Positions 1-64,000 of a stretch of 64,000 bases of DNA are shown piece by piece. The stretch comes from Terasakiella sp. SH-1 (GTDB lineage: Bacteria > Pseudomonadota > Alphaproteobacteria > Rhodospirillales > Terasakiellaceae). Location: positions 776,501 through 840,500 of the forward strand of contig NZ_CP038255.1 of the NCBI RefSeq assembly GCF_004564135.1. Reading direction: 5' to 3'. The translations under genes and the position numbers were made by a program. How positions within the stretch are numbered: position 1 is the first letter of the stretch; every line of letters starts with the position of its first letter. The notes under the pieces were generated by a model. It did not search any database and was not told the origin of the DNA. It was given only the letters and a program-made list of their open reading frames with translations.

Positions 1-279
1 ACTTCGACCATTGAAAATGCCTATGCCTATACAGAAGCCAAGAAGCAGAAAAGCCAGGGCATGACGACGCAAAGCTTGGAAATCAAGGTCTCCGCTTTTT
101 TACTGGATCTGTTAAGTGCAGGGAAAATTACCAAAGGGGACCTGCCCATCGACTTGCATTTTTTACTGCCTGACGATGTTTTGCAGTCCTTTGCCCCGGT
201 TTTTACAACCGATGAAGCCTTAAGCGGACGCTCAGACTTGGAGGTCGGTGAATTTATGGATTTGCTGAATGACCATTAG
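1..279 (+). CDS. C-terminal part of an unrecognised protein (5' end outside window)
   Basis: The reading frame is open from base 1 to the TAG at 277-279, so the gene starts upstream of the window. An internal ATG at 61 exists, but the 20 codons before it are also open and protein-like (Lys/Gln-rich, helical). The visible 92 residues are acidic and leucine-rich with no membrane segment and no domain I recognise. It ends 17 bases before the stop of the convergent DctD-like gene, with no clear terminator between them. Function unknown. Confidence 0.6.
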   Translation, partial: TSTIENAYAYTEAKKQKSQGMTTQSLEIKVSAFLLDLLSAGKITKGDLPIDLHFLLPDDVLQSFAPVFTTDEALSGRSDLEVGEFMDLLNDH

Positions 280-296
280 CAGGGGCCTTTGAAGCT

Positions 297-1658
297 TTAT
301 TTCTCTTGAAAGTCTGCCCGGTCAATTTCGTATTTCTTGAGCTTGTCACTTAGGGTTTTGCGCGGCACCCCAAGAATTTCCATCGCCCCTTTGATGCTGC
401 CGCCTGCTTTTTCAAGGGCCTGCATAATCAGTCCCTTTTCATAGGCTTCTACTTTTTGAGGCAGGTTCTGGCTGTCTTCATTAAGGGCTGCCTGTTCGCC
501 TGCCAGAGGGCTTTGCCCGTCATTGAGAACAAACCGTTCAGCCGCATTTTTTAATTCCCGGATATTGCCCGGCCAGTTGTGTGCGACAAGCCCCTGAATT
601 TGTCCTTCACGTATTATGGGGCAATCACGTGAGAAGCGCTGGCTGGCTTCTTGTGCAAAATGTTGGAAGAGCAGGGGGATGTCTTCTTTCCAGTTGCGTA
701 ATGGGGGGGTGGGGATCATCACAACACTCAGGCGATAATAGAGGTCTTCACGGAAATTGCCTTTTTGGACTTCATGCAGCAGGTCGGCTTTGGTGGCTGC
801 TAAAATGCGTAAGTTAAGGGGAATGACCTGATTTGATCCCAGCCGTTCAATGGAACGTTCCTGTAAAACCCGTAACAGCTTGACCTGCATGGTCATGGGC
901 AGGGTTTCAATTTCATCTAAAAATAATGTGCCGCCGGAAGAATGTTCGATTTTGCCGATGCGGCGATTTGGATTGCCGGGAAAGGCACCGGGCTCATAGC
1001 CAAAAAGTTCACTTTCAAAAATGCTTTCGGGCATGGCACCACAGTTTACGGCAACAAAATGGGCATTATGACGGGTGCTGTTTTCATGCAGGCAGCGTGC
1101 AACCATCTCTTTGCCCGTGCCGGTTTCGCCCATGATAAGCACGTCTGTATCGGTGTTTGCCACATTGCCGATGAGTTTTCGCAGCTGTTCAATCGGTTGG
1201 GATTTCCCCAGCAGATTCTCCGCAATGCCGGACTGGTTTTTCAGTTTTTCACGCAGTTCGCGGTTTTCCCGGATCAGGCTGAGCTTTTCCATCGCCCGCC
1301 CGGCGGTATCACTGAGGAGTTCAGAAGGGAAAGGTTTTTCTATGAAATCATAGGCCCCATCGCGCATGGCCTGAACCGCCATGGTGACATCGCCGTGCCC
1401 GGTAATCAGAATAATCGGGATGTCTTTATCAATATCATGGGCTTTTTCCATAAAGGTAAGCCCATCCATTGTGGGCATTTTAATGTCGGAAATGACAATC
1501 CCCGGCCAGCCTTGTTCCAGTTGTTTCAGGGCATCTTCGGCATTTTCCAGACAGACCACATCGAACCCGGCCAGTTCCAATGTTTGTTTGGCCGAAAGCC
1601 GGATATGCATTTCGTCGTCGATGAAAAGAACCGGACCTTTATATTGATAGTCAACCAT
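297..1658 (-). CDS. dctD: Sigma-54-dependent response regulator, DctD-like
   Basis: NtrC-family activator of about 453 residues. It has an N-terminal receiver domain (acidic pocket in FIDDE, phospho-Asp in SDIKMP), a central AAA+ ATPase domain (Walker A GETGTGKE, Walker B GTLFLDEIE) and a C-terminal Fis-type helix-turn-helix (GAMEILGVPRKTLSDKLKK). The ATG at 1658 is chosen because it overlaps the dctB stop by 8 bases (translational coupling) and gives a normal receiver start; the longer frame to 1703 adds 15 atypical residues. The sigma-54 contact loop reads GAFPGN rather than the usual GAFTGA. It would receive phosphate from the adjacent DctB-like kinase. No dctPQM transporter is in view, so the regulated genes are unknown. 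Confidence 0.88.
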   Translation of the reverse strand: MVDYQYKGPVLFIDDEMHIRLSAKQTLELAGFDVVCLENAEDALKQLEQGWPGIVISDIKMPTMDGLTFMEKAHDIDKDIPIILITGHGDVTMAVQAMRDGAYDFIEKPFPSELLSDTAGRAMEKLSLIRENRELREKLKNQSGIAENLLGKSQPIEQLRKLIGNVANTDTDVLIMGETGTGKEMVARCLHENSTRHNAHFVAVNCGAMPESIFESELFGYEPGAFPGNPNRRIGKIEHSSGGTLFLDEIETLPMTMQVKLLRVLQERSIERLGSNQVIPLNLRILAATKADLLHEVQKGNFREDLYYRLSVVMIPTPPLRNWKEDIPLLFQHFAQEASQRFSRDCPIIREGQIQGLVAHNWPGNIRELKNAAERFVLNDGQSPLAGEQAALNEDSQNLPQKVEAYEKGLIMQALEKAGGSIKGAMEILGVPRKTLSDKLKKYEIDRADFQEK

Positions 1659-3579
1659 GTGCCGCCTGTAGAAGTTCGATGGTGAAGACAGCACCGCCGT
1701 CAACGTGATTATGTGCCTTTAAGACACCGCCGAAATCTTGAATGATCCGTGATGAAATGGAAAGCCCTAATCCCAGACCTTTGCCCACTTCCTTGGTGGT
1801 GAAGAAGGGGTCGAAAATACGATCAAGTTCTTCTTCTTTAAAGCCGGGGCCAGTATCACGGATCAGGATAGAGACACGGGTTTGTGTGGTTTGGCAGGAA
1901 ATCCAGATTGTTGCTTCGCTTTGGTCAGCCATTGCATCCAGTGCATTGCGCAAAATATTGATCAGAACTTGTTCCAGACGGATGGGTTCACCCAAGACCA
2001 TAATATCCTGTTTGCCAATCTCGTTATGGATGGTGACGTTCCCCATCTTGGCGCTGCTTTCCAGCAAGGCAAGGGTTTCATTGATCACTTTTGACAGGCT
2101 GATAGGTTCTTTTTCTGACGGGGTTTTGCGTGAAAAGACCTTAAGCTGGCCTGAAATTTTGCCCAATCGGGCACACAGGTCTGAAATTTGTTGCAGGTTG
2201 GAATGGACATCATCCAGACGTCCACGGTCCAGCAAGACCGTTGCATTGTCAGAATAGCTGCGAATAGCGGTCAGGGGCTGGTTCATTTCGTGGGTGATAC
2301 CAGCCGCCATTTGCCCAAGGGCGGCAAGCTTTCCAGCCTGTATCAATTCATCCTGTGCCATATGGAGATCGTTTTCGGCTTTCAGCCTTTCCTTAATTTC
2401 TTCTTCCAGCCGATTATTGGCTTCACTTAAGGCTTGGGTGCGTCGTTTGACCCGATGTTCCAGTTCAATGGCAGCTTGTTCCAATGTCTTTTGGTGTTTT
2501 TCCTGATAGGCAAGGCGATGGGTGATCATATTGCGTCGTTGCACGATATAGAGAAAACTCAAAATCGTGATGAGCCAGGCAAAGGCAGCAATGATCAGGG
2601 TGTTAATCACATCTTCGCGTAATTTGGCCTCACGGAAAATATAATGGATGGTCCAGTCCGTTCCTAAAACCGGACGGGAGCGCAGATAAATATCTTCCCA
2701 TTTTTTGGAATTTTGCCCCTCCAGTTTGGGTTGGCGAATGGCAAGGCGTACTGTTTGTTCGTCAATCGTATTTTGACGCCCCATTTCAACGGGGATGAGT
2801 TTGGCATCGGAATATTGACGTGACAGGATAAGGGTGCTGCGTTTTTGTTCGCTAAGTGGTTTCAGGGTGCGAAATTTCCATTCTTCCTGTCCTGCGATGA
2901 TCACAACCCCATTGCTATCTGTCACAATGACTTCCTCATTTGCGGTGGCCCAGGCTTCTTCAAGGCGGGCAACGCTGACTTTTACAACGACCACACCATT
3001 AACATCATCTGTATCACCAATGGGATGGGACAGATAATAGCCGGGAATTTTGGAGGTTGTGCCCAAGGCAAAGTAATGACCTGTTTTGCCGGTCATGGCA
3101 TTTTTAAAATAGGGGCGAAACTGAAAGTTTTTTCCGACAAAAGATGCCTCTTCTTCCCAGTTGCTGGCGGCAATTGTATTACCTTGCGGGTTCATGACAT
3201 AAACGGCAGAAACTTCGGCTGTATCGCGAATGGCACTAAGGTGACGGTTGGCCCGATCAATTCGGTAGTCCATCATGTCGCCTTCAAACAGGGATTTCAG
3301 GATAGGGTCGCGGGCAAGGATTGTGGGCAGATATTCGTATTTTTCAAGTTCGCTGACGATGTTGGAGGAATAGAGCTTCATCCGGGAATCCAGTTGCTGG
3401 CGAAGATTGCCCAAGCTGGCGTCATACGTCCATTGCGCCAAAGCCCACAAGCTAAGGGGCATGGCAACACACAGTAAAACGATCAAGGTGATTTTGATTG
3501 ATCTGTTTTTCAGTAAGTCGGTTGTATCGTCATTGAGTTCCGAATAGGGCGGCAGCTCAAAAGAAGTATCTGTCATCAC
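1651..3579 (-). CDS. dctB: Sensor histidine kinase, DctB-like
   Basis: 642-residue membrane kinase. A short cytoplasmic N-terminus leads to a transmembrane helix (about residues 28-50), a large periplasmic double-Cache-type sensor region, and a second transmembrane helix near residue 330. A coiled coil (LEHRVKRRTQALSEANNRLEE) follows, then a HisKA domain with the phospho-acceptor in GITHEMNQPLTAIRSYSDN, and a HATPase domain with N, G1 (DTGPGF) and G2 (GLGLGLSIS) boxes. The layout matches DctB kinases for C4-dicarboxylates or related organic acids. It lies between a solute-binding protein gene (44 bp upstream) and dctD (8 bp overlap), so the three look like one operon in which the binding protein may feed the sensor; that last point is inference. 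Confidence 0.85.
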   Translation of the reverse strand: MMTDTSFELPPYSELNDDTTDLLKNRSIKITLIVLLCVAMPLSLWALAQWTYDASLGNLRQQLDSRMKLYSSNIVSELEKYEYLPTILARDPILKSLFEGDMMDYRIDRANRHLSAIRDTAEVSAVYVMNPQGNTIAASNWEEEASFVGKNFQFRPYFKNAMTGKTGHYFALGTTSKIPGYYLSHPIGDTDDVNGVVVVKVSVARLEEAWATANEEVIVTDSNGVVIIAGQEEWKFRTLKPLSEQKRSTLILSRQYSDAKLIPVEMGRQNTIDEQTVRLAIRQPKLEGQNSKKWEDIYLRSRPVLGTDWTIHYIFREAKLREDVINTLIIAAFAWLITILSFLYIVQRRNMITHRLAYQEKHQKTLEQAAIELEHRVKRRTQALSEANNRLEEEIKERLKAENDLHMAQDELIQAGKLAALGQMAAGITHEMNQPLTAIRSYSDNATVLLDRGRLDDVHSNLQQISDLCARLGKISGQLKVFSRKTPSEKEPISLSKVINETLALLESSAKMGNVTIHNEIGKQDIMVLGEPIRLEQVLINILRNALDAMADQSEATIWISCQTTQTRVSILIRDTGPGFKEEELDRIFDPFFTTKEVGKGLGLGLSISSRIIQDFGGVLKAHNHVDGGAVFTIELLQAAHG

Positions 3580-3623
3580 GTTTGAGAAGAGGTTAAAGGG
3601 ACGACTTTCTTTCTAACATGAAA

Positions 3624-4409
3624 TTACTTCTCTTGAAATGGGGCGTCTTTATAGCGTTTTTCCATCAGTTCCCCATGCAGAAGTTGTTTGTGGTCCAGCT
3701 TGCCATTTGCCTTGATTTGTGCAAATGCCTGATTGAATGTTTTTTGCAGGTCGGTTTGTTCTTTTTGGAACCAAATCACAATAGGGCGCACAATCAGGGG
3801 TAGGAAATTTGGCTCTTTGTTAATGTTTTGCTTTTTAAAGTACCAGTTGAAATCATCTGAGCCCCACAGTAACGGGGCGCGTTTGCTTAAAAACATTCTG
3901 GTCGCTGTATAGACATCATTGGCGGTGAACAGCTGGACGGCTTTTTCCTTATGCCATGTGTCAAGCTGAGGCATGAAGGCATAAGGCGAACGCATGCCAG
4001 CCACAACAATCAGGGACTGGCCCAGAACATCATTGGAAATTTGTGGTGTTTCATTCAACTTCATATGGGTGAAAAAACCTGCTGACCACGGTGTTTCCCA
4101 CTGGGTGGGGGTGCAGCAGTCTTCAAAACGAGGCACTTTGATGGTAATAATGCCATCGGCCAGTTTATTATCAATTTTCTGATAGGCCCGTTTGAAAGGG
4201 AGAACCTCAATGTCACATTGGAGGCCAGTTTGTTCGCAGGCGTATTTCACCGTTTCTCCAACAGTGCCGGAAAATTCCCCTTCAACACTGGTGTGAAATA
4301 AAGGCGGGTAATTGAAAGTGACCAGCTTGACCACACGTGCATGGGCTGTATTCGCCATAAAAAGCAAAGTCAGTAACAGGGAGAGAATATGATGTTGTTT
4401 AATTTTCAT
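3624..4409 (-). CDS. Periplasmic solute-binding protein, family 3-like
   Basis: 261 residues with a Sec signal peptide (about residues 1-24, cut after TAHA). The mature part has the fold pattern of SBP_bac_3 proteins: an N-terminal strand with FNYPPLFH, GTVGETVKYACEQ, and the acidic DGIITIKVP region. It is a clear paralog of the protein at 20316-21116; shared blocks include the SLIVV.GMRSPY motif, a CC pair, and LLWG.DDF.WY. Length is typical of the family. It is the first gene of a probable operon with dctB and dctD, so it may bind the ligand sensed by that kinase or be a small-molecule sensor subunit. No ABC permease genes are adjacent, and the ligand cannot be told from sequence. Confidence 0.75.
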   Translation of the reverse strand: MKIKQHHILSLLLTLLFMANTAHARVVKLVTFNYPPLFHTSVEGEFSGTVGETVKYACEQTGLQCDIEVLPFKRAYQKIDNKLADGIITIKVPRFEDCCTPTQWETPWSAGFFTHMKLNETPQISNDVLGQSLIVVAGMRSPYAFMPQLDTWHKEKAVQLFTANDVYTATRMFLSKRAPLLWGSDDFNWYFKKQNINKEPNFLPLIVRPIVIWFQKEQTDLQKTFNQAFAQIKANGKLDHKQLLHGELMEKRYKDAPFQEK

Positions 4410-4516
4410 AAAATTTTATCCAAAACTTGACGTAGATTTACCGAAATAAAATCATATGAACAACTGTCTTTATGTATTAGAAATATATAGGTAATTTGTT
4501 TTGATAGGTTGTTTTT

Positions 4517-5488
4517 ATGCCTTCTGATACACGCATTTGGGCTCTTTGTGATGATCGCGCAGGTAATGTAAGCCAGTGTTTGGGCGTGGCTGAGGCATTA
4601 AATCTAGAGTTTATACGAAAAGATATTACGTATAATTCCCTAGCAAAAATTCCTAATATGTTATTAGGTGCATCTTTAGCAGGACTATCACCCAGCAGTA
4701 GAAAGGAACTGGTAGGGCCTTGGCCAGATCTTGTGATTGGGGCTGGGCGGCGCACGGCACCGGTTGCGCGTTATATTAAAAAGAAAAGCGGCGGGAAGAC
4801 GAAGCTTGTCCATATTATGCACCCCGGTCAGGCTGGAGCCGATGCGTTTGATTTGATTTGTGTGCCTGCCCATGATGAAAAAAGTTTTTCTTCCAATGAA
4901 ATGACCATTACGGGTGCACCGCACCGGGTCACGGAAAGCAAATTGGACGAAGCAGCAAATGAGTGGCAAGAGCGCTTGGCCTCCCTTGCATCTCCGCGTA
5001 TTGGTTTGATTGTCGGCGGGGCAACAAAGAATAAAGAATTTACCCCTGAAATGGCAGAAAAACTGGGGCAGGTGGTGAATGCACAGGCTGAACAGATGCA
5101 GGCCAGCGTGCTGGTGACGACATCACGACGCACGGGCATCGCTGCAGACGCTCTATTGAGCAATATTAGCGTGCCCGCCTTGAAATATAAATTCGGTGAT
5201 GAAGGGGATAACCCGTATTTTGCAATTTTGGCCCTGTCTGATATCCTGATCGTGACGGGTGATAGTGTCTCTATGTGTTCCGAAGCCTGTTCAACAGGTA
5301 AGCCTGTGTATATCTATGCCCCGGATGGGATGATTTCTTCCAAACATAAGCGTATGGTGAAGTCTCTTTATGAAGGTGGTTATGCCTTTGCGTTTAATGA
5401 AAGTCTGACCGTGCGCCCAACAAAGCAACTATCTAACAGGCAGGAAATAGTTGAGCGGATTCGAACGGATCTTCTCGGTGAATTATAA
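4517..5488 (+). CDS. Mitochondrial fission ELM1-like family protein (DUF1022)
   Basis: 323 residues. The N-terminus (IWALCDDRAGNVSQCLGVAE) and later GPWPDLVIGAGRRTAPVARY, HPGQAGADAFDLICVPAHDE and TGDSVSMCSEACSTGKPVYIY are characteristic of the ELM1/DUF1022 family, which has a GT-B-like glycosyltransferase fold. In alphaproteobacteria these proteins are common but their reaction is not established. The ATG at 4517 has no strong ribosome site. The stop TAA overlaps the ATG at 5488 (TAATG), and the next gene probably starts a little later at 5506, so the two are likely co-transcribed. Confidence 0.8.
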   Translation: MPSDTRIWALCDDRAGNVSQCLGVAEALNLEFIRKDITYNSLAKIPNMLLGASLAGLSPSSRKELVGPWPDLVIGAGRRTAPVARYIKKKSGGKTKLVHIMHPGQAGADAFDLICVPAHDEKSFSSNEMTITGAPHRVTESKLDEAANEWQERLASLASPRIGLIVGGATKNKEFTPEMAEKLGQVVNAQAEQMQASVLVTTSRRTGIAADALLSNISVPALKYKFGDEGDNPYFAILALSDILIVTGDSVSMCSEACSTGKPVYIYAPDGMISSKHKRMVKSLYEGGYAFAFNESLTVRPTKQLSNRQEIVERIRTDLLGEL

Positions 5489-5505
5489 TGGGGAGGTGTA
5501 AGGAA

Positions 5506-6255
5506 ATGCTGAGAAAAAGATATCCTCTCATTTTATTGCTGGTGGGGGTGTTGATGTATAACCCGTTATATGCCGAAGAAAAGATTAGACCGATTAAGCT
5601 GGCGGCACCCACACTTCATAAGTTGGCCCATGTAGATGAAAAGGGGGCTCTGGCCGGGGCTGTCTTGGCTGTCATTGCGACAATAGAACAGGCAACAACT
5701 CAACGGGTTGATGGGTCTGTGTTACCGTTTCCCCGTATTATTGCCATGCTGAAAGCCGGGGAAATTGACTTGGGAATTTTTATTGAAAACCCGGAAAGAG
5801 ACAAAATCGCTCATCGGCTCCAGCGAATTTATCAAACCAACTTTGTGTTAGTGCGCCCAAAAAACTCCTCCATTAAAGGGATTGATGACCTTGCGGGGAA
5901 AACGGTGGGGATCAGCCGGGTTGGTGTCAGTAAAGAACTGACGGGGAAAATTAGCAAATCGAATATTTTGCAATTCAGCAGCCACCGACCGCTGATGTCC
6001 TCTCTTCTCGTTGGGAAAATTGATGCCTTTTTCACACCGGATTTCCGGTTCGTCGAATTAATTGAAGAAGGGACGATCACTTATGATGATTTTGATGTTT
6101 CCCTGTTTGCAGGCGATCGGTATTTAGCCCTTTATGCAGCCCCTCGCTTTAAAGCGGAACAGCCTGAAGTCTTTCAGGCCATCCAAAATATTGAAGAGTT
6201 GAAGCTGGAAAATTTCGGCAGTGCGATCTTAAAAGAGCATTATTCTTTTAAATGA
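5506..6255 (+). CDS. Periplasmic solute-binding protein, SBP_bac_3-like
   Basis: 249 residues. Start at 5506 is preferred over 5488: it is preceded by GGGGAGG (5490-5496) at a 9-base distance and gives a clean signal peptide ending at PLYAEE. The mature protein has the two-lobe binding-protein pattern with LPFPRIIAMLKAGEIDLGIF, a hinge-region LAGKTVGISRVG and SLLVGKIDAFF. It is a different branch from the paralog pair at 3624 and 20316. Its last 17 codons are about 78% identical in DNA to a remnant at 8367-8432, evidence of an old local duplication. No permease genes are nearby. A strong terminator follows. Confidence 0.75.
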   Translation: MLRKRYPLILLLVGVLMYNPLYAEEKIRPIKLAAPTLHKLAHVDEKGALAGAVLAVIATIEQATTQRVDGSVLPFPRIIAMLKAGEIDLGIFIENPERDKIAHRLQRIYQTNFVLVRPKNSSIKGIDDLAGKTVGISRVGVSKELTGKISKSNILQFSSHRPLMSSLLVGKIDAFFTPDFRFVELIEEGTITYDDFDVSLFAGDRYLALYAAPRFKAEQPEVFQAIQNIEELKLENFGSAILKEHYSFK

Positions 6256-6262
6256 AAACAAA

Positions 6263-6313
6263 CTCACTAAAAAAGGCAGGCCCTCAATCGAGGTGCCTGC
6301 CTTTTTTAGTGAG
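6263..6313. terminator. Bidirectional rho-independent terminator
   Basis: Perfect 18-bp stem: CTCACTAAAAAAGGCAGG (6263-6280) pairs with 6296-6313, loop 15 bases, A-run on one side and T-run on the other. It serves both the solute-binding protein gene (+) and the convergent autotransporter gene (-). Its core recurs at 8340-8366. Confidence 0.9.
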
Positions 6314-6326
6314 GAAGTGGCGTCCG

Positions 6327-8219
6327 CTAGAACGTCATATCAAGACTGAGCTTGATCGTATGGAAGCGCGAATGGTTTAGGGCACCTTCCTGTTCGTAAT
6401 AAACGCGTGCTGCTAAACCCAGATCCGTTTCATATTCAGCCCCGACATTGAACTTCCAGTGGGAGCGGGATTCCACTTTTGGCATGATGTGATAATTTGT
6501 GCTTGAAGCTGAAATATATTGAACGTCAATGCTTGAAGAGCGAGAGAAGTCATAGCCGTATTCCAGCGAGCCAAACGGGTTCAGCTGTACACCGCCTAAA
6601 TCCATCTGATAATAAAGGTCTGAACCGATGAAGGCCATTGTCTTGAGCATATCCTGCTTATTGACATGCAGGGCCAGAACACCACCATCTTCACTAAAAT
6701 CACTTAAGCGGAAATAGGAAAGTTCAGCACGGCCAAATGGTTTCACCTGAATACCACTTACGTCAATCGGTTCATCACGCACCATGAGAAAGCCATAAGC
6801 CATATCCATGTTGCGATTACCTGTTAATGTTTGTTCCCCATCAACACGTTTGGTGTCCAGCATGCTGCGGCCAATACCAATCATGCCCTCAACGGTTGGG
6901 ATCGGACCAAGGGGCATGCTGCCATAAGCGGCGATAGAATAGTTGTTGGATTTAACACCACTTCCATCGGTGCCAATATCTGTATCAGACTGACCAAAGG
7001 TGGCGGAGAAACCATAGAAACCATTTTTATCTTCGCGTGGGTGATCGACACCCATTGTGACAGAGTATGTATCAATATCAGAGAAAGTGCTTCTGTTGGT
7101 CGCGCCGATTTTACCCATTGTCAGTTGGGTTTCCATCCAGCCTGACCAGTCCCCCATAAGGGTGCCCCCTGTTGGATTTAGATTAAAACCACCCATTTGT
7201 TCTTTAAGCTTTGAGGTTGCTAAAGCAATAGCATCGGCCTGTGTGTGCTCAGATATAACGCCTTTATTGGACGCGATCTGAAACATTGCCTGTGTATATT
7301 TGTTTTTCGTCTGTTCAGACAGTTCTTCATCTTTAGCATCTGAACTTAACCCTTCATACAGCCCTTTTAAGACGGGGTCAGCTGTTTTTAAACGCAAGGA
7401 AAGTTTGGATTTTTTATTCGTATCCTTGTGATCGTGTAAGAAACTCATCCGTCGGGTCATGGAATTTCTGACCGTTGTGGTGAAATTGACGCCTGCGACT
7501 TCGGGGGCAGACAACACCGCAGCAACCGTTGGGTCCACAGCAGGACCAGACGCAGCAGAGGCAACAGCAGAAAAACCAAAAACGACTGTTGTTAATTCAG
7601 TTGCTGGAGTCGTGCGTGTAAAGGTGAACTGAAAGGAGACAACATTGGTGGCATTTACTTTGCCGATGAAAAAGCCTTCATCAGCCGTATAATAGGTCAC
7701 GTTTGAAACAGTGGTTTCTGTGGCATCCGCAGCCGTGCCGTTATCAGTCGTGTGATTCCCACTGGCACCGCCACCACCGTTGGTGAGGAATTCAATATCC
7801 ATGGTTGCGCCACTGCTGGAACCATTGATTTTATTGAGCTGGATCGTCGCGTTATTGCCTGCGTTACCAAGACTGGCAACGGCCATATAGGGATTATCCA
7901 CGGGGCTTGAGAAGGTAACTGTATAGGTCCCGCTTGTATAAGAAGCGCCTGTTGTTAGATCAAGAGCTGCGTTGGCCGTAGAGGGGACGTTCCATCCGGT
8001 AAATGTCCCTGATGACCATGGGTTAGTGATAGAGGTATCTGCACCTGCATCTTTGGTAATGGTGAAGCTTGTCCCCGCAGCGGCACCTGTAATGGTCGTT
8101 GTATTATTTACGGTTAACGTACTGTTCCAATTAACTGCATGAGCTGTTGAAATATAAAGACCCAGCTGTAAAAGCATGAGAGCCAATATTGGAAATGCAC
8201 GAGGCATTGTCAAACCCAT
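6327..8219 (-). CDS. Autotransporter-like outer-membrane protein A
   Basis: About 630 residues. The ATG at 8219 gives a standard signal peptide ending at STAHA; the frame extends to 8255 and another ATG lies at 8207. After the signal comes a roughly 200-residue Thr/Ser/Asn-rich beta passenger (contains SSPVDNPYMAVASLG), a charged linker, then a C-terminal autotransporter beta-barrel of about 280 residues (starts near QMGGFNLNPTGGTLMGDWSGW, ends with the aromatic KLSLDMTF typical of outer-membrane barrels). It is paralogous to the next gene, with highest similarity in the barrel. Function of the short passenger (adhesion or surface display) is inferred only from the architecture. Confidence 0.75.
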   Translation of the reverse strand: MGLTMPRAFPILALMLLQLGLYISTAHAVNWNSTLTVNNTTTITGAAAGTSFTITKDAGADTSITNPWSSGTFTGWNVPSTANAALDLTTGASYTSGTYTVTFSSPVDNPYMAVASLGNAGNNATIQLNKINGSSSGATMDIEFLTNGGGGASGNHTTDNGTAADATETTVSNVTYYTADEGFFIGKVNATNVVSFQFTFTRTTPATELTTVVFGFSAVASAASGPAVDPTVAAVLSAPEVAGVNFTTTVRNSMTRRMSFLHDHKDTNKKSKLSLRLKTADPVLKGLYEGLSSDAKDEELSEQTKNKYTQAMFQIASNKGVISEHTQADAIALATSKLKEQMGGFNLNPTGGTLMGDWSGWMETQLTMGKIGATNRSTFSDIDTYSVTMGVDHPREDKNGFYGFSATFGQSDTDIGTDGSGVKSNNYSIAAYGSMPLGPIPTVEGMIGIGRSMLDTKRVDGEQTLTGNRNMDMAYGFLMVRDEPIDVSGIQVKPFGRAELSYFRLSDFSEDGGVLALHVNKQDMLKTMAFIGSDLYYQMDLGGVQLNPFGSLEYGYDFSRSSSIDVQYISASSTNYHIMPKVESRSHWKFNVGAEYETDLGLAARVYYEQEGALNHSRFHTIKLSLDMTF

Positions 8220-8339
8220 GAAAATCCGATTAGGTCTAGGCACGGTATCCCCCAAAGTAAAATTTTGTCAGTTGGGGGCACTTTAATAAGTTGCTAAGAT
8301 TGTTGCCTACATGTACCTACATGGATTGAATAAGAAAAA

Positions 8340-8366
8340 GGCAGGCCCTCAATCAAGGTGCCTGCC
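8340..8366. repeat. Second copy of the terminator hairpin
   Basis: GGCAGGCCCTCAATCAAGGT followed by GCCTGCC differs from the core of the 6263-6313 terminator at only one base. The flanking A/T arms have decayed (AAAAA on the left, ATTAAA on the right), so the outer stem is lost. It lies beside a remnant of the solute-binding protein gene, which supports a duplicated cassette. Confidence 0.75.
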
Positions 8367-8432
8367 ATTAAAGAGATCGACGGGTTACAGCTGCAAAATT
8401 TTGGCAGTGCGGTTTTAAAAGGACATACTTAA
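8367..8432 (+). pseudogene. 3' remnant of a duplicated solute-binding protein gene
   Basis: The plus strand reads 21 codons and a TAA: IKEIDGLQLQNFGSAVLKGHT. The end of the gene at 5506-6255 reads IEELKLENFGSAILKEHYSFK. Over the aligned 17 codons about 78% of bases match, including an identical GGCAGTGCG block. No start or upstream frame survives. The remnant overlaps the last bases of the antisense autotransporter B gene, and it follows rather than precedes the terminator copy, so the duplication was rearranged. Confidence 0.7.
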
Positions 8433-10538
8433 TTTAAGACGAAAAGTATCGGCGTGTCCTGCGCTTACCGCAATGGAACGTTCATAAGATACAGAAGCTT
8501 TTACTGTTTCATCCAAGCTATAATCCGTTCCGATTCTGAACATCCAATGTGAGCTTGCGATTTTTTCTTGTTGAAGGGTATATGCTGTGGACGCATTGGC
8601 ATAACGCATGCCGACGTCGGACTTTCCTGTAAAGTCATATCCATATTCAAGTGCCCCATAAGGCATGAAACGGCCATCGGCATAATCGGTTTGATAGGTT
8701 GCATCAAAGCCCAAGAAAGCCATTCTGCGATTGATATGTTGTGTGTCAAAGACGAGAGCTTCACTTCCACCTGCTTCTTCAAATCTATTCATTTTGATAT
8801 AAGAAGTTTCAAGCTGGCCGTATGGGGTGAAGGTGAAGTCTTCAACCTTAATCGGATCGTCGAACATCTTGACATAGCCCGTGATAAAATCGGCGTTACG
8901 ATCGCCTGTCAGGGTTTGTGTCCCATCAATGCGATTGTTCTTTATATGCATACGGCCTGCGCCGAGTGACAGCTCTACTTGCGGGATATATTGGGTTTTG
9001 AATGTGGAATAGGTTGATAGGGTGTAGTTATTGGATTTCATGCGGCTACCAACTGTGCCGATTTTGACATCATCGTGTCCATAGGTCATTGAGAAACCAA
9101 GCACGCCTTCATTCCAGAAGGGACGATCAAGTCCAAGGGTCAGGGCAAAGGTCTTTGATTTTTGAAGCGAGGAATCTGCTGTCTCATCAACTTCACCAAT
9201 TGTGATTTGGCCTTCTGTCCAGACGGACCAGTCTTTAACCAATGTGCCGCCTGTCGGGTTTAAGTTAAAGCCCCCCATCTGGTCACGCAGTTCACCCATT
9301 GTAGTTTCAATTAAATCGGTTTTGAGTGTTGGTGCAATGGTTTCAGCACTGTAAGCCGCTGCATATTTTTGCAAAAATATGGGGGCATTCTCACCAGTCA
9401 TGGATTTAAACCCTTGGGAGGTACCATTTACAAACTGGTCCAAATAAGGGTTTGCAAATCTGACTTTAATGCCTTGGCGAGATTTATGTTCAGCAGTCTT
9501 GTTGTTGCGTAGCCATTGAAGGCGGGTGTTAACCATTCTTCTGTTGGCTTGGGCATAATTGAGGGCAGCTTTTGAACTTGCTTCAACTGTTCCAACTACA
9601 TCGGCCTTTGCCATGGGGGTAGGTGAGGTGTTCCAGACAAACTGTGCTGCTGCAAAGTTGTTAAGACCACCGACTGTGGATGTATAGGTACTGGCCGCGA
9701 TATCAACAGTTACGGTTACACCCGGACCAGACGGGGTTAGTGTCGCCGTATAGGTCGTGCCGGAACCAGCGAAATTACTGATGGAGCCATTGGCAACGGT
9801 TACATCGCCACTTGCAAATGTTGTTGTGGTTTTTGAAGATGTGAAAGTCAGGCTAAGTGTATCATGCGTCGAAGTGTCACCACTTGAAATTTCTGCTGAT
9901 GAGATCGTTATAGAGGGATGCTCAGATGTCGCTACGGAAATGCCAGCCGTTTGATCTCCACCACTCGTTCTTGTGATTTTAACGGTGAGGCTCGTGAATG
10001 ACCCTGTTAGGCGAACACCAAAGCCATGGTTTGCCGTATCTGCCGAACCTGATACAGATACCTTATCATTCGCAAGTGAATAAGTGGCACCCGCACCGGC
10101 ACTTCCAACAAGACTTGTCACGCCTGTACCATTTGGTGAAAAGTCATATGTTGTATTCTCATCTACCCAGTTTAGCATGACATATGGGTTTGAGACGGAT
10201 GCACTGAAAGTAATCGTCACCGTTGCGGTTTGAGTAGAAGTGTAAGCAACTGACATACCGATGTTATTGCTTACTGGTGCAAGATCGGCAGGCAATACAT
10301 CAGCCCATGTCGCTGCAAATGTTTGACCAGAGTTAATGGCATTATAATCTTCGGTTAAGGTGACTGTCGTTGCCCCTAATGTACCTGTACGCGTCTCGCC
10401 GTTGGCGCTTGGGTTAGCATTGGTGAATGAGCTAGTTGAAGTCGTCCAGTTCACACTGGTTGAGGCAGCATGTACGTGGTTGCCAATAAATACACTACAC
10501 AGGATAAAGGCCCAAATCAGGAAAAATCTTATATTCAT
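8415..10538 (-). CDS. Autotransporter-like outer-membrane protein B with Ig-like domain
   Basis: About 707 residues from ATG 10538, which gives a good signal peptide (MNIRFFLIWAFILCSVFIG, cut after HVHA); an open frame reaches 10628 but adds an unlikely 30 residues. The passenger resembles that of protein A (SASVSNPYVMLNW against SSPVDNPYMAVAS). It is followed by an extra domain of about 100 residues (SITISSAEISSGDTSTHDTL onward) that looks like a bacterial Ig-like module, then a linker and an autotransporter barrel starting near QMGGFNLNPTGGTLVKDWS and ending RLKLSMSF. Paralog of the preceding gene by duplication; the Ig-like module is absent from protein A. Surface role inferred. Confidence 0.75.
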   Translation of the reverse strand: MNIRFFLIWAFILCSVFIGNHVHAASTSVNWTTSTSSFTNANPSANGETRTGTLGATTVTLTEDYNAINSGQTFAATWADVLPADLAPVSNNIGMSVAYTSTQTATVTITFSASVSNPYVMLNWVDENTTYDFSPNGTGVTSLVGSAGAGATYSLANDKVSVSGSADTANHGFGVRLTGSFTSLTVKITRTSGGDQTAGISVATSEHPSITISSAEISSGDTSTHDTLSLTFTSSKTTTTFASGDVTVANGSISNFAGSGTTYTATLTPSGPGVTVTVDIAASTYTSTVGGLNNFAAAQFVWNTSPTPMAKADVVGTVEASSKAALNYAQANRRMVNTRLQWLRNNKTAEHKSRQGIKVRFANPYLDQFVNGTSQGFKSMTGENAPIFLQKYAAAYSAETIAPTLKTDLIETTMGELRDQMGGFNLNPTGGTLVKDWSVWTEGQITIGEVDETADSSLQKSKTFALTLGLDRPFWNEGVLGFSMTYGHDDVKIGTVGSRMKSNNYTLSTYSTFKTQYIPQVELSLGAGRMHIKNNRIDGTQTLTGDRNADFITGYVKMFDDPIKVEDFTFTPYGQLETSYIKMNRFEEAGGSEALVFDTQHINRRMAFLGFDATYQTDYADGRFMPYGALEYGYDFTGKSDVGMRYANASTAYTLQQEKIASSHWMFRIGTDYSLDETVKASVSYERSIAVSAGHADTFRLKLSMSF

Positions 10539-10703
10539 TTGTTTACAACGACCATCAAGAGTAATTTTCGACATAATCAGCGGGTTCTTGACCTTTTCAT
10601 GAATGATAAGAGAAGGGCAAAGAACCACATGGTCTTGTCGTATAACTGAAGATATGTTGTTAAACCTTCATTTGCCTACAACCTGTGGGCATGTGTTCAG
10701 GTC

Positions 10704-11384
10704 TTAGAAAATTTCAATGCTGTTGGTTAGCTTGTAACCTTTAAGGCGAACGGCGCGGATATCGAGTTTATCACCGGCTGCATTCTTGATTTTCTTGCGC
10801 AAGCGAACGACCCGCACTTCAAGGGTTTTCTTGTTATATTCCTCATCATTCATCCCCAGCAGGTTTGCGGCTTGGCCATATTCCAGTTCGTAATTTGGGG
10901 CGCGCATACAGGCAGTGAGGAGTTTAGTTTCCGCCTCTTGTAAGGTGACGCTGCCTTTGGGGCCGTTAAGCTGGTTCTCGCTTTGGCTCAGAGTGATGGG
11001 TTGATTCTGCGTTCTCCCATGAAGGCGACGTTGCAAGGAACCAATGGCTGACAGCAAGGTTTCCGGGGCCAAGGGCTTGATGAGGTAAATATCAGCGCCA
11101 CTTTCATAACCAACGGTCATGTCTTTTGGGGTATCACGCCCGGTCATCATAATAATGCCAACCAGGGGGTGGGCTTTACGCAGTCGTTTGGTTAGGCTGA
11201 GGCCATCTTCACCGGGGAGATTGAGGTCAATGACAATAATATCAATGCGTGCCCCGTCCAAAATGGAATCCACGTCTTCTGCATAGGCCAAATCAGTCAC
11301 GAAATATCCTTTTTCGCGCAGAACCGTAGCTGTCATTTCACGCAAGGCATCATGGTCTTCCACGATAACGATATGCATTGCCAA
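10704..11384 (-). CDS. OmpR-type response regulator
   Basis: 226 residues. Receiver domain at 1-120 with the acidic pair in VIVEDHD, phospho-Asp in IIVIDLNLPGEDG and the conserved Lys in LIKPL. A C-terminal winged helix follows (AETKLLTACMRAPNYELEYG to VVRLRKKI). A purine-rich site lies just upstream of the ATG; a second ATG two codons in is also possible. It lies 69 bp downstream of the sensor kinase on the same strand and is almost certainly its partner. The regulated genes are unknown; the divergently placed autotransporters are candidates only by position. Confidence 0.85.
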   Translation of the reverse strand: MAMHIVIVEDHDALREMTATVLREKGYFVTDLAYAEDVDSILDGARIDIIVIDLNLPGEDGLSLTKRLRKAHPLVGIIMMTGRDTPKDMTVGYESGADIYLIKPLAPETLLSAIGSLQRRLHGRTQNQPITLSQSENQLNGPKGSVTLQEAETKLLTACMRAPNYELEYGQAANLLGMNDEEYNKKTLEVRVVRLRKKIKNAAGDKLDIRAVRLKGYKLTNSIEIF

Positions 11385-11453
11385 GTCTTTCTCTCTATTC
11401 CTACTGTAGAATCTTACTTATCAGGACCTCTGGCACAAAACCTACGTTTGCCT

Positions 11454-13187
11454 TCATTCTTGCTTGAGGGATATAGGGAGCTGTAGAACGAAGCGAATCT
11501 GGTTTTCGTTCGGCTTATACTCAATTTGTCCTTTTAATAACTTGGTAATGCCATGGACAAGATATAACCCCAGCCCGCTTCCGCTAATGCGTTGGGCTTT
11601 GACGTGGCGATAATATTTGGTGAAAACCATTGTGGGGTCCGGCCAGCCTGCTTGGCCGGGATGATTGGCAATACTGATTTCAATCCGTTGGTGTTTGTTG
11701 CGTTCCACAATGGCAAAATTAATCTCAATTTGTTTTTCCGGGGTGGAATATTTGACCGCATTATGAAGCAGGTTGGTCAGAATGATAGATAAGAGGCGAC
11801 CATCTGTTGTAATCGTGGGCTGGGGGCAGTCCCCAAGGGCGAACCGATCTTCTGAATCTAAAGTTGCCATGATGTTTTTAAGGCTCGAAAGGATATCATG
11901 CTTGGCGATATCCAGTTCCATTTTACCGGCATCCAGTTGTTCCACATCTTTACTGCGGCCGATGACGAAATCCATATCCGTAATAGCTTGTTCGGCTGTT
12001 TCCCGAATATGCGGGGTCATCTGATCGCTACCAAGTGCCATGCGGATAACAGAGATCGGTGTTTTTAACTCATGGGAAAGCATGGCGAGAAAACGGGCTT
12101 TTTCTTCGTTTTTTGAACGTTCATACAGGGCAAATTCATGCAGCTGGATAGACTGGTTGACGGTGCGAAAATGTTCTCGAATAAAGATGGTCATCAAGAA
12201 CCAGATTAAGGCGAGGCCAAAAACATAACTATAGAGCTTCCCCCGCCATGTAGCCAGTAGCGCGTCTTGTTCCAAGGCGATGACAACATAAAAAGGAAGC
12301 CCTTCCACACGTTTTATATGGATAAGGTGGCCGTTATTTTGAACCGTTTGATATAGCGGGCTATCAGCACTTTGGGGTAACAGTTTAAGGAAGGCTGGGG
12401 AAAGTTTTTGTTGTTCTTTCGTTTTTTCTGTTTGGGGGAGTTGCGCCAGAATGCCGCCTTCTAGGTCCGTAATGGCAAATAAGCCTTCATGCTTCACATT
12501 TAATTTATTCAACCACTGCTGGAAGAAGGTCATGGTGAAGGAAACAACAGAAATTCCGACAAATTCATTTTGTTCATTTCGAACACGATGAACATAGGCC
12601 ATTGTTTTTTCACCAGTATAGCCATCATAGATTTTAGACAGATAGCTTTCTCGTTCTGGAAAATCGACCAGGCCGCGACAGGCATCGCGATGTTTATTAT
12701 CCATGCCGACGGGGAGCAGTATGCCTTTGAAATTCTTGTTGGGATAGGTTTTGCCCTTGGATTTATAAACACCCCGCGTTGCGCCAATCACCGTATAGCA
12801 TTCATGATTTGTATAACCGACGGTGAGAAGCTGCGGGATGGTTTTTCCTTCTGCGACAAGAAAGGTTTCCAGCTCTTTATAGCGTTCCATATCCACGGGA
12901 GGGATGGCAATATCAGAAGGGAGCACCTTTGCCCGTAAGGTCATGTCCTTGTGTTTGACAACTTCAAAAGAGCCTGTGATCCATTCCGACACCAGAAAAG
13001 ATGAAGAGCGAACCTGTTCTGTTGTTTGGTTAAGCGCCGTTTGACGAGATGTATAAATTTCCCAGAGAGCCACAAGGCTGAGGGACAGGCAAAAGATGAT
13101 GGCCCCTGTTAAATAGAGTTTTTTCTTGTGATCAAAATCAGGGTCATTTTCTGGGGGAGATGTTGTCTTTTGAATCACTTTACCCAC
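11454..13187 (-). CDS. Sensor histidine kinase with periplasmic sensor domain
   Basis: 577 residues. Transmembrane helix at about 26-46, a periplasmic region of about 270 residues with Cache-like features (LLTVGYTNHECYTVIGATRG; MAYVHRVRNEQNEFVGISVV), and a second helix near 317-337. HisKA has the phospho-His in MLSHELKTPISVIRMAL (about residue 373); HATPase shows the N box (LLHNAVKYS) and G2 (GSGLGLYLV). Its start overlaps the stop of the upstream flavoprotein gene by 8 bases, suggesting coupled translation and a functional link to the 2-hydroxyacid enzyme. The signal sensed is not known. Confidence 0.85.
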   Translation of the reverse strand: MGKVIQKTTSPPENDPDFDHKKKLYLTGAIIFCLSLSLVALWEIYTSRQTALNQTTEQVRSSSFLVSEWITGSFEVVKHKDMTLRAKVLPSDIAIPPVDMERYKELETFLVAEGKTIPQLLTVGYTNHECYTVIGATRGVYKSKGKTYPNKNFKGILLPVGMDNKHRDACRGLVDFPERESYLSKIYDGYTGEKTMAYVHRVRNEQNEFVGISVVSFTMTFFQQWLNKLNVKHEGLFAITDLEGGILAQLPQTEKTKEQQKLSPAFLKLLPQSADSPLYQTVQNNGHLIHIKRVEGLPFYVVIALEQDALLATWRGKLYSYVFGLALIWFLMTIFIREHFRTVNQSIQLHEFALYERSKNEEKARFLAMLSHELKTPISVIRMALGSDQMTPHIRETAEQAITDMDFVIGRSKDVEQLDAGKMELDIAKHDILSSLKNIMATLDSEDRFALGDCPQPTITTDGRLLSIILTNLLHNAVKYSTPEKQIEINFAIVERNKHQRIEISIANHPGQAGWPDPTMVFTKYYRHVKAQRISGSGLGLYLVHGITKLLKGQIEYKPNENQIRFVLQLPISLKQE

Positions 13188-14604
13188 CTTTAGTATCTTT
13201 GATAACTTTTCCTGGATTCATAATATTATTGGGATCAAAGGTTTGTTTCAGGGCGCGCATCATGTCGAGTTCCACACCGCCTCTGAATAATTCCATTTCT
13301 TCTGTTTTAAGTTGACCAATACCGTGTTCTGCGCTGAAAGACCCGCCGACTTTTTCTGCCATTTCATGGACGATTTCGTTGAAGTCATTCCAGTGGGCCA
13401 AGAAGGACACCTTCTTCATTTCTTCTGGCTGGCTGATGTTAAAATGGATATTACCATCTCCCATATGACCAAAGGCACAAATACGGGAATTGGGGACGAT
13501 GTTTCCAATCATGTGACTGGTTTCTTCGATAAATTCAGCAATTTTTGAGACAGGCACCGATACGTCATGTTTGATGGAGCCTCCTTCGCGTTTTTGGGCT
13601 TCTGACATATTTTCACGCAAGGCCCAAAGCTGATTGGCTTGTTCCATATCTTGCGCGACCGTGGCATTTTGCAGGAAGCCACGATCAAACAAGGGATGCA
13701 GGGCATCTTCCAAATCGCTTTGCAAGTCACTGTCAGGGCGCGAGGTTGCGATATCCACCACGGCGTACCAGTGATAAGGGGTGTGAAAAGGGTCCCGTGT
13801 TCCCGTCATATGTTTGATGCTGATTTCCAGACCAAAACGGGGCATGATTTCAAAGGCTGTGAGTTCTTCACCAAACTGCTCACGCAACAAGGCAAAGACT
13901 TCCATTAAATCTGCTGGGCTTAAAGCGCCAAGAAAAGCCGTTGCGTGATCTTTGGGTTTGGCCGATAGCTTTAAAACAGCGCCTGTAATCACTCCCAAGG
14001 TGCCTTCAGATCCGATAAACAGGTGTTTGAGATCATAGCCCGTATTGTCCTTGCGCAAGGCCCGCATGCCATTCCACAGGCGACCATCGGGCAGGGCAAC
14101 TTCGAGACCGAGAGTGAGTTCTCGTGTGTTGCCATAGCGCAAAACATGAATGCCCCCTGCATTGGTGGCAAGATTTCCGCCGATTTGGCAGCTGCCTTGT
14201 GCAGCAAGGGACAGGGGGAAATATAATCCGGCTTGATCTGCAGCAGTTTGGATGTTGTGCAAAATACATCCTGCATCCACACTGATGGTTGCATTCAGTG
14301 CATCAATCTCGCGGATATGATTAAGCCGGGAGAGATTGAGCAATATCCCCCCGTTGGGGACCGCCCCGCCACAATGACCAGTGTTGCCCCCTTGCGGCAC
14401 TACAGGGATGTCGTGATCATTACAGGCTGCGAGAACTTCGGCAACTTCCTGCGGGGTGGCGGGTTTAATCAGCGCATCGCATTTGCCGTGAAACTTGTTG
14501 CGACTTTCCACCAGAAAAGGGGCAATCTCACTTTGTTTGGTGACAAAGCCTGTATCTCCGACGATGGAGTGAAGAGATTGAAGAATGTTGGCGGATAGGG
14601 GCAT
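13180..14604 (-). CDS. FAD-binding oxidoreductase, GlcD / D-2-hydroxyacid dehydrogenase type
   Basis: 474 residues, typical of the VAO/PCMH flavoprotein family. The FAD-binding region includes VPQGGNTGHCGGAVPNGG, GCQIGGNLATNAGG-like AQGSCQIGGNLATNAGG and HLFIGSEGTLGVIT. The C-terminal FAD-oxidase domain carries FGHMGDGNIHFNI and SAEHGIGQLKTEEM, with the metal or substrate-binding histidines expected for D-2-hydroxyglutarate/D-lactate dehydrogenases. It likely oxidises a D-2-hydroxyacid and passes electrons to a membrane carrier. It heads a likely operon with the sensor kinase and response regulator downstream. The exact substrate cannot be fixed from sequence. Confidence 0.85.
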   Translation of the reverse strand: MPLSANILQSLHSIVGDTGFVTKQSEIAPFLVESRNKFHGKCDALIKPATPQEVAEVLAACNDHDIPVVPQGGNTGHCGGAVPNGGILLNLSRLNHIREIDALNATISVDAGCILHNIQTAADQAGLYFPLSLAAQGSCQIGGNLATNAGGIHVLRYGNTRELTLGLEVALPDGRLWNGMRALRKDNTGYDLKHLFIGSEGTLGVITGAVLKLSAKPKDHATAFLGALSPADLMEVFALLREQFGEELTAFEIMPRFGLEISIKHMTGTRDPFHTPYHWYAVVDIATSRPDSDLQSDLEDALHPLFDRGFLQNATVAQDMEQANQLWALRENMSEAQKREGGSIKHDVSVPVSKIAEFIEETSHMIGNIVPNSRICAFGHMGDGNIHFNISQPEEMKKVSFLAHWNDFNEIVHEMAEKVGGSFSAEHGIGQLKTEEMELFRGGVELDMMRALKQTFDPNNIMNPGKVIKDTKGG

Positions 14605-14664
14605 TTTATAAGGCTCTGTCAGATGACGCTTTTTTATAGTTTACTCCCTAGTATAGTCTTTTTT

Positions 14665-16725
14665 CTAGCCAATATTCCAAAAATACAGACTGATGAGCGC
14701 AATCAGGCCGGGCAGGGCATAACTCCAGGCCCATACTGAGGTCTTAATAGGGGCTTCACTCTCATCAAGGCAACGAAGTTCTTTGACTTCAATATAGGGA
14801 ACCGGGGCGCGGCGATACCAGCCGATGATCTCAACTTCTTTGCCGATATAGCGTTTGGCCAGGATAAAACCAAAAAAGAACTCCATGATGGAAAGGGGCG
14901 TGCGATGGCTGAGATACATCATGCCAGTTTCATCTTGGATATAAAAATCGTCGCTGAAAAAAGAACCGGGATTACCCTTGCCGATAATGCGCCCGCGTAT
15001 TGTACAGGGCACGGGACGGACGTTAGAAACCTTGACGGTTTTTAGCAGGCTGGCGATGGCGCTTTTGACATAATGTCCCAAGGGGTAACGTACGTATGCC
15101 TTAATTGCCAACCCTATGGCACAGGTGAGAAAAGCAGCCGGGACGTGAACCGTATGTGCCAAATCAATGGCTTTTAGAATTTCCAGCCAGTTTGTTGATG
15201 TCATGGATATACTCAAGTTTACAAACTGCCACAGGATTTGTCCCAAGGGCACGCAGAACAGGCCGATCCAAGGCAACAGATAGATGGAAAAGTCGATGGC
15301 AAAATCATCCCAGTAGGATTCTGGTTTTTTCAGATTAAAATCTACATAAGGTTTTTGCCCCATGGCTTTGGAGCAATTGCCCAAATGTTGCAGGCGTCGT
15401 GCAATCAAGGGATGAGTGGAGGATAGCTCATACCAACGTGCCCAAGGGTTCCATAAATCCCATTTCATAACTTGTTTCAGTTCATCTGGACTATGGGGCA
15501 AGTCGTTTGACAGGCGGGGCACCATGAGACTGCCTGCAGAATTGATCCCCATGATATTCAGGGCTTCAAATTGTTTGACACTGTGGGGCTTGTCTGTCGA
15601 GGGGGCGCTTTCGCTTGAACCATGGATAAGGCCATATCCGATTTTAATCAGGGCAGAAGAAAGGTAATGACCATTTTGCTGGGCCGTGGCGGCAAAACGA
15701 TCAGCATGCAGTTCACGCACACGTGATAACCCCAGGGCCAGATATTCAGACAGAACATAAAGCAGAAAGAAAAAGGCACTGATCCCACCTGCGTAAGCGG
15801 AGCGATCTTCACTTGGACGTGGGATTGTCATACGAAAAAGTTGATAAAACACCAGAGGATAGAGTTCGACCCAGCTCATCAAGGCGATATCCCAATGTTT
15901 GGCATGACCCATTTCGTGGGCGCAGACGGCTTCAAGTTCTTTTTCCCCCAATATTTTTAGCAATCCGGTTGAAAGGACGATGCGGGCAGTGTCAGGTGTA
16001 TGACCATATGTGAATGCCTGTGGGGCACCGTCTAAAATCAGATGGAGAGCGGGGCGGGCCATATTATGGTGTTGGGCCAGTCTGTCGATGAAATGGCGCA
16101 GGTGTGGGGGAAGGTCATCAAAGGCATTGAGTTTACTTTTGTAAAAATAGGCTACGGTTGCATCAATAATCCAGGGGGAGGCCAAAAAACTGACAAGACA
16201 AATCAAAATATCGAGCAGAATGAGGATATGCAAAGGGATATCAAGATTGAAGGTATATCCAGCCAGCCACCCCGTTCCTAAAAAGAAGGCATTAAGCAAA
16301 ACAAGGAGCTTTACGGTATGCAGTCCTAAAGAAGGCAAGGGGGCTGTTTTTTGCTGTTCAGGTTCAATCAGGATGTCTTCGCACAGCTCAAAGTCCAACA
16401 AGGGGGACCATTTGAGCAGTTTTTGCCATTCCTCAGCATCAAACCATAATCCACCATTGGTTGGGCTTTGTTCAAATCGGGCAATATTGTGCAAGGAACA
16501 AATTTGCATGGGAACGCCGGAACGGGGGCATATTCGCCCTTGTTCAGAGGTCTGTTCATAATATTTATGAAAGAGCTGCTCCATCAACTGCGGTTTTTTC
16601 GCCAGCAAGAAAAGTTCACCTTGATCCAGCCAAATGCCTCCGCTTTGTGGGCAAATATCGACTTCGACACCGGATTTTGTCATGCGGCGGATCAATTTGG
16701 TTTGGGGCATTGCGGGGGAAAACAT
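14665..16725 (-). CDS. M48-family membrane metallopeptidase with degenerate zf-TFIIB domains
   Basis: 686 residues. The first ~100 residues contain two zf-TFIIB-like units (CPQSGGIWLDQGELFLL and GGLWFDAEEWQKLL), but the usual CxxC pairs are mostly CxxS, so zinc binding there is doubtful. Two transmembrane helices follow (about 145-195). Then comes an M48 catalytic region with zinc motif AVCAHEMGHAKHWD and a downstream Glu-containing SRVRELHADRFA. Further membrane segments and a C-terminal extension (GRIIGKGNPGSFFSDDFYIQ) complete it. Predicted inner-membrane protease of the HtpX/Ste24 type, possibly for membrane-protein quality control. The fusion with zf-TFIIB units is the unusual part. Confidence 0.8.
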   Translation of the reverse strand: MFSPAMPQTKLIRRMTKSGVEVDICPQSGGIWLDQGELFLLAKKPQLMEQLFHKYYEQTSEQGRICPRSGVPMQICSLHNIARFEQSPTNGGLWFDAEEWQKLLKWSPLLDFELCEDILIEPEQQKTAPLPSLGLHTVKLLVLLNAFFLGTGWLAGYTFNLDIPLHILILLDILICLVSFLASPWIIDATVAYFYKSKLNAFDDLPPHLRHFIDRLAQHHNMARPALHLILDGAPQAFTYGHTPDTARIVLSTGLLKILGEKELEAVCAHEMGHAKHWDIALMSWVELYPLVFYQLFRMTIPRPSEDRSAYAGGISAFFFLLYVLSEYLALGLSRVRELHADRFAATAQQNGHYLSSALIKIGYGLIHGSSESAPSTDKPHSVKQFEALNIMGINSAGSLMVPRLSNDLPHSPDELKQVMKWDLWNPWARWYELSSTHPLIARRLQHLGNCSKAMGQKPYVDFNLKKPESYWDDFAIDFSIYLLPWIGLFCVPLGQILWQFVNLSISMTSTNWLEILKAIDLAHTVHVPAAFLTCAIGLAIKAYVRYPLGHYVKSAIASLLKTVKVSNVRPVPCTIRGRIIGKGNPGSFFSDDFYIQDETGMMYLSHRTPLSIMEFFFGFILAKRYIGKEVEIIGWYRRAPVPYIEVKELRCLDESEAPIKTSVWAWSYALPGLIALISLYFWNIG

Positions 16726-16927
16726 TGTGAAAATCCATTGCTTAATTTGATTACAAAGTTTGTTATGAACAGATTAGGGCGTTTTTAGTCCTTTTTGCCA
16801 TAAAATGAGTCTCAAATGTTACTCTGCCCCCTTGTTTCTTGCGTGGGCTAGTGCTACTTTCTGCACCGCTATTTTTCACATCTATGAGTAGGTCTGCATA
16901 GCTGGACCGATAAGGGACGAAATCGTC

Positions 16928-17218
16928 ATGTCTTCATTGGACAAAGATACCGTCAAGAACATTGCTTTTCTCTCACGCATCGAAGTCGCTGATGAAAAGC
17001 TGGAGCCGCTTGCTCAGGACTTGACCAAAATCCTTGATTGGGTTGAACAACTTTCAGAAGTTGATACAGACGGCGTAGAGCCGATGACATCCGTTGCTGC
17101 ACAGTCCTTGCACTGGCGCAAAGATGAAGTGACCAGCGGCGACCAGCCGGATTTGGTCCTTAATAATGCACCGGATCAAGACGATCACTGTTACCTCGTT
17201 CCCAAGGTGGTTGAATAA
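16928..17218 (+). CDS. gatC: Asp-tRNA(Asn)/Glu-tRNA(Gln) amidotransferase subunit C
   Basis: 96 residues, usual length. Contains the family pattern [20 protein letters not shown], a central [20 protein letters not shown] and a C-terminal [11 protein letters not shown]. GatC stabilises GatA and bridges it to GatB in the GatCAB complex, which converts misacylated Asp-tRNA(Asn) or Glu-tRNA(Gln) to Asn/Gln-tRNA in the cytoplasm. It is first in the gatC-gatA-gatB operon, 2 bases before gatA. Confidence 0.97.
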
Positions 17219-17220
17219 TC

Positions 17221-18699
17221 ATGACAAAATTAACGAACTTAACGCTGGCTGAGGCCCGCGACGGCCTGAAATCCGGTGATTTCAGCGCAGTTGAGCTGAC
17301 ACAGGCCCATGTGGATGCCATGGCAGCCAACACAGACCTGAACGCTTTTATTACAGAAACACCGGAACTGGCTTTGGAACAAGCCAAGGCATCTGATGAA
17401 AAAATCAAATCGGGTGATGCAGGTGCGATGGAAGGTCTGCCGATCGGCATGAAAGACCTGTTCTGCACCAAAGATGTGCGCACAACAGCGGCGTCTCGCA
17501 TTCTGGATAACTTCATCCCGCCATATGAATCGACTGTTTCTGCCAATTTGAAGAAGGCAGGTGCTGTGATGGTTGGTAAAACCAACCTTGATGAATTTGC
17601 CATGGGGTCTGCCAACATTACCTCTGCTTTCGGGTCTGTGAAAAACCCGTGGGGTGCAAATGTGGGTAAAGATCTGGTGCCCGGTGGGTCTTCTGGTGGC
17701 TCTGCTGCGGCTGTGGCGGGTGAGCTGTGCTTGGCGGCAACGGGGACAGATACGGGTGGTTCCATCCGTCAACCTGCGTCCTTTAGCGGTATTGTTGGGT
17801 TGAAGCCGACATATGGCCGTTGTTCGCGCTGGGGCATTGTGGCCTTTGCTTCTTCACTGGATCAAGCAGGTCCGATGACCAAAACGGTTCGCGATAGTGC
17901 CATCATGCTGCAATCCATGGCGGGGTATGACGTGCATGATTCCACATCTGCCCGTGTTGATCTCCCGAACTTTGAAGCTGCGCTAAGCGGTGACATCAAG
18001 GGGCTGAAAATCGGTATTCCTCAGGAATATAAAGTGGACGGTATGCCACAGGAAATCGTTGATCTGTGGAAAAAAGGCGAAGATATGCTCAAAGACGCAG
18101 GCGCAGAAATCGTTTCTGTTTCCCTGCCGCATACAAAATATGCGCTGGCGACTTATTATATTGTTGCCCCTGCTGAAGCCTCAAGCAACCTTGCGCGTTA
18201 TGACGGTGTGCGTTATGGCCACCGCGCAGAAGGTGATCTGGACAGCCTGGACGATCTGTACATGAAAACACGTGCACAAGGCTTCGGTGAAGAAGTTCAG
18301 CGCCGTATCATGATCGGGACGTATGTGCTGTCTGCGGGTTATTATGATGCCTATTATGCCAAGGCACAGAAAATCCGCACATTGATTGCCCAAGACTTCG
18401 AAAAAGCGTACGAGCAATGTGATGTGATCCTGACTCCGACATGCCCGTCTGAGGCTTTCGGTATTGGTGAAAACGAAGACGATCCGGTGAAAATGTACCT
18501 CAATGACGTCTTCACGGTTCCCACATCGCTGGCGGGTCTACCGGGGATTTCTGTTCCGGCGGGCTTAAGCGAAGGTGGCTTGCCACTGGGCTTGCAGTTG
18601 ATCGGTCGTCCGTTTGATGAAGAAACTGTTCTGCGCACCGCAGATGTATTGGAAAAGGCCGCTGCATTCAGCGCCAAGCCGAAGATGTTGGAGGCGTAA
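17221..18699 (+). CDS. gatA: Asp-tRNA(Asn)/Glu-tRNA(Gln) amidotransferase subunit A
   Basis: 492 residues, the glutaminase subunit of GatCAB. The amidase signature is complete: catalytic Lys in [11 protein letters not shown], then [13 protein letters not shown] and the nucleophile Ser in [13 protein letters not shown]. It releases ammonia from glutamine for transamidation by GatB. It sits 2 bases after gatC and 3 bases before gatB. Start ATG at 17221 fits the family. Confidence 0.97.
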
Positions 18700-18702
18700 A
18701 TT

Positions 18703-20160
18703 ATGGGTTACGTAATCAAAGGTGAAACAGGCGATTGGGAACTGGTCATCGGTTTGGAAGTTCACTGTCAGGTGATTTCAAATGCCAAGCTGTTTTCCGG
18801 GGCTTCCACAACATTTGGGGCTGAGCCAAACCATAATGTGGCGTTTCTGGATGCCGGTATGCCGGGCATGCTGCCGGTTATCAACGAAAAATGTATTGAA
18901 CAAGCTGTTCGTACTGGTCTGGGCCTGAAGGCACAAATCAACGAATATTCTGTTTTTGCCCGTAAAAACTATTTCTATGCCGATCTGCCGCTGGGCTATC
19001 AGATTTCACAATTTGATAAGCCGATTGTGGGCGAGGGGACAATGATCCTCGATCTGGAAGATGGTGAAACCAAGGAAGTGGGCATTGAACGCCTCCATAT
19101 GGAAATTGATGCGGGTAAATCCCAGCATGATCAGCACCCGTCCAAGTCCTATATTGACTTGAACCGTGCCGGTGTGTGTTTGATGGAAATCGTATCCATG
19201 CCGGATATGCGCTCCCCTGAAGAAGCCGGTGCCTATGTGCGCAAGTTGCGTTCCATCGTGCGCTATCTGGAAACCTGTGATGGTAACATGGACGAAGGGT
19301 CCATGCGCTGTGACGTGAACGTTTCTGTACGTAAAGTGGGCGAAGAAGGTTTGCGAACCCGTACAGAAACCAAGAACGTAAACTCTGTTCGTTTCGTCAT
19401 GCAGGCCATTGAGGCCGAGGCGGCGCGTCAGGTTGAAGTTTACGAAGACGGTGGCGAGATCGTTCAGGAAACACGCTTGTTTGACAGCACGACAGGGACA
19501 ACACGTTCCATGCGTTCTAAAGAGCATGCCCACGATTATCGCTATTTCCCGTGCCCGGACCTGTTGCCACTGGAATTGCCGGAAGGCTATGTAGACAATA
19601 TCCGTGCAACATTGCCGGAACTGCCGGACGAAAAGAAAGACCGTTTCATTAATGAGCTGGGTCTGTCTGCTTATGATGCCTCTGTTTTGGTGGCTGAAAA
19701 GGAAAAGGCGGATTACTACGAAGTTGTTGCCAAGGGCCGTGATGGCAAGCTGGCAGCGAACTGGGTGATCACCAACCTGTTTGCCGTGTTGAACAAGCAA
19801 GGTGTGTCCATTCAGGATAGCCCGGTATCCGCAGAAAACCTCGGCAAGCTGGTTGAACTGATTTCCAATGACACGATTTCTGGGCGCATTGCCAAGGACG
19901 TTTTTGAAATCATGATTGAAACAGGTGATGATCCTGAAAAAATCGTGGAAGAAAAAGGTCTGAAGCAGATCACGGATACGGGCGCGATTGAAGCGGCCAT
20001 TGACGAGATCATTGCGGCCAACCAGGACAAGGTTGAAGAAATTCGTGGTGGTAAAGACAAGATGCTGGGCTGGTTTGTTGGTCAGGTGATGAAAGCCACA
20101 CAGGGTAAAGCCAATCCGGGTGTCGTCAATAAACTGCTGCGCGCTAAGATTATGGGCTAA
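18703..20160 (+). CDS. gatB: Asp-tRNA(Asn)/Glu-tRNA(Gln) amidotransferase subunit B
   Basis: 485 residues. Shows the GatB hallmarks [46 protein letters not shown] and the C-terminal YqeY-like tail domain ending [17 protein letters not shown]. It kinases the misacylated tRNA and transfers ammonia delivered from GatA. Last gene of the operon; a terminator follows about 40 bp downstream. Presence of GatCAB together with aspS (56 kb) fits indirect Asn- and/or Gln-tRNA synthesis. Confidence 0.97.
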
Positions 20161-20200
20161 GCCTGCTCTTTTTACCTTGGTAAAAAAAATGCTAGAAAAG

Positions 20201-20236
20201 AAAACGCTTCCAATAAAATTGGGGGCGTTTTTTTTG
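20201..20236 (+). terminator. Rho-independent terminator of gatCAB
   Basis: AAAACGCTTCCAAT (20201-20214) pairs with ATTGGGGGCGTTTT with a three-base loop and G-T pairs, followed by an eight-T run. It lies 41 bp after the gatB stop. Confidence 0.85.
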
Positions 20237-20315
20237 GAGTATTACATCTCTGCTAAAATTGAGTTATATTCTTGGGTTGAAAATTAGATCGCTTTAAACA
20301 GCTAAATGATGTCCG

Positions 20316-21116
20316 ATGAAGTTTCTCAGCGTTATTCTTTTACTCGCATTTTGCGTGATGAACACCAATGTGAAGGCACAGGACCCTGCACCGGATAACA
20401 GTCTGGTGATTGCGTCTTTTTCTTTCCCTCCTTTGCTGCATTTGGCCGATAATGGTACATTTTCTGGCACAATGGGGGAGACTGTCAGGTTTATCTGTGA
20501 AGAAGCCAAACTGGATTGTACATTTAAACTGGTGCCGTTGAAGCGTGCTTATAACGACTTGCGACACGGCCGTGTGGATGGATTGATTACATTGGATTTA
20601 GGTCAATTCAAAGAGTGCTGTTTCAGCAGTAAATGGTTTTCTGAATGGTCTGCGGGGCTATTCTCAACTCATGAGCCAGCAAAGATACCATCTACTCGTG
20701 AAGAGATATTGGGGGGCTCCCTAATCGTGGTGAACGGGATGCGTTCACCCTATAGTTTTCTCCCCGATATGGATCAATTAGCCAAGGAGAAGAGCATTCG
20801 GTTGTATAAAGTAAAAAACATCTCTACAGCAGTGAAGATGTTTGCCGTAGATCGTGCTGATTTCCTTTGGGGTGGGGAAGATTTTAAATGGTATTTGCAA
20901 CGTATCGCTCCAAACAAGCAGTATCACTATAAGCCATTGTTTAAGAAAAATGTGGTGTTATGGACGCAAAAGGTCAAAAGTTTACCGCTTATGCGGTTTA
21001 ATAAAGCTTATACGGCGTTAAAAAACAAACAAGCTCTTAGCCAAAACGGCCTGATGATCCCTTACTTTATGGATAAGAGATACAAAGAGTATTCGATGCC
21101 GGAAACGATGGATTAA
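20316..21116 (+). CDS. Periplasmic solute-binding protein, paralog of 3624-4409
   Basis: 266 residues with a Sec signal peptide (MKFLSVILLLAFCVMNTNVKA). The mature protein matches the 3624-4409 protein along its length: FSFPPLLHL, GTFSGTMGETVRFICEE, a CC pair, SLIVVNGMRSPYSF, DFLWGGEDFKWYL and a C-terminal MDKRYKEY. The family pattern suggests an SBP_bac_3-like fold. Unlike its paralog it has no kinase neighbours; it is a single gene after the gatCAB terminator. Ligand unknown. Confidence 0.75.
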   Translation: MKFLSVILLLAFCVMNTNVKAQDPAPDNSLVIASFSFPPLLHLADNGTFSGTMGETVRFICEEAKLDCTFKLVPLKRAYNDLRHGRVDGLITLDLGQFKECCFSSKWFSEWSAGLFSTHEPAKIPSTREEILGGSLIVVNGMRSPYSFLPDMDQLAKEKSIRLYKVKNISTAVKMFAVDRADFLWGGEDFKWYLQRIAPNKQYHYKPLFKKNVVLWTQKVKSLPLMRFNKAYTALKNKQALSQNGLMIPYFMDKRYKEYSMPETMD

Positions 21117-21122
21117 GCTGTT

Positions 21123-21344
21123 TTAGGAACGGCTGGGGATATTTGCAGCTGTACGCCCCAGTGGTGTGATGGTTGTTTTATGAAAACCTGCACCAAAGAC
21201 AGAGCGCCTGACCCAACCCTTTTTCTCACATTCTTCAACTGTGCGTTCCAGAATTGTACCGGAAATGTCATCAGCTAGCGCAATGTCACCGGACATGATC
21301 AACAGTTCAAGCAATAAACGTTGTTGTGGAAGAACGTCCGGCAT
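21123..21344 (-). CDS. Small conserved-looking protein, possible winged helix
   Basis: 73 residues. ATG at 21344 is preceded by AGGGG at a good distance. The sequence (PQQRLLLELLIMSGDIALAD, then ILERTVEECEKKGWVRRSVF and TTITPLGR) has the helix-helix-wing pattern of small winged-helix proteins, with the basic GWVRR before a Thr-rich turn. It converges on the solute-binding gene. Recognition is by pattern only; function unknown. Confidence 0.55.
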   Translation of the reverse strand: MPDVLPQQRLLLELLIMSGDIALADDISGTILERTVEECEKKGWVRRSVFGAGFHKTTITPLGRTAANIPSRS

Positions 21345-21472
21345 CTTTGCACCCCTTTATTTGGCCTTTGCCTTCATCCTTGAAGACAAAATTGTGAAGT
21401 TGGTCATATTTCCCCTAGTTGGAATGCTTTAAAATAGCCTACAATTCTTAAAACTCTCTAAACGGTGGAAAA

Positions 21473-22159
21473 ATGATTGATCTTTATAGCTGGCCCACAC
21501 CAAACGGGCATAAAGTCCATATCATGCTGGAAGAAACCGGACTGGATTATCGCGTCCATGGGGTGGATATTGCCAAAGGCGACCAGTTCGAACCGGATTT
21601 TCTGAAACTGAGCCCCAATAACAAGATCCCGGCCATTTTGGATCATGATGGCCCAGGTGGGAAGCCGATCAGCTTGTTTGAAAGTGGGGCCATTTTGATT
21701 TATCTGGCTGAAAAAACGGGCTCTGAACTTTTGCCAAGTGATCCGGCAAAACGATATGAGACTTTGCAATGGCTAATGTTTCAGATGGGGGGGCTTGGCC
21801 CCATGCTCGGTCAAGCCCATCATTTTCGTAAATATGCCCCTGAAACAGTAGAGTACGGCATTAATCGTTATACCAACGAAGCAACGCGTCTCTATGGCGT
21901 GATGGATAAACGTTTGGGGGAGGCTGAATATTTGGCGGGAAGCTATTCTATTGCCGATATTGCCTGCTTGCCCTGGATTAGATCTTATAAGGATCAGGGG
22001 CAGGATTTAGATCGTTACCCAAATCTCAAACGCTGGTTTTTGACGATTAAGGAACGTCTTGCTGTGAGACGGGGCTTGGCCGTGTTGGAGGAAAGTACGC
22101 GCAAAACCCCTTATAATGATGAGGAGCTAAAAAGACTGTTCAACGTAGAGAGAAAATAA
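21473..22159 (+). CDS. Glutathione S-transferase, YfcG/YghU-like
   Basis: 228 residues. N-terminal thioredoxin-fold domain (MIDLYSWPTPNGHKVHIMLE; NNKIPAILD; SLFESGAILIYLAEK) and an all-helical C-terminal domain with IADIACLPWIRSY. The TPNGHKV start is typical of the Nu-class/YfcG disulfide-bond reductases, where Thr/Asn near the N-terminus bind glutathione. Cytoplasmic role in thiol/disulfide chemistry is expected from the family. Single gene immediately upstream of tRNA-Ser. Confidence 0.88.
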   Translation: MIDLYSWPTPNGHKVHIMLEETGLDYRVHGVDIAKGDQFEPDFLKLSPNNKIPAILDHDGPGGKPISLFESGAILIYLAEKTGSELLPSDPAKRYETLQWLMFQMGGLGPMLGQAHHFRKYAPETVEYGINRYTNEATRLYGVMDKRLGEAEYLAGSYSIADIACLPWIRSYKDQGQDLDRYPNLKRWFLTIKERLAVRRGLAVLEESTRKTPYNDEELKRLFNVERK

Positions 22160-22230
22160 ATTCCTAAAAGCTCTTTTTGGACGTTGACAGAGCGTTCATG
22201 TGTTTGTAGAACCCTGTGACAACATCTTAT

Positions 22231-22320
22231 GGATAGTTGGCCGAGTGGCTGAAGGCGCTCCCCTGCTAAGGGAGTATGGGTTAACGCTCATCGAGGGTTC
22301 GAATCCCTCACTGTCCGCCA
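22231..22320 (+). tRNA. tRNA-Ser (anticodon GCT)
   Basis: 90 nt including an encoded CCA. Acceptor GGATAGT pairs with the 3' side ACTGTCC; the anticodon loop CTGCTAA gives GCT at 22265-22267; a long variable arm and a TTCGAAT T-loop mark class II tRNA-Ser. The last 18 bases are repeated at 42038-42055 in inverted orientation and form the attachment core of element B. Confidence 0.97.
22303..22320 (+). repeat. Attachment core of element B (tRNA-Ser 3' end)
   Basis: ATCCCTCACTGTCCGCCA, the last 18 bases of the tRNA, is identical to the reverse complement of 42038-42055. A tRNA 3' end is a standard target for tyrosine recombinases. The present inverted arrangement becomes a direct repeat after undoing the 25082-43848 inversion. 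Confidence 0.85.
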
Positions 22321-22321
22321 T

Positions 22322-22357
22322 TAAATCCCCTGCCGTTAATTCGGTGGGGGTTTTTGT
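22322..22357 (+). terminator. Terminator after tRNA-Ser
   Basis: AATCCCCTGCCG and TTCGGTGGGGGTTTTT form an imperfect GC-rich hairpin with a T-run directly after the tRNA. No further gene is visible between here and 22681 apart from the arm sites at 22419-22440; a 68-codon frame at 22500 is not convincing. Confidence 0.65.
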
Positions 22358-22418
22358 TTATTATCAAGGTGTTATGGTGTGCTTCTCTGGGTAGAGTCGA
22401 AGGCCTGATGGCAGTAAA

Positions 22419-22440
22419 ACCACCTACCTCTACCACCTAC
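22419..22440. promoter_or_regulatory. Putative integrase arm-binding sites, element B left end
   Basis: ACCACCTAC-CTCT-ACCACCTAC: two 9-bp copies spaced 13 bp apart. The same doubled motif with the same 4-bp spacer length occurs in opposite orientation at 42118-42139, just upstream of the integrase. Paired direct repeats near both attachment cores are typical of arm-type sites for tyrosine recombinases. Confidence 0.7.
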
Positions 22441-22681
22441 TTTTATGCTGAAAAATGTCCCGATAGAGAGTGTGTATTGTGTAGCAATCTGCTCTGGTTG
22501 TGAATGAACCAATAAAGATTTCAGCTAAGTTGATCCATTTACGCCGACAAAATGCAGTACATTCGAGACGTGGAGGTGAAATTTTAACGTCAACCTACCA
22601 GTTTAAACTGTTCACTTCCTCTTGTTCTATGCTTGAAGAATTGCTTATGATGCCCGTCAAAAATGAAGGTGAGGGGGATTT

Positions 22682-23659
22682 ATGGCTGAATACAACAGTA
22701 CCGTAGAAGAGTGCGACGTTGAGGGCAAGGAAGCCTTAACGCAATACCGTCAGAAGCGAGAGGAGTGGCAATCTTGGTTACACGGTGATGACGAACATTC
22801 AGTCATGAACCAGATCTACAACATGATGTGGAGTGACACTGTCTACCGCATTCTCGTGAACCAAGCACGACTCCTGGGAAATGAGGCCCCTACATCCGCG
22901 CGTAACGGAGCCTTGGGTCAGTTCATCGATCAAGGTTACATCTCCACTCAGGTTCTTTCAATTCGTCGCCTGGTGGATCCAGAAGCCCGCAGAGCTGAAC
23001 GCCAGCCCATCTCTATAAAGCGTGTCCTTAAAGATATAAAACGTCATAAGGAGCTATTAACACGAGAGAACTTCGTCTGCGGTGATGGTTTACCTTATGA
23101 CTTCAAGGCCGAACGAGATAAGTGGTTTGAAAAGGTCGCAGTTGAATTGGGCCATGAGCCACAAGAGCAGACTGAAGAAGACAAAGCACTTGGAGATGCG
23201 TGGGATCACTCTAAACGCCTTCATGGAGAGTTTGATCGTCTTTCAGGCGTTAAGCCGGCAGATAGGAAACGCTCTGACCAGGTCTCTGATGAGGTGTTCA
23301 CGCAACTGAGTAATCTGATAGCCATTCAAGAGATCAACGAGGTTGGTGATTTTGCAGACAAGTTTATAGCTCATGCAGCAGACCCGACATCACGGGCGAC
23401 CATCTCTCAAGAAGGTATGACTGTTTCCATGGCAAAACTGTCCACATGTCATCAAGCACTGTTCTCTCTTACTCAGGCCATTTCAGGGCAACTGCTATGG
23501 GGGACTGCATCACCTGCAATTCCTCACCCACAGTTTGATGTTCTCGAACATCTCGATACGCAATGGCTCAGCGATGAGAACCTTGAGCAAGCAAGGGAAG
23601 CGTGGAACGAACGTATTGATGAGGTCGAAGGCTGGCGACCTCCGAAGTTGGAGGGCTAA
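22682..23659 (+). CDS. HEPN/AbiU2-like protein, first gene of a putative defence pair
   Basis: 325 residues, soluble, acidic, no signal peptide. A GAGGGGG site precedes the ATG. The helical pattern with SIRRLVDPEARR in the N-terminal third and a late FADKFIAHAAD resembles HEPN proteins of the AbiU2 group, where a basic residue a few positions before the His is usual; here the expected Arg position is Ala, so ribonuclease activity is uncertain. It is followed after 3 bases by the DUF3578-HNH gene, with a GGAGG site inside its end, so the two are an operon. Assignment to AbiU2 is tentative; the pairing and island location suggest phage defence. Confidence 0.5.
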   Translation: MAEYNSTVEECDVEGKEALTQYRQKREEWQSWLHGDDEHSVMNQIYNMMWSDTVYRILVNQARLLGNEAPTSARNGALGQFIDQGYISTQVLSIRRLVDPEARRAERQPISIKRVLKDIKRHKELLTRENFVCGDGLPYDFKAERDKWFEKVAVELGHEPQEQTEEDKALGDAWDHSKRLHGEFDRLSGVKPADRKRSDQVSDEVFTQLSNLIAIQEINEVGDFADKFIAHAADPTSRATISQEGMTVSMAKLSTCHQALFSLTQAISGQLLWGTASPAIPHPQFDVLEHLDTQWLSDENLEQAREAWNERIDEVEGWRPPKLEG

Positions 23660-23662
23660 CCA

Positions 23663-24652
23663 ATGGCAACACTTAGAGAAGCGTTGGAGAGAGTTGGGCG
23701 TGAATATCCGAACGCAAAGAAAGAGACCTTTGCAGGTCACCCTACTGCTCACTACGTTCGGCATGAATTGGCCAATGCAATTCGTACTGCTCTTAGAGGG
23801 CTGGTTGACAGGTACAAGGTGAAAGCAAGCCCAGGCCCCAATCAATGGAGCACTATCCCATGGGGAGCTATCTTAGACCCAAGCATCACTACAACACCTC
23901 AGAAGGGCTTTTATGTCGTCTATCTGTTCTCAGACAAAGAGCCGATTGTGCACTTGTCACTGAACCAAGGTGCGAGAGAAATACTGGACGATTTTAAGTC
24001 AAAGGCTTTCAAAATCCTAACGGACCGAGCTACATTTATGAGAAGTGCTCTGCCCGAATTCCATAGTCAACTGAATGTTCACGAGATCGCCTTCTCGTCA
24101 AATATAGACCTGCCAAGGGGATATGCAGCCGGACACGCTCTTGGCATCGACTATGACTTGAAAAACTTACCCAACAACGACATCCTTGAAAATGACCTGA
24201 GAATGTTGCTTGAAGCTTATGGGACGCTTGAATTCCGTTGTGGTGATAAGTTTGATAAAGACTTCACTTCCCCAGACGAGGATGACCCTGAAGCAAGGCC
24301 ACCGTCCCAGTCGGTGGAAGAAACTCGGAAATACAAACTTCACCGCAGGATTGATCGTCGTTCAGCCGCTGCCACGAAAGCAAAAAAACATCATGGTTCG
24401 GTCTGCATGGCATGTGACATGACTTTTGAAGAGGTTTATGGGGAGTTGGGTGCAGGATTTATTGAAGCACACCATAAGGTTCCTCTCTCTGAGCTTACAG
24501 AAGGTGTTGCCCGGGAGTATGATATTGAAAAAGACTTTGCCGTTTTGTGTTCGAATTGCCACCGAATGATCCATAGAATGGACGATCCATCTGATGTTGA
24601 AGGGCTGCGTGAACTGTTAAGGCTTCACAGAAAAACAGATGAAGAGCCTTGA
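23663..24652 (+). CDS. DUF3578 (MrcB N-terminal-like) - HNH endonuclease
   Basis: 329 residues. The N-terminal half has the MrcB_N/DUF3578 pattern (PGPNQWSTIPWGAILD, GFYVVYLFS, VHLSLNQGAREI), a DNA-recognition domain found in McrBC-like and related restriction enzymes. A linker leads to a C-terminal HNH nuclease (about 240-320): CMAC, FIEAHHKVPLSEL, then VLCSNCHRMIHR, giving the two zinc-binding CxxC pairs and the catalytic histidines. All key residues are present. Likely a modification- or sequence-dependent DNA nuclease acting with the preceding gene. No methyltransferase is present, which favours a type IV-like or abortive mode; this is inference. Confidence 0.75.
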   Translation: MATLREALERVGREYPNAKKETFAGHPTAHYVRHELANAIRTALRGLVDRYKVKASPGPNQWSTIPWGAILDPSITTTPQKGFYVVYLFSDKEPIVHLSLNQGAREILDDFKSKAFKILTDRATFMRSALPEFHSQLNVHEIAFSSNIDLPRGYAAGHALGIDYDLKNLPNNDILENDLRMLLEAYGTLEFRCGDKFDKDFTSPDEDDPEARPPSQSVEETRKYKLHRRIDRRSAAATKAKKHHGSVCMACDMTFEEVYGELGAGFIEAHHKVPLSELTEGVAREYDIEKDFAVLCSNCHRMIHRMDDPSDVEGLRELLRLHRKTDEEP

Positions 24653-25081
24653 ACAGGTGAAAACAATAGATGAGGGCAGGGTGGTCTGAGGTGTAAGGAA
24701 CACCTTAAAAAACAATCTCTCCTCATCAGGTAATCCAGAGGTTTCTTCAAGGAACACATAAGGGGAAACATAAGGGGAAACCTTCCGGGGGCTTCCTATA
24801 GTGCGGGTTAATTGTTTTCCAGCAGAATTGGCTTACCAATCTCTGAACCTGCTCTGCTTGCCACTGTTCACCTCAAGCAGGTGGAATGCCCCTATCGTTA
24901 AGTATCTTGGCAATGCGTTCCAAACGGCTTACACCGCCTACTTGAATATCTGTGACCATAGAGATGAGGTCTTGTGCTCTCTACTGTGCCTTTGGTTTCT
25001 TAGCTGCGGTGGCTTTACGGATAGTCGGGGCGAAAAAGGCGTTCTCGTACAAGAGGCTCCTGAAGATAAAGCCATGCGCAG
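24653..25081. other. Non-coding stretch up to the inversion breakpoint
   Basis: About 430 bases after the HNH gene. Contains a tandem AACACATAAGGGGAA-type repeat near 24752-24780 and several weak frames (for example 24801-25124 and 24952-25197) that lack ribosome sites and run across the breakpoint. A short hydrophobic frame before 25081 could be the start of a gene cut by the inversion, but I cannot support it. No RNA gene is recognised. Confidence 0.4.
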
Positions 25082-25681
25082 ATGGAAATCGACACCGCAC
25101 AGAAAGAATGGGACGTACCACTGACGGTCAATCCGGTGAAGATGATCAAGAAGCCCCGTTCCCCGAAAGCACGGGATCGTCGCCTTACGGTGGATGAATG
25201 GTCAAAACTGATGGAGGCTGCACAACAATCCTATCTAACGTGCCTTGCCGATGTCGTAGAATTTGCCGCAGAAACCGCCATGCGCCGTTCTGAACTGGTT
25301 CGTATTTCACCCGATAACATTGACCTTGAACGCTGCTTGTTGCACATCCCCATCACTAAAAATGGACATCCAAGAAGCATCCCTTTGTCATCACGCGCAA
25401 CCGTCTTAGCGAGAAAGTATAATAACTGCGACAAACCGACCCTGTTCCCATGCACGTACCACCAACTTGGCAGATGGTTCCGTGCCGCTTGTAAAGACGC
25501 TGGTATCACAGACTATCATTTTCACGATGTACGCCATGAAGCGGTATCACGTTTGACGGAGAAAGGACTGTCTCCGATTGAAGTATCATTGATTAGCGGA
25601 CACCGTGACTTACGGATATTGATGAACTATTCCCACATGCGGGTGGAAGAAGTAGGGCGAAAGTTAAAAGTTCGCCAGTAG
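25082..25681 (+). pseudogene. Tyrosine recombinase Int1, C-terminal half
   Basis: 199 residues covering the catalytic domain. R1 is in TAMRRSELVRIS, K in PITKNGHPRSIPL, the HxxR box in FHDVRHEAVSRL, H3 in LISGHRDLRI and the Tyr in MNYSHM. The N-terminal arm and core-binding domains are absent, and an in-frame TAA lies 12 bases upstream. The start reads MEIDTAQKEWDVPLTVNP, which continues exactly from the end (RHDLCLISSA) of the N-terminal half at 43849-44247. The two pieces make one integrase of about 330 residues. Cut by the large inversion; probably inactive. Confidence 0.85.
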
Positions 25682-25739
25682 CGAACTTTTTTCTCAATTT
25701 GACGAAAAAAGTATTTCATCTTGCGATTACACCTGCTAT

Positions 25740-26192
25740 AGTCATCTTGTTTAGTGAGAATATTGGCACCCTTGGTGTTGATGTCGCATAACTCGAAGCC
25801 TTTGGCTTGCGGGAACTTCGGTTCCTACTCTCCGCTGCGCAGGCGACGAAATGGACAACGACTTCCGCTGCTCCGTATCGTCCCACTCACCCAGCGTTAA
25901 TCCGATGCCGTTGCGAACGGCATCGGTAGAAGGTTTAGGGGTTCTGCTCTCGTTTGGACTACGTTGCGTTTTTTGCGACGCTAAAGCACTCCTGCTTTAG
26001 TGAAACGTGACATAGGAGTTTATTATTATGTCCTCCCCACTAAACACCAAACGAGAGGCGTTGCTCGCACGCCTGTATCAAGGCATTAAGGATGTTATCC
26101 GCATCCTCTTGGTCAATCCGCGTGTATGGAATGCAGCAATCAACTTTGTGCGCTTCATCTCCACACTATTCGATGAGTGACAACCCCTAAAC
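25740..26192 (+). ncRNA. Candidate retron non-coding RNA region (msr-msd)
   Basis: Upstream of the retron proteins and dense in hairpins: AAGCC-TTT-GGCTT (about 25796), GGAAC-TTCG-GTTCC (25812), a perfect CCGATGCCGTT-GCG-AACGGCATCGG (25902-25926), and CTAAAGCA-CTCC-TGCTTTAG (25981-26000). Two long inverted repeats enclose the later part: GTTTAGGGGTT (25933-25943) with AACCCCTAAAC (26182-26192), and CTCTCGTTTGG (25947-25957) with CCAAACGAGAG (26047-26057). The outer pair could be the a1/a2 pair that retron RNAs need; exact ends and the priming guanosine are not determined. The inner part overlaps the small gene at 26028. A TATAGT at 25737 may be a -10 element. Confidence 0.5.
26028..26180 (+). 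CDS. Small 50-residue protein of the retron locus
   Basis: Begins with an ideal ribosome site (AGGAG at 26014-26018, 9 bases before the ATG) and ends at TGA 26178-26180. The peptide has a basic N-terminus (MSSPLNTKREALLARLYQG) and an amphipathic/hydrophobic rest (DVIRILLVNPRVWNAAINFV). It lies between the hairpin region and the XRE gene, and its 3' end abuts the AACCCCTAAAC arm, so the gene is nested in a possible stem. I do not recognise a family. It may be a toxin, effector or regulatory peptide of the retron, or part of the RNA fortuitously open; the ribosome site favours translation. Confidence 0.55.
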   Translation: MSSPLNTKREALLARLYQGIKDVIRILLVNPRVWNAAINFVRFISTLFDE

Positions 26193-26212
26193 TAACTAAA
26201 GGAATAACAGTT

Positions 26213-26527
26213 ATGTTAAATGATGCACTCAGATTAATTCGCGTTTATCACAACCAAACGCAAGCACAAGTATCAGAAGGTTTAGGGTTATCGAAATCAT
26301 ATATTTCTGAGATCGAGAAGTCTCGGAAGAAAGTCAGCATGGAGACGCTTCAAAAGTATGCTGATTACTTTGGGGTACCAGCATCATCTCTCATGCTCTT
26401 TGCTGAAAATTTGGAAAACCCATCGGCATCAACGAAAGTGAAAAATGCCGTCGCTGGTAAAGTTGTAAAAATGTTGGACTGGCTTGCAACCATTTCGGAT
26501 GCAGACCCAGATAAGGTTAGAGGCTGA
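26213..26527 (+). CDS. XRE-family helix-turn-helix protein of the retron
   Basis: 104 residues from ATG 26213, preceded by AAGGA; the frame is open to 26177. The N-terminal HTH_3 domain is clear (QAQVSEGLGLSKSYISEIEKSRKKVSMETLQKYADYFGVPASSL, read in two parts 22-45 and 46-68 of the longer frame). A C-terminal tail (NAVAGKVVKMLDWLATI) may mediate protein contacts. It stops 4 bases before the RT start. Some retron classes carry an XRE/HTH protein as the accessory partner; it may repress the operon, act with the RT-msDNA complex, or both. Confidence 0.8.
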   Translation: MLNDALRLIRVYHNQTQAQVSEGLGLSKSYISEIEKSRKKVSMETLQKYADYFGVPASSLMLFAENLENPSASTKVKNAVAGKVVKMLDWLATISDADPDKVRG

Positions 26528-26531
26528 GCCA

Positions 26532-27458
26532 TTGAACCAATACCCGTTGCATAGATCGTCGTTGTATAGAATGCGCTCCCCACATGCGCTGGCAAAACTG
26601 TTGTATGTGTCGCGGGAGCAATTGGAATATTTAGCAAACCTTGATGACAACAAGCGTTTTCGCATTTTCACTACGAAAAAGGGTCGTACAGTTCAAGAAC
26701 CTATCAAACCGTTACAACGGCTTCACAAACGGTTAAAGAAACTGCTCACAAGAATTGAGACACCTCAATATCTGCAATCTGCCAAAAAAGACCGTTCGTA
26801 CGTTACTAATGCTCAAGAGCATTTGGGCGTTCACAGCACGTTGAAAACAGATGTGAAAAAGTTCTACCCGTCAGTGAAACGCAGTGTTGTTTATGGGTTC
26901 TTCGCTCATGGTTTGGAGTGTAGCAAAGACATTGCTGCACTTCTGGCAAAACTGACTACAGTAAACGGACATTTAGCAACAGGAAGCAGCGTTAGCCCAA
27001 TACTGTCCTATTTCGCACATCGCCCTATGTTTGAAGAAATTCATGCTCTTGTAGAAACACGAGAAGCGATTATGACACTATATGTCGATGACATCTCCGT
27101 ATCAGGTGATCATGTAAGCCAAAACCTTTTGAGCAAAATCCGCGCAATCATATCGCGCCATGGGCTGCGCTCTCACAAATCGCACTACTTCCCACCAAAG
27201 GCGAATAAAACAATCACTGGCGTTATCATCGCCGATGGCGAGATGCGATTACCCAACAAGCGTCACCTCAAAATCAAGAAGGCATTTGATGCCGTAAATG
27301 CCGCTGATATGTCTGACGAGAAACTGGACCTATATAAAGCACTGATTAGTCGAGTGTACGAAGCATCCCAAATCGAAGACAAGTGGGAACCTCGAGCGGT
27401 CAATCTTGTAAGCGCACAAAGCAGATTGAAAGAAGAATTAGACGCACGAAACCCTTAA
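26532..27458 (+). CDS. Retron-type reverse transcriptase
   Basis: 308 residues from TTG 26532, chosen because AGAGG lies 9 bases upstream, it follows the XRE stop directly, and it restores a retron-like N-terminus (YPLHRSSLYRMRSPHALAKLL); an ATG at 26571 would lose it. Motifs: TDVKKFYPSV (RT motif A region, ~106-115), the retron-specific NAxxH as NAQEH (93-97), LATGSSVSPILSYF (motif 4, ~148-161), catalytic YVDD (184-187), and ITGVII, matching the VTG of region Y. The small size and lack of maturase or integrase domains separate it from group II intron RTs. It would reverse-transcribe the upstream RNA into msDNA, typically as part of an anti-phage system. Its stop overlaps the convergent gene by 3 bases. 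Confidence 0.87.
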   Translation: MNQYPLHRSSLYRMRSPHALAKLLYVSREQLEYLANLDDNKRFRIFTTKKGRTVQEPIKPLQRLHKRLKKLLTRIETPQYLQSAKKDRSYVTNAQEHLGVHSTLKTDVKKFYPSVKRSVVYGFFAHGLECSKDIAALLAKLTTVNGHLATGSSVSPILSYFAHRPMFEEIHALVETREAIMTLYVDDISVSGDHVSQNLLSKIRAIISRHGLRSHKSHYFPPKANKTITGVIIADGEMRLPNKRHLKIKKAFDAVNAADMSDEKLDLYKALISRVYEASQIEDKWEPRAVNLVSAQSRLKEELDARNP

Positions 27459-27727
27459 AATGGATAGGACCAGACGTACACGGTGCAGCCACCGAACCCA
27501 TCAATTTCGGTGCGGATGCTATCACGGTCCAGCAATGTCCCGATGCCATCTGTGATAACTGATTTACGTCCTTTCAGATACCATTGACCATCCAATTGGG
27601 CGATGTCGTTTTTGTCCGTGATGGTCACACATTCTTTCAGCATATAACCTGTGTGAAGGGCTTTCAGAACGTCATTGTGATGTTGTGACGGGTCTATCGT
27701 TACCCGTGCGGCTTGGTTACAGAACAT
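27455..27727 (-). CDS. Hypothetical 90-residue cargo protein of element A
   Basis: ATG 27727 is preceded by GGAG at about 7 bases. The sequence is a compact beta-rich pattern (ARVTIDPSQHHNDVLKALHT; VTITDKNDIAQLDGQWYLKG; SVITDGIGTLLDRDSIRTEI) with no signal or membrane segment. It is divergent from the 27837 operon and convergent with the RT gene. Family not recognised. Confidence 0.55.
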   Translation of the reverse strand: MFCNQAARVTIDPSQHHNDVLKALHTGYMLKECVTITDKNDIAQLDGQWYLKGRKSVITDGIGTLLDRDSIRTEIDGFGGCTVYVWSYPF

Positions 27728-27836
27728 ATGTATTCTCCGTGCATATTATTGTGATTCTCCGTCTTAATAGAACGGTCTTACGTTCCGTATTTAGCGATAA
27801 ATAATTGACGTTAGAAACGACCAATGGAGAACGCAT
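27728..27836. promoter_or_regulatory. Divergent promoter/operator region
   Basis: 109 bp between two divergent genes whose starts share the same leader pattern (GGAGAA, six to eight bases, CATATG). It contains a palindrome GAACG-GTCTTA-CGTTC (27770-27785) and a direct repeat ATTCTCCGT at 27732 and 27754. These could be operators for the element's XRE protein; that link is a guess. Confidence 0.4.
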
Positions 27837-28124
27837 ATGACCTGCATTTCTAAGACCGTATTCACGGAACTACGCCGCTTGAATATCCTCAAATCGAGTG
27901 AAGAACTCAGTATCATGATGGCACGGACATCCTCTTATGCAAGGTCAGTCTGGTGCCGTAACGCCACGGTAACAACGGAGGCTCTATTCCATCTCTATAT
28001 CGATTTGGGCAACCTTGTGATGGAAACGGCAGACCAACCCGATACAGCAACCGCACTGGCTGATTTACAGACCATCATCTGGCAGGAACTTTGTGACCGC
28101 GCCCATAAGAAACTGGTGGCATGA
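27837..28124 (+). CDS. Hypothetical 95-residue cargo protein (DUF6626-like pattern)
   Basis: Start ATG 27837 has GGAG at 7 bases. Pattern: TELRRLNILKSSEELSIMMA, then RTSSYARSVWCRN and ATALADLQTIIWQELCDRAH. The helical N-terminus with a Ser/Tyr-Ala turn resembles small alphaproteobacterial proteins annotated as DUF6626; recognition is weak. Its stop overlaps the next start (ATGA), so it heads a three-gene operon. Confidence 0.55.
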   Translation: MTCISKTVFTELRRLNILKSSEELSIMMARTSSYARSVWCRNATVTTEALFHLYIDLGNLVMETADQPDTATALADLQTIIWQELCDRAHKKLVA

Positions 28125-28558
28125 TCATGCGCATTAATGAAGTGACCAGCCATATCCAACACCTGCCGACACCCACGGATAAACACGTCTATATCGTTCC
28201 GGTACGCTGTTTAGGCACCTGCACCATCAAATCCAGCACAGCACCCAAGAAAGCCCATGTGGTCGTTGATAATCAAGTTATCGGCAATGAAACCAGCGAC
28301 ATTACATTTGAAGATGCAGGTGGTGGTGAAATCATCGCAATGGCAGAGTGTTTCGGTAACATCATCGTTAATGCCGAAAATCACGAGGAATTAGAAAATC
28401 TCGTTAAAGACTTCACCCCGAACCTTCACACACCGATTGGTGACTTCACGCTCAAGAAAGGGCGTGTCAAAATCGTCGGTAATGTGGTGCGGGTGGACTT
28501 CCAACAGCAATCAATCATGGTCAAAGTGGACCGCACGGGAGAGATACATGCGCATTGA
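28121..28558 (+). CDS. Hypothetical cargo protein of element A
   Basis: 145 residues; ATG 28121 overlaps the previous stop, and an ATG at 28127 is an equally possible start. Soluble, beta-rich (KHVYIVPVRCLGTCTIKS; IIAMAECFGNIIVNAENHEE; VGNVVRVDFQQQSIMVKVD). It has no recognised motif. The last 11 bases overlap the next gene. Likely co-translated with its neighbours. Confidence 0.55.
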   Translation: MIMRINEVTSHIQHLPTPTDKHVYIVPVRCLGTCTIKSSTAPKKAHVVVDNQVIGNETSDITFEDAGGGEIIAMAECFGNIIVNAENHEELENLVKDFTPNLHTPIGDFTLKKGRVKIVGNVVRVDFQQQSIMVKVDRTGEIHAH

Positions 28559-28904
28559 TGACATATATGTACCGGAAGACGAACCATCGGCTTTTGCTTT
28601 CACTGTTACTTTTGAGAACCCATGTAATGCCACTGCCGTCAATATCTTCGTACCGGGAGCATCCAGTCAGGTTAAATCGGTTAATGGCAAGATTACCGTG
28701 CTGATTGCTGCATTGTCTGAAACCACAGAAGAACTGCAAAGCATGATCAGAAATGCCGTGCTGTCATGTAATGGCATTGACTACGTAGGTGCTGAATTAC
28801 GTCCCACACTTTCCGGTGGATTGATCGAAGTCCCACCGGGGTTTCATGGATGCCGTTACCATGCGCTGCATCAGGTCTATCCTGATTTCTTCTGTATGTC
28901 ATGA
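28548..28904 (+). CDS. Hypothetical cargo protein of element A
   Basis: 118 residues from ATG 28548 (GGGAG upstream); the frame is open further back but only in the shadow of the preceding gene. Begins MRIDDIYVPEDEPSAFAFTV and contains TEELQSMIRNAVLSCNGIDY. Soluble and acidic, family unknown. Last gene of the three-gene cargo operon. Confidence 0.5.
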   Translation: MRIDDIYVPEDEPSAFAFTVTFENPCNATAVNIFVPGASSQVKSVNGKITVLIAALSETTEELQSMIRNAVLSCNGIDYVGAELRPTLSGGLIEVPPGFHGCRYHALHQVYPDFFCMS

Positions 28905-29682
28905 AGGCACCTTTTGGGGAAATCTCGTCATAGCGCATGGGGCGTTCTTTTTTGAACCTTGTCGCCTCTTTCGCTGACGCTGCAAGAGTCGATAACATCG
29001 CCCAATCCATCCACAAACTGACGTTTGTGTCTGTTTTTGGTCGAGTTAGTTTATCTCTGATAGATGGTTCAGATTATTCATTTCAAGGCGGTAAGCCCGT
29101 TTCTTCACTTGCAATAGATTGAAGTGGTCTTTTTATTCCCCCTGTCCCTGAAAATCAGTTCAAGAACAAAGGGGAGAAGTTTTGCAATGAGTATCGCAGT
29201 CTGTAATGTTGTTCGTTATCAGTTACCTGAAACACTGGCGGTCGCCCGTTGACCAGCATATATCCGAACAGTCTATCGACGGTTATCATATCGTAGATAT
29301 GAAGCATCCCATATAGCCACACTACCGACCACATGAGATTGGCAAGTCCATGAACATCCGACACGGGTCTTGCCTCTTTTTGGCGTTCTTTATTTTTACT
29401 CGCAACAACATTGATACCTAAATGTCCATCGCCACTGATTGGTGCGTTTTGGGATACGATATCGCAATCTTCGAGCCAACTGGAAGGTGCAGCCGATAAG
29501 AGGTCGGTCTTTGTCCCGATGTCCTCCCATATTCAATAGAACCTTCTTGGCATGCGTTGATTTTCTCATACGGGTATTCAAAAAAGCAATAAACTTTTCA
29601 CCCAAGTAAAAGGAATATCATCGCATACACGTTATTTATACAACGGTGAGTGAAACCACGCACAAAAGCCTCAAAAACACAA
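28905..29682. other. Poorly coding stretch of element A before ndk
   Basis: About 780 bases with only weak frames. On the minus strand a GTG-started 69-codon frame at 29155-29364 has a GAGG site and is listed separately; another at 29396-29605 has a TTG start and no ribosome site. Frames at 28747-29016 (-) and 28937-29122 (+) overlap each other and are not convincing. Probably degraded cargo. Confidence 0.4.
29155..29364 (-). CDS. Possible small protein of element A
   Basis: 69 residues from a GTG with AGAGG about 8-10 bases upstream. The sequence (DVHGLANLMWSVVWLYGMLH, then DRLFGYMLVNGRPPVFQVTD) is hydrophobic at the start and could be a membrane-associated peptide or a gene fragment. No family recognised. 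Confidence 0.3.
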   Translation of the reverse strand: MSDVHGLANLMWSVVWLYGMLHIYDMITVDRLFGYMLVNGRPPVFQVTDNEQHYRLRYSLQNFSPLFLN

Positions 29683-29714
29683 AAAGACCAGATAGGGCAA
29701 CCTATCTGGTCTTT
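29683..29714. terminator. Hairpin terminator downstream of ndk
   Basis: AAAGACCAGATAGG (29683-29696), loop GCAA, CCTATCTGGTCTTT (29701-29714): perfect 14-bp stem with A/T-rich ends. The same hairpin with small changes occurs at 44592-44628 beyond the ndk remnant, part of the duplicated ndk end. Confidence 0.85.
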
Positions 29715-29740
29715 GTGCAAACTTGTGCAATTCTTGTGCA
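29713..29740. promoter_or_regulatory. Putative Int1 arm-binding sites
   Basis: Three TTGTGCA repeats at 29713, 29723 and 29734, about one helical turn apart. The reverse complement TGCACA(A/G) occurs twice with 11-bp spacing at 44264-44281, directly upstream of the Int1 N-terminal fragment. Repeats near both ends fit arm-type sites of element A. Confidence 0.5.
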
Positions 29741-29835
29741 GTGATTGACGATTTCCTGAACCGTCTTATACTGTTGGATGAAACATCAACAACAGAAACC
29801 GCACAGGCACCTACAGTTAAAAAACCGCAGAAACC

Positions 29836-30258
29836 TTAGCCCACAATTTCACATGCGCTAAAGAAATATGCAATCTCTTCACGCGCAGTTTCAGGAGCGT
29901 CAGAACCGTGTACTGAGTTCTCTTGAACGTCAACGGCGAAATCTTTACGGATTGTGCCTTCTTCAGCGTTCGCCGGGTTTGTTGCACCCATGATCTCACG
30001 GTTTGCGAGGATAGCGTTTTCGCCTTCCAGAACCTGAACAACAACCGGCTCAGACATCATGTATTCAACCAGTTCGTTGAAGAAAGAACGCTCTTTATGT
30101 ACAGCGTAGAAGCCTTCAGCTTGTGCACGAGTCAGGTGGATGCGTTTAGAAGCAACAACACGCAGACCTTTTTCTTCAAAGCGTGCGATGATTTGACCAG
30201 TCAAGTTACGGCGAGTTGCGTCCGGCTTGATGATGGACAATGTACGTTCGATAGCCAT
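29836..30258 (-). CDS. ndk: Nucleoside diphosphate kinase
   Basis: 140 residues, full length. Contains [18 protein letters not shown], the [24 protein letters not shown] nucleotide site and the active-site phospho-His in [12 protein letters not shown]. It transfers phosphate between NTPs and NDPs through a His intermediate. The 3' end is duplicated at 44391-44483; in the inferred ancestral order this intact copy lies at the left end of element A, whose insertion replaced the gene's 3' end with its own. Ribosome site GAGGGAG lies upstream (about 30262-30270). Confidence 0.95.
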
Positions 30259-30423
30259 GAGGGAGACCCCTTTACCAAAAATAATTCTCTATTAAGCCAC
30301 ACGACCCAATGCCTGTGACAAAGTGGGCGCCTTATACAGGGTCAAAACACATTTTGCAACTGCACAAATCATGAAATTCAACTTTCATAGTGAATTGCCC
30401 AAAATTTATGCTATTTAAACCGA

Positions 30424-32301
30424 ATGTTACATATTAATGACCTCACATACCGCATTGGCGGACGTACCCTTTTTGATCAGGCAACCGTTGTGGTACCTGC
30501 GGGCCATAAAGTTGGCCTGGTAGGTAAAAACGGGACAGGCAAGTCCACCCTGTTTAAACTTATTCTGGATGAGCTATCGCCTGATGATGGCGGGCTGACC
30601 ATTCAAAAACGTGCGCGTGTGGGTCGAGTCGCTCAGGAAGCCCCCACAGGCAGCGACAGTTTGCTTGAAACCGTGCTTAAGGCCGATACGGAACGCGAAA
30701 GCCTGCTGGCAGAGGCTGAAACCAGTGAAGACCCAAACCGCATTGGCGAAATCCATGCGCGTCTCGGTGATATTGATGCCCACAGTGCGCCCGCACGTGC
30801 AGCTGCTATTCTGCAAGGTCTTGGCTTTGATCATGAAGCACAACAACGCCCCTGTAGTGATTTTTCAGGCGGGTGGCAAATGCGCGTGGCACTGGCTGCG
30901 GCGCTGTTTGCCAAACCAGACCTGTTATTATTGGATGAGCCGACCAACCATTTGGATTTGGAAGCGGTTATGTGGCTGGAGGAATACCTCAAACGCTATC
31001 AAGGCACCATTCTGGTCATTAGCCACGAACGCACTCTGCTTAATAATGTGGTTGATGAAATCATCCATCTGGAACATTGCAAGCTGAACCGTTACGGCGG
31101 CAATTACGATACATTTGAAAAGACCCGGCGTGAAAAACTTGCCCTGCAAGCCAAGGCTCAATCCAAGCAACAGGCGCAACGCAAACACCTGCAAAGCTTT
31201 GTTGATCGTTTCCGGGCCAAGGCCACCAAGGCCAAGCAGGCCCAAAGCCGCCTGAAAATGCTGGAACGTATGGAACCGATTGCTGCGGTCATGGAAGAAA
31301 AGACCTATGCCTTTAATTTCCCTGACCCGGAACCGCTTTCATCTCCACTGATTGCCATGGAAGATACGGCTGTGGGTTATGAGGAAGACAAGCCGATCCT
31401 CAAAAAGCTTTCCCTGCGTATTGATATGGATGATCGCATTGCCTTACTCGGGGCAAACGGGAATGGTAAATCGACACTGGTGAAATTACTCGCCAATCGC
31501 TTAGAGCCCATGGATGGAACCTTACGTAAATCCTCCAAACTGAAAATCGGCTATTTCGCCCAGCATCAAACTGACGAGCTGAATGTACAAAAAACGCCTT
31601 ATGACCATATGGCGGCGCTCATGCCAGATGCTATTGAAGCCAAAGTGCGCGCCCAACTAGGGCGTTTTGGTTTTGAAGGCGACAAGGCCGATAGCAAGAT
31701 TGAAAAACTATCCGGCGGGGAAAAGGCACGCCTGTTATTCGCGCTTATGAGTTATGAAGCCCCGCACATTATGTTTTTGGACGAACCGACCAACCATTTG
31801 GATGTGGATAGCCGTGAAGCTCTGGTTCAAGCCATCAATGCCTATGACGGGGCGGTCGTGATTGTCTCACACGATCCGCACTTGCTGGAACTGACCTGTG
31901 ATCGTTTATGGATTGTGGAGAAAGGTGACTGCAAAGCCTTTGAAGGTGATCTCAATGAATATAAACGCCAGTTGATTGAAAGCCGAAAGACGGAAAAGAA
32001 AGCAGCCAATACATCAAACACCACCAGTGTTAACCAGAAAAAAGCCAACCGTCAGGACCGTGCTGCTCAACGCGCCGCACAGGCCCCCTTGCGCAAAAAA
32101 GCCAAAGAGGCGGAAAAACGTGTGGAAAAACTGACCGGTGAAAAGGAAAAGCTGGAAAACAAACTGGCGGACCCGAAAATCTACGAAGGGCCAAGCGAGA
32201 AGCTTCAAGAACTTCAAATCCAGCTAGGTGAAATTAACAACCAGCTGGAAGAAGCCGAACTAGAATGGCTGGAAGCGGCTGAGGCTTTGGAAGAAGCTTA
32301 A
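30424..32301 (+). CDS. ABC-F family ATPase
   Basis: 625 residues with two ABC domains and no membrane segments. First domain: Walker A GKNGTGKST, signature FSGGWQMR, Walker B LLLDEPTNHLD. Second: GANGNGKST, LSGGEKARL, MFLDEPTNHLD. The linker (about residues 230-300) is basic, and a C-terminal coiled coil (KKAKEAEKRVEKLTGEKEKL) is like Uup/YheS proteins. ABC-F proteins act on ribosomes or, for Uup, on DNA-related processes. Its stop overlaps the convergent glycosyltransferase gene by 4 bases. Confidence 0.88.
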   Translation: MLHINDLTYRIGGRTLFDQATVVVPAGHKVGLVGKNGTGKSTLFKLILDELSPDDGGLTIQKRARVGRVAQEAPTGSDSLLETVLKADTERESLLAEAETSEDPNRIGEIHARLGDIDAHSAPARAAAILQGLGFDHEAQQRPCSDFSGGWQMRVALAAALFAKPDLLLLDEPTNHLDLEAVMWLEEYLKRYQGTILVISHERTLLNNVVDEIIHLEHCKLNRYGGNYDTFEKTRREKLALQAKAQSKQQAQRKHLQSFVDRFRAKATKAKQAQSRLKMLERMEPIAAVMEEKTYAFNFPDPEPLSSPLIAMEDTAVGYEEDKPILKKLSLRIDMDDRIALLGANGNGKSTLVKLLANRLEPMDGTLRKSSKLKIGYFAQHQTDELNVQKTPYDHMAALMPDAIEAKVRAQLGRFGFEGDKADSKIEKLSGGEKARLLFALMSYEAPHIMFLDEPTNHLDVDSREALVQAINAYDGAVVIVSHDPHLLELTCDRLWIVEKGDCKAFEGDLNEYKRQLIESRKTEKKAANTSNTTSVNQKKANRQDRAAQRAAQAPLRKKAKEAEKRVEKLTGEKEKLENKLADPKIYEGPSEKLQELQIQLGEINNQLEEAELEWLEAAEALEEA

Positions 32302-34097
32302 GCTCCAATTCTAAGATCAGTTGGTTTCTGCCCAGACATAAACAGATGATAGGCTTCCTCATAAGCCAGTTCAATATTTCTCGTATATCGCAGTGTATCA
32401 AACAAGGGAACAGACAGCCTGCTCTCCTCAAGCCTTTGACGAAACTCTTTCAACATGTTTTGCTTTGATGTGGCCAGTTGATAGGCAAGCTCTTCATATT
32501 CCGACGGAGTTTCTGTAATTAACTCTGGCAATTGAGCGGCATTCAGCAAACTTGCAGCCACACGTGCTGCAAATTGCTGACCAATTTTTGTCAACACTGG
32601 CAGCCCTGCCCATAAGGCATCACTTGTCGTGGTATGCGCATTATAATTAAATGTATCAAGGAAAAGGTCAGCCAGTTTTTGACGGGCCAAGTGAACATCA
32701 TTGGCAACTCGACCGGCAAAAATAATCCGCTCAGGTGCAATGCCACGGGCCTGTGCCTCTTTCAAAATATTTGCCTCCGTCCATTGATTGGCCTTTAACA
32801 ACCATAAGACACTGCCTTCAACCCGGTGCAGCAAGTTCATCCAAATGTCAAATTCCTGCGGCGTAATTTTATAATTGTTGTTGAAACAACAAAAAACAAA
32901 GCCGTCTTGCGGCAAATTATAATCGGAACGGCACATTGTTTCTTTAGACAGCACGCGTGTATTGTCATTGGGTTGATATGTATCTGGCATATAAATGACA
33001 TTTTCACTGTAATATTGGCGTAAATGATCAGGAATAAGTGTTTCATCGCCTACAATATAATCCATAAACTCAGCCCCCATGGTACTGGGATAGCCAAGGT
33101 AATTGATTTGGATCGGAGCCAAACGATAGGCAAACAATCCCGTTTTGGAGTTACCTGTATAGCCGTTCATATCAACGGCAACATCAATTCCCTTTGCGCG
33201 GACCAAATCAATAATTTCGGCATCTTCAAGCTCTGTCACGTCAACAAATTCATCAACACTCTTCCGTGCCTGTTCCAACATGGGATGTTCGTCTTTCGGG
33301 CCGTAATAAAAGGCGAAAATTTCAAACTTTTCACGATTATGGTTTTCCAGCATACCGGCAACCAAGTGCATAACCGGATGGTTGGTCAGATCGGAGGAAA
33401 AATAACCAATTTTCAGTTTTTCAGGCTTCTCACGGCCCGAAGGCGTAAAAACATATTCTTTGCGTTTTAGCTTCCGTGTGGCGCAATCACGGGCACAACG
33501 CAATTGTAATTGGGGGTTATCTTCCTTGCTAATCAGACTGAAGGGTTCAATCGGTGCACCTTCTCTCCCTAATTGTGGGGATAAAGCCTGATATTCTTCG
33601 TAAAAAGACCAGTCACAAATCCGGGCCTGTTCCTGAAATTTGTAGAGTTTCGCCTCACGTAAACCGGGATTGGCTTTCAAAGCCTGCTTGTAAGCTTCTA
33701 TGGCTTCCACATGTTTTTTCTGAGTGCGATACAGGTGCCCCAGATTGTTATGAACTTCCGCCAGGTCTGGTTTTAGGTCCAGCGTCTTTTTATAAATCTC
33801 AATTGCCTGATTAATCTTACCCTGTTTATGGATAGCTAAACCGTAATTGCAATAGCCTTCTGCAAAATCAGGCAAAAGCTCAATTGTCTTTTTAAAACAG
33901 CGTTCAGCATCGACAAAGCGGGTAAGGCCAAGGAAAACAGCTCCGAGCAAATTCCATAAAAAAACAGACTGATCATACTCTTTTAAAAAAGCCTCCGCCC
34001 CGTCTTTAACTTTCAGCAGCTCCCCACTGGAATAGAAAGCCATCAATTTTTTCAGTTCTTCTTTCGGCGGGTTGTCGGCTTCAACAAACATGTTCAA
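32298..34097 (-). CDS. TPR-containing GT41 (O-GlcNAc transferase-like) glycosyltransferase
   Basis: 599 residues. The N-terminal ~150 residues form TPR units (AERCFKKTIELLPDFAEGYC; QAIEIYKKTLDLKPDLAEVH; EAIEAYKQALKANPGLREAK). The rest matches the SPY/OGT catalytic region: KLKIGYFSSDLTNHPVMHL, IDVAVDMNGYTGNSKTGLFA, RLAPIQINYLGYPSTMGAEF-like, and DLFLDTFNYNAHTTTSDALW. Such bacterial enzymes glycosylate proteins or work in cell-surface or flagellin modification. No signal peptide. No sugar-synthesis genes are near. Confidence 0.85.
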   Translation of the reverse strand: MNMFVEADNPPKEELKKLMAFYSSGELLKVKDGAEAFLKEYDQSVFLWNLLGAVFLGLTRFVDAERCFKKTIELLPDFAEGYCNYGLAIHKQGKINQAIEIYKKTLDLKPDLAEVHNNLGHLYRTQKKHVEAIEAYKQALKANPGLREAKLYKFQEQARICDWSFYEEYQALSPQLGREGAPIEPFSLISKEDNPQLQLRCARDCATRKLKRKEYVFTPSGREKPEKLKIGYFSSDLTNHPVMHLVAGMLENHNREKFEIFAFYYGPKDEHPMLEQARKSVDEFVDVTELEDAEIIDLVRAKGIDVAVDMNGYTGNSKTGLFAYRLAPIQINYLGYPSTMGAEFMDYIVGDETLIPDHLRQYYSENVIYMPDTYQPNDNTRVLSKETMCRSDYNLPQDGFVFCCFNNNYKITPQEFDIWMNLLHRVEGSVLWLLKANQWTEANILKEAQARGIAPERIIFAGRVANDVHLARQKLADLFLDTFNYNAHTTTSDALWAGLPVLTKIGQQFAARVAASLLNAAQLPELITETPSEYEELAYQLATSKQNMLKEFRQRLEESRLSVPLFDTLRYTRNIELAYEEAYHLFMSGQKPTDLRIGA

Positions 34098-34391
34098 ATC
34101 TTTCTAAAATCCAGGTTCGATGGAACAATAACGGGATATAACCCCATATTTCAATTCCTAAAGTCGTTCAGAAAAAATAGCCCTACATAAATGCATATAC
34201 CAGTCTGTACTAATACAGCAAGCGACCTACCCCTTTAAACTAAGTACTTCTCCAGAGTTCTATCTATATTAACCATTTGCTATAAGTGATTTTCCGTCTA
34301 GGATAATACAGTTGCTCTTGTAGACCTTGTCAAAGATTTCATATCTGATTAGTCTATAAGCCTTACAGAAATACACACTCAAAGGTTTACT

Positions 34392-34697
34392 ATGGAATAT
34401 TCTCTACTTGATGAAGGTAACGTCAAACGTGTCGCTTTCTACGGGAATATTAATTCAGCGTCTCGCCCCAAAATCCTCGAAATCGCGCAAGCCATGCCAC
34501 AAGCCCCTCGTCGGGAATGGATTTTGGATGTGGACGAGTTTGACTATATTGATTCATCCGGTTTAGGCATGATGCTGGAACTGCAAGAAGTGGCAGAAAG
34601 AAACGGCATCACCCTGTCTATTCGCGGCGCCAATGCCCTTGTGAAGCGGATGTTCAAGCTGTCACGCTTTGAAACGCTTTTCAATATTATTGAATAA
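34392..34697 (+). CDS. STAS-domain anti-sigma factor antagonist
   Basis: 101 residues, single STAS domain. VDEFDYIDSSGLGMMLELQE contains the phosphorylatable Ser in DSSGLG typical of SpoIIAA/RsbV-like antagonists; NALVKRMFKLSRFETLFNI is the usual C-terminal helix. No partner anti-sigma kinase is visible nearby. A 294-base A/T-rich divergent region lies upstream with no other recognisable feature. Confidence 0.88.
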   Translation: MEYSLLDEGNVKRVAFYGNINSASRPKILEIAQAMPQAPRREWILDVDEFDYIDSSGLGMMLELQEVAERNGITLSIRGANALVKRMFKLSRFETLFNIIE

Positions 34698-34712
34698 TCC
34701 CCGTTGACCCCA

Positions 34713-35507
34713 ATGTTTACGGATGCGATCGGCACTTCCCATGAAACGGCACCGGATGCACGTATCCTGTCGCTTGTGCCTAGCATAACCGAATTGCTTT
34801 TTGACATGGGGCTTGGACCACAGCTTGTCGGGCGCACAGCTTTTTGTGTTCACCCTCAAGACCGTGTGAAACAAATCCCCAGCATTGGGGGGACCAAACA
34901 AGTCAATATGGATAAGGTGAAGGCCCTGAATGCCACCCACCTGATTGTCAATATTGATGAAAACCCCAAAGAACTGGTCGAGGAACTGGCAAAGTTCATC
35001 CCTCATATTGTCGTGACACATCCCAACACCCCTGCAGATAATATTGACCTATTCAGTCTGCTGGGAAATATCTTTGAGCAAAAAGGCCAAGCAGCCCGCT
35101 TAATCAGCGAGTTTCAAGCTGCCCTCACCCATGCGCAACTCAGTGCCATGGATCTACCAGAAAGAAAAGTTCTGTATTTTATCTGGAAAGACCCGTGGAT
35201 GAGTGTCTCATCAGACACCTATATTTCCCATTCACTCAAAATGGCGAATATGATCACCCAGCCGCCACAAAATGAAAACCGCTATCCCGAAGTTGATCTG
35301 AGCGAGGCGCTACTGAATGAGGTTGATGCGATCCTCTTTTCATCCGAGCCTTTCCTGTTTAAGGAAGACCACCTTGATCAATTTGCCGGAAATTTCAATA
35401 TTGCACGCGAAAAGCTGCATATCATTGATGGGGAAATGACATCCTGGTATGGCAGTCGTGCAATTAACGGCATGCGCTATCTGGCTGACTTTGCAAAAAC
35501 CCTCTAA
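34713..35507 (+). CDS. BtuF/FepB-like cobalamin- or metal-chelate-binding protein
   Basis: 264 residues from ATG 34713; a TTG at 34704 is a possible alternative. The periplasmic-binding fold of PF01497 is clear: RILSLVPSITELLFDMGLGP, LVGRTAFCVHP, IPSIGGTKQVNMDKVKALNA, and a C-terminal GEMTSWYGSRAINGM. In contrast to BtuF there is no signal peptide or lipobox, so it may be cytoplasmic or use an unusual export. 15 bases after the STAS gene. Functions of unlinked cytosolic members are not well established. Confidence 0.75.
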   Translation: MFTDAIGTSHETAPDARILSLVPSITELLFDMGLGPQLVGRTAFCVHPQDRVKQIPSIGGTKQVNMDKVKALNATHLIVNIDENPKELVEELAKFIPHIVVTHPNTPADNIDLFSLLGNIFEQKGQAARLISEFQAALTHAQLSAMDLPERKVLYFIWKDPWMSVSSDTYISHSLKMANMITQPPQNENRYPEVDLSEALLNEVDAILFSSEPFLFKEDHLDQFAGNFNIAREKLHIIDGEMTSWYGSRAINGMRYLADFAKTL

Positions 35508-35552
35508 TCTCTTCATATGTATTTTGAATACCTAATACTATTCAGGAACGAG

Positions 35553-35674
35553 ATGATGAAAATGGTATTTTTTATTAGATTTTCTCTCTGCCTTTTATGC
35601 TTCTTTTGCTTCATTGGCAAAGCACATAGCGGATTTCAGCATTCTATAAAACGAGCCCAGAACGGAGATGGACC
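35553..35674 (+). pseudogene. Signal-peptide-bearing gene start interrupted by the IS element
   Basis: ATG 35553 begins a good signal peptide (MMKMVFFIRFSLCLLCFFCF, cut after KAHS), followed by about 18 residues, then the IS terminal repeat. Joining across the IS at GGACC/GGTCC continues 16 codons on the far side (PITPASRKMVCLAWGM) to a TAG, so even the restored frame is short. Probably an inactivated small secreted protein. Confidence 0.45.
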
Positions 35675-36914
35675 TGTACGGAAAAAGTGGAGTGCGTCTC
35701 ACTCACTTAGACAGCCCGTTTTTCAAATTTAATCGGACTGAGGCCATTCAGATATGAATGGCGTCTCTTTGCGTTATAAAATCCATTTATATATTTGAAC
35801 AACTCCTTTTTAGCATGGTCGCGTGTCTGGAAGGCGATTTTCCAGACCATTTCCGCTTTCAAGGTCTTAAAGAATGTCTCCACAGCGGCATTATCGTAGC
35901 AGTTCCCCTTGCCGGACATTGACTGTTCGAACTTGTACTTTGCCAGCAGTTTACGGAATTTATTTGAACAATATTGTGAACCGCGATCTGAATGAAAAAT
36001 CACACCAGCAGGTGGCTTGCGAAGGGCAATTGCCTTGTTTAGGGCATCCATCACCAAATCCTTTTTCATACGTCGACTTGCAGACCAACCAATCACGCGA
36101 CGGGAGTAAAGGTCGATGACAACCGCCAAGTAAAGCCAGCCTTCACCCGTCCACAGGTAGGTAATATCACCCGCCCATTTTTGATCCGGTGCTGTCGCGG
36201 CAAAGTCACCATCCAACAGATTAGGCGAAATATTATGTTTGTGATCGCTGTCAGTGGTGCGTTTGAATTTCTGACTTCGCACGATCCGCAAATTGTTTTG
36301 CTTCATAATACGGGCAACGCGGTGTTCACCGACACAAATTCCCTCTTCCTGCAATTCATCTTTCATACGGCCTCGCCCATAGGATTGGTAATTGGCATAA
36401 TGGATGGACTTGATATGGGCCAGCAGTACCATATCTTCTCGTTGGCGTTTGCTGGTAGGACGATTACGCCAAGCAAAATAGCCACTCTCAGAAACGCTCA
36501 TCGCACGACACAGACCAGCAATGCTATGGTTCTCACGTTGCAGGTGGACAAACTGGAACTTCACGGCTTTTGGCTCGCAAAGTAACGAGCCGCCTTTTTT
36601 AGAATGTGCCGTTCCGTCCGCTTCGCGAGCCCTCTCCTCCCGCAGTTCTCGTACTTCACGGCGAAGACGGGCTAACTCCTTTTGAGCATCATCGTTAGGG
36701 GATGAACCTTCTCGTTCACGATATTGGGAAACCCAACGGTTCAAACTGCCGACACTGACACCAAAATCGGCGGCGACCACTTTACGCGGCTGATTACTGC
36801 TTAAAGCAACACGGGCGGCTTCTTCTCTAAATTCTGGGGTACGTTTGCGACTCATCATATTCTCCTGTAGTCAGCATAGTTAACTCAGGAGACACACTCC
36901 ACTTTTTCCGTACA
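35675..36914 (-). mobile_element. IS3-family insertion sequence
   Basis: Terminal inverted repeats: TGTACGGAAAAAGTGGAGTG at 35675 with its partner ending at 36914 (match 25 of 26 bases over 35675-35700 and 36889-36914). Outside, GGACC and GGTCC extend the symmetry, so the true end could lie 5 bases further; no clean target duplication is seen. About 1.24 kb with one transposase gene on the minus strand. Confidence 0.85.
35707..36855 (-). CDS. IS3-family transposase (OrfA and OrfB parts in one frame)
   Basis: About 382 residues; ATG 36855 has AGGAG six bases upstream. N-terminal HTH (PRKVVAADFGVSVGSLNRWV) followed by a leucine-rich coil, then the OrfB integrase core with DDE residues: D in AGDITYLWTG, D in FHSDRGSQYC, E in AAVETFFKTL. 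The junction is odd. The sequence after REVRELREE reads AREADGTAHSKKGGSLL, while the next frame gives TERHILKKAARYFASQKP and a stop, the normal OrfA end, with a slippery A6G site (about 36593-36600). A small indel seems to have moved the OrfA start into the OrfB frame. Activity uncertain. Confidence 0.85.
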   Translation of the reverse strand: MSRKRTPEFREEAARVALSSNQPRKVVAADFGVSVGSLNRWVSQYREREGSSPNDDAQKELARLRREVRELREERAREADGTAHSKKGGSLLCEPKAVKFQFVHLQRENHSIAGLCRAMSVSESGYFAWRNRPTSKRQREDMVLLAHIKSIHYANYQSYGRGRMKDELQEEGICVGEHRVARIMKQNNLRIVRSQKFKRTTDSDHKHNISPNLLDGDFAATAPDQKWAGDITYLWTGEGWLYLAVVIDLYSRRVIGWSASRRMKKDLVMDALNKAIALRKPPAGVIFHSDRGSQYCSNKFRKLLAKYKFEQSMSGKGNCYDNAAVETFFKTLKAEMVWKIAFQTRDHAKKELFKYINGFYNAKRRHSYLNGLSPIKFEKRAV

Positions 36915-37058
36915 GGTCCAATAACACCCGCCAGCAGAAAAATGGTCTGTCTCGCGTGGGGAATGTAGCTGTCAGAGCTTGTCGTTCCAGTTTCTCAGGA
37001 GTGCGAGACTTTTCTCATCCTACAACAAAAAGGAAATATTAATATTCACTATATGTTC

Positions 37059-37187
37059 TTGACTTTATTCCTGCGTTAAGTTACATGTAGCCTCAGTCAA
37101 CAGGAGAAGTGTGACCGGATGGTTGCCTTCTCCTGTTTTCGTTTCAAAGCCGCGTTTTCCGCATATTCGGAAGACGCGGTTTTTTTT
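37059..37187 (+). ncRNA. Candidate leader RNA or small RNA with two tandem hairpins
   Basis: A TTGACT (37059-37064) precedes two hairpins: AACAGGAGAAG (37099-37109) with CTTCTCCTGTT (37127-37137), then CCGCGTTTTCCG (37150-37161) with CGGAAGACGCGG (37168-37179) and an eight-T run. The last is a strong intrinsic terminator only 23 bases before the M23 peptidase start. No gene lies upstream on this strand between the IS and here. Either a small RNA or an attenuator for the peptidase gene. The -10 box is weak. Confidence 0.4.
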
Positions 37188-37210
37188 GTGTGCACAACAA
37201 GGAACCTACA

Positions 37211-38515
37211 ATGTTTAAATTCTTAGATGATGTTGCCAGCGGGTTTGGCAACTTGTTCTCCGTCGATAATGGCTATTCACCCGATACACCTATTTCATCA
37301 CCCGATGCCATCAAGACAGGTGGAGCTCTGTCCGATCTCGGCTTCTTTGGCAATAATGGCCAAGGAGAGTTTGATCTCAACAAAAGCGTGAAGGCATTTC
37401 AGGAAGACAATGGGCTGAAGGTCGATGGCGTGATCAATCCAGGTGGGCCAACGGAAAATACAATTTCTAATGCGCTTTCGCAGAAAAGTGTGTCGGCAAT
37501 TGATCCGCTGGAAGCTACAACAAATGATCTGCCGTCTAATGTTACTGTCAGTAAACCTGAAAGTTCTAAGCCGGATCAACAATCTTGGATTGCTTCAGCT
37601 TCTTTTGGTGAACCTACAAAGTCCAAGACACCAAACTTGCCAAAAATTGATCCCATGACAGGCCTGACCGATCCTTTGGCCTCTGCTCCAAAAGGCAAAA
37701 TGCCAACAGCGAAGCAATGGGAAGAAGCCGCTAAAATACAAAAGCAAAAAGCAACGACAGCTATTGTCCCTGAAGGCAATACGGTCCAGCAGCGTATACA
37801 GTCCATGATGGCTGATAAACGCTACAACGATAAATCCGATACTCGCCTGCGTGATCATATCGTTAAACAATTCAAAAAAGCCTATCCGGGTGAAGTACAA
37901 TATGATGAGACGGGTAAGATGGTTCAGGCAGAAGCCGTGATCCAACCTGAAGAAGTTGAACCGTTTGATCCAGATGGTGAACTTATTGGCGGTTCCGGCA
38001 CAGATATTCTGCAGGAAGATCGTCAGACTGAAATTGCTCAAGCCTCAACTGTTGAAACAAACTCTGCTGAGGAACAGGAACCCCTAAAATTCAAGGGGCC
38101 GATTGATAAAGGTACTATTAGAGGAGATGATCCATATGGCTCCGGCCATTATGGAGCCCCCCGCGGTCGTCGTACCCACAATGGGATTGATATCAAAGCA
38201 TCGCCCGGTCAGCCCGTAACGAGTCCCGTTTCAGGTACATTTGTTCGTCGTGCTAATCCTTATAAGGATGACAACAACTATAGTGGTGTTTTCATTAAGA
38301 CTGATGACGGACGTGAGGTGAAGATTTTCTATGTTGATCCAAACTCAGGCCTGCAAAATGGAAGCCGGGTAAAAGCTGGGGAAACTGTCATTGGCGTAAC
38401 ACAGGATTTACGCAAGAAATATCCAGCAAAAAGTGGAAAGTCAGCTATCACCCCTCACATCCATATCCAGGTTCAAAAGGATGGGAAATATATTGATCCG
38501 ACGGAGGGCTTTTAG
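37211..38515 (+). CDS. M23 metallopeptidase with peptidoglycan-binding domain
   Basis: 434 residues from ATG 37211 (AAGGA upstream; a GTG at 37190 is less likely). N-terminal PG_binding_1 domain (LNKSVKAFQEDNGLKVDGVI), a long Pro/Lys/Thr/Gln-rich linker, and a C-terminal LytM/M23 domain with zinc ligands in THNGIDIKASPG and the HxH of ITPHIHIQVQ. Predicted cell-wall endopeptidase. It lacks a standard signal peptide, so export is unclear; it could derive from a phage or secretion-linked lysin. Confidence 0.75.
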   Translation: MFKFLDDVASGFGNLFSVDNGYSPDTPISSPDAIKTGGALSDLGFFGNNGQGEFDLNKSVKAFQEDNGLKVDGVINPGGPTENTISNALSQKSVSAIDPLEATTNDLPSNVTVSKPESSKPDQQSWIASASFGEPTKSKTPNLPKIDPMTGLTDPLASAPKGKMPTAKQWEEAAKIQKQKATTAIVPEGNTVQQRIQSMMADKRYNDKSDTRLRDHIVKQFKKAYPGEVQYDETGKMVQAEAVIQPEEVEPFDPDGELIGGSGTDILQEDRQTEIAQASTVETNSAEEQEPLKFKGPIDKGTIRGDDPYGSGHYGAPRGRRTHNGIDIKASPGQPVTSPVSGTFVRRANPYKDDNNYSGVFIKTDDGREVKIFYVDPNSGLQNGSRVKAGETVIGVTQDLRKKYPAKSGKSAITPHIHIQVQKDGKYIDPTEGF

Positions 38516-38518
38516 AGA

Positions 38519-39289
38519 TTAACTACAGGCGACACCCCATCTCCAAATCAAAAATGAGGTGTCGCCACTTTTCCATAGATCGTATTGAAAACGTTCAGAG
38601 GCTTCTTTTGAAAACCCTAGGCTTTTAATTATATCAATCTCATCTTGTGATGCAGCCTGCGTCAGTTTGCTTGCACACATGTCAGTCGAAACAGTTTTGA
38701 AAGGGCCAGAGTTATCCACTGTGAAGCATGTGCTATTCGCTGCCCAATACAAATCTCCTGTTTTGGTAAGGCTCAATTTTTCATGCCATTGTCCCATCTC
38801 CCATGATGGTGAGGACAACCATTCAGTTTTTTGGTTTTCAAGATTAATGATGGCGAGAGACTTTTTGTCTCCAATAATTATCTTTGGATCAGCTATTTCA
38901 AGAACGCCTTTATCGGTCAAAATAAGACCGCCGGTTTCAGTCAACCCGACTGTTGCGACACTTGTGTCACGGCATCCCAATTGGTCTCCAGGATACCTGA
39001 AGACCACTTTATGAGCTTTTAACTCACCACCATTTAGCTTGCCCATCATTTGAACAGTTGCTGGGCCATATCCAGAGTCATCAGGATTGAAATCTAGAAC
39101 AGGTGATTTCCCATCTGCCCCTTTGAGAAAATTCACATCAAACAACAAGCAAGGCTTCCCATTATCCGGGCAAACCGTTTCGGCTTTTAGAGTTTCACTC
39201 ATCCCATCTGAGGGGAGCAGAAAAGCTGCAAGAAGTAGGGTCCCGATAAACATGGAACGTTTCCAATAGTTCTTAACAAACGTGGACAC
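38519..39289 (-). CDS. Hypothetical exported protein
   Basis: 256 residues. A hydrophobic signal (SMFIGTLLLAAFLLPSDGMS) follows a basic N-terminus. The mature part has several Cys (CPDNGKPC, DQLGCRDTS, ANSTCFTV, TDMCASKL) that could form disulfides and ends WRWGVACS. Convergent with the M23 gene, stops 4 bases apart. No family recognised; co-location with the peptidase could suggest a role at the envelope. Confidence 0.55.
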   Translation of the reverse strand: MSTFVKNYWKRSMFIGTLLLAAFLLPSDGMSETLKAETVCPDNGKPCLLFDVNFLKGADGKSPVLDFNPDDSGYGPATVQMMGKLNGGELKAHKVVFRYPGDQLGCRDTSVATVGLTETGGLILTDKGVLEIADPKIIIGDKKSLAIINLENQKTEWLSSPSWEMGQWHEKLSLTKTGDLYWAANSTCFTVDNSGPFKTVSTDMCASKLTQAASQDEIDIIKSLGFSKEASERFQYDLWKSGDTSFLIWRWGVACS

Positions 39290-39512
39290 TTTGCCACTCC
39301 TTTTACGTGCTGTTTGATATCTTTTATATCTTAATGGAAGGTCTAGAGGAATATTTTGTTTATTTGCACTTTCCTCTGGACTTCCGTTGCCAACAGAGCG
39401 GTACTGTTGGTGGCTTTAGGGCCGGTGCTTGAAGGGAAATATCGATCTCTCAGGCATTTGGGCAGTGGGAGCTTTTACATAACGTGAAAGCCGAAACTGA
39501 CGGAGGCCTGAT

Positions 39513-39746
39513 ATGGCTGCTCAAGCAAATAAATCCACCAAAACCAAGAAAGATACTGTCCTTGCTCTGCTCAAACGCAATCAAGGAGCCAGCGTTGCGG
39601 AAATTCAGAAATCTACCGGATGGCAACCTCATACCATTCGCAGCTTTATTTCTTTTACCGTGGGCAAGAAACTCCAGCTTGAGGTCATAAGCTCGCTGAC
39701 CAAAAACAACGTGCGCCGCTATCGCATTCAAAAGCAGGAGGGCTAA
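39513..39746 (+). CDS. DUF3489 protein of the serine-recombinase cluster
   Basis: 77 residues; GGAGG lies upstream of ATG 39513. Contains the DUF3489 pattern TVLALLKRNQGASVAEIQKSTGWQPHTIR-type (read as two blocks), a winged-helix-like fold. In alphaproteobacteria this gene usually precedes DUF2924 and a large serine recombinase, as here. Presumably an accessory DNA-binding factor for recombination. Confidence 0.85.
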   Translation: MAAQANKSTKTKKDTVLALLKRNQGASVAEIQKSTGWQPHTIRSFISFTVGKKLQLEVISSLTKNNVRRYRIQKQEG

Positions 39747-39749
39747 ATC

Positions 39750-40199
39750 ATGGCCTCTTCTCTTGATCATATCGCAAACCTGGACGCGCAGAACCTGCGT
39801 GTCCTCTGGCAGCAGGAGTTCGACTGTGAACCGGCTCCGCGCCTTGGCAAAGACCTGATGATACGGTTGCTGTCTTTCAAAGTGCAGGAGAAACAATCTA
39901 AGGGGCTGTCAAAACCGGCCCTTCGCAAACTGAATAGCTTTAAAAAGCAATTTGCCGAGAAAGGTAAGATTACACCGACCGACAGCATTCGCATCAAATC
40001 TGGGACCAAGCTGATCCGTGAATGGAATGGCAAAACGCATACAGTTTTGAAAACAGAACAGGGATTTGAATATGAAGGGGAGTGTTTTTCGTCACTTTCC
40101 AATATCGCCAAACAGATCACAGGCAGCCACTGGTCCGGCCCCCGTTTCTTCGGTTTGAACAAGAAACCGACACCTCCGGGAGTATCAAACCATGCCTAA
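39750..40199 (+). CDS. DUF2924 protein of the serine-recombinase cluster
   Basis: 149 residues. Typical DUF2924 features: an N-terminal helical LDAQNLRVLWQQEFDCEPAP with GKDLMIRLLSFKVQEK, and a C-terminal GTKLIREWNGKTHTVLKTEQ plus SSLSNIAKQITGSHWSGPRF. It starts 3 bases after DUF3489 and overlaps the recombinase start by 8 bases. Likely a DNA-binding partner of the recombinase. Confidence 0.88.
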   Translation: MASSLDHIANLDAQNLRVLWQQEFDCEPAPRLGKDLMIRLLSFKVQEKQSKGLSKPALRKLNSFKKQFAEKGKITPTDSIRIKSGTKLIREWNGKTHTVLKTEQGFEYEGECFSSLSNIAKQITGSHWSGPRFFGLNKKPTPPGVSNHA

Positions 40200-41802
40200 G
40201 AAAACTGTCAGATGCGCCATCTATACCCGCAAATCCACCGAGGAAGGATTGGATCAAACTTTCAACACTCTTCATGCCCAACGAGAAGCTTGTGAATCCT
40301 ACATTCAAAGTCAGCGTCATGAAGGTTGGGTAACGTTGCCGGAGCTTTATGATGACGGAGGTTCCTCCGGCGACAATATGGATCGCCCGGCATTGAAAAA
40401 GCTACTCGCAGATATTGAAGCTGGGCTGATAGATACGGTGGTCGTTTATAAAATTGATCGTTTGACCCGCGCACTTGCGGATTTCGCCAAAATGGTAGAA
40501 ATATTCGATAATCCTGACCACCCGGTATCCTTTGTTTCTGTTACCCAGCAATTCAACACCACGACATCTATGGGCCGACTAACCTTAAATGTCCTTCTAT
40601 CATTTGCTCAGTTTGAACGCGAGGTTATCGGTGAACGGGTGCGAGACAAGATTGCTGCCTCCAAAAAGAAGGGCATGTGGATGGGCGGTCTGTTGCCCCT
40701 TGGCTATGATGTTGAAGACAAACTTCTCAAAATCAATAAGCCTGAAGCCAAAACTGTTCGAGATATCTTTCAAACATACCTCAAACTGAAATCGGTTCGT
40801 GAACTCAAAGAAAATTTGGATAAGCGCGGGATTGTTAGCAAGGTTCGAGTTTCAAAAGAAGGCAATACTTCCGGCGGCAACCCACTTGCCAGAGGCGCAC
40901 TTTACACCATTCTGCGAAACCCTACCTATATCGGCAAAATCCGGCACAAAGATAAGGTTTACGATGGGGGACATGAGCCGATAATCGATATGGAACTCTG
41001 GCAACAGGTTCAAAACCTGTTGGATGAAAACCAGGCGAGGCAGGAAGGCAAAACGGATTGTAAGAACGGAAGCCTTCTGGCGGGCTTGATTTACGATGCC
41101 GAAGGCAACCGCCTGACACCCAGCCATGCGGTGAAGAAAACGGCATCCGGCAAGAAACGATATCGCTACTACATTTCCCGACCATTGACGACAGGCACAG
41201 GAAAAGGCCTTCGTCTCCCAGCTACTGATGTTGAGCAGATTGTGATTGTCAATTTATGCGCTTATCTGAATGACCCCAAGAATATCGCCACCCCAGAAGA
41301 ACTTGAAGAATACACAGAGTTTGCAAAAACCTTGAAAGATCACAGTACCTTCAACCGGATCTTTCTTCTCAAACAACTTCTGGAATCCGTTATCGTTGAT
41401 ACTTCTCAAATCACCCTGAACATTAGAAAAGGTGACAATATTGTCCCGATGAAAGTCCCAGCTCAATTGAAGCGATGTGGTTTGGAGATGAAAATGGTTT
41501 TAGGCGATACAGAACGAAAACCAGCAAACGATCCGGCTTTAATCAGAGTTCTTACTCAGGCTCACGTCATTTTCGAAAAACTGACATCCACGGATCGCAT
41601 CAGCATCACCGAAATAGCCGAAGCAGAAAAAGTCACACCTTCCTACATCACACGCCTGTTGCGACTGACGTCACTCTCTCCGAGAATTCAGGAGGTCATT
41701 CTAACTGGAAAACAGCCACCTGAGATGACCGCAAATAAACTGATGAATTTGAAGGTGCTCCCAATTGAATGGTTAGAACAGGAATCTCTGCTTGGTATCT
41801 AA
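40192..41802 (+). CDS. Large serine recombinase
   Basis: 536 residues. N-terminal resolvase domain with catalytic Ser15 in YTRKSTEEG, GGSSGDNMDRPALKKLL and KIDRLTRALADF; then the recombinase domain (NPLARGALYTILRNPTYIG) and a basic C-terminal region with an added HTH-like stretch (ISITEIAEAEKVTPSYITRL). All catalytic residues appear present. Large serine recombinases integrate or excise mobile DNA. The substrate site here is not identified; the gene ends 235 bp from the element B attachment repeat. Confidence 0.9.
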   Translation: MPKKTVRCAIYTRKSTEEGLDQTFNTLHAQREACESYIQSQRHEGWVTLPELYDDGGSSGDNMDRPALKKLLADIEAGLIDTVVVYKIDRLTRALADFAKMVEIFDNPDHPVSFVSVTQQFNTTTSMGRLTLNVLLSFAQFEREVIGERVRDKIAASKKKGMWMGGLLPLGYDVEDKLLKINKPEAKTVRDIFQTYLKLKSVRELKENLDKRGIVSKVRVSKEGNTSGGNPLARGALYTILRNPTYIGKIRHKDKVYDGGHEPIIDMELWQQVQNLLDENQARQEGKTDCKNGSLLAGLIYDAEGNRLTPSHAVKKTASGKKRYRYYISRPLTTGTGKGLRLPATDVEQIVIVNLCAYLNDPKNIATPEELEEYTEFAKTLKDHSTFNRIFLLKQLLESVIVDTSQITLNIRKGDNIVPMKVPAQLKRCGLEMKMVLGDTERKPANDPALIRVLTQAHVIFEKLTSTDRISITEIAEAEKVTPSYITRLLRLTSLSPRIQEVILTGKQPPEMTANKLMNLKVLPIEWLEQESLLGI

Positions 41803-41823
41803 GAAAACGCCCATTCCATTCCC

Positions 41824-41851
41824 GCCCTTTCTCCTCAAAAAGGGCTTTTTT
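41824..41851 (+). terminator. Terminator of the recombinase cluster
   Basis: GCCCTTT (41824-41830), loop, AAAGGGC (41839-41845), then six T. Between here and the int2 start at 42154 no gene is seen; the stretch holds the element B attachment core and arm sites. Confidence 0.75.
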
Positions 41852-42037
41852 GTGCGTGAACCGTACCACCACTTTTCGCCACAGAGATAATTCGGATATC
41901 TGGCTCTGAATTCACTGTCTCAGGTCCGGCTTAAAGAGCTCATATGATGCGCCACCACCCACAACCCATTGACTTTAAAAGACGAATACAAAGAAAAAGC
42001 GAACCGGCTGGAAATCAGCGGTTCGCTTTAAAAATTC

Positions 42038-42055
42038 TGGCGGACAGTGAGGGAT
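42038..42055 (-). repeat. Attachment core of element B, inverted copy of tRNA-Ser 3' end
   Basis: TGGCGGACAGTGAGGGAT is the exact reverse complement of 22303-22320. Only the 18 bases match; flanks differ. In the reconstructed ancestral order it is the right end of element B, in direct orientation with the tRNA. Confidence 0.85.
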
Positions 42056-42117
42056 CAGATGACATCAATTCTACAACCCGCAAAACCCCTTGATTTCATA
42101 CACTTGAGCCATTAAAG

Positions 42118-42139
42118 GTAGGTGGTAACGGTAGGTGGT
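42118..42139. promoter_or_regulatory. Putative integrase arm-binding sites, element B right end
   Basis: GTAGGTGGT-AACG-GTAGGTGGT, period 13 bp, reverse complement of the doubled motif at 22419-22440. It lies 15 bases before the int2 start, so it may also overlap the int2 promoter and allow autoregulation. Confidence 0.7.
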
Positions 42140-42153
42140 TTCAAGGGAAAGTC

Positions 42154-43434
42154 ATGGCTCGATATATCGTCAAGCAGAAGCAAGGTTACTATGCAGCATT
42201 GGAAATACCCAAGCCACTGCACAATCACTTCGGAAAGAGGCGCTTCAAGGAAACCCTCAAGACACGGGACATCTCAGAAGCCCAGCGCAGAGCATTGCCC
42301 ATTATTGCCAAATGGAAGTGTGAGATCGAAGCTGCCCGCAACGAGAACCAAAACTCCTTAGAGCGCGACCATAAATTCTGGCGGGAGTCCTTGGGGATAG
42401 CTGAGACCAACAGTGGCTACACTGACGAACAAGGCGAAGACATCTACCCTTCAGAGTACGACATCATTCTTGATCACCTGCAGGGTCAGGCAGAGAAGCT
42501 GGATAAGCAAGAGGATGGTTCAGGTACAGATTTTTACCAACAGTCCACAGGGCAAAAAGCCGTCACATCTGACTATATCGAAGAGTGGAAGAAGGCTCTC
42601 ACCAATACTGAGAAGACCAAAGACATGAAGGTATCTTCTGTCAGAAGGTTTGCCGAGAAGTTCACTACCATTGACATGGTAACCAAGAAGGAAGTCAGAC
42701 GTTGGGTAGATAGACTTCAGCAGGAAGATGGCCTGTCCCTCAAGACCGTTAAGAGTATCCTGTCGGCCTGTCGTGATTACTGGAAGTATCTGACTGCAAT
42801 CGAAGTGGTCAGCGAAGACTATACACCTTTGAACAACCTGGGCCTTGCCAGCAAGGTGACAAAAGACAAAGCCAACGAACGCAAATCATTCACAGAAGAA
42901 GAAGTCTTAACCCTTCTGGGTAAAGCGAAAGAAAAAGGTGATACCTCCCTTGCTGATCTGATCACACTCGGCATGTGGACTGGAGCCCGTATTGAAGAAC
43001 TCTGTTCGCTGAAGGTGAATAAGGTGAAGGACAAATCATTTGAGATTGAAGATGCCAAGACCGCCTCTGGTTGGCGTGAAGTCCCGATCCATTCAAAACT
43101 AAAGCCGAACATCCAGCGCCTCGTTAAAGACTCGAAAGATGGCTATGTTCTCAGTGGTTTAAGCGAGAACAAGTATGGTGACCGGAGCAATGCTATAGGT
43201 AAACGCTTCGGACGTTTAAAGACAGAGTTAGGCTTTGACAGACGTCACGTATTCCACTCACTCCGTAAAACAGTGATCAGTAAATTCAAACACGCTGGGG
43301 TTAATGAAGACAAAGCTGCTGATATTGTCGGGCATGACATCCCCACCATGACGTATGGCCTGTACGCCGATGGTAGCCTGTTACAAGAAATGATCGATGC
43401 TATGGAAATGATCACCTACAGGGGATGGAACTGA
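42154..43434 (+). CDS. Tyrosine recombinase / integrase (Int2)
   Basis: 426 residues. N-terminal arm-binding (KQKQGYYAALEIPKPLHNHF), core-binding helical domain, and catalytic domain with R in GMWTGARIEELCSL, HxLR in FHSLRKTVISKF, H in DIVGHDIPTMT and nucleophile Tyr in YGLYADG. SD-like AAGGGAAA precedes ATG 42154. Complete and probably active. Beside the tRNA-Ser-derived repeat, so it is the likely integrase for that site. Confidence 0.9.
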   Translation: MARYIVKQKQGYYAALEIPKPLHNHFGKRRFKETLKTRDISEAQRRALPIIAKWKCEIEAARNENQNSLERDHKFWRESLGIAETNSGYTDEQGEDIYPSEYDIILDHLQGQAEKLDKQEDGSGTDFYQQSTGQKAVTSDYIEEWKKALTNTEKTKDMKVSSVRRFAEKFTTIDMVTKKEVRRWVDRLQQEDGLSLKTVKSILSACRDYWKYLTAIEVVSEDYTPLNNLGLASKVTKDKANERKSFTEEEVLTLLGKAKEKGDTSLADLITLGMWTGARIEELCSLKVNKVKDKSFEIEDAKTASGWREVPIHSKLKPNIQRLVKDSKDGYVLSGLSENKYGDRSNAIGKRFGRLKTELGFDRRHVFHSLRKTVISKFKHAGVNEDKAADIVGHDIPTMTYGLYADGSLLQEMIDAMEMITYRGWN

Positions 43435-43535
43435 CAACACAATAGCTTCAAGACCTATTCCAAGAGTCACCATGATGATCGTAGGGAAACTGCGGAGAAA
43501 CTGAAGCTCCTTGAAAAAATAACTGTCCTGATCAA

Positions 43536-43848
43536 TCAGTAATGGTCGTTAGGGTCCGGGTTCAATGCAGCATCCCATTCATTGATTGGCTTCTTGCGTC
43601 GTTTCGCACTGGCCTTCTCTATAGCATCCATCATAGGGCGTAAATGCTCCATCAACTTCGCGTCCTCCTCTGGGGTACGTTTCGGCGGTTCTGGTGCGTC
43701 AGCATGTTCTCGCCAGTTAGGGAAGCAAATATCCCAGACTTCCTCAGAGACCATCCCTTCACCTCGCCATGGGTGTTTAATGAAAGCAGCGGTTCCTTGT
43801 GACTTGTCTGCCTTGTCCCACCTATCTGCAATAAGTTTCAGGTCCGCT
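43536..43848 (-). pseudogene. Gene of element B truncated at the inversion breakpoint
   Basis: The annotated-length frame could begin at ATG 43754 (GAGGTG upstream), giving 72 residues (VSEEVWDICFPNWREHADAP, then acidic and Lys-rich). But the same frame is open and protein-like back to 43848 (DLKLIADRWDKADKSQGTAA, FIKHPWRGEG), so the gene likely lost its 5' end at the breakpoint. No partner is clear on the other side at 25081. Family unknown. Confidence 0.5.
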
Positions 43849-44247
43849 TGCGGAACTGATCAGACATAGGTCATGGCGGCATGACCCTTCTTTGATTTGT
43901 GTCATGCGCTGGTCCCGGTAGGTGGCGATCATACCAGCGGTAAGGCGGTCCAGTGTGGTGGTGGTAAGAGGCTGACGTAACAATCGGTTGATACGTGTGT
44001 TTTCCCGCGCAATGGTACTGCCGCGTTTTGTCGGCGTGACTTCTTTCTGGTAGCGTCGTAACAAATCTGCAAGCGTGATGGTTTTCAAAACTTCTTCGGG
44101 ACGGTTGCGCAAAAGTTCCAGTTTCGATTCTTCTGCCATCGCCCATCGGGTGGCATCCGCTTTCTTGGTAAATGAGCGTGTGATACTGTGACCGTGCTTG
44201 CGAATTTGCACCCGCCATTTCTTTCCAGATTTATGTACGCTTGCCAT
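43849..44247 (-). pseudogene. Tyrosine recombinase Int1, N-terminal half
   Basis: ATG 44247 has AGGAG 8 bases upstream. About 133 residues: SAM-like arm/core-binding region (KSGKKWRVQIRKHGHSITRS; TLADLLRRYQKEVTPTKRGS; TTTLDRLTAGMIATYRDQRM) ending RHDLCLISSA, after which the frame leaves the family (SGPETYCR and stop at 43822). The catalytic half is at 25082-25681. Adjacent to the ndk remnant, as expected for the integrase of an ndk-targeting element. Confidence 0.85.
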
Positions 44248-44263
44248 GCTTTTTGCTCCTGAC

Positions 44264-44281
44264 TGCACAGAAATTGCACAA
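44264..44281. promoter_or_regulatory. Putative Int1 arm-binding sites, second end
   Basis: TGCACAG at 44264 and TGCACAA at 44275, 11 bp apart, just upstream of the Int1 start. They match the reverse complement of the TTGTGCA triplet at 29713-29740. Confidence 0.45.
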
Positions 44282-44390
44282 ACATGGTCGTGAACAGTTA
44301 AAAACGGTGGGGCATATCGTTGCCCAACAATGGCAGAAAACCTGATGGTACGCTGTGCTTCACAATCAAAGAAGATGGAAAATCGTCAAG

Positions 44391-44483
44391 GTTCAAGAGA
44401 ACTCCGTACACGGTTCTGACGCTCCTGAAACTGCTGCTGAAGAAATCGCTTACTTCTTCTCTGCATGTGAGATCGTTGGCTAA
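44391..44483 (+). pseudogene. ndk: ndk 3' remnant
   Basis: Thirty codons and TAA encoding [20 protein letters not shown] and FFSACEIVG, almost identical to the ndk C-terminus (one residue changed, Arg to Ala). DNA similarity continues past the stop through the TGCGGTTTTTTAACTGTAGG segment to the shared hairpin at 44592. This looks like the original chromosomal 3' end left after an element inserted and supplied a replacement end. Confidence 0.88.
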
Positions 44484-44591
44484 TAAACTTGCGGTTTTTT
44501 AACTGTAGGTGCTTGTGTGGTTTCTGTTGTTGATATCATGTCGACAGTATGGACGGTGTTTTAAAAGCATCAATCACTGCACAAAAATTAC

Positions 44592-44628
44592 AAAAAGACC
44601 AGATGGGGGGTCCTATCTGGTCTTTTTG
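44592..44628. terminator. Second copy of the ndk downstream hairpin
   Basis: AAAAAGACCAGATGGG, short loop, then CTATCTGGTCTTTTT with one G-T/mismatch step. Homologous to 29683-29714. It also faces the end of the chemotaxis gene at 44641 and may terminate it. Confidence 0.75.
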
Positions 44629-44640
44629 TGTTTGAGCCTG

Positions 44641-46095
44641 TTACTTAATTTCCAGTGTAGACAAGAATTCCTTGATTGTTTTCTCAACAGATTGAGTTTC
44701 TGAATTCATTTGTTGATTGGCTGCCATGACTGAACTGGATTTGCTGACTGTTGCATCCGCAATTTCACTGAACTGCTGTACGTCGTTGTTTGCCTTTGCC
44801 GCCTGTTCTGCGGCACTACGGGTATTTTGGGCAATTTTTAGGGTGACTTCATTTTGCTCATTAACATCTGAAACAATCGAAGATGATATTTTTTTCACTT
44901 CCTCAATCGTTGTTGTAATTTGAGAAATTGCATTGGTTGCATTGGAAGTTTGCTTCTGTATGGATTCAATTTGTGTTGATATTTGAGAGGTGGCATTGGC
45001 CGTTTGGTTTGCCAAGTTTTTCACTTCAGAGGCAACGACTGCAAAGCCTTTCCCCGCATCGCCGGCACGTGCTGCCTCAATTGTCGCATTTAAAGCCAGC
45101 AAGTTTGTTTGATTTGCAATATCGGTGATTAAGTTGATCACAGAAGTAATCTCTTCGGCAGCAGCGGACAGGCCCAATACAGATTGATTACTGTTTCTGG
45201 CTTTTTCATCAGCAACTTCAATGATTTTAGATGAATGAGTAATCTGGTCATTGATTTGTTGAATAGATGAAGACAGGTTGCTTGTCGCTTTGGCAACTTC
45301 ATCCACATCAGAGTGAACATACTTAATTGAGGAATGGATTGTTTCGGACCTTTCTTCAATCTGTTGGGATATGGCATTCATAGATTGTGTGTGTTCATTC
45401 ATGTGTTCTGTCGCTTCATTCATAGAACTAATCGTTTTTTGAATGTCTTGTTCAAAACCAAAAATGAGTTTTTCACTTCGGGCAAACTTTTTCTCTTGCT
45501 CTGAGGCAGAACTTTGAACTTGTTCTGAAAGTTTTTCTGCTTTTTCTGTTGCTTCTTCAGCTGCTTTGAGGAGTGTATCGGCTTCAAGCAAGTTGGCTTG
45601 AAGGCTTCGGGTTACAAAAAATAATACGCCAGCTTCAATCAACAGGATCACAGCATGGAAAACAACCCTGAAAAAGTCTCCTCCTTGGGGGAAAACGGCT
45701 AAAGGATAAAGAAAGTTCAATGATAAATGGTGTACAGCCACAGCCGCTGTGAACAGCAAAATTGCCCGCCAGTCACACCATGCGGATAAGATCGCCAGTA
45801 GGGCGAAGAAATACATGTGAACATCAATTTGCCACGGGTGTTCACGGAAAACATAGACCAATAGCATGACACAAACGGCAAGGACTAAGGAGGACATGCT
45901 TAGACTGCTCAACCCAATCGGATTTTTGCGCCAGGTGAGTGTGTAAAGTGTGGCGCCCAGTGCAGCAAGAAGTGTTGGGAACACCCAGTCGTTTCCTGTA
46001 AAGAGGCATGCGACCCAAATCAAAGGAACATGAAACCATATAAATGCGACGAGACATTTTGCGATAAATGCCTGTAAATTATGTAAGCGTTCCAT
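44641..46095 (-). CDS. Methyl-accepting chemotaxis protein
   Basis: 484 residues. The first ~190 contain about six hydrophobic helices without a periplasmic sensor domain ([40 protein letters not shown]). A coiled linker and a signalling domain follow, with the hairpin tip region [20 protein letters not shown] and [15 protein letters not shown]. No HAMP domain is evident. The multi-helix N-terminus suggests sensing within the membrane or via electron-transport state. No che genes adjoin. Confidence 0.9.
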
Positions 46096-46116
46096 TTACG
46101 AATTCCTTTTGCTTGA

Positions 46117-46446
46117 TTACTTCTGCTGAATCGGGAAACAAAACCCAGTAACAACAGGATTAAAAACGAGCCATGCGCCGGCTTCATACAGCTTCTGCTT
46201 TTGATGAGGTATGTCTGTCGTTACAATTCCAATATTGGCAGCGGCCCCAAATCTGACAATCTGTGTTGCAGAACGTTCCACAACTTTTAAAAAGCCCTGT
46301 TTCCCTTCCCACGGTGATGTGAGAATTGCATATTGTGCGCCTTTCCCCTCAGGTATCGAAGTGGCTGTCATCCAGATAATAGATAATGATCCCAGCATAA
46401 AAAAAAGGATCGCAGGGAAGACGTCTTTCATGAAAATTAAGTCCAT
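46117..46446 (-). CDS. Hypothetical membrane-anchored protein
   Basis: 109 residues with one N-terminal helix (KDVFPAILFFMLGSLSIIWM). An alternative start is ATG 46431. The rest (GKGAQYAILTSPWEGKQGFL; VERSATQIVRFGAAANIGIV) predicts a small extracytoplasmic domain. Located 21 bases upstream of the chemotaxis gene on the same strand, so possibly co-transcribed. Family not recognised. Confidence 0.5.
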   Translation of the reverse strand: MDLIFMKDVFPAILFFMLGSLSIIWMTATSIPEGKGAQYAILTSPWEGKQGFLKVVERSATQIVRFGAAANIGIVTTDIPHQKQKLYEAGAWLVFNPVVTGFCFPIQQK

Positions 46447-46669
46447 ACCTAAGAGAGAACTTTAAGTAGAACGGGTAACATACAACAGTTTTGTATAAAA
46501 TATTTATATTTTTTTAGATTAAAAAAACAAAAATGTAGATCATAAGACTTTTCCGGGGTGGAAATACTTTCAGGTTCTGACCTTAGCTTTACAATTTTTC
46601 ACAAGATCATTTTCCCATCACGCGCTACACTCTGTTCAAACAGAACATAAAGACAGGGAGTATCTTCAT

Positions 46670-48301
46670 ATGAGTGATGTCTATCAGGCGATGCGCGACG
46701 GGTTTGATCTGGAAATTCCGGCCAATTACAATTTTGCTTTTGATCTGGTGGAAAAACGCGCCAAGGAAACGCCTGAAAAGGTAGCTTATATTGCGGTCAG
46801 CCGGGATTGTGAAACGGTGGTGGAACATACTTACGCTCACCTCAATGCCCAGGCCAACCGTTTTGCCAATGGGTTGAAAAAGCTTGGCTGTAAGAAAGGG
46901 GATTTTGCCTGTGTCGTCATTGCGCGTCTTCCGGCCTGGTATGAAGTGCTTGTGGGATCTATGAAAGTTGGGGTGGTTTCCATGCCGGGAACGAACCTGC
47001 TGACAGCCCATGATCTGGAATATCGCATCAATCGCGCTGGGGCCAAGCTGGCGATTGTGACGGCGGAACATGCCTCCAAGATTGAAGAGATCAAAGAAAA
47101 ATGCCCGACGTTGGAGCATCTGATCATCATTGGGGAAGATCGTGACGGCTGGGTGAATTTTGAAACCCTGTGTGAAGAAAACTCCGATCAGTTGGAGCGT
47201 GCAGAGTGTGAGCCCACTGGTGCAGATGATCTCATGTTGATCTATTTCACATCTGGCACCACATCCTTGCCCAAAATGGTCCCACGTAATTATTCCTATG
47301 GCCTCGCCCATAAAATTACCGGGCAATATTGGATGGATTTGGCCGATGGGGATATCCACTGGACCTTGACTGATACGGGCTGGGCGAAAGCGGCCTGGGG
47401 CATGTTGTTCCCGCCTATGCTGCAAGGTGCGACCATCTTGCTTTATGATGGCGACCCGAAATTTGATGCGGATGTGCATTTAAAGCTGATTGAACGCTTC
47501 GGCGTGAATTGTTTCTGTGCCCCACCGACTGTCTATCGTGTGTTCGCGCAAATGGACCTGTCGCCTTATAATCTGGGGAGCCTCAACCATTGTATTGGCG
47601 CCGGCGAGCCGCTGAACCCGGAAGTTATGCGTACCTGGAAGGATGCCACAGGCTGTGATGTCTATGACGGTTATGGTCAGACGGAAACGGTTAATATTGT
47701 AGCGAACTACAAGGGGATGGAAGTGCGCCCCGGTTCCATGGGTAAGCCTGTACCGGGCCTGACGGTAGATGTGATTGATGAAGACGGTACAATCGTTGAA
47801 GATGACACGGTTGGTCATATTGCGGTGAAACTGACAGAGCCGCATCCCCTTGGTCTGTTTGATGGTTATTTCAAAGATGAACAAGCCAATGCCAAATGTT
47901 TTAAAAACGGCTGGTATTATACAGGTGATACGGCCACGCGTGATGGTGATGGCTATATCTGGTTTGTTGGGCGCTCTGACGACATTATTGGGTCTGCTGG
48001 TTATCGCATCAGCCCGTTTGAGGTGGAAAGTGCCTTGATCGAACATCCGGCCGTGGTCGAATCCGCTGTGGTGGGGAAACCGGACCCGGTGCGTGGCGAG
48101 ATTGTGAAAGCTTATGTCACGCTAAGTGCGGGCTATGAAGCTTCTGACGAGCTGGAAAGGGAAATTCAGGATTTTGTGAAGAATCTGACAGCCCCTTATA
48201 AGTATCCGCGTGAAATTGAATTTCGCGAGGCATTGCCCAAAACGATTTCAGGAAAAATTCGTCGTGTTGAATTACGTGATGAGGCGAAAGTAGAGTCTTA
48301 A
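46670..48301 (+). CDS. AMP-dependent acyl-CoA synthetase (medium-chain/benzoate-like)
   Basis: 543 residues with GGGAG 9 bases before the ATG. ANL-family motifs: P-loop YFTSGTTSLPKM (Ser where Gly is usual), YDGYGQTET, and YYTGDTATRDGDGYIWFVGR, plus the catalytic Lys in PKTISGKIRR. It activates a carboxylic acid to acyl-AMP and then acyl-CoA. Similar to the ACSM group, so medium-chain or aromatic acids are likely substrates. Monocistronic. Confidence 0.87.
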   Translation: MSDVYQAMRDGFDLEIPANYNFAFDLVEKRAKETPEKVAYIAVSRDCETVVEHTYAHLNAQANRFANGLKKLGCKKGDFACVVIARLPAWYEVLVGSMKVGVVSMPGTNLLTAHDLEYRINRAGAKLAIVTAEHASKIEEIKEKCPTLEHLIIIGEDRDGWVNFETLCEENSDQLERAECEPTGADDLMLIYFTSGTTSLPKMVPRNYSYGLAHKITGQYWMDLADGDIHWTLTDTGWAKAAWGMLFPPMLQGATILLYDGDPKFDADVHLKLIERFGVNCFCAPPTVYRVFAQMDLSPYNLGSLNHCIGAGEPLNPEVMRTWKDATGCDVYDGYGQTETVNIVANYKGMEVRPGSMGKPVPGLTVDVIDEDGTIVEDDTVGHIAVKLTEPHPLGLFDGYFKDEQANAKCFKNGWYYTGDTATRDGDGYIWFVGRSDDIIGSAGYRISPFEVESALIEHPAVVESAVVGKPDPVRGEIVKAYVTLSAGYEASDELEREIQDFVKNLTAPYKYPREIEFREALPKTISGKIRRVELRDEAKVES

Positions 48302-48489
48302 GCTTTGATTACAAAGAGTTTTTTATGAAGGAAGGGTGCTTGAGAAAAGGGCCCTTTTTTTCTGCCTAAAATTCGCCAAGAGTCTCCTTGTAATGAAACT
48401 TTAAAAAAAATATAACACGTTTGTCATATTGCTATAGGCAATCAGACCTCGCCCTCTTTGTAATGGGAAGTACATCAAGAGTATTTGGC

Positions 48490-50049
48490 ATGGATCTCAA
48501 TAATCTTCAGAAAATCGAAAACGCTCAGTATCTCAACAGACGTGAGCTTGTTCGTATCGGCACAGCAGCATTGTTTCTGGTGGGCATTATTATTTTCGTC
48601 GGCGCAAAAATGCCGGGAAGTTTCTTGCTGATTTCAGCAGCTGTTATCGGTGGATATATGGCGCTGAATATCGGTGCAAACGATGTGGCCAATAACGTTG
48701 GCCCGGCGGTGGGGTCCAAGACCATCACCTTGACAGGTGCGATTATCATCGCTGCGATTTTTGAATCGGCTGGTGCCATCATTGCCGGGGGTGATGTGGT
48801 CGGCACCATTCGAAAAGGCATTATTGATCCATCAGCCATTACGGACCCGCAGGTTTTCGTCTGGTTGATGATGGCGGCCCTTTTGGCCGGTGCAGTTTGG
48901 CTAAACCTGGCAACCGCCTTGGGCATGCCGGTTTCCACCACACACTCCATCGTTGGAGGCGTGCTAGGGGCTGGTATTGCAGCGGCTGGCTGGGATATTG
49001 CCAACTGGACCAAGGTTGGTCAGATTGCGGCCAGCTGGGTGATCTCTCCTGTCTTTGGCGGGATGATTGCGGCGACCTTCCTTTATATTATCAAGCGAAC
49101 CATTACCTATCAGTCCAATATGATTGAGGCGGCCAAGAAAATGGTGCCGCTGTTGATCGGGGCGATGGCTTGGGCTTTCACGACCTATCTGATTATGAAG
49201 GGCTTGAAGAAGCTCTTTAAACTGGATTTCCTGACAGCTGTCGGTGGGGGCTTTGTCGTGGCTGTTATTATTGTCATGATTGTCCGCCCAATGATTGCCA
49301 AGGCAGCAGAAGGGTTGGAACCGACAAAGGCATCTGTAAACAAATTGTTTGTCATTCCGCTGATTTGTGCCGCAGCTCTGTTAAGCTTTGCTCATGGGGC
49401 AAATGATGTGGCAAACGCGGTTGGCCCGTTGGCGGCGATCTATGACGTGATCTCTCATGGGGCGATGGCAGCGAAAGCAGCTATTCCATTGTGGGTGATG
49501 ATCATTGGTGCTTTGGGGATTTCTGTTGGCTTGGCTTTGTTCGGCCCGAAACTGATCCGCACTGTTGGTTCTGAAATTACCGAGTTGGATCAGGCACGTG
49601 CTTTCTGTATTGCGATGGCTGCGGCCATTACGGTGATTATTGCCTCTCAATTGGGCTTGCCTGTAAGTTCGACCCACATTGCCATTGGGGCGATCTTTGG
49701 GATTGGCTTCCTGCGAGAAGCGATCAAATCCAACTATGGTAAAAAGGTTGCAGAAATTCGTTCTCATCATGAAGGTCAGGATGAAGAGGAAGTCAATGCG
49801 TTCCTTGATAAGTTTGAAATGGCAAGCTTTGAAGAAAAAGGCCATATGCTCCGAGACCTGAAAAAGCATAAACAAGCGCCGACAGTGACCAAGAAAGAAC
49901 GCAAAAGACTGAGCAAAGAATACAAGAAAGAGCTGGTTAAACGCTCTGCTGTGCTCAAAATTGCAGCTGCTTGGGTGATTACGGTGCCGCTTTCCGGTCT
50001 TTTGGCTGGTATGATTTATTTCACACTGCGTGGCATGATGATGCCATAA
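48490..50049 (+). CDS. PiT-family inorganic phosphate transporter
   Basis: About 519 residues. ATG 48490 is chosen (AAGAG upstream, begins MDLNNLQKIENAQ); frames at 48421 and 48463 are open but unlikely. Two copies of the PHO4 signature, GANDVANNVGPAVGSKT and GANDVANAVGPLAAI, in about ten to twelve membrane helices, with a cytoplasmic charged loop (FEEKGHMLRDLKKHKQAPTV). Low-affinity phosphate uptake by proton or cation symport. Upstream is A/T-rich; a single TTGTCAT is not enough to call a Pho box. Confidence 0.88.
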   Translation: MDLNNLQKIENAQYLNRRELVRIGTAALFLVGIIIFVGAKMPGSFLLISAAVIGGYMALNIGANDVANNVGPAVGSKTITLTGAIIIAAIFESAGAIIAGGDVVGTIRKGIIDPSAITDPQVFVWLMMAALLAGAVWLNLATALGMPVSTTHSIVGGVLGAGIAAAGWDIANWTKVGQIAASWVISPVFGGMIAATFLYIIKRTITYQSNMIEAAKKMVPLLIGAMAWAFTTYLIMKGLKKLFKLDFLTAVGGGFVVAVIIVMIVRPMIAKAAEGLEPTKASVNKLFVIPLICAAALLSFAHGANDVANAVGPLAAIYDVISHGAMAAKAAIPLWVMIIGALGISVGLALFGPKLIRTVGSEITELDQARAFCIAMAAAITVIIASQLGLPVSSTHIAIGAIFGIGFLREAIKSNYGKKVAEIRSHHEGQDEEEVNAFLDKFEMASFEEKGHMLRDLKKHKQAPTVTKKERKRLSKEYKKELVKRSAVLKIAAAWVITVPLSGLLAGMIYFTLRGMMMP

Positions 50050-50066
50050 GAAAATTGTGAACCTAT

Positions 50067-50105
50067 AAAAAAGGCCACCCGTTTTTACAAGCGGGTGGCC
50101 TTTTT
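50067..50105. terminator. Bidirectional terminator between PiT and purN
   Basis: GGCCACCCG (50073-50081) pairs with CGGGTGGCC (50092-50100), flanked by A6 and T5. Serves both convergent genes. Confidence 0.9.
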
Positions 50106-50122
50106 ATTTGTTCAATCTGTTT

Positions 50123-50773
50123 TTAACCAACAGGGTTAATCACACTTTCCGGCAAGCAAGCCACACCGTTATAAAGAACTTTTTCACCTGAAACGCGGAC
50201 TTTGCGCTGTGCAATCAGTTTCAGGGCAAGCGGGTAGATTTGGTGTTCTTGTTCCAAGACGCGTGCAGCCAGTTCATCTGGTGTATCACTGGGCAGAACC
50301 GGGACCGCAGCCTGTACGATGATCGGTCCTTCATCCATGGCTGGGCGCACATAGTGAACAGTTGCGCCATGGAATTTTACACCTGCCTCAATTGCACGTT
50401 CGTGTGTGTGCAGCCCTTTAAAGGAGGGCAGGAGGGCCGGGTGGATATTGATCAGGCGGTCACGCCATTTCTGGACAAACCCGTCTGTGAGCAAGCGCAT
50501 GAAACCTGCCAGACAGACCAGCTGTATGTTCTCGCTGTCCAAAACCTGGTGAATGGCATCTTCAAAGGCTTCGCGGCCATCATATTTCTTATGATCAATC
50601 ACCATGGTTTTGATACCCGCCTGTTGGGCGCGTTCCAAGCCATAAACGCCATCGACGTTAGAAATCACACGAACGATTTCAGCCGGGGCATCGTCTTGGG
50701 CACAGAGATCAATCAGGGCTTGCAGGTTACTGCCGCCCCCGGAAATCAGGACAGCGACTTTTAGCTTTGCCAT
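50123..50773 (-). CDS. purN: Phosphoribosylglycinamide formyltransferase
   Basis: 216 residues. N-terminal [18 protein letters not shown], catalytic region with [14 protein letters not shown] and FHGATVHYV, and Asp in [10 protein letters not shown]. Transfers formyl from 10-formyl-THF to GAR, step 3 of purine synthesis. Overlaps purM by 13 bases; standard purMN operon. Confidence 0.96.
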
Positions 50774-51828
50774 GTCTCAATCCCTGCGATTTCAACTTGT
50801 TCGCCACTGTCGCGTTTCACAACGGTACCGATGTTGGTGACTGTCTCACCACCGTCTTCCAGAATTTTTGTCAGCGCATCAACCTGATCGGCCTCAACAA
50901 TGACGCACATACCGATACCGCAGTTAAAGGTGCGTGCCAGTTCATGATTGGCAATCCCACCTGCTTCGGCCAACCAGGAGAAAACAGCCGGCAGCTTCCA
51001 TGTGGAGGCATCAATATCCACACCCAAGCCATCAGGCAGAACACGTGGAATATTTTCAACCAGACCACCGCCTGTGATGTGAGCCAGCGCATTAACACCG
51101 CCTGCTTTAATCGCAGCCAGTGTGCTTTTGACATAGATTTTTGTCGGGTCAAGCAGGGCTTCTGCCAATGTGCGGGAGCTATCAAACGGGGCAGGGGCCG
51201 CGTAATCCAGACCCGCAGCCTCAACAACGCGACGCACCAGCGAGAAGCCATTGGAATGCAGACCGTTTGAAGCAAGGCCCAGAACAATATCGCCTTCTTT
51301 TACATTGGCGCCTGTCAGTTCTTCACCACGTTCAACCGCACCAACGCAGAAACCGGCAAGGTCATAATCGCCTTCTGAATACATACCCGGCATTTCAGCC
51401 GTTTCGCCCCCGATAAGCGCGCTACCGGCTTGATTACAGCCTTCTGCGATGCCTTTGATGATATCGCGACCGGCTTGAACATCCAGTTTGCCTGTAGCGT
51501 AATAATCAAGGAATAGAAGCGGTTCCGCCCCTTGGACAACAAGATCATTGACGCACATGGCAACAAGGTCGATCCCAACGGTATCATGCTTGTCAGCCAG
51601 AATGGCGACTTTTAATTTTGTACCGACACCATCGGTGCCAGATACGAGGATCGGGTCCTGATAACCTGCGGCGCGCAGATCGAAAAACGCGCCAAAACCG
51701 CCAAGCCCGTCCATAACACCGGGGCGTTTTGTGGATTTTGCAAGGGGTTTGATCTCATCGACCAAATCGTTACCAGCGTCAATATCAACGCCTGCATCTT
51801 TATAGGTGAGACCTTTTTGATCTGCCAT
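50761..51828 (-). CDS. purM: Phosphoribosylformylglycinamidine cyclo-ligase
   Basis: 355 residues, usual length. [38 protein letters not shown] and [15 protein letters not shown] are AIR synthetase signatures. Makes AIR from FGAM with ATP, step 5 of the purine pathway. First gene of purMN. Confidence 0.97.
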
Positions 51829-51950
51829 GACCCAACCTTATCTAAATATGATATGAAAACGGCGTCCAACATACACCATATTGAACGCCGATGAACATAC
51901 TTAATTGGGCACAGTTTGCAATGAAGAAAACGTGAAAGGACGTTTTTCTT

Positions 51951-52133
51951 TTAGGCAGCCTGTTCGCCGTGTTTCAGGCTTTCCAGAGCCGTACCGATAT
52001 TTTGCCAAACAGATGCTGTTTCCTGGTCCTGACAACGGTTCAGGTGATAGCGATATTTTTCAATAGCCTGTGAATGGCCATGTTCCTCAATGAGGTGTTG
52101 TGCAATTTCTTTGGGACTTACGCTCATTTTCAT
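51951..52133 (-). CDS. Small hypothetical protein
   Basis: 60 residues from ATG 52133, which has AAGGAA upstream; the frame runs to 52178. SPKEIAQHLIEEHGHSQAIE and KYRYHLNRCQDQETASVWQN form two helices, perhaps a single TPR-like hairpin. Lies upstream of purM on the same strand with 122 bases between. Unknown function. Confidence 0.6.
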   Translation of the reverse strand: MKMSVSPKEIAQHLIEEHGHSQAIEKYRYHLNRCQDQETASVWQNIGTALESLKHGEQAA

Positions 52134-52339
52134 GGATGTGATTCCTTGTCTATGTGTTAGCGCAGCAGTTAGCGGCATTGTCTTTGTTGCAATGCAATAT
52201 TTGCATTGTGCGCCGCAATAGTCAAGTTTGCTGATGTAAAAATTATGTTACAAAGTCGCAAAATGGGGCCATTTTCTTGCATCTGTTTGAAAAAACGGGC
52301 AAAACTGTTGCACGCAGAATTTAATGATGAGACCCTTAA

Positions 52340-53449
52340 ATGACCCTACATATGCGCGTTGTTGCTTTGCTGACTTTGGTCGGGAGCTTTTTTTTCACTG
52401 TTGATTCACCTGTCTACGGCGCAGATGTTTTTGAAGTTAAAGGGATTTATGTGGATGTCACGGCCAAAAGCGTGACTGAGGCCCGCAAAAAAGCTATGCG
52501 TGAAGGTGAGGGGCGTGCCTTTGCTATTTTGCTGAAACGTTTAACCATGAAAGATGACCGTGGGTTATTGCCATGGATTGAGCCGCGTCATCGCGCACAA
52601 TATATCCGTGATTTTTCAGTTACAGGGGAAAAGTCTTCATCCGTTCGTTATCTGGCAACTTATAGCTATCACTTTAAGCCGGATGCAATTCGCAACTTGT
52701 TGAAAGCGCGGGGCATCGCTTTTGCGGAAACCATCAGCAAGCCTGTGTTGGTTTTGCCGCTTTTTGAAAATGGTCAGCAGGCAACTTTATGGAATGATCC
52801 GAACCCCTGGCGCGAAGCCTGGAGTGGTTTGGGTGTGCAGCATGGTTTGGTCCCGATTGCACTGCCGCTGGGGGACTTGGCAGATATTTCAGGTGTGTCT
52901 ATTCAGCAGGCAGCCGGTGCTGATGAAGCCGCAATGATGGATATGGCTAATCGTTACGGGGTGAACAGTGCGGTTGTTGCCCATATGGTGGTGACAGGGC
53001 GTGATCAGGCTGGCCAGCCTAATAATGTGGATTTGGTGATTAACCGGGTTGGTTCCAAATACGCTGGGCGGATGACTTTGCTGGGGGTTGCCGCACAGGA
53101 GGGGGAAACATCTCAAGCTTTCTTAAAACGTGCGGCTATGGAAGTTGCTGATGTGATTGAGGAAAGCTGGAAGCGCGATAATCTGTTGCAATTTGGGATG
53201 GTCGATGTACTCCCGGTGAATTTAAATATTCGCAATCTCAAGGAATGGTTGAGTGTACAGGAACGGTTAAAAAAGGTTCCTGTGGTGCGCCGGGTTGAGT
53301 TGGCTTTACTTTCACGTGATGCGGTCCAGTTGAACCTGCATTTTATTGGCAAGCTGGACCAGCTTATCAGTTCCCTGCGTCAGGTTGATCTTGATCTGGC
53401 TGTGACAGGGGAAAGCTGGTCATTGGTGAATTTATCTGGGCGGGGATAA
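52340..53449 (+). CDS. DUF2066 domain protein
   Basis: 369 residues with a signal peptide (VVALLTLVGSFFFTVDSPVY, cut near GADVF). ATG 52352 is an alternative start. Pattern FEVKGIYVDVTAKSVTEARK and GRAFAILLKRLTM matches DUF2066 at the N-terminus; the C-terminal third (LKEWLSVQERLKKVPVVRRV) is the usual repeat-like part. Exported or membrane-associated, function unknown. Heads the operon DUF2066, CDP-alcohol transferase, perM-like, hdaA common in alphaproteobacteria. Confidence 0.8.
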   Translation: MTLHMRVVALLTLVGSFFFTVDSPVYGADVFEVKGIYVDVTAKSVTEARKKAMREGEGRAFAILLKRLTMKDDRGLLPWIEPRHRAQYIRDFSVTGEKSSSVRYLATYSYHFKPDAIRNLLKARGIAFAETISKPVLVLPLFENGQQATLWNDPNPWREAWSGLGVQHGLVPIALPLGDLADISGVSIQQAAGADEAAMMDMANRYGVNSAVVAHMVVTGRDQAGQPNNVDLVINRVGSKYAGRMTLLGVAAQEGETSQAFLKRAAMEVADVIEESWKRDNLLQFGMVDVLPVNLNIRNLKEWLSVQERLKKVPVVRRVELALLSRDAVQLNLHFIGKLDQLISSLRQVDLDLAVTGESWSLVNLSGRG

Positions 53450-53455
53450 GGCTAC

Positions 53456-54019
53456 GTGGGCCAGCATTTTTGGCTGAATATACCGAATGTCATTACAGTG
53501 GGGCGGGTTTTTGCCGTTCCCTTCATGGTTTGGCTGATCCTGACCCATGATTTACATGCGGCTTTCTGGTTGTTTGTCGCGGCCGGTATCAGCGATGGGG
53601 TTGATGGCTATCTTGCCAAGATTTTACAAGCACGCACACGCATTGGTGCCTTTTTAGACCCGATTGCTGACAAGCTTCTGCTCGTCAGTGCATTTTTGAC
53701 GCTCGGGGTGCAGGGGTTGCTGCCCCTGTGGTTGGTGATTATGGTGGTCTTTCGGGATTTTGCCATTGTGCTGGGTGCCGCTTTAATTGAAATTTTGACC
53801 CGAGATTTGAAAATGGCTCCTAATTTCAGTAGCAAGGTGAATACAACGGTGCAGATTGTACTGGTTTCTGTGTTGTTGGGGGTACATGGCCTGTCCGTTC
53901 AAGGGATGGACTGGGCGGTGACGGGCTTGATTTATGCGACGGCTCTCACAACGTTGGTATCCGGGCTGATTTACCTCTATCAATGGGGGATTACAATTTC
54001 ACAGGCCAATGGGGATTAA
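53456..54019 (+). CDS. CDP-alcohol phosphatidyltransferase family protein
   Basis: 187 residues from GTG 53456. The CDP-OH-P motif is seen as SDGVDGYLAK, then GAFLDPIADK, giving the metal-binding Asp set. Five or six membrane helices. PgsA-like or related phosphatidylglycerophosphate synthase; whether it is the main pgsA of this organism cannot be told. Six bases after DUF2066. Confidence 0.85.
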   Translation: MGQHFWLNIPNVITVGRVFAVPFMVWLILTHDLHAAFWLFVAAGISDGVDGYLAKILQARTRIGAFLDPIADKLLLVSAFLTLGVQGLLPLWLVIMVVFRDFAIVLGAALIEILTRDLKMAPNFSSKVNTTVQIVLVSVLLGVHGLSVQGMDWAVTGLIYATALTTLVSGLIYLYQWGITISQANGD

Positions 54020-54020
54020 G

Positions 54021-55091
54021 ATGGACGCAACCAAACAATTGAGAATCTGGTCATTCAGCCTGCTGGTTTTTATTGTATTGCTGTATGTTTTGCGCGATGT
54101 GTTGACGCCTTTTGTCGCTGGAATGGCCGTGGCCTATTTCATTGACCCGTTGGCAGACAAGCTGGAAAAATGGGGACTGTCGCGCACAGCGGCCACAAGT
54201 GTCATTACGATCGCCTTTTTTATTTTAACGATTGGGGCACTGTCGACCTTATTACCTGTCTTAACCTCGCAAATCATTGGTTTTGCCGGGCGGGTACCGA
54301 TCTATTTTGATCATTTACATGCCATACTGGAGCCTGTGGCCAAGCAGATTTTTTCCGGTGCATCTGAGGCCGATTTAAAAGAGTTAGGGGCAACAGCCGC
54401 AGGTTTTGCCAAGCAGGCATTTAGTGTGATTGGAAACCTTCTACAAAAATTGATCAGCGGCGGTGCTGCCCTGTTTGATGTGATTTCCATTTTGGTCCTG
54501 ACTCCTTTGGTGACGTTCTATCTTTTGCGTGACTGGGATCTGTTGGTGGCGCGTATTGATCACTGGTTACCGCGCAAACATGCCCCGACGATCCGTGAAC
54601 AGTTCCGCTTAATTGATGAAACATTGGCAGGCTTTGTGCGTGGGCAGGCATCGGTCTGTTTGATGCTTGGCACTTTTTATGCGGTTGGCCTGTCAGTGTT
54701 GGGCTTGGAATTTGGCTTGTTGGTCGGGCTCGGGGCCGGGTTAATTTCCTTTATTCCGTATTTCGGTTCTATCCTTGGCTTTGGTGTGTCGATCTCCATT
54801 GCCCTCGTACAGTTCAGTGATATGACGCAAGTGGGGCTGGTTGCAGGTGTCTTTGCGATTGGGCAGGTGTTGGAAGGAAATGTCTTAACCCCTAAACTGG
54901 TGGGGGAAAAGGTTGGGCTTCATCCTGTTTGGGTGATCTTTGCCTTAATGGCCGGTGGGGCCTTGGCTGGTTTTACAGGGGTGATGCTAGCAGTACCAGT
55001 TGCGGCAATTATTGGGGTGCTGGTGCGATTTGGTCTTGCCCAATATATGAAAAGTGCGCTTTATACAGGCAACCCCACTGACCCTTCCTAG
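54021..55091 (+). CDS. AI-2E family transporter (PerM-like)
   Basis: 356 residues from ATG 54021 (GGGG upstream, one base after the previous stop; the frame opens at 54009). Eight or so helices with the family pattern DVLTPFVAGMAVAYFIDPLA, LTPLVTFYLLRDWD and GLLVGLGAGLISFIPYFGSI. Substrate of this family is debated (autoinducer export, ion antiport). Confidence 0.88.
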   Translation: MDATKQLRIWSFSLLVFIVLLYVLRDVLTPFVAGMAVAYFIDPLADKLEKWGLSRTAATSVITIAFFILTIGALSTLLPVLTSQIIGFAGRVPIYFDHLHAILEPVAKQIFSGASEADLKELGATAAGFAKQAFSVIGNLLQKLISGGAALFDVISILVLTPLVTFYLLRDWDLLVARIDHWLPRKHAPTIREQFRLIDETLAGFVRGQASVCLMLGTFYAVGLSVLGLEFGLLVGLGAGLISFIPYFGSILGFGVSISIALVQFSDMTQVGLVAGVFAIGQVLEGNVLTPKLVGEKVGLHPVWVIFALMAGGALAGFTGVMLAVPVAAIIGVLVRFGLAQYMKSALYTGNPTDPS

Positions 55092-55106
55092 AAGTCTGTA
55101 GAACCC

Positions 55107-55772
55107 GTGTCGACCCATTCGCAATTACCATTGGATTTTGAATATCGCCCTGCCATGAGCGGCGATGACTTTCTGGTTTGTGCCAGCAATGCAGAAGCCG
55201 TAGCCTGGCTGGATCGCTGGCCGGACTGGCCAGCTCCCTTTGTGGTGATTTACGGCGAAGCAGGATGTGGTAAAAGCCATTTAGCTGCAGTGTTTCGCCA
55301 GGCAACGGGGGCGGAACCTGTGAGCTTGCAGTCTGACCCTTATGAGACAATGGGCGAGGCCACAGTCGGTGTGATAGAAGATGTTGATCTGATTATTTCA
55401 GATCATCAGAAAGATTTATTCCATCTTTATAATCATGCCAGAGAAAAGGGCCTGACCTTATTGCTGACAGCACGCCATGCCCCGGTGGATTGGGATGTTA
55501 ACCTGCCAGACCTTAAAACGCGCTTGGGCACTGTCCCTGTGGTGGAGATTGGTCAGCCTGATGACATGCTGATGGAAGCCGTTCTGGTGAAACTGTTTTC
55601 AGATCGCCAGATTCAGGTTGAGCGTGACGTCATCGCCTTCATGCTGTTGCGCATGGAACGTTCGTTTGAACAAGCCATCACACTCGTTCAGGAAATTGAT
55701 CGCCGTGCTCTTGCGCAAAAGCGCAGGATTACTGTACCTCTGGTTCGATCAGTTTTACAGGATCAATCATAG
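55107..55772 (+). CDS. hdaA: DnaA-homologous regulator HdaA
   Basis: 221 residues from GTG 55107. Starts with a clamp-binding QLPLDFEYRP segment, then an AAA+ domain with Walker A YGEAGCGKSHL and a sensor-type LLLTARHAP, LKTRLGTV. Like Hda/HdaA it would join the beta clamp to stimulate DnaA-ATP hydrolysis after initiation. Last gene of the operon; its 3' end overlaps the convergent lipoprotein gene by 44 bases. Confidence 0.87.
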   Translation: MSTHSQLPLDFEYRPAMSGDDFLVCASNAEAVAWLDRWPDWPAPFVVIYGEAGCGKSHLAAVFRQATGAEPVSLQSDPYETMGEATVGVIEDVDLIISDHQKDLFHLYNHAREKGLTLLLTARHAPVDWDVNLPDLKTRLGTVPVVEIGQPDDMLMEAVLVKLFSDRQIQVERDVIAFMLLRMERSFEQAITLVQEIDRRALAQKRRITVPLVRSVLQDQS

Positions 55773-56013
55773 CCTCTTCGATAATTTCATCCTGACAGAC
55801 ATCTTCACGTTTGAGCGTGCGGATCATTTTGCAGTCTTTCTGTGTGACAGCAGATAAGCCGTGGTCTGTGATTGTCTTGTCCGTGGCAAGATAGGAAATC
55901 CCATCAGCCATAAATGAAATGACCTTAAGAGCTGGTGGCCCTGCGCAGGCAGAGAGAAACAGGGGGGAAAGTCCCAGCAAGAGATAGGCGCGTAGTTGTG
56001 TTTTTTTCGGCAT
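55729..56013 (-). CDS. Small lipoprotein
   Basis: 94 residues. Signal with lipobox LSAC (LLLGLSPLFLSACAGPP). The mature part is short and acidic at the end (CQDEIIEEAMIDPVKLIEPE) with two further Cys (KDCKMI, EDVCQD). Envelope-anchored, function unknown. Overlaps hdaA at the 3' ends. Confidence 0.7.
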   Translation of the reverse strand: MPKKTQLRAYLLLGLSPLFLSACAGPPALKVISFMADGISYLATDKTITDHGLSAVTQKDCKMIRTLKREDVCQDEIIEEAMIDPVKLIEPEVQ

Positions 56014-56033
56014 GTTTTGCTTCTTATTGAAGT

Positions 56034-56070
56034 TAAAAAAAACGCGGTCATTTACAGTATGACCGCGTTT
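56034..56070 (-). terminator. Terminator of aspS
   Basis: AACGCGGTCAT (56041-56051) and ATGACCGCGTT (56059-56069): on the minus strand the hairpin is followed by eight T. It also lies just upstream of the lipoprotein gene. Confidence 0.85.
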
Positions 56071-56098
56071 CCTTAACGTGTGCTTAACGCAAGAGTTG

Positions 56099-57922
56099 TT
56101 AGCCTACCTCACCTTCTGCATCAGAGGTTTTTTCGACTTTAACTTTTTCTTTTGGAAGGTTCAGTTTGATGTGCAGTTCACGCAGCTGCTGGACGGAGAC
56201 TTCGCTTGGGGCTTGCATCAACAGGTCTTCTGCGCGTTGGTTCATCGGGAAGGCAATGACTTCACGAATGTTTGGCTCATCAGCCAGCAACATCACCATA
56301 CGGTCGATACCCGGGGCACAACCACCGTGGGGGGGAGCACCAAATTTAAAGGCACGCAGCATGCCGCCAAATTCTTTTTCCACCACTTCCGGCTCATAAC
56401 CTGCCAGACCGAAGGCTTTGTACATGATTTCCGGTTTGTGGTTACGAACCGCACCGGAAGACAGCTCAATACCGTTACAAACGATGTCATACTGCCATGC
56501 CAGAATGTCCAGCGGGTCTTGTGTTTCAAGCGCTTCCATACCGCCTTGTGGCATTGAGAATGGGTTGTGAGAGAAGTCGATTGTGCCTGTCTCTTCGTTC
56601 ATCTCATACATGGGGAAGTCAACAACCCAGCAGAAGTTGAACTTGTTTTCTTCCAGCAGTTCCAGCTCGTCACAAACGCGGGTACGAACCACACCAGCAA
56701 AATCAGCCGCATCTTTTTCTTTGCCACAGACAAAGAAGACGGAGTCGCCATTGCCCAGACCACAGATGTCGAGGATTTGTTGAACACGATCTTCACCTAG
56801 ATTTTTGGCAATCGGGCCTTTTTGCGTGCCGTCTTCGGCAATCGCAATGTAACCGAGACCACCCTTACCTTCATCACGTGCCCAGTTGTTGAGCTTGTCA
56901 AAGAAGGAACGTGGACGACCGGCAGAACCCGGTGCCGGGATGGCGCGAACCACATTGCCCTGATCCACCAGTTTGGCAAATAGGCCGAAGTTTGACCCGC
57001 GGAATGGTTCCGTCGTATCGGCGATGATCAGCGGGTTGCGCAGGTCCGGTTTGTCAGAACCATATTTCAGCATGGATTCTTTATAAGGGATACGCGGGAA
57101 GGGCAGGGGTGTGACATCACGGCCATTACCGAATTTGGTAAAGATTTCATGCATCACAGGTTCGATGGCGTTAAAGACATCATCTTGTGTGGCGTAAGCC
57201 ATTTCGAAATCAAGCTGATAAAATTCCCCCGGTGAACGGTCAGCACGGGCATCTTCGTCACGGAAACACGGGGCAATCTGGAAATATTTATCAAAGCCGG
57301 AAACCATCAACAGCTGTTTGAACTGCTGCGGGGCTTGGGGCAGGGCGTAGAATTTACCCGGATGGTTACGTGCCGGTACCAGATAGTCACGCGCACCTTC
57401 TGGTGAAGAAGCCGTCAGGATCGGTGTCTGGATTTCCATGAAGTCCTGATCCGTCATTTGACGACGGATTTCAGAAATGACCTGAGAACGCAGTTTGATG
57501 TTGTTGTGCAGCTGTTCACGACGCAGATCAAGGAAGCGGTGGCGCAGGCGGATTTCTTCACCAGCTTCTTCGTTACCAGCGACCTGCATGGGCAGAACGT
57601 CACAGGCAGATTCCAGAATGACCTCATCCATATAGATTTCGATCTCACCTGTCGGCATGTCTGGATTAACCGTTTCTGCTGTACGTTTGACCACTTTACC
57701 TGTAACCGTTAGAACGCTTTCTACACGGGCACCTTCAGCGATTTTAAACAGTTCAGAAGAGACGTCGATCACACATTGTGTCATGCCGTAGTGATCGCGC
57801 AAGTCGATAAACAGCAGGTTACCATGATCACGTTTGGAGTGAATCCAGCCGGAAAGGCGAACAACTTCGCCGTCGTTGTCTGCGCGCAGTTCGTTACATT
57901 TATGTGTGCGATAGGGATGCAT
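56099..57922 (-). CDS. aspS: Aspartyl-tRNA synthetase
   Basis: 607 residues from ATG 57922 (GAGACGAGCGAAAG upstream; frame open to 57952). OB-fold anticodon domain ([20 protein letters not shown]), class II motif 2 [20 protein letters not shown], the bacterial GAD insertion, and motif 3 [20 protein letters not shown]. With GatCAB in the same window it could be the non-discriminating type that also charges tRNA-Asn; this needs a test. Confidence 0.96.
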
Positions 57923-58078
57923 CTTTCGCTCGTCTCTTTGCATGAATTTCAAGGGTGTCCTGATTGTAAGAAATCAGACAGCGTGAAATCGCATTTAAGA
58001 GGGGCAAATGTCAAGAGATATGGTGAGAAAACTTCAAAGAAATCCCACTCTATCTCTGCATTTTACAGGCTGGCGAAA

Positions 58079-58687
58079 TTACATGCCGATGGCGATGGCC
58101 TTGCGTACCAGATCAGGCAGGTTGGGCGCATCCATTTTACGCATCACCGTTGCGCGATAAATTTCAACGGTACGCGGGCTGATATCCAGTGATTGCGCCG
58201 CTTCCTTGTTGGAAGCACCTTTAACGATCAGGTCCATGACTTCACGTTCACGCGGGGTTAACTCATCGACCGTTTTTTTCACAATCTCGGCTTCTTCAGC
58301 AGAAGGCAGGTTTTTTTGCGGTGTGTTAATGACACGGTCAACACAGGCAATCAGCTCATCTGGCTGAACTGGCTTTTGGATGAAATCAATCGCACCGGCC
58401 TGCATGGCTTTCACAGCCATGGGAACTTCGGCATGGGCGGTGAGGAAAACGATGGGGAGCGGGAATTTCATCTCGTTTAGCTTTTGCTGTAGCTCAAGCC
58501 CATCCATCTCAGGCATGTTGACATCCAGAACCACACAGCCAGATTGTGGGAGGTCGTCTATATCTGAAAGAAACGCGCTGGCTGATGCGTAAGTGTGGAC
58601 TTTACGTTCGTCCCCGCTGATCGCTGTTTCGAGATAGTCCAGCAAGTCCTGGTCATCATCGACAAGATATACGTTAATCGGTGCCAC
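58079..58687 (-). CDS. FixJ-type response regulator
   Basis: 202 residues. Receiver with VYLVDDDQDLLD, phospho-Asp in VVLDVNMPEMDG, conserved Lys in IQKPVQPDE; LuxR-type HTH with LTPREREVMDLIVKGASNKE and SPRTVEIYRATVMRKM. Typical of FixJ/TodT partners of PAS kinases; no kinase adjoins, so it is an orphan within this window. Confidence 0.9.
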   Translation of the reverse strand: MAPINVYLVDDDQDLLDYLETAISGDERKVHTYASASAFLSDIDDLPQSGCVVLDVNMPEMDGLELQQKLNEMKFPLPIVFLTAHAEVPMAVKAMQAGAIDFIQKPVQPDELIACVDRVINTPQKNLPSAEEAEIVKKTVDELTPREREVMDLIVKGASNKEAAQSLDISPRTVEIYRATVMRKMDAPNLPDLVRKAIAIGM

Positions 58688-58834
58688 TTTGTTCGTTATC
58701 CTAGTACTTATCCTTAAGGGTAGGACTAAGATTCTACCAAAACCGCTTATGAATCAAGAGGGATGTTTAAAAAATAGGCGGTTAAATTGAATAACAATAA
58801 AAAAATGTGTATAAAAAATAAAATACAAAAAATA

Positions 58835-58865
58835 TTGACTAATTAAAAAAATAGTCGCATATAGT
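58835..58865 (+). promoter_or_regulatory. Possible promoter of the sulfite reductase operon
   Basis: TTGACT (58835-58840) and TATAGT (58860-58865), spacing 19 bp, slightly long, in a very A/T-rich 230-base intergenic region. A GGTGCTTGTCACC partial palindrome follows before the start. Confidence 0.35.
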
Positions 58866-58920
58866 CCTCAGTGAGGTGCTTGTCACCGTTGGAAATTAAG
58901 ACAAATCGAGGCTTCTACCC

Positions 58921-59217
58921 ATGTCTTTACAAGTCGTAACTGCAAACCGTCTGGATGATGGATTGGCTGTTTTCTATGGCGAAGATGGTCAGTGGCATAA
59001 CACCATTAATAATGCCGCTATTGTCGAAAAAGGTAATGAAGGCGACAACTTACTGGCGAGTGCATCAGATGATGCGAATCAGTTGGTTGTGGTCGGCCCT
59101 TATTTGATTGATGTTGAAAAAGAGGGTAGCGCACCGGTTGCACTACGTTACCGTGAAATGATTCGCACAAAAGGCCCTTCTGTGCGCCCCGATCTTGGCT
59201 ATCAGGCTGATAAATAA
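58921..59217 (+). CDS. DUF2849 protein
   Basis: 98 residues: SLQVVTANRLDDGLAVFYGE, and VVGPYLIDVEKEGSAPVALR. DUF2849 genes regularly precede nitrite/sulfite reductase in alphaproteobacteria, as here, 13 bases apart. Role unknown, presumably in sulfur assimilation. Confidence 0.85.
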   Translation: MSLQVVTANRLDDGLAVFYGEDGQWHNTINNAAIVEKGNEGDNLLASASDDANQLVVVGPYLIDVEKEGSAPVALRYREMIRTKGPSVRPDLGYQADK

Positions 59218-59230
59218 GGAATCGTGACCT

Positions 59231-60889
59231 ATGTACAAGTATGATGAATACGATCAACGACTGGTTGATGAGCGCGTCGAGCAATTTCGTGATCAGGTCA
59301 AGCGCCGTTTAAGCGGTGAACTGAGTGAAGAAGAATTTCGCCCTTTGCGATTGATGAATGGTATTTATCTGCAAATGCATGCCTATATGCTGCGTGTGGG
59401 TATTCCTTACGGGACGATGAATTCCACGCAGATGCGTCAGTTTGCCTATATCGCGCGTAAATATGATAAGGGCTATGGTCATTTTACAACGCGCCAGAAT
59501 TTGCAATTTAATTGGCCTAAACTGGTTGACTTGCCGGATATTTTGGCGGATTTGGCAAAAGTGCAATCTCATGCCATTCAAACAAGTGGTTCGTGCATTC
59601 GTGCCATTACATCGGATCAATATGCCGGTGCGGCGGTTGATGAATTGGAAGACCCGCGCCCCTGGAGTGAGATTTTACGTCAGTGGTCCAGCCTACATCC
59701 TGAATTCACCTATTTGCCGCGTAAATTCAAGATTGCTGTGACAGGTGCAACATCGGATCGCGCGGCTGTCGCCATTCATGATATTGGTCTGCGCATTCGC
59801 CGTGATGATCAGGGCGAACTGGGCTTTGAAGTTATGGTTGGCGGTGGGTTGGGCCGCACGCCCATGATTGGTAAAACCATCTGTGAGTTTTTACCCAAAG
59901 AAGATTTACTGTCTTATGTTGAGGCCATTTTGCGGGTGTATAACCAATTTGGTCGTCGTGACAATAAGTACAAGGCACGGATCAAGATTTTGGTTCATGA
60001 ACTGGGTGCTGATAAATTTGCAGACTTGGTTGAAAAAGAATGGGAAGCTATTCGTGATAGTGACCTTCATCTGCCTATTGATGAAATTGATGAATTCAAA
60101 CTGCATTTCACCGCCCCAAGTTTTGAGAGTCTGCCCGCCTTTAGTTCTTCTTTTTCTGAACAGGTTAGTGCCGATCAGGACTTTGCCTATTGGATTCAGA
60201 ACAATGTGAAAGAACATAAGCAGCAAGGGTATGCGATTGCCAATATTTCTCTAAAACCGATTGGCGGCATTCCCGGTGATGTCAGTCATGTGCAGATGGA
60301 CGCACTGGCGGATTTGGCAGATCGTTTCAGCTTTGGCGAGTTGCGTTCTACCCACGAACAAAACTTGGTTTTGCCTCATGTTAAGCGTGATGATCTTTAT
60401 GTTCTTTGGCAAGAGCTGGCTAAACATGACCTTGCGACGCCAAATTCCGGCCTGATCACGGATTTGATTGCCTGTCCGGGGCTGGATTATTGTAACTTGG
60501 CCAATTCGCGCTCAATCCCGTTGGCACAACGTATCTCCAAACGATTTGGTGAGCTGGACCGCCAGCATGAAATCGGCAAAATTCAGGTAAAAATTTCTGG
60601 CTGTATCAATGCTTGTACACATCACCATGTCGGTCATATCGGCATTTTGGGTGTGGATAAGAAAGGGCAGGAATTCTATCAAATTACCCTGGGGGGGCGT
60701 GCCGATGAAAATGCCAAAATAGGGAAGATCATCGGGGCGGGTTTCTCAACAGAAGATGTTGTTGATGCCGTTGAGACCATTATTAACACATACCTTGGTT
60801 TGCGTGAAAATAAGGAAGAAACCTTCCTTGAGGCATTCAACCGTGTAGGTGACAAGCCGTTTAAGGAGGCTCTTTATGGCACTCGTTAA
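59231..60889 (+). CDS. cysI: Nitrite/sulfite reductase, siroheme [4Fe-4S] hemoprotein
   Basis: 552 residues. Two ferredoxin-like half domains with GHFTTRQNLQFNWPKL and ISGCINACTHHHVGHIGILG. The cluster cysteines are C-x5-C (ACPGLDYCNL) and C-x3-C (SGCINACTH). With DUF2849 and DUF934 it most likely acts as assimilatory sulfite reductase reducing sulfite to sulfide; nitrite reduction cannot be excluded. Confidence 0.9.
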   Translation: MYKYDEYDQRLVDERVEQFRDQVKRRLSGELSEEEFRPLRLMNGIYLQMHAYMLRVGIPYGTMNSTQMRQFAYIARKYDKGYGHFTTRQNLQFNWPKLVDLPDILADLAKVQSHAIQTSGSCIRAITSDQYAGAAVDELEDPRPWSEILRQWSSLHPEFTYLPRKFKIAVTGATSDRAAVAIHDIGLRIRRDDQGELGFEVMVGGGLGRTPMIGKTICEFLPKEDLLSYVEAILRVYNQFGRRDNKYKARIKILVHELGADKFADLVEKEWEAIRDSDLHLPIDEIDEFKLHFTAPSFESLPAFSSSFSEQVSADQDFAYWIQNNVKEHKQQGYAIANISLKPIGGIPGDVSHVQMDALADLADRFSFGELRSTHEQNLVLPHVKRDDLYVLWQELAKHDLATPNSGLITDLIACPGLDYCNLANSRSIPLAQRISKRFGELDRQHEIGKIQVKISGCINACTHHHVGHIGILGVDKKGQEFYQITLGGRADENAKIGKIIGAGFSTEDVVDAVETIINTYLGLRENKEETFLEAFNRVGDKPFKEALYGTR

Positions 60890-61391
60890 AAATAACCTTA
60901 TTGTTGAAGATAAATGGAGTCTTCTTGGCGATGAAGACAGTTTGCCTGAGGGGGACGTTATTGTCTCCTTGACCTATTGGCAAGAAAACCGTGAGGCGTT
61001 GCTTGCGCGTTCTGGTGGCCTTGGGCTGATTTTGCGCAGTGATGAAAATCCTGAGGAAATTCTGGGCGATTTACAATTTTTCCAGTTAATCGCCCTGGAC
61101 TTCCCTGCTTATACCGATGGGCGTGCCTATAGCTATGCCCGACTGTTGCGCGAACGTCATAATTTTGATGGTGAATTGCGGGCTGTCGGTGATGTGTTGC
61201 GTGATCAGGTGTTTTTGATGAGCCGATGCGGCTTTGATGCTTTTGTGATTGATGCGCAGGATCAAAAGGCATTGCAAATCTGGCTGGATGCCCAAAAAGA
61301 CTTTACGACTTTCTACCAGCCGACAGGGGATGGCCGCAAAACGGTGAGTTCCTTGCGTCAACGCCGCCGTGTCGCACGCGCAGCTTCTTGA
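60876..61391 (+). CDS. DUF934 protein (sulfur assimilation cluster)
   Basis: 171 residues from ATG 60876, preceded by GGAGG; overlaps the reductase by 14 bases. Pattern DWxxLxDE-like KWSLLGDEDSLPEGDVIVSL, FPAYTDGRAYSYARLLRERH and CGFDAFVIDAQ is DUF934. Always linked to sulfite reductase; exact role unknown. Confidence 0.88.
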   Translation: MALVKNNLIVEDKWSLLGDEDSLPEGDVIVSLTYWQENREALLARSGGLGLILRSDENPEEILGDLQFFQLIALDFPAYTDGRAYSYARLLRERHNFDGELRAVGDVLRDQVFLMSRCGFDAFVIDAQDQKALQIWLDAQKDFTTFYQPTGDGRKTVSSLRQRRRVARAAS

Positions 61392-61420
61392 AGATTGTGC
61401 CGTTTATATAATATAATATC

Positions 61421-61456
61421 AAAGGGCCTGTATCATACGCTGATACGGGCCTTTTT
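61421..61456. terminator. Terminator between DUF934 and the proline-rich gene
   Basis: AAAGGGCCTGTATCA and TGATACGGGCCTTTTT form a hairpin (one mismatch) with T-runs for both strands. Confidence 0.85.
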
Positions 61457-61457
61457 C

Positions 61458-63341
61458 TTAACGTAATTTCATATAATCCAGATCAGAGGTCAGGCTGAAA
61501 ATTTCACGGGCGCCTTCAAAATAGGCACGTATGGCTCCGCGTTGGATATCGGGTAAAGTGCCACGCATATCTGATATCTTGCGAATTTCAAAGACTTCGA
61601 CCAGACCTTCGTCCGTGTTTTCCTTGCGCCAGACATAAGTGGGGTTCTGAATGATCCCTTGTTTTAAGGTCCGTGTGCGCCGGACAAAATGGGTGGTGGC
61701 AGGACCCAGCTTTTCTTCATAATGGGCGATGATATCGTCAAACCCTTCTGTCTTGAACATGGTGAAAAGACGTGTGGCGAGGCTGCCATCAAATTGTACA
61801 ATGCCCTGACGCCCTTTATAAAGGTGACTGGAAACATTGAAATGTCCTGCAATGTCAGACGGCCAGCGAGTCGGGGTGACGCAAAAGGCGACGGTGCCCC
61901 GGTTTTTAGTGAAACATCGGGCGTTTTTGCTCAGGTCATCATCGCCCTGACCTAACAAGATGTCGCGTCCTAGCCCCAGTTGAGCCTTGATCAGGCGCGG
62001 GTCTACTGGTTTGGCTGTGATGGTGGGTTCTTTTGGCGGCTCTTGTTTGGGCTTTACTTTTTCTGGCGGTGTCTTTTGTTTTATTTTTATCGGTTCAACA
62101 AGAATGTGGCGTTCTGTATCTACCTCTTCGTTTGCACCAAAGGCTTGATCGAACATATTCTTAAAACGCTCAAGAAGACCTTCTGAGGTCTCTTCTGTGG
62201 GCTCGTCTATTTCAGGCGTTTTCTCAACTGTAGCAACAGGAGCAGGGGTTGGCGTGCTTGGAGCAATATCTGTTGTTTGTTTGCTTGGTTCGACCGCTGC
62301 TGCAGGTGGCGTGTCTTTGGGAGTAAAGAAATCACTAAGCCGATCAAAAAGCCCTTTTTGTAGCTTTTCTGATGGTTGTGCTTGAGAGGTCGTTGTCTCA
62401 AGCGGCTGTGTCTCAAGTTTTTCTTCTGGTTTGGGCTTTGTTTCTACTGCGACTTCTTTTTTGTCTTGACTCAAAATCTCGTCAAACAGGGCGTCCGTGT
62501 CCGGTTTTTCTGCAATAGGTTGGGGTGCCTCTTGCGTTTGGTCTTTTGCCTCGGAAGGGGAGAACATATCGCTGAGCTGATCAAAGAAAGATGTTTCTGT
62601 CTGTTTTGTCGCAGGCTCTTTGGGAATGACAATTTCGGGAGCAGGGGCGACAGGAGGCTTCGTGGTTGCTTCGGGTATCTTTTTTGGTGTGAACAGGTCA
62701 CTCAGCTGCTCAAAAAAAGAGGTTTTTTTTGCCTTGGGTTCTTGTGTCGTCAGTTCTGTTTTATCGTGGCTTTTGTCAGTTACTTTTTCTGTATCAGCTT
62801 TTGGCGCTTTTACAACCGTTTCAGGCTTTTGGTCTGGTTCTTTGACATAAAGCGGTGCGGGGTAGGGCGTTTGAGGAAGGGCGTTAGGCAGGTTCGGGGC
62901 CACTGATGTGGGGGCAAACGGGTTGGGTTCATTCGGGTTTGCCGGGGCGTGATAGGGGCGAGATGTTTCAACCGTTTGCGCAGGGGCCTTTGCAACAGGT
63001 TGCGAAGTCGGTTTGATATTCGTTTTGGGGGTCGGTGCAGGTCTAGTCGTTTTTTCAGGGGGCTCTTGAACCGTTTCAGGTATGGTAATCGGGGTGGCAA
63101 CAGGTTTTACCTCAACCGGTTTTGTCTGTACGGATTGTGGGGCGCGTGGCGGTAATTTTGGGGCAACAGGTACAGGGGCTGTCGGTGCGGCTGTGGGCAG
63201 GCTGGGGGCTATGGTGGTTGGGGCAAACGGATCGTTGACCGTTTGTGCCCAGGAAATTGAGCTTAGAGACAAGCAAATACCCAGCGATACACTAAAGCGT
63301 AAAGCGTTTTTAAAATTTCTATGTCGTCTTCGACAGCCCAT
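61458..63341 (-). CDS. Proline-rich exported protein with repeated amphipathic motifs
   Basis: 627 residues. Signal peptide ends at SSISWAQT. Residues 32-400 are Pro/Thr/Lys/Glu-rich and disordered, holding two copies of a PFAPTxxAPxLP unit (38-49, 141-152) and four copies of a short amphipathic segment: TSFFEQLSDLFTP (207-219), TSFFDQLSDMFSP (250-261), GLFDRLSDFFTP (330-341), GLLERFKNMFDQ (388-399). The C-terminal ~170 residues form a folded domain (GRDILLGQGDDDLSKNARCF; TRWPSDIAGHFNVSSHLYKG). Periplasmic or secreted, function unknown; no family recognised. Next to a subtilisin gene on the same strand. Confidence 0.65.
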   Translation of the reverse strand: MGCRRRHRNFKNALRFSVSLGICLSLSSISWAQTVNDPFAPTTIAPSLPTAAPTAPVPVAPKLPPRAPQSVQTKPVEVKPVATPITIPETVQEPPEKTTRPAPTPKTNIKPTSQPVAKAPAQTVETSRPYHAPANPNEPNPFAPTSVAPNLPNALPQTPYPAPLYVKEPDQKPETVVKAPKADTEKVTDKSHDKTELTTQEPKAKKTSFFEQLSDLFTPKKIPEATTKPPVAPAPEIVIPKEPATKQTETSFFDQLSDMFSPSEAKDQTQEAPQPIAEKPDTDALFDEILSQDKKEVAVETKPKPEEKLETQPLETTTSQAQPSEKLQKGLFDRLSDFFTPKDTPPAAAVEPSKQTTDIAPSTPTPAPVATVEKTPEIDEPTEETSEGLLERFKNMFDQAFGANEEVDTERHILVEPIKIKQKTPPEKVKPKQEPPKEPTITAKPVDPRLIKAQLGLGRDILLGQGDDDLSKNARCFTKNRGTVAFCVTPTRWPSDIAGHFNVSSHLYKGRQGIVQFDGSLATRLFTMFKTEGFDDIIAHYEEKLGPATTHFVRRTRTLKQGIIQNPTYVWRKENTDEGLVEVFEIRKISDMRGTLPDIQRGAIRAYFEGAREIFSLTSDLDYMKLR

Positions 63342-63420
63342 GAGTGCCTGATTTTATTTTCTTATCAAAGTTCTTTAAGGCGGATATTGCGATCTCATGG
63401 ACTGTGATGCAAGGAAAAAC

Positions 63421-64000
63421 CTACCATCTCATGCTTTCACTACGTCCCGTACGGCTATCAAAAATGCGAATGCCACCCACTGAATTGCTTGTGGGTTGTT
63501 GTGTGTTTTGGGTGGGGCTGGTCGGTCGCTGGTTATAGGCCGGAGCTGGAGAACGTTCTGAAGACTGTTCTTTTGTCACCACAACCCGCTGGCTCAGAGC
63601 CTTGGCAATGTTCAGCCTGCCACCGGACAGAACTTTACCTTTCAGACTGGGCAGGGGGTCAGTGCCGGACATCAACATGCTTTTGAGTTGCAGATTGGTC
63701 AGGCGTGGGTTCTGTGCCAGAAGCAAGGCTGCTGCGCCGCTCACAACTGGGGCTGCCATTGAGGTGCCAGATGTGGAATAATAGCTGCTTTTAGGCCAGT
63801 CGCGTTTTACATCACGCGGCACTGTGCTGAGAATTTTGACGCCGGGGGCGGCAATATCCACATTGCGCGGCCCGAAATTTGAAAATTCTGCGAGCTGGTC
63901 ACGGCGGTTTGTTGCTGCAACACTTAAAATACCGGGAGCTTCATAACTGGCGGGATAGCTTTTTAAACGCTCGTCATTATTATTGGCTTCGTTCCCGGCC
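63421..64000 (-). CDS. Subtilisin-like S8 serine protease, C-terminal part
   Basis: Open to the window edge, so the 5' part with Asp and His is missing. Visible: oxyanion Asn in AGNEANNNDER, the FSNFGPRNVDIAAPGVKILS block and the catalytic Ser in SGTSMAAPVVSGAAALL. After the domain comes a Gln/Pro/Thr-rich tail ending SESMRW. Secreted protease expected. 80 bases upstream of the proline-rich gene, so probably co-transcribed. Confidence 0.88.
   Translation of the reverse strand, partial: AGNEANNNDERLKSYPASYEAPGILSVAATNRRDQLAEFSNFGPRNVDIAAPGVKILSTVPRDVKRDWPKSSYYSTSGTSMAAPVVSGAAALLLAQNPRLTNLQLKSMLMSGTDPLPSLKGKVLSGGRLNIAKALSQRVVVTKEQSSERSPAPAYNQRPTSPTQNTQQPTSNSVGGIRIFDSRTGRSESMRW

Follow-up and report, generated by a model that had tools for sequence, protein, structure and literature searches.

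Known rearrangements and islands compared with the locus

Spontaneous inversions in bacteria resemble the locus described here in that a block is inverted with no dedicated recombinase site at its ends, but differ in their endpoints: about two bases are shared here, whereas a Salmonella survey describes confirmed inversions with longer inverted endpoint repeats, at a cut-off of 12 bp (PMC3411829). Islands at the 3' ends of tRNA genes are a second point of comparison. Island 1 of our locus has, like them, an 18-bp tRNA repeat and a tyrosine integrase beside one repeat, but its repeats are now inverted, having been direct only before the inversion, and its parts lie on each side of a joint. Some islands reportedly insert at the ends of protein-coding genes, dusA among them; island 2 is like these in targeting a conserved housekeeping gene and in having a duplicate of that gene's end, but its target is the 3' end of ndk. 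Finally, island 2 resembles a type VI retron in that both the RT_VI and HTH_VI models match, but no non-coding RNA was called here by Rfam at the gathering threshold.

The window (the whole 64,000-bp stretch analyzed, positions 776501–840500 of a 3.83 Mb genome in a single contig) was compared with five congeners (G001–G005) and with a wider search set of 297 genomes; gene names in it are based on Pfam matches. Its central feature is a block of 18,761 bp (25088–43848), delimited by congener gene order and by the exact abutment of two integrase halves. Relative to the congeners, the block lies opposite to its flanks at both ends, as seen at the ndk end in three of the five (G001, G002, and G005) and at the tRNA end from the flank in G001 and G005 and the gene order in G001. 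We put at about 0.95 the probability that this chromosomal block was inverted between two small islands, and the event is a well-resolved case of an ordinary, known kind of genome rearrangement.

An inversion of 18.8 kb, breaking up an integrase and mixing two islands, had been read from the raw sequence alone. The gene order in the congeners agrees with it, as does an intact integrase in G002, and at the integrase joint the agreement extends to the single base, which makes this an unusually complete case. The same order with two unrelated integrases was not seen in the informative congeners. The whole uninverted order was not found in any one genome; where congeners have both tRNA-Ser and ndk, the two lie on different contigs.

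The two islands and their targets

The gene of tRNA-Ser (gct) occupies positions 22231–22320 on the plus strand, and its last 18 bases form one att repeat of island 1. The second repeat, now inverted, lies on the minus strand at positions 42038–42055, with 18 of 18 bp identical (22303–22320 versus 42055–42038; E = 7e-4 in the window). On its own this repeat is weak evidence; it gains its strength from what lies beyond the copy, the native tRNA-Ser flank of G001 and G005: what follows the tRNA gene in these congeners runs leftward from position 42055 of the window, 19.7 kb away and reversed. In all four congeners with the locus (G001, G002, G004, and G005), the match to the window ends at position 22320. 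The repeat had been predicted to mark a former element, and the native flank supports this.

Island 1 consists of a part outside the inverted block (22321–25087), with a 325-aa protein, an MrcB_N/HNH protein, and a gene remnant, and a part inside it (42056–43848), with an integrase and a gene remnant. Before the inversion, the island would have measured about 4.6 kb (2,767 + 1,793 bp, plus any loss). Its intact tyrosine integrase (42154–43434, plus strand, 426 aa; PF00589, DUF6538, and a SAM-like domain) has the expected domains in its family matches. An island of G001 at tRNA-Ser (tga) carries a homologue with 82% identity, which adjoins the att copy, and has its tRNA gene at the far end; island 1 would have had this layout before the inversion. 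No other intact island 1 with this cargo was found: the MrcB/HNH protein gave partial matches only, in 12 of the 297 genomes besides the window's own. For an integrase homologue with 39% identity in Rhodobacteraceae bacterium HTCC2083, there was no tRNA within the 17 kb fetched.

Gene order on the tRNA side supports the inversion in one of the four congeners. In G001, a serine recombinase gene after tRNA-Ser is opposite in orientation to a GST gene, whereas in the window both are on the plus strand; G002, G004, and G005 show no such recombinase gene there. Support on this side thus comprises gene order in one congener of four and the flank in two. Genes with DUF3489, DUF2924, and serine recombinase matches stand in a row at positions 39513–41802 of the window and adjoin tRNA-Ser in G001.

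At the other end of the block, the ndk gene (29836–30258, minus strand; PF00334) has a 3' end that is the target of island 2. A second ndk 3' tail (44391–44484, plus strand) is now inverted relative to ndk; the segment 44385–44487 is 95% identical to the ndk tail of G001, and the whole inverted repeat (243–256 bp) shows 79% identity over 256 columns. The ndk site of G001 is empty, with the genes found in the window from 46.6 kb onward directly after ndk. In G002 the site is occupied: after ndk come genes homologous to those of three island proteins (27455–27727, 27837–28124, and 28121–28558 in the window; 68–76% identity), the intact integrase gene, another ndk tail, and then purN/purM, names that we assume for the proteins of the formyl transferase and AIR synthase families encoded at positions 50123–51828 of the window. 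The empty site and the intact island confirm that the inverted repeat of the ndk end marks an element, as had been proposed. In G001, G002, and G005, ndk points at purN/purM; in the window, it points the opposite way.

The two remaining congeners do not inform the ndk joint: G003 has an aminopeptidase gene after ndk, and the contig of G004 starts inside the ABC-F gene. The arrangement in G003 (contig C5, 9776–13911), with the aminopeptidase gene directly after ndk, belongs to a neighbourhood rearranged differently in that species.

Before the inversion, island 2 would have measured about 5.3 kb (4,748 + 542 bp). It carries a type VI retron-like pair, an HTH protein and a reverse transcriptase (26177–27458, plus strand; HTH_VI, 2.7e-32; RT_VI, 2.5e-86), in place of which G002 has an unrelated frame of 274 aa. 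The ndk 3' end is thus an island target with exchangeable cargo, a modest side finding; no literature report of it as such a target was found among the matches listed. After the second ndk tail, the segment 44485–46587 contains a second copy of the inner end of island 2 (repeat arms 29785–29935 and 44384–44534, 83% identity) and an MCP-domain gene; this content is absent from the G001 ndk site and is probably the remnant of a tandem island.

The joints of the inverted block

The island-2 integrase is split between the two ends of the block. Its C-terminal part (25088–25681, plus strand) belongs to a frame, 25082–25681, that matches Phage_integrase (PF00589, 1.4e-24), and its N-terminal part (43849–44247, minus strand) gave no Pfam match of weight. 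Searched separately, the two halves match a single intact integrase of G002, at residues 114–246 and 247–439 with nothing between them (numbered along the G002 open frame taken), and abut exactly at nucleotides 18654–19232 and 19233–19631 of its contig C14. This confirms the original reading that the halves make up one ordinary integrase. Among 19 loci tried, 15 had a row for both halves, and in all 15 no residue was lost or gained at the cut; the other four (L095, L096, L106, and L108) had no row owing to the frame choice or the cut-off.

Because the halves abut without gain or loss, the joints can be placed at 25087/25088 and 43848/43849. The right joint is where it had been predicted; the left one had been set at 25081/25082, which is 6 bp off, and the hexanucleotide ATGGAA (25082–25087) is part of island 1.

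Identity to G002 is unequal along the integrase, 83% in the N-terminal half and only 69% in the C-terminal half, which may reflect unequal drift or a mosaic gene. Relatives with about 40% identity adjoin tRNA-Gly (ccc) at three of the four loci scanned (L095, L097, and L098, among L095–L098), so the ndk target seems special to the subgroup of the split integrase.

Beyond the signals first noticed, both joints carry a piece of one decayed gene of about 400 codons. The right piece (43536–43848, minus strand) encodes the C-terminal 103 residues and is 61–73% identical to the corresponding part of frames of 385–413 aa in three genomes of the order (G029, G039, and G037); with a weak fourth (G070), the gene is found in 5 of the 297 genomes, including the window's own. 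The left piece (24870–25087, plus strand) is decayed and matches residues about 60–138 of the protein, with a good match over the last 25 only. With one piece at each joint, the remnant of this gene holds the tRNA-side breakpoint. Its N-terminal part is decayed, and about 170 codons (residues about 139–309 in G039 numbering) are missing at the tRNA-side breakpoint; the loss came either with the inversion or before it, and the tRNA-side joint is thus partly reconstructed.

Judged from the homologues of the integrase and of the remnant, the two joints appear to have about two bases in common (AA). The longest inverted word shared within 300 bp of the joints is 9 bp long and lies away from them, and no insertion sequence, att site, or long repeat was found at either joint. 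The motif CGCA, which had been put forward as the homology at the joints, fails in this role: although its complement, TGCG, begins at the right joint (43849), CGCA itself occupies positions 25077–25080 and ends 7 bp before the left one. A site-specific invertible segment (phase switch) does not fit either, since neither inverted repeats nor sites for a recombinase were seen at the joints. An inversion driven by an insertion sequence was also rejected, as the IS copy at positions 35669–36920 lies inside the block and none lies at the joints.

Mechanism, alternatives, and consequences

The comparisons above establish the former order and the joint positions. At the start, island 1 lay in the 3' end of tRNA-Ser and island 2 in that of ndk, on either side of a chromosomal block. 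A single exchange then reversed the 18,761-bp block, with one breakpoint in the decayed island-1 gene and the other midway along the integrase gene of island 2. It left this integrase in two pieces and changed the att repeats of both islands from direct to inverted orientation. Because the joints have neither a long repeat nor an insertion sequence or att site, we infer that the exchange was illegitimate, of an end-joining-like type, at about two shared bases (AA). The longer endpoint repeats of confirmed inversions in the Salmonella survey (PMC3411829) speak somewhat against regarding a two-base exchange as typical. The inversion and an illegitimate mechanism, taken together, nevertheless form a quite probable reading, and the initial guess of an illegitimate or element-driven mechanism stands, though not through CGCA.

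Large serine recombinases require only a matching central dinucleotide, and a protein with Resolvase and Recombinase domains is encoded inside the block (40192–41802). A real inversion made by such a site-specific recombinase at pseudo-sites would account for joints that share about two bases and for an integrase that loses no base at its joint. However, neither joint showed a recombinase site, the homologue at tRNA-Ser in G001 is present without such an inversion, and about 170 codons are gone at the other joint; we consider this route unlikely, and less likely than illegitimate exchange.

That the block was merely reversed by the assembler is very improbable. The genome is a single contig, and nothing at the joints would mislead an assembler: the sequence there is unique, shared words within 300 bp do not exceed 9 bp, and no such word falls on a joint. 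Neither the 243–256-bp ndk repeat nor the 18-bp tRNA repeat lies at one. The weakness of the 18-bp repeat alone (E = 7e-4) is the one point for a reading without any inversion, in which two unrelated truncated integrases and chance repeats happen to coincide, and this is next to impossible given that the halves are exactly complementary in 15 of 15 scored relatives and that the congener gene order contradicts it.

The inversion has consequences for both islands. Both pairs of att repeats are inverted, so normal excision of either island is not expected, and the integrase gene of island 2 is no longer in one piece. The island-1 integrase, if active, is predicted from the repeat arrangement to flip the 19,717 bp that separate its sites rather than excise the island. 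That island 1 already works as an accidental switch, with the att repeats 22303–22320 and 42038–42055 facing each other and the ndk-containing 19.7 kb flipping back and forth, seems to us improbable. Exchange between two islands is a possible route to island fixation, in which excision of both is blocked and the intervening genes stay.

Another break in gene order lies inside the block. The periplasmic-binding-protein gene at positions 34704–35507 adjoins an M17 aminopeptidase gene in four of the five congeners; in the window's genome, the latter is 1.3 Mb away (contig C1, 2137077–2138579), and a partner joint of the break at 34704–36920 was not found at this 2.137 Mb locus. No clear target duplication was seen beside the block's IS copy or beside three other full-length copies. 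This copy, whose rve-family transposase (35707–36858) we take to be IS3-like, sits at the break after the binding-protein gene and may mark an older rearrangement.
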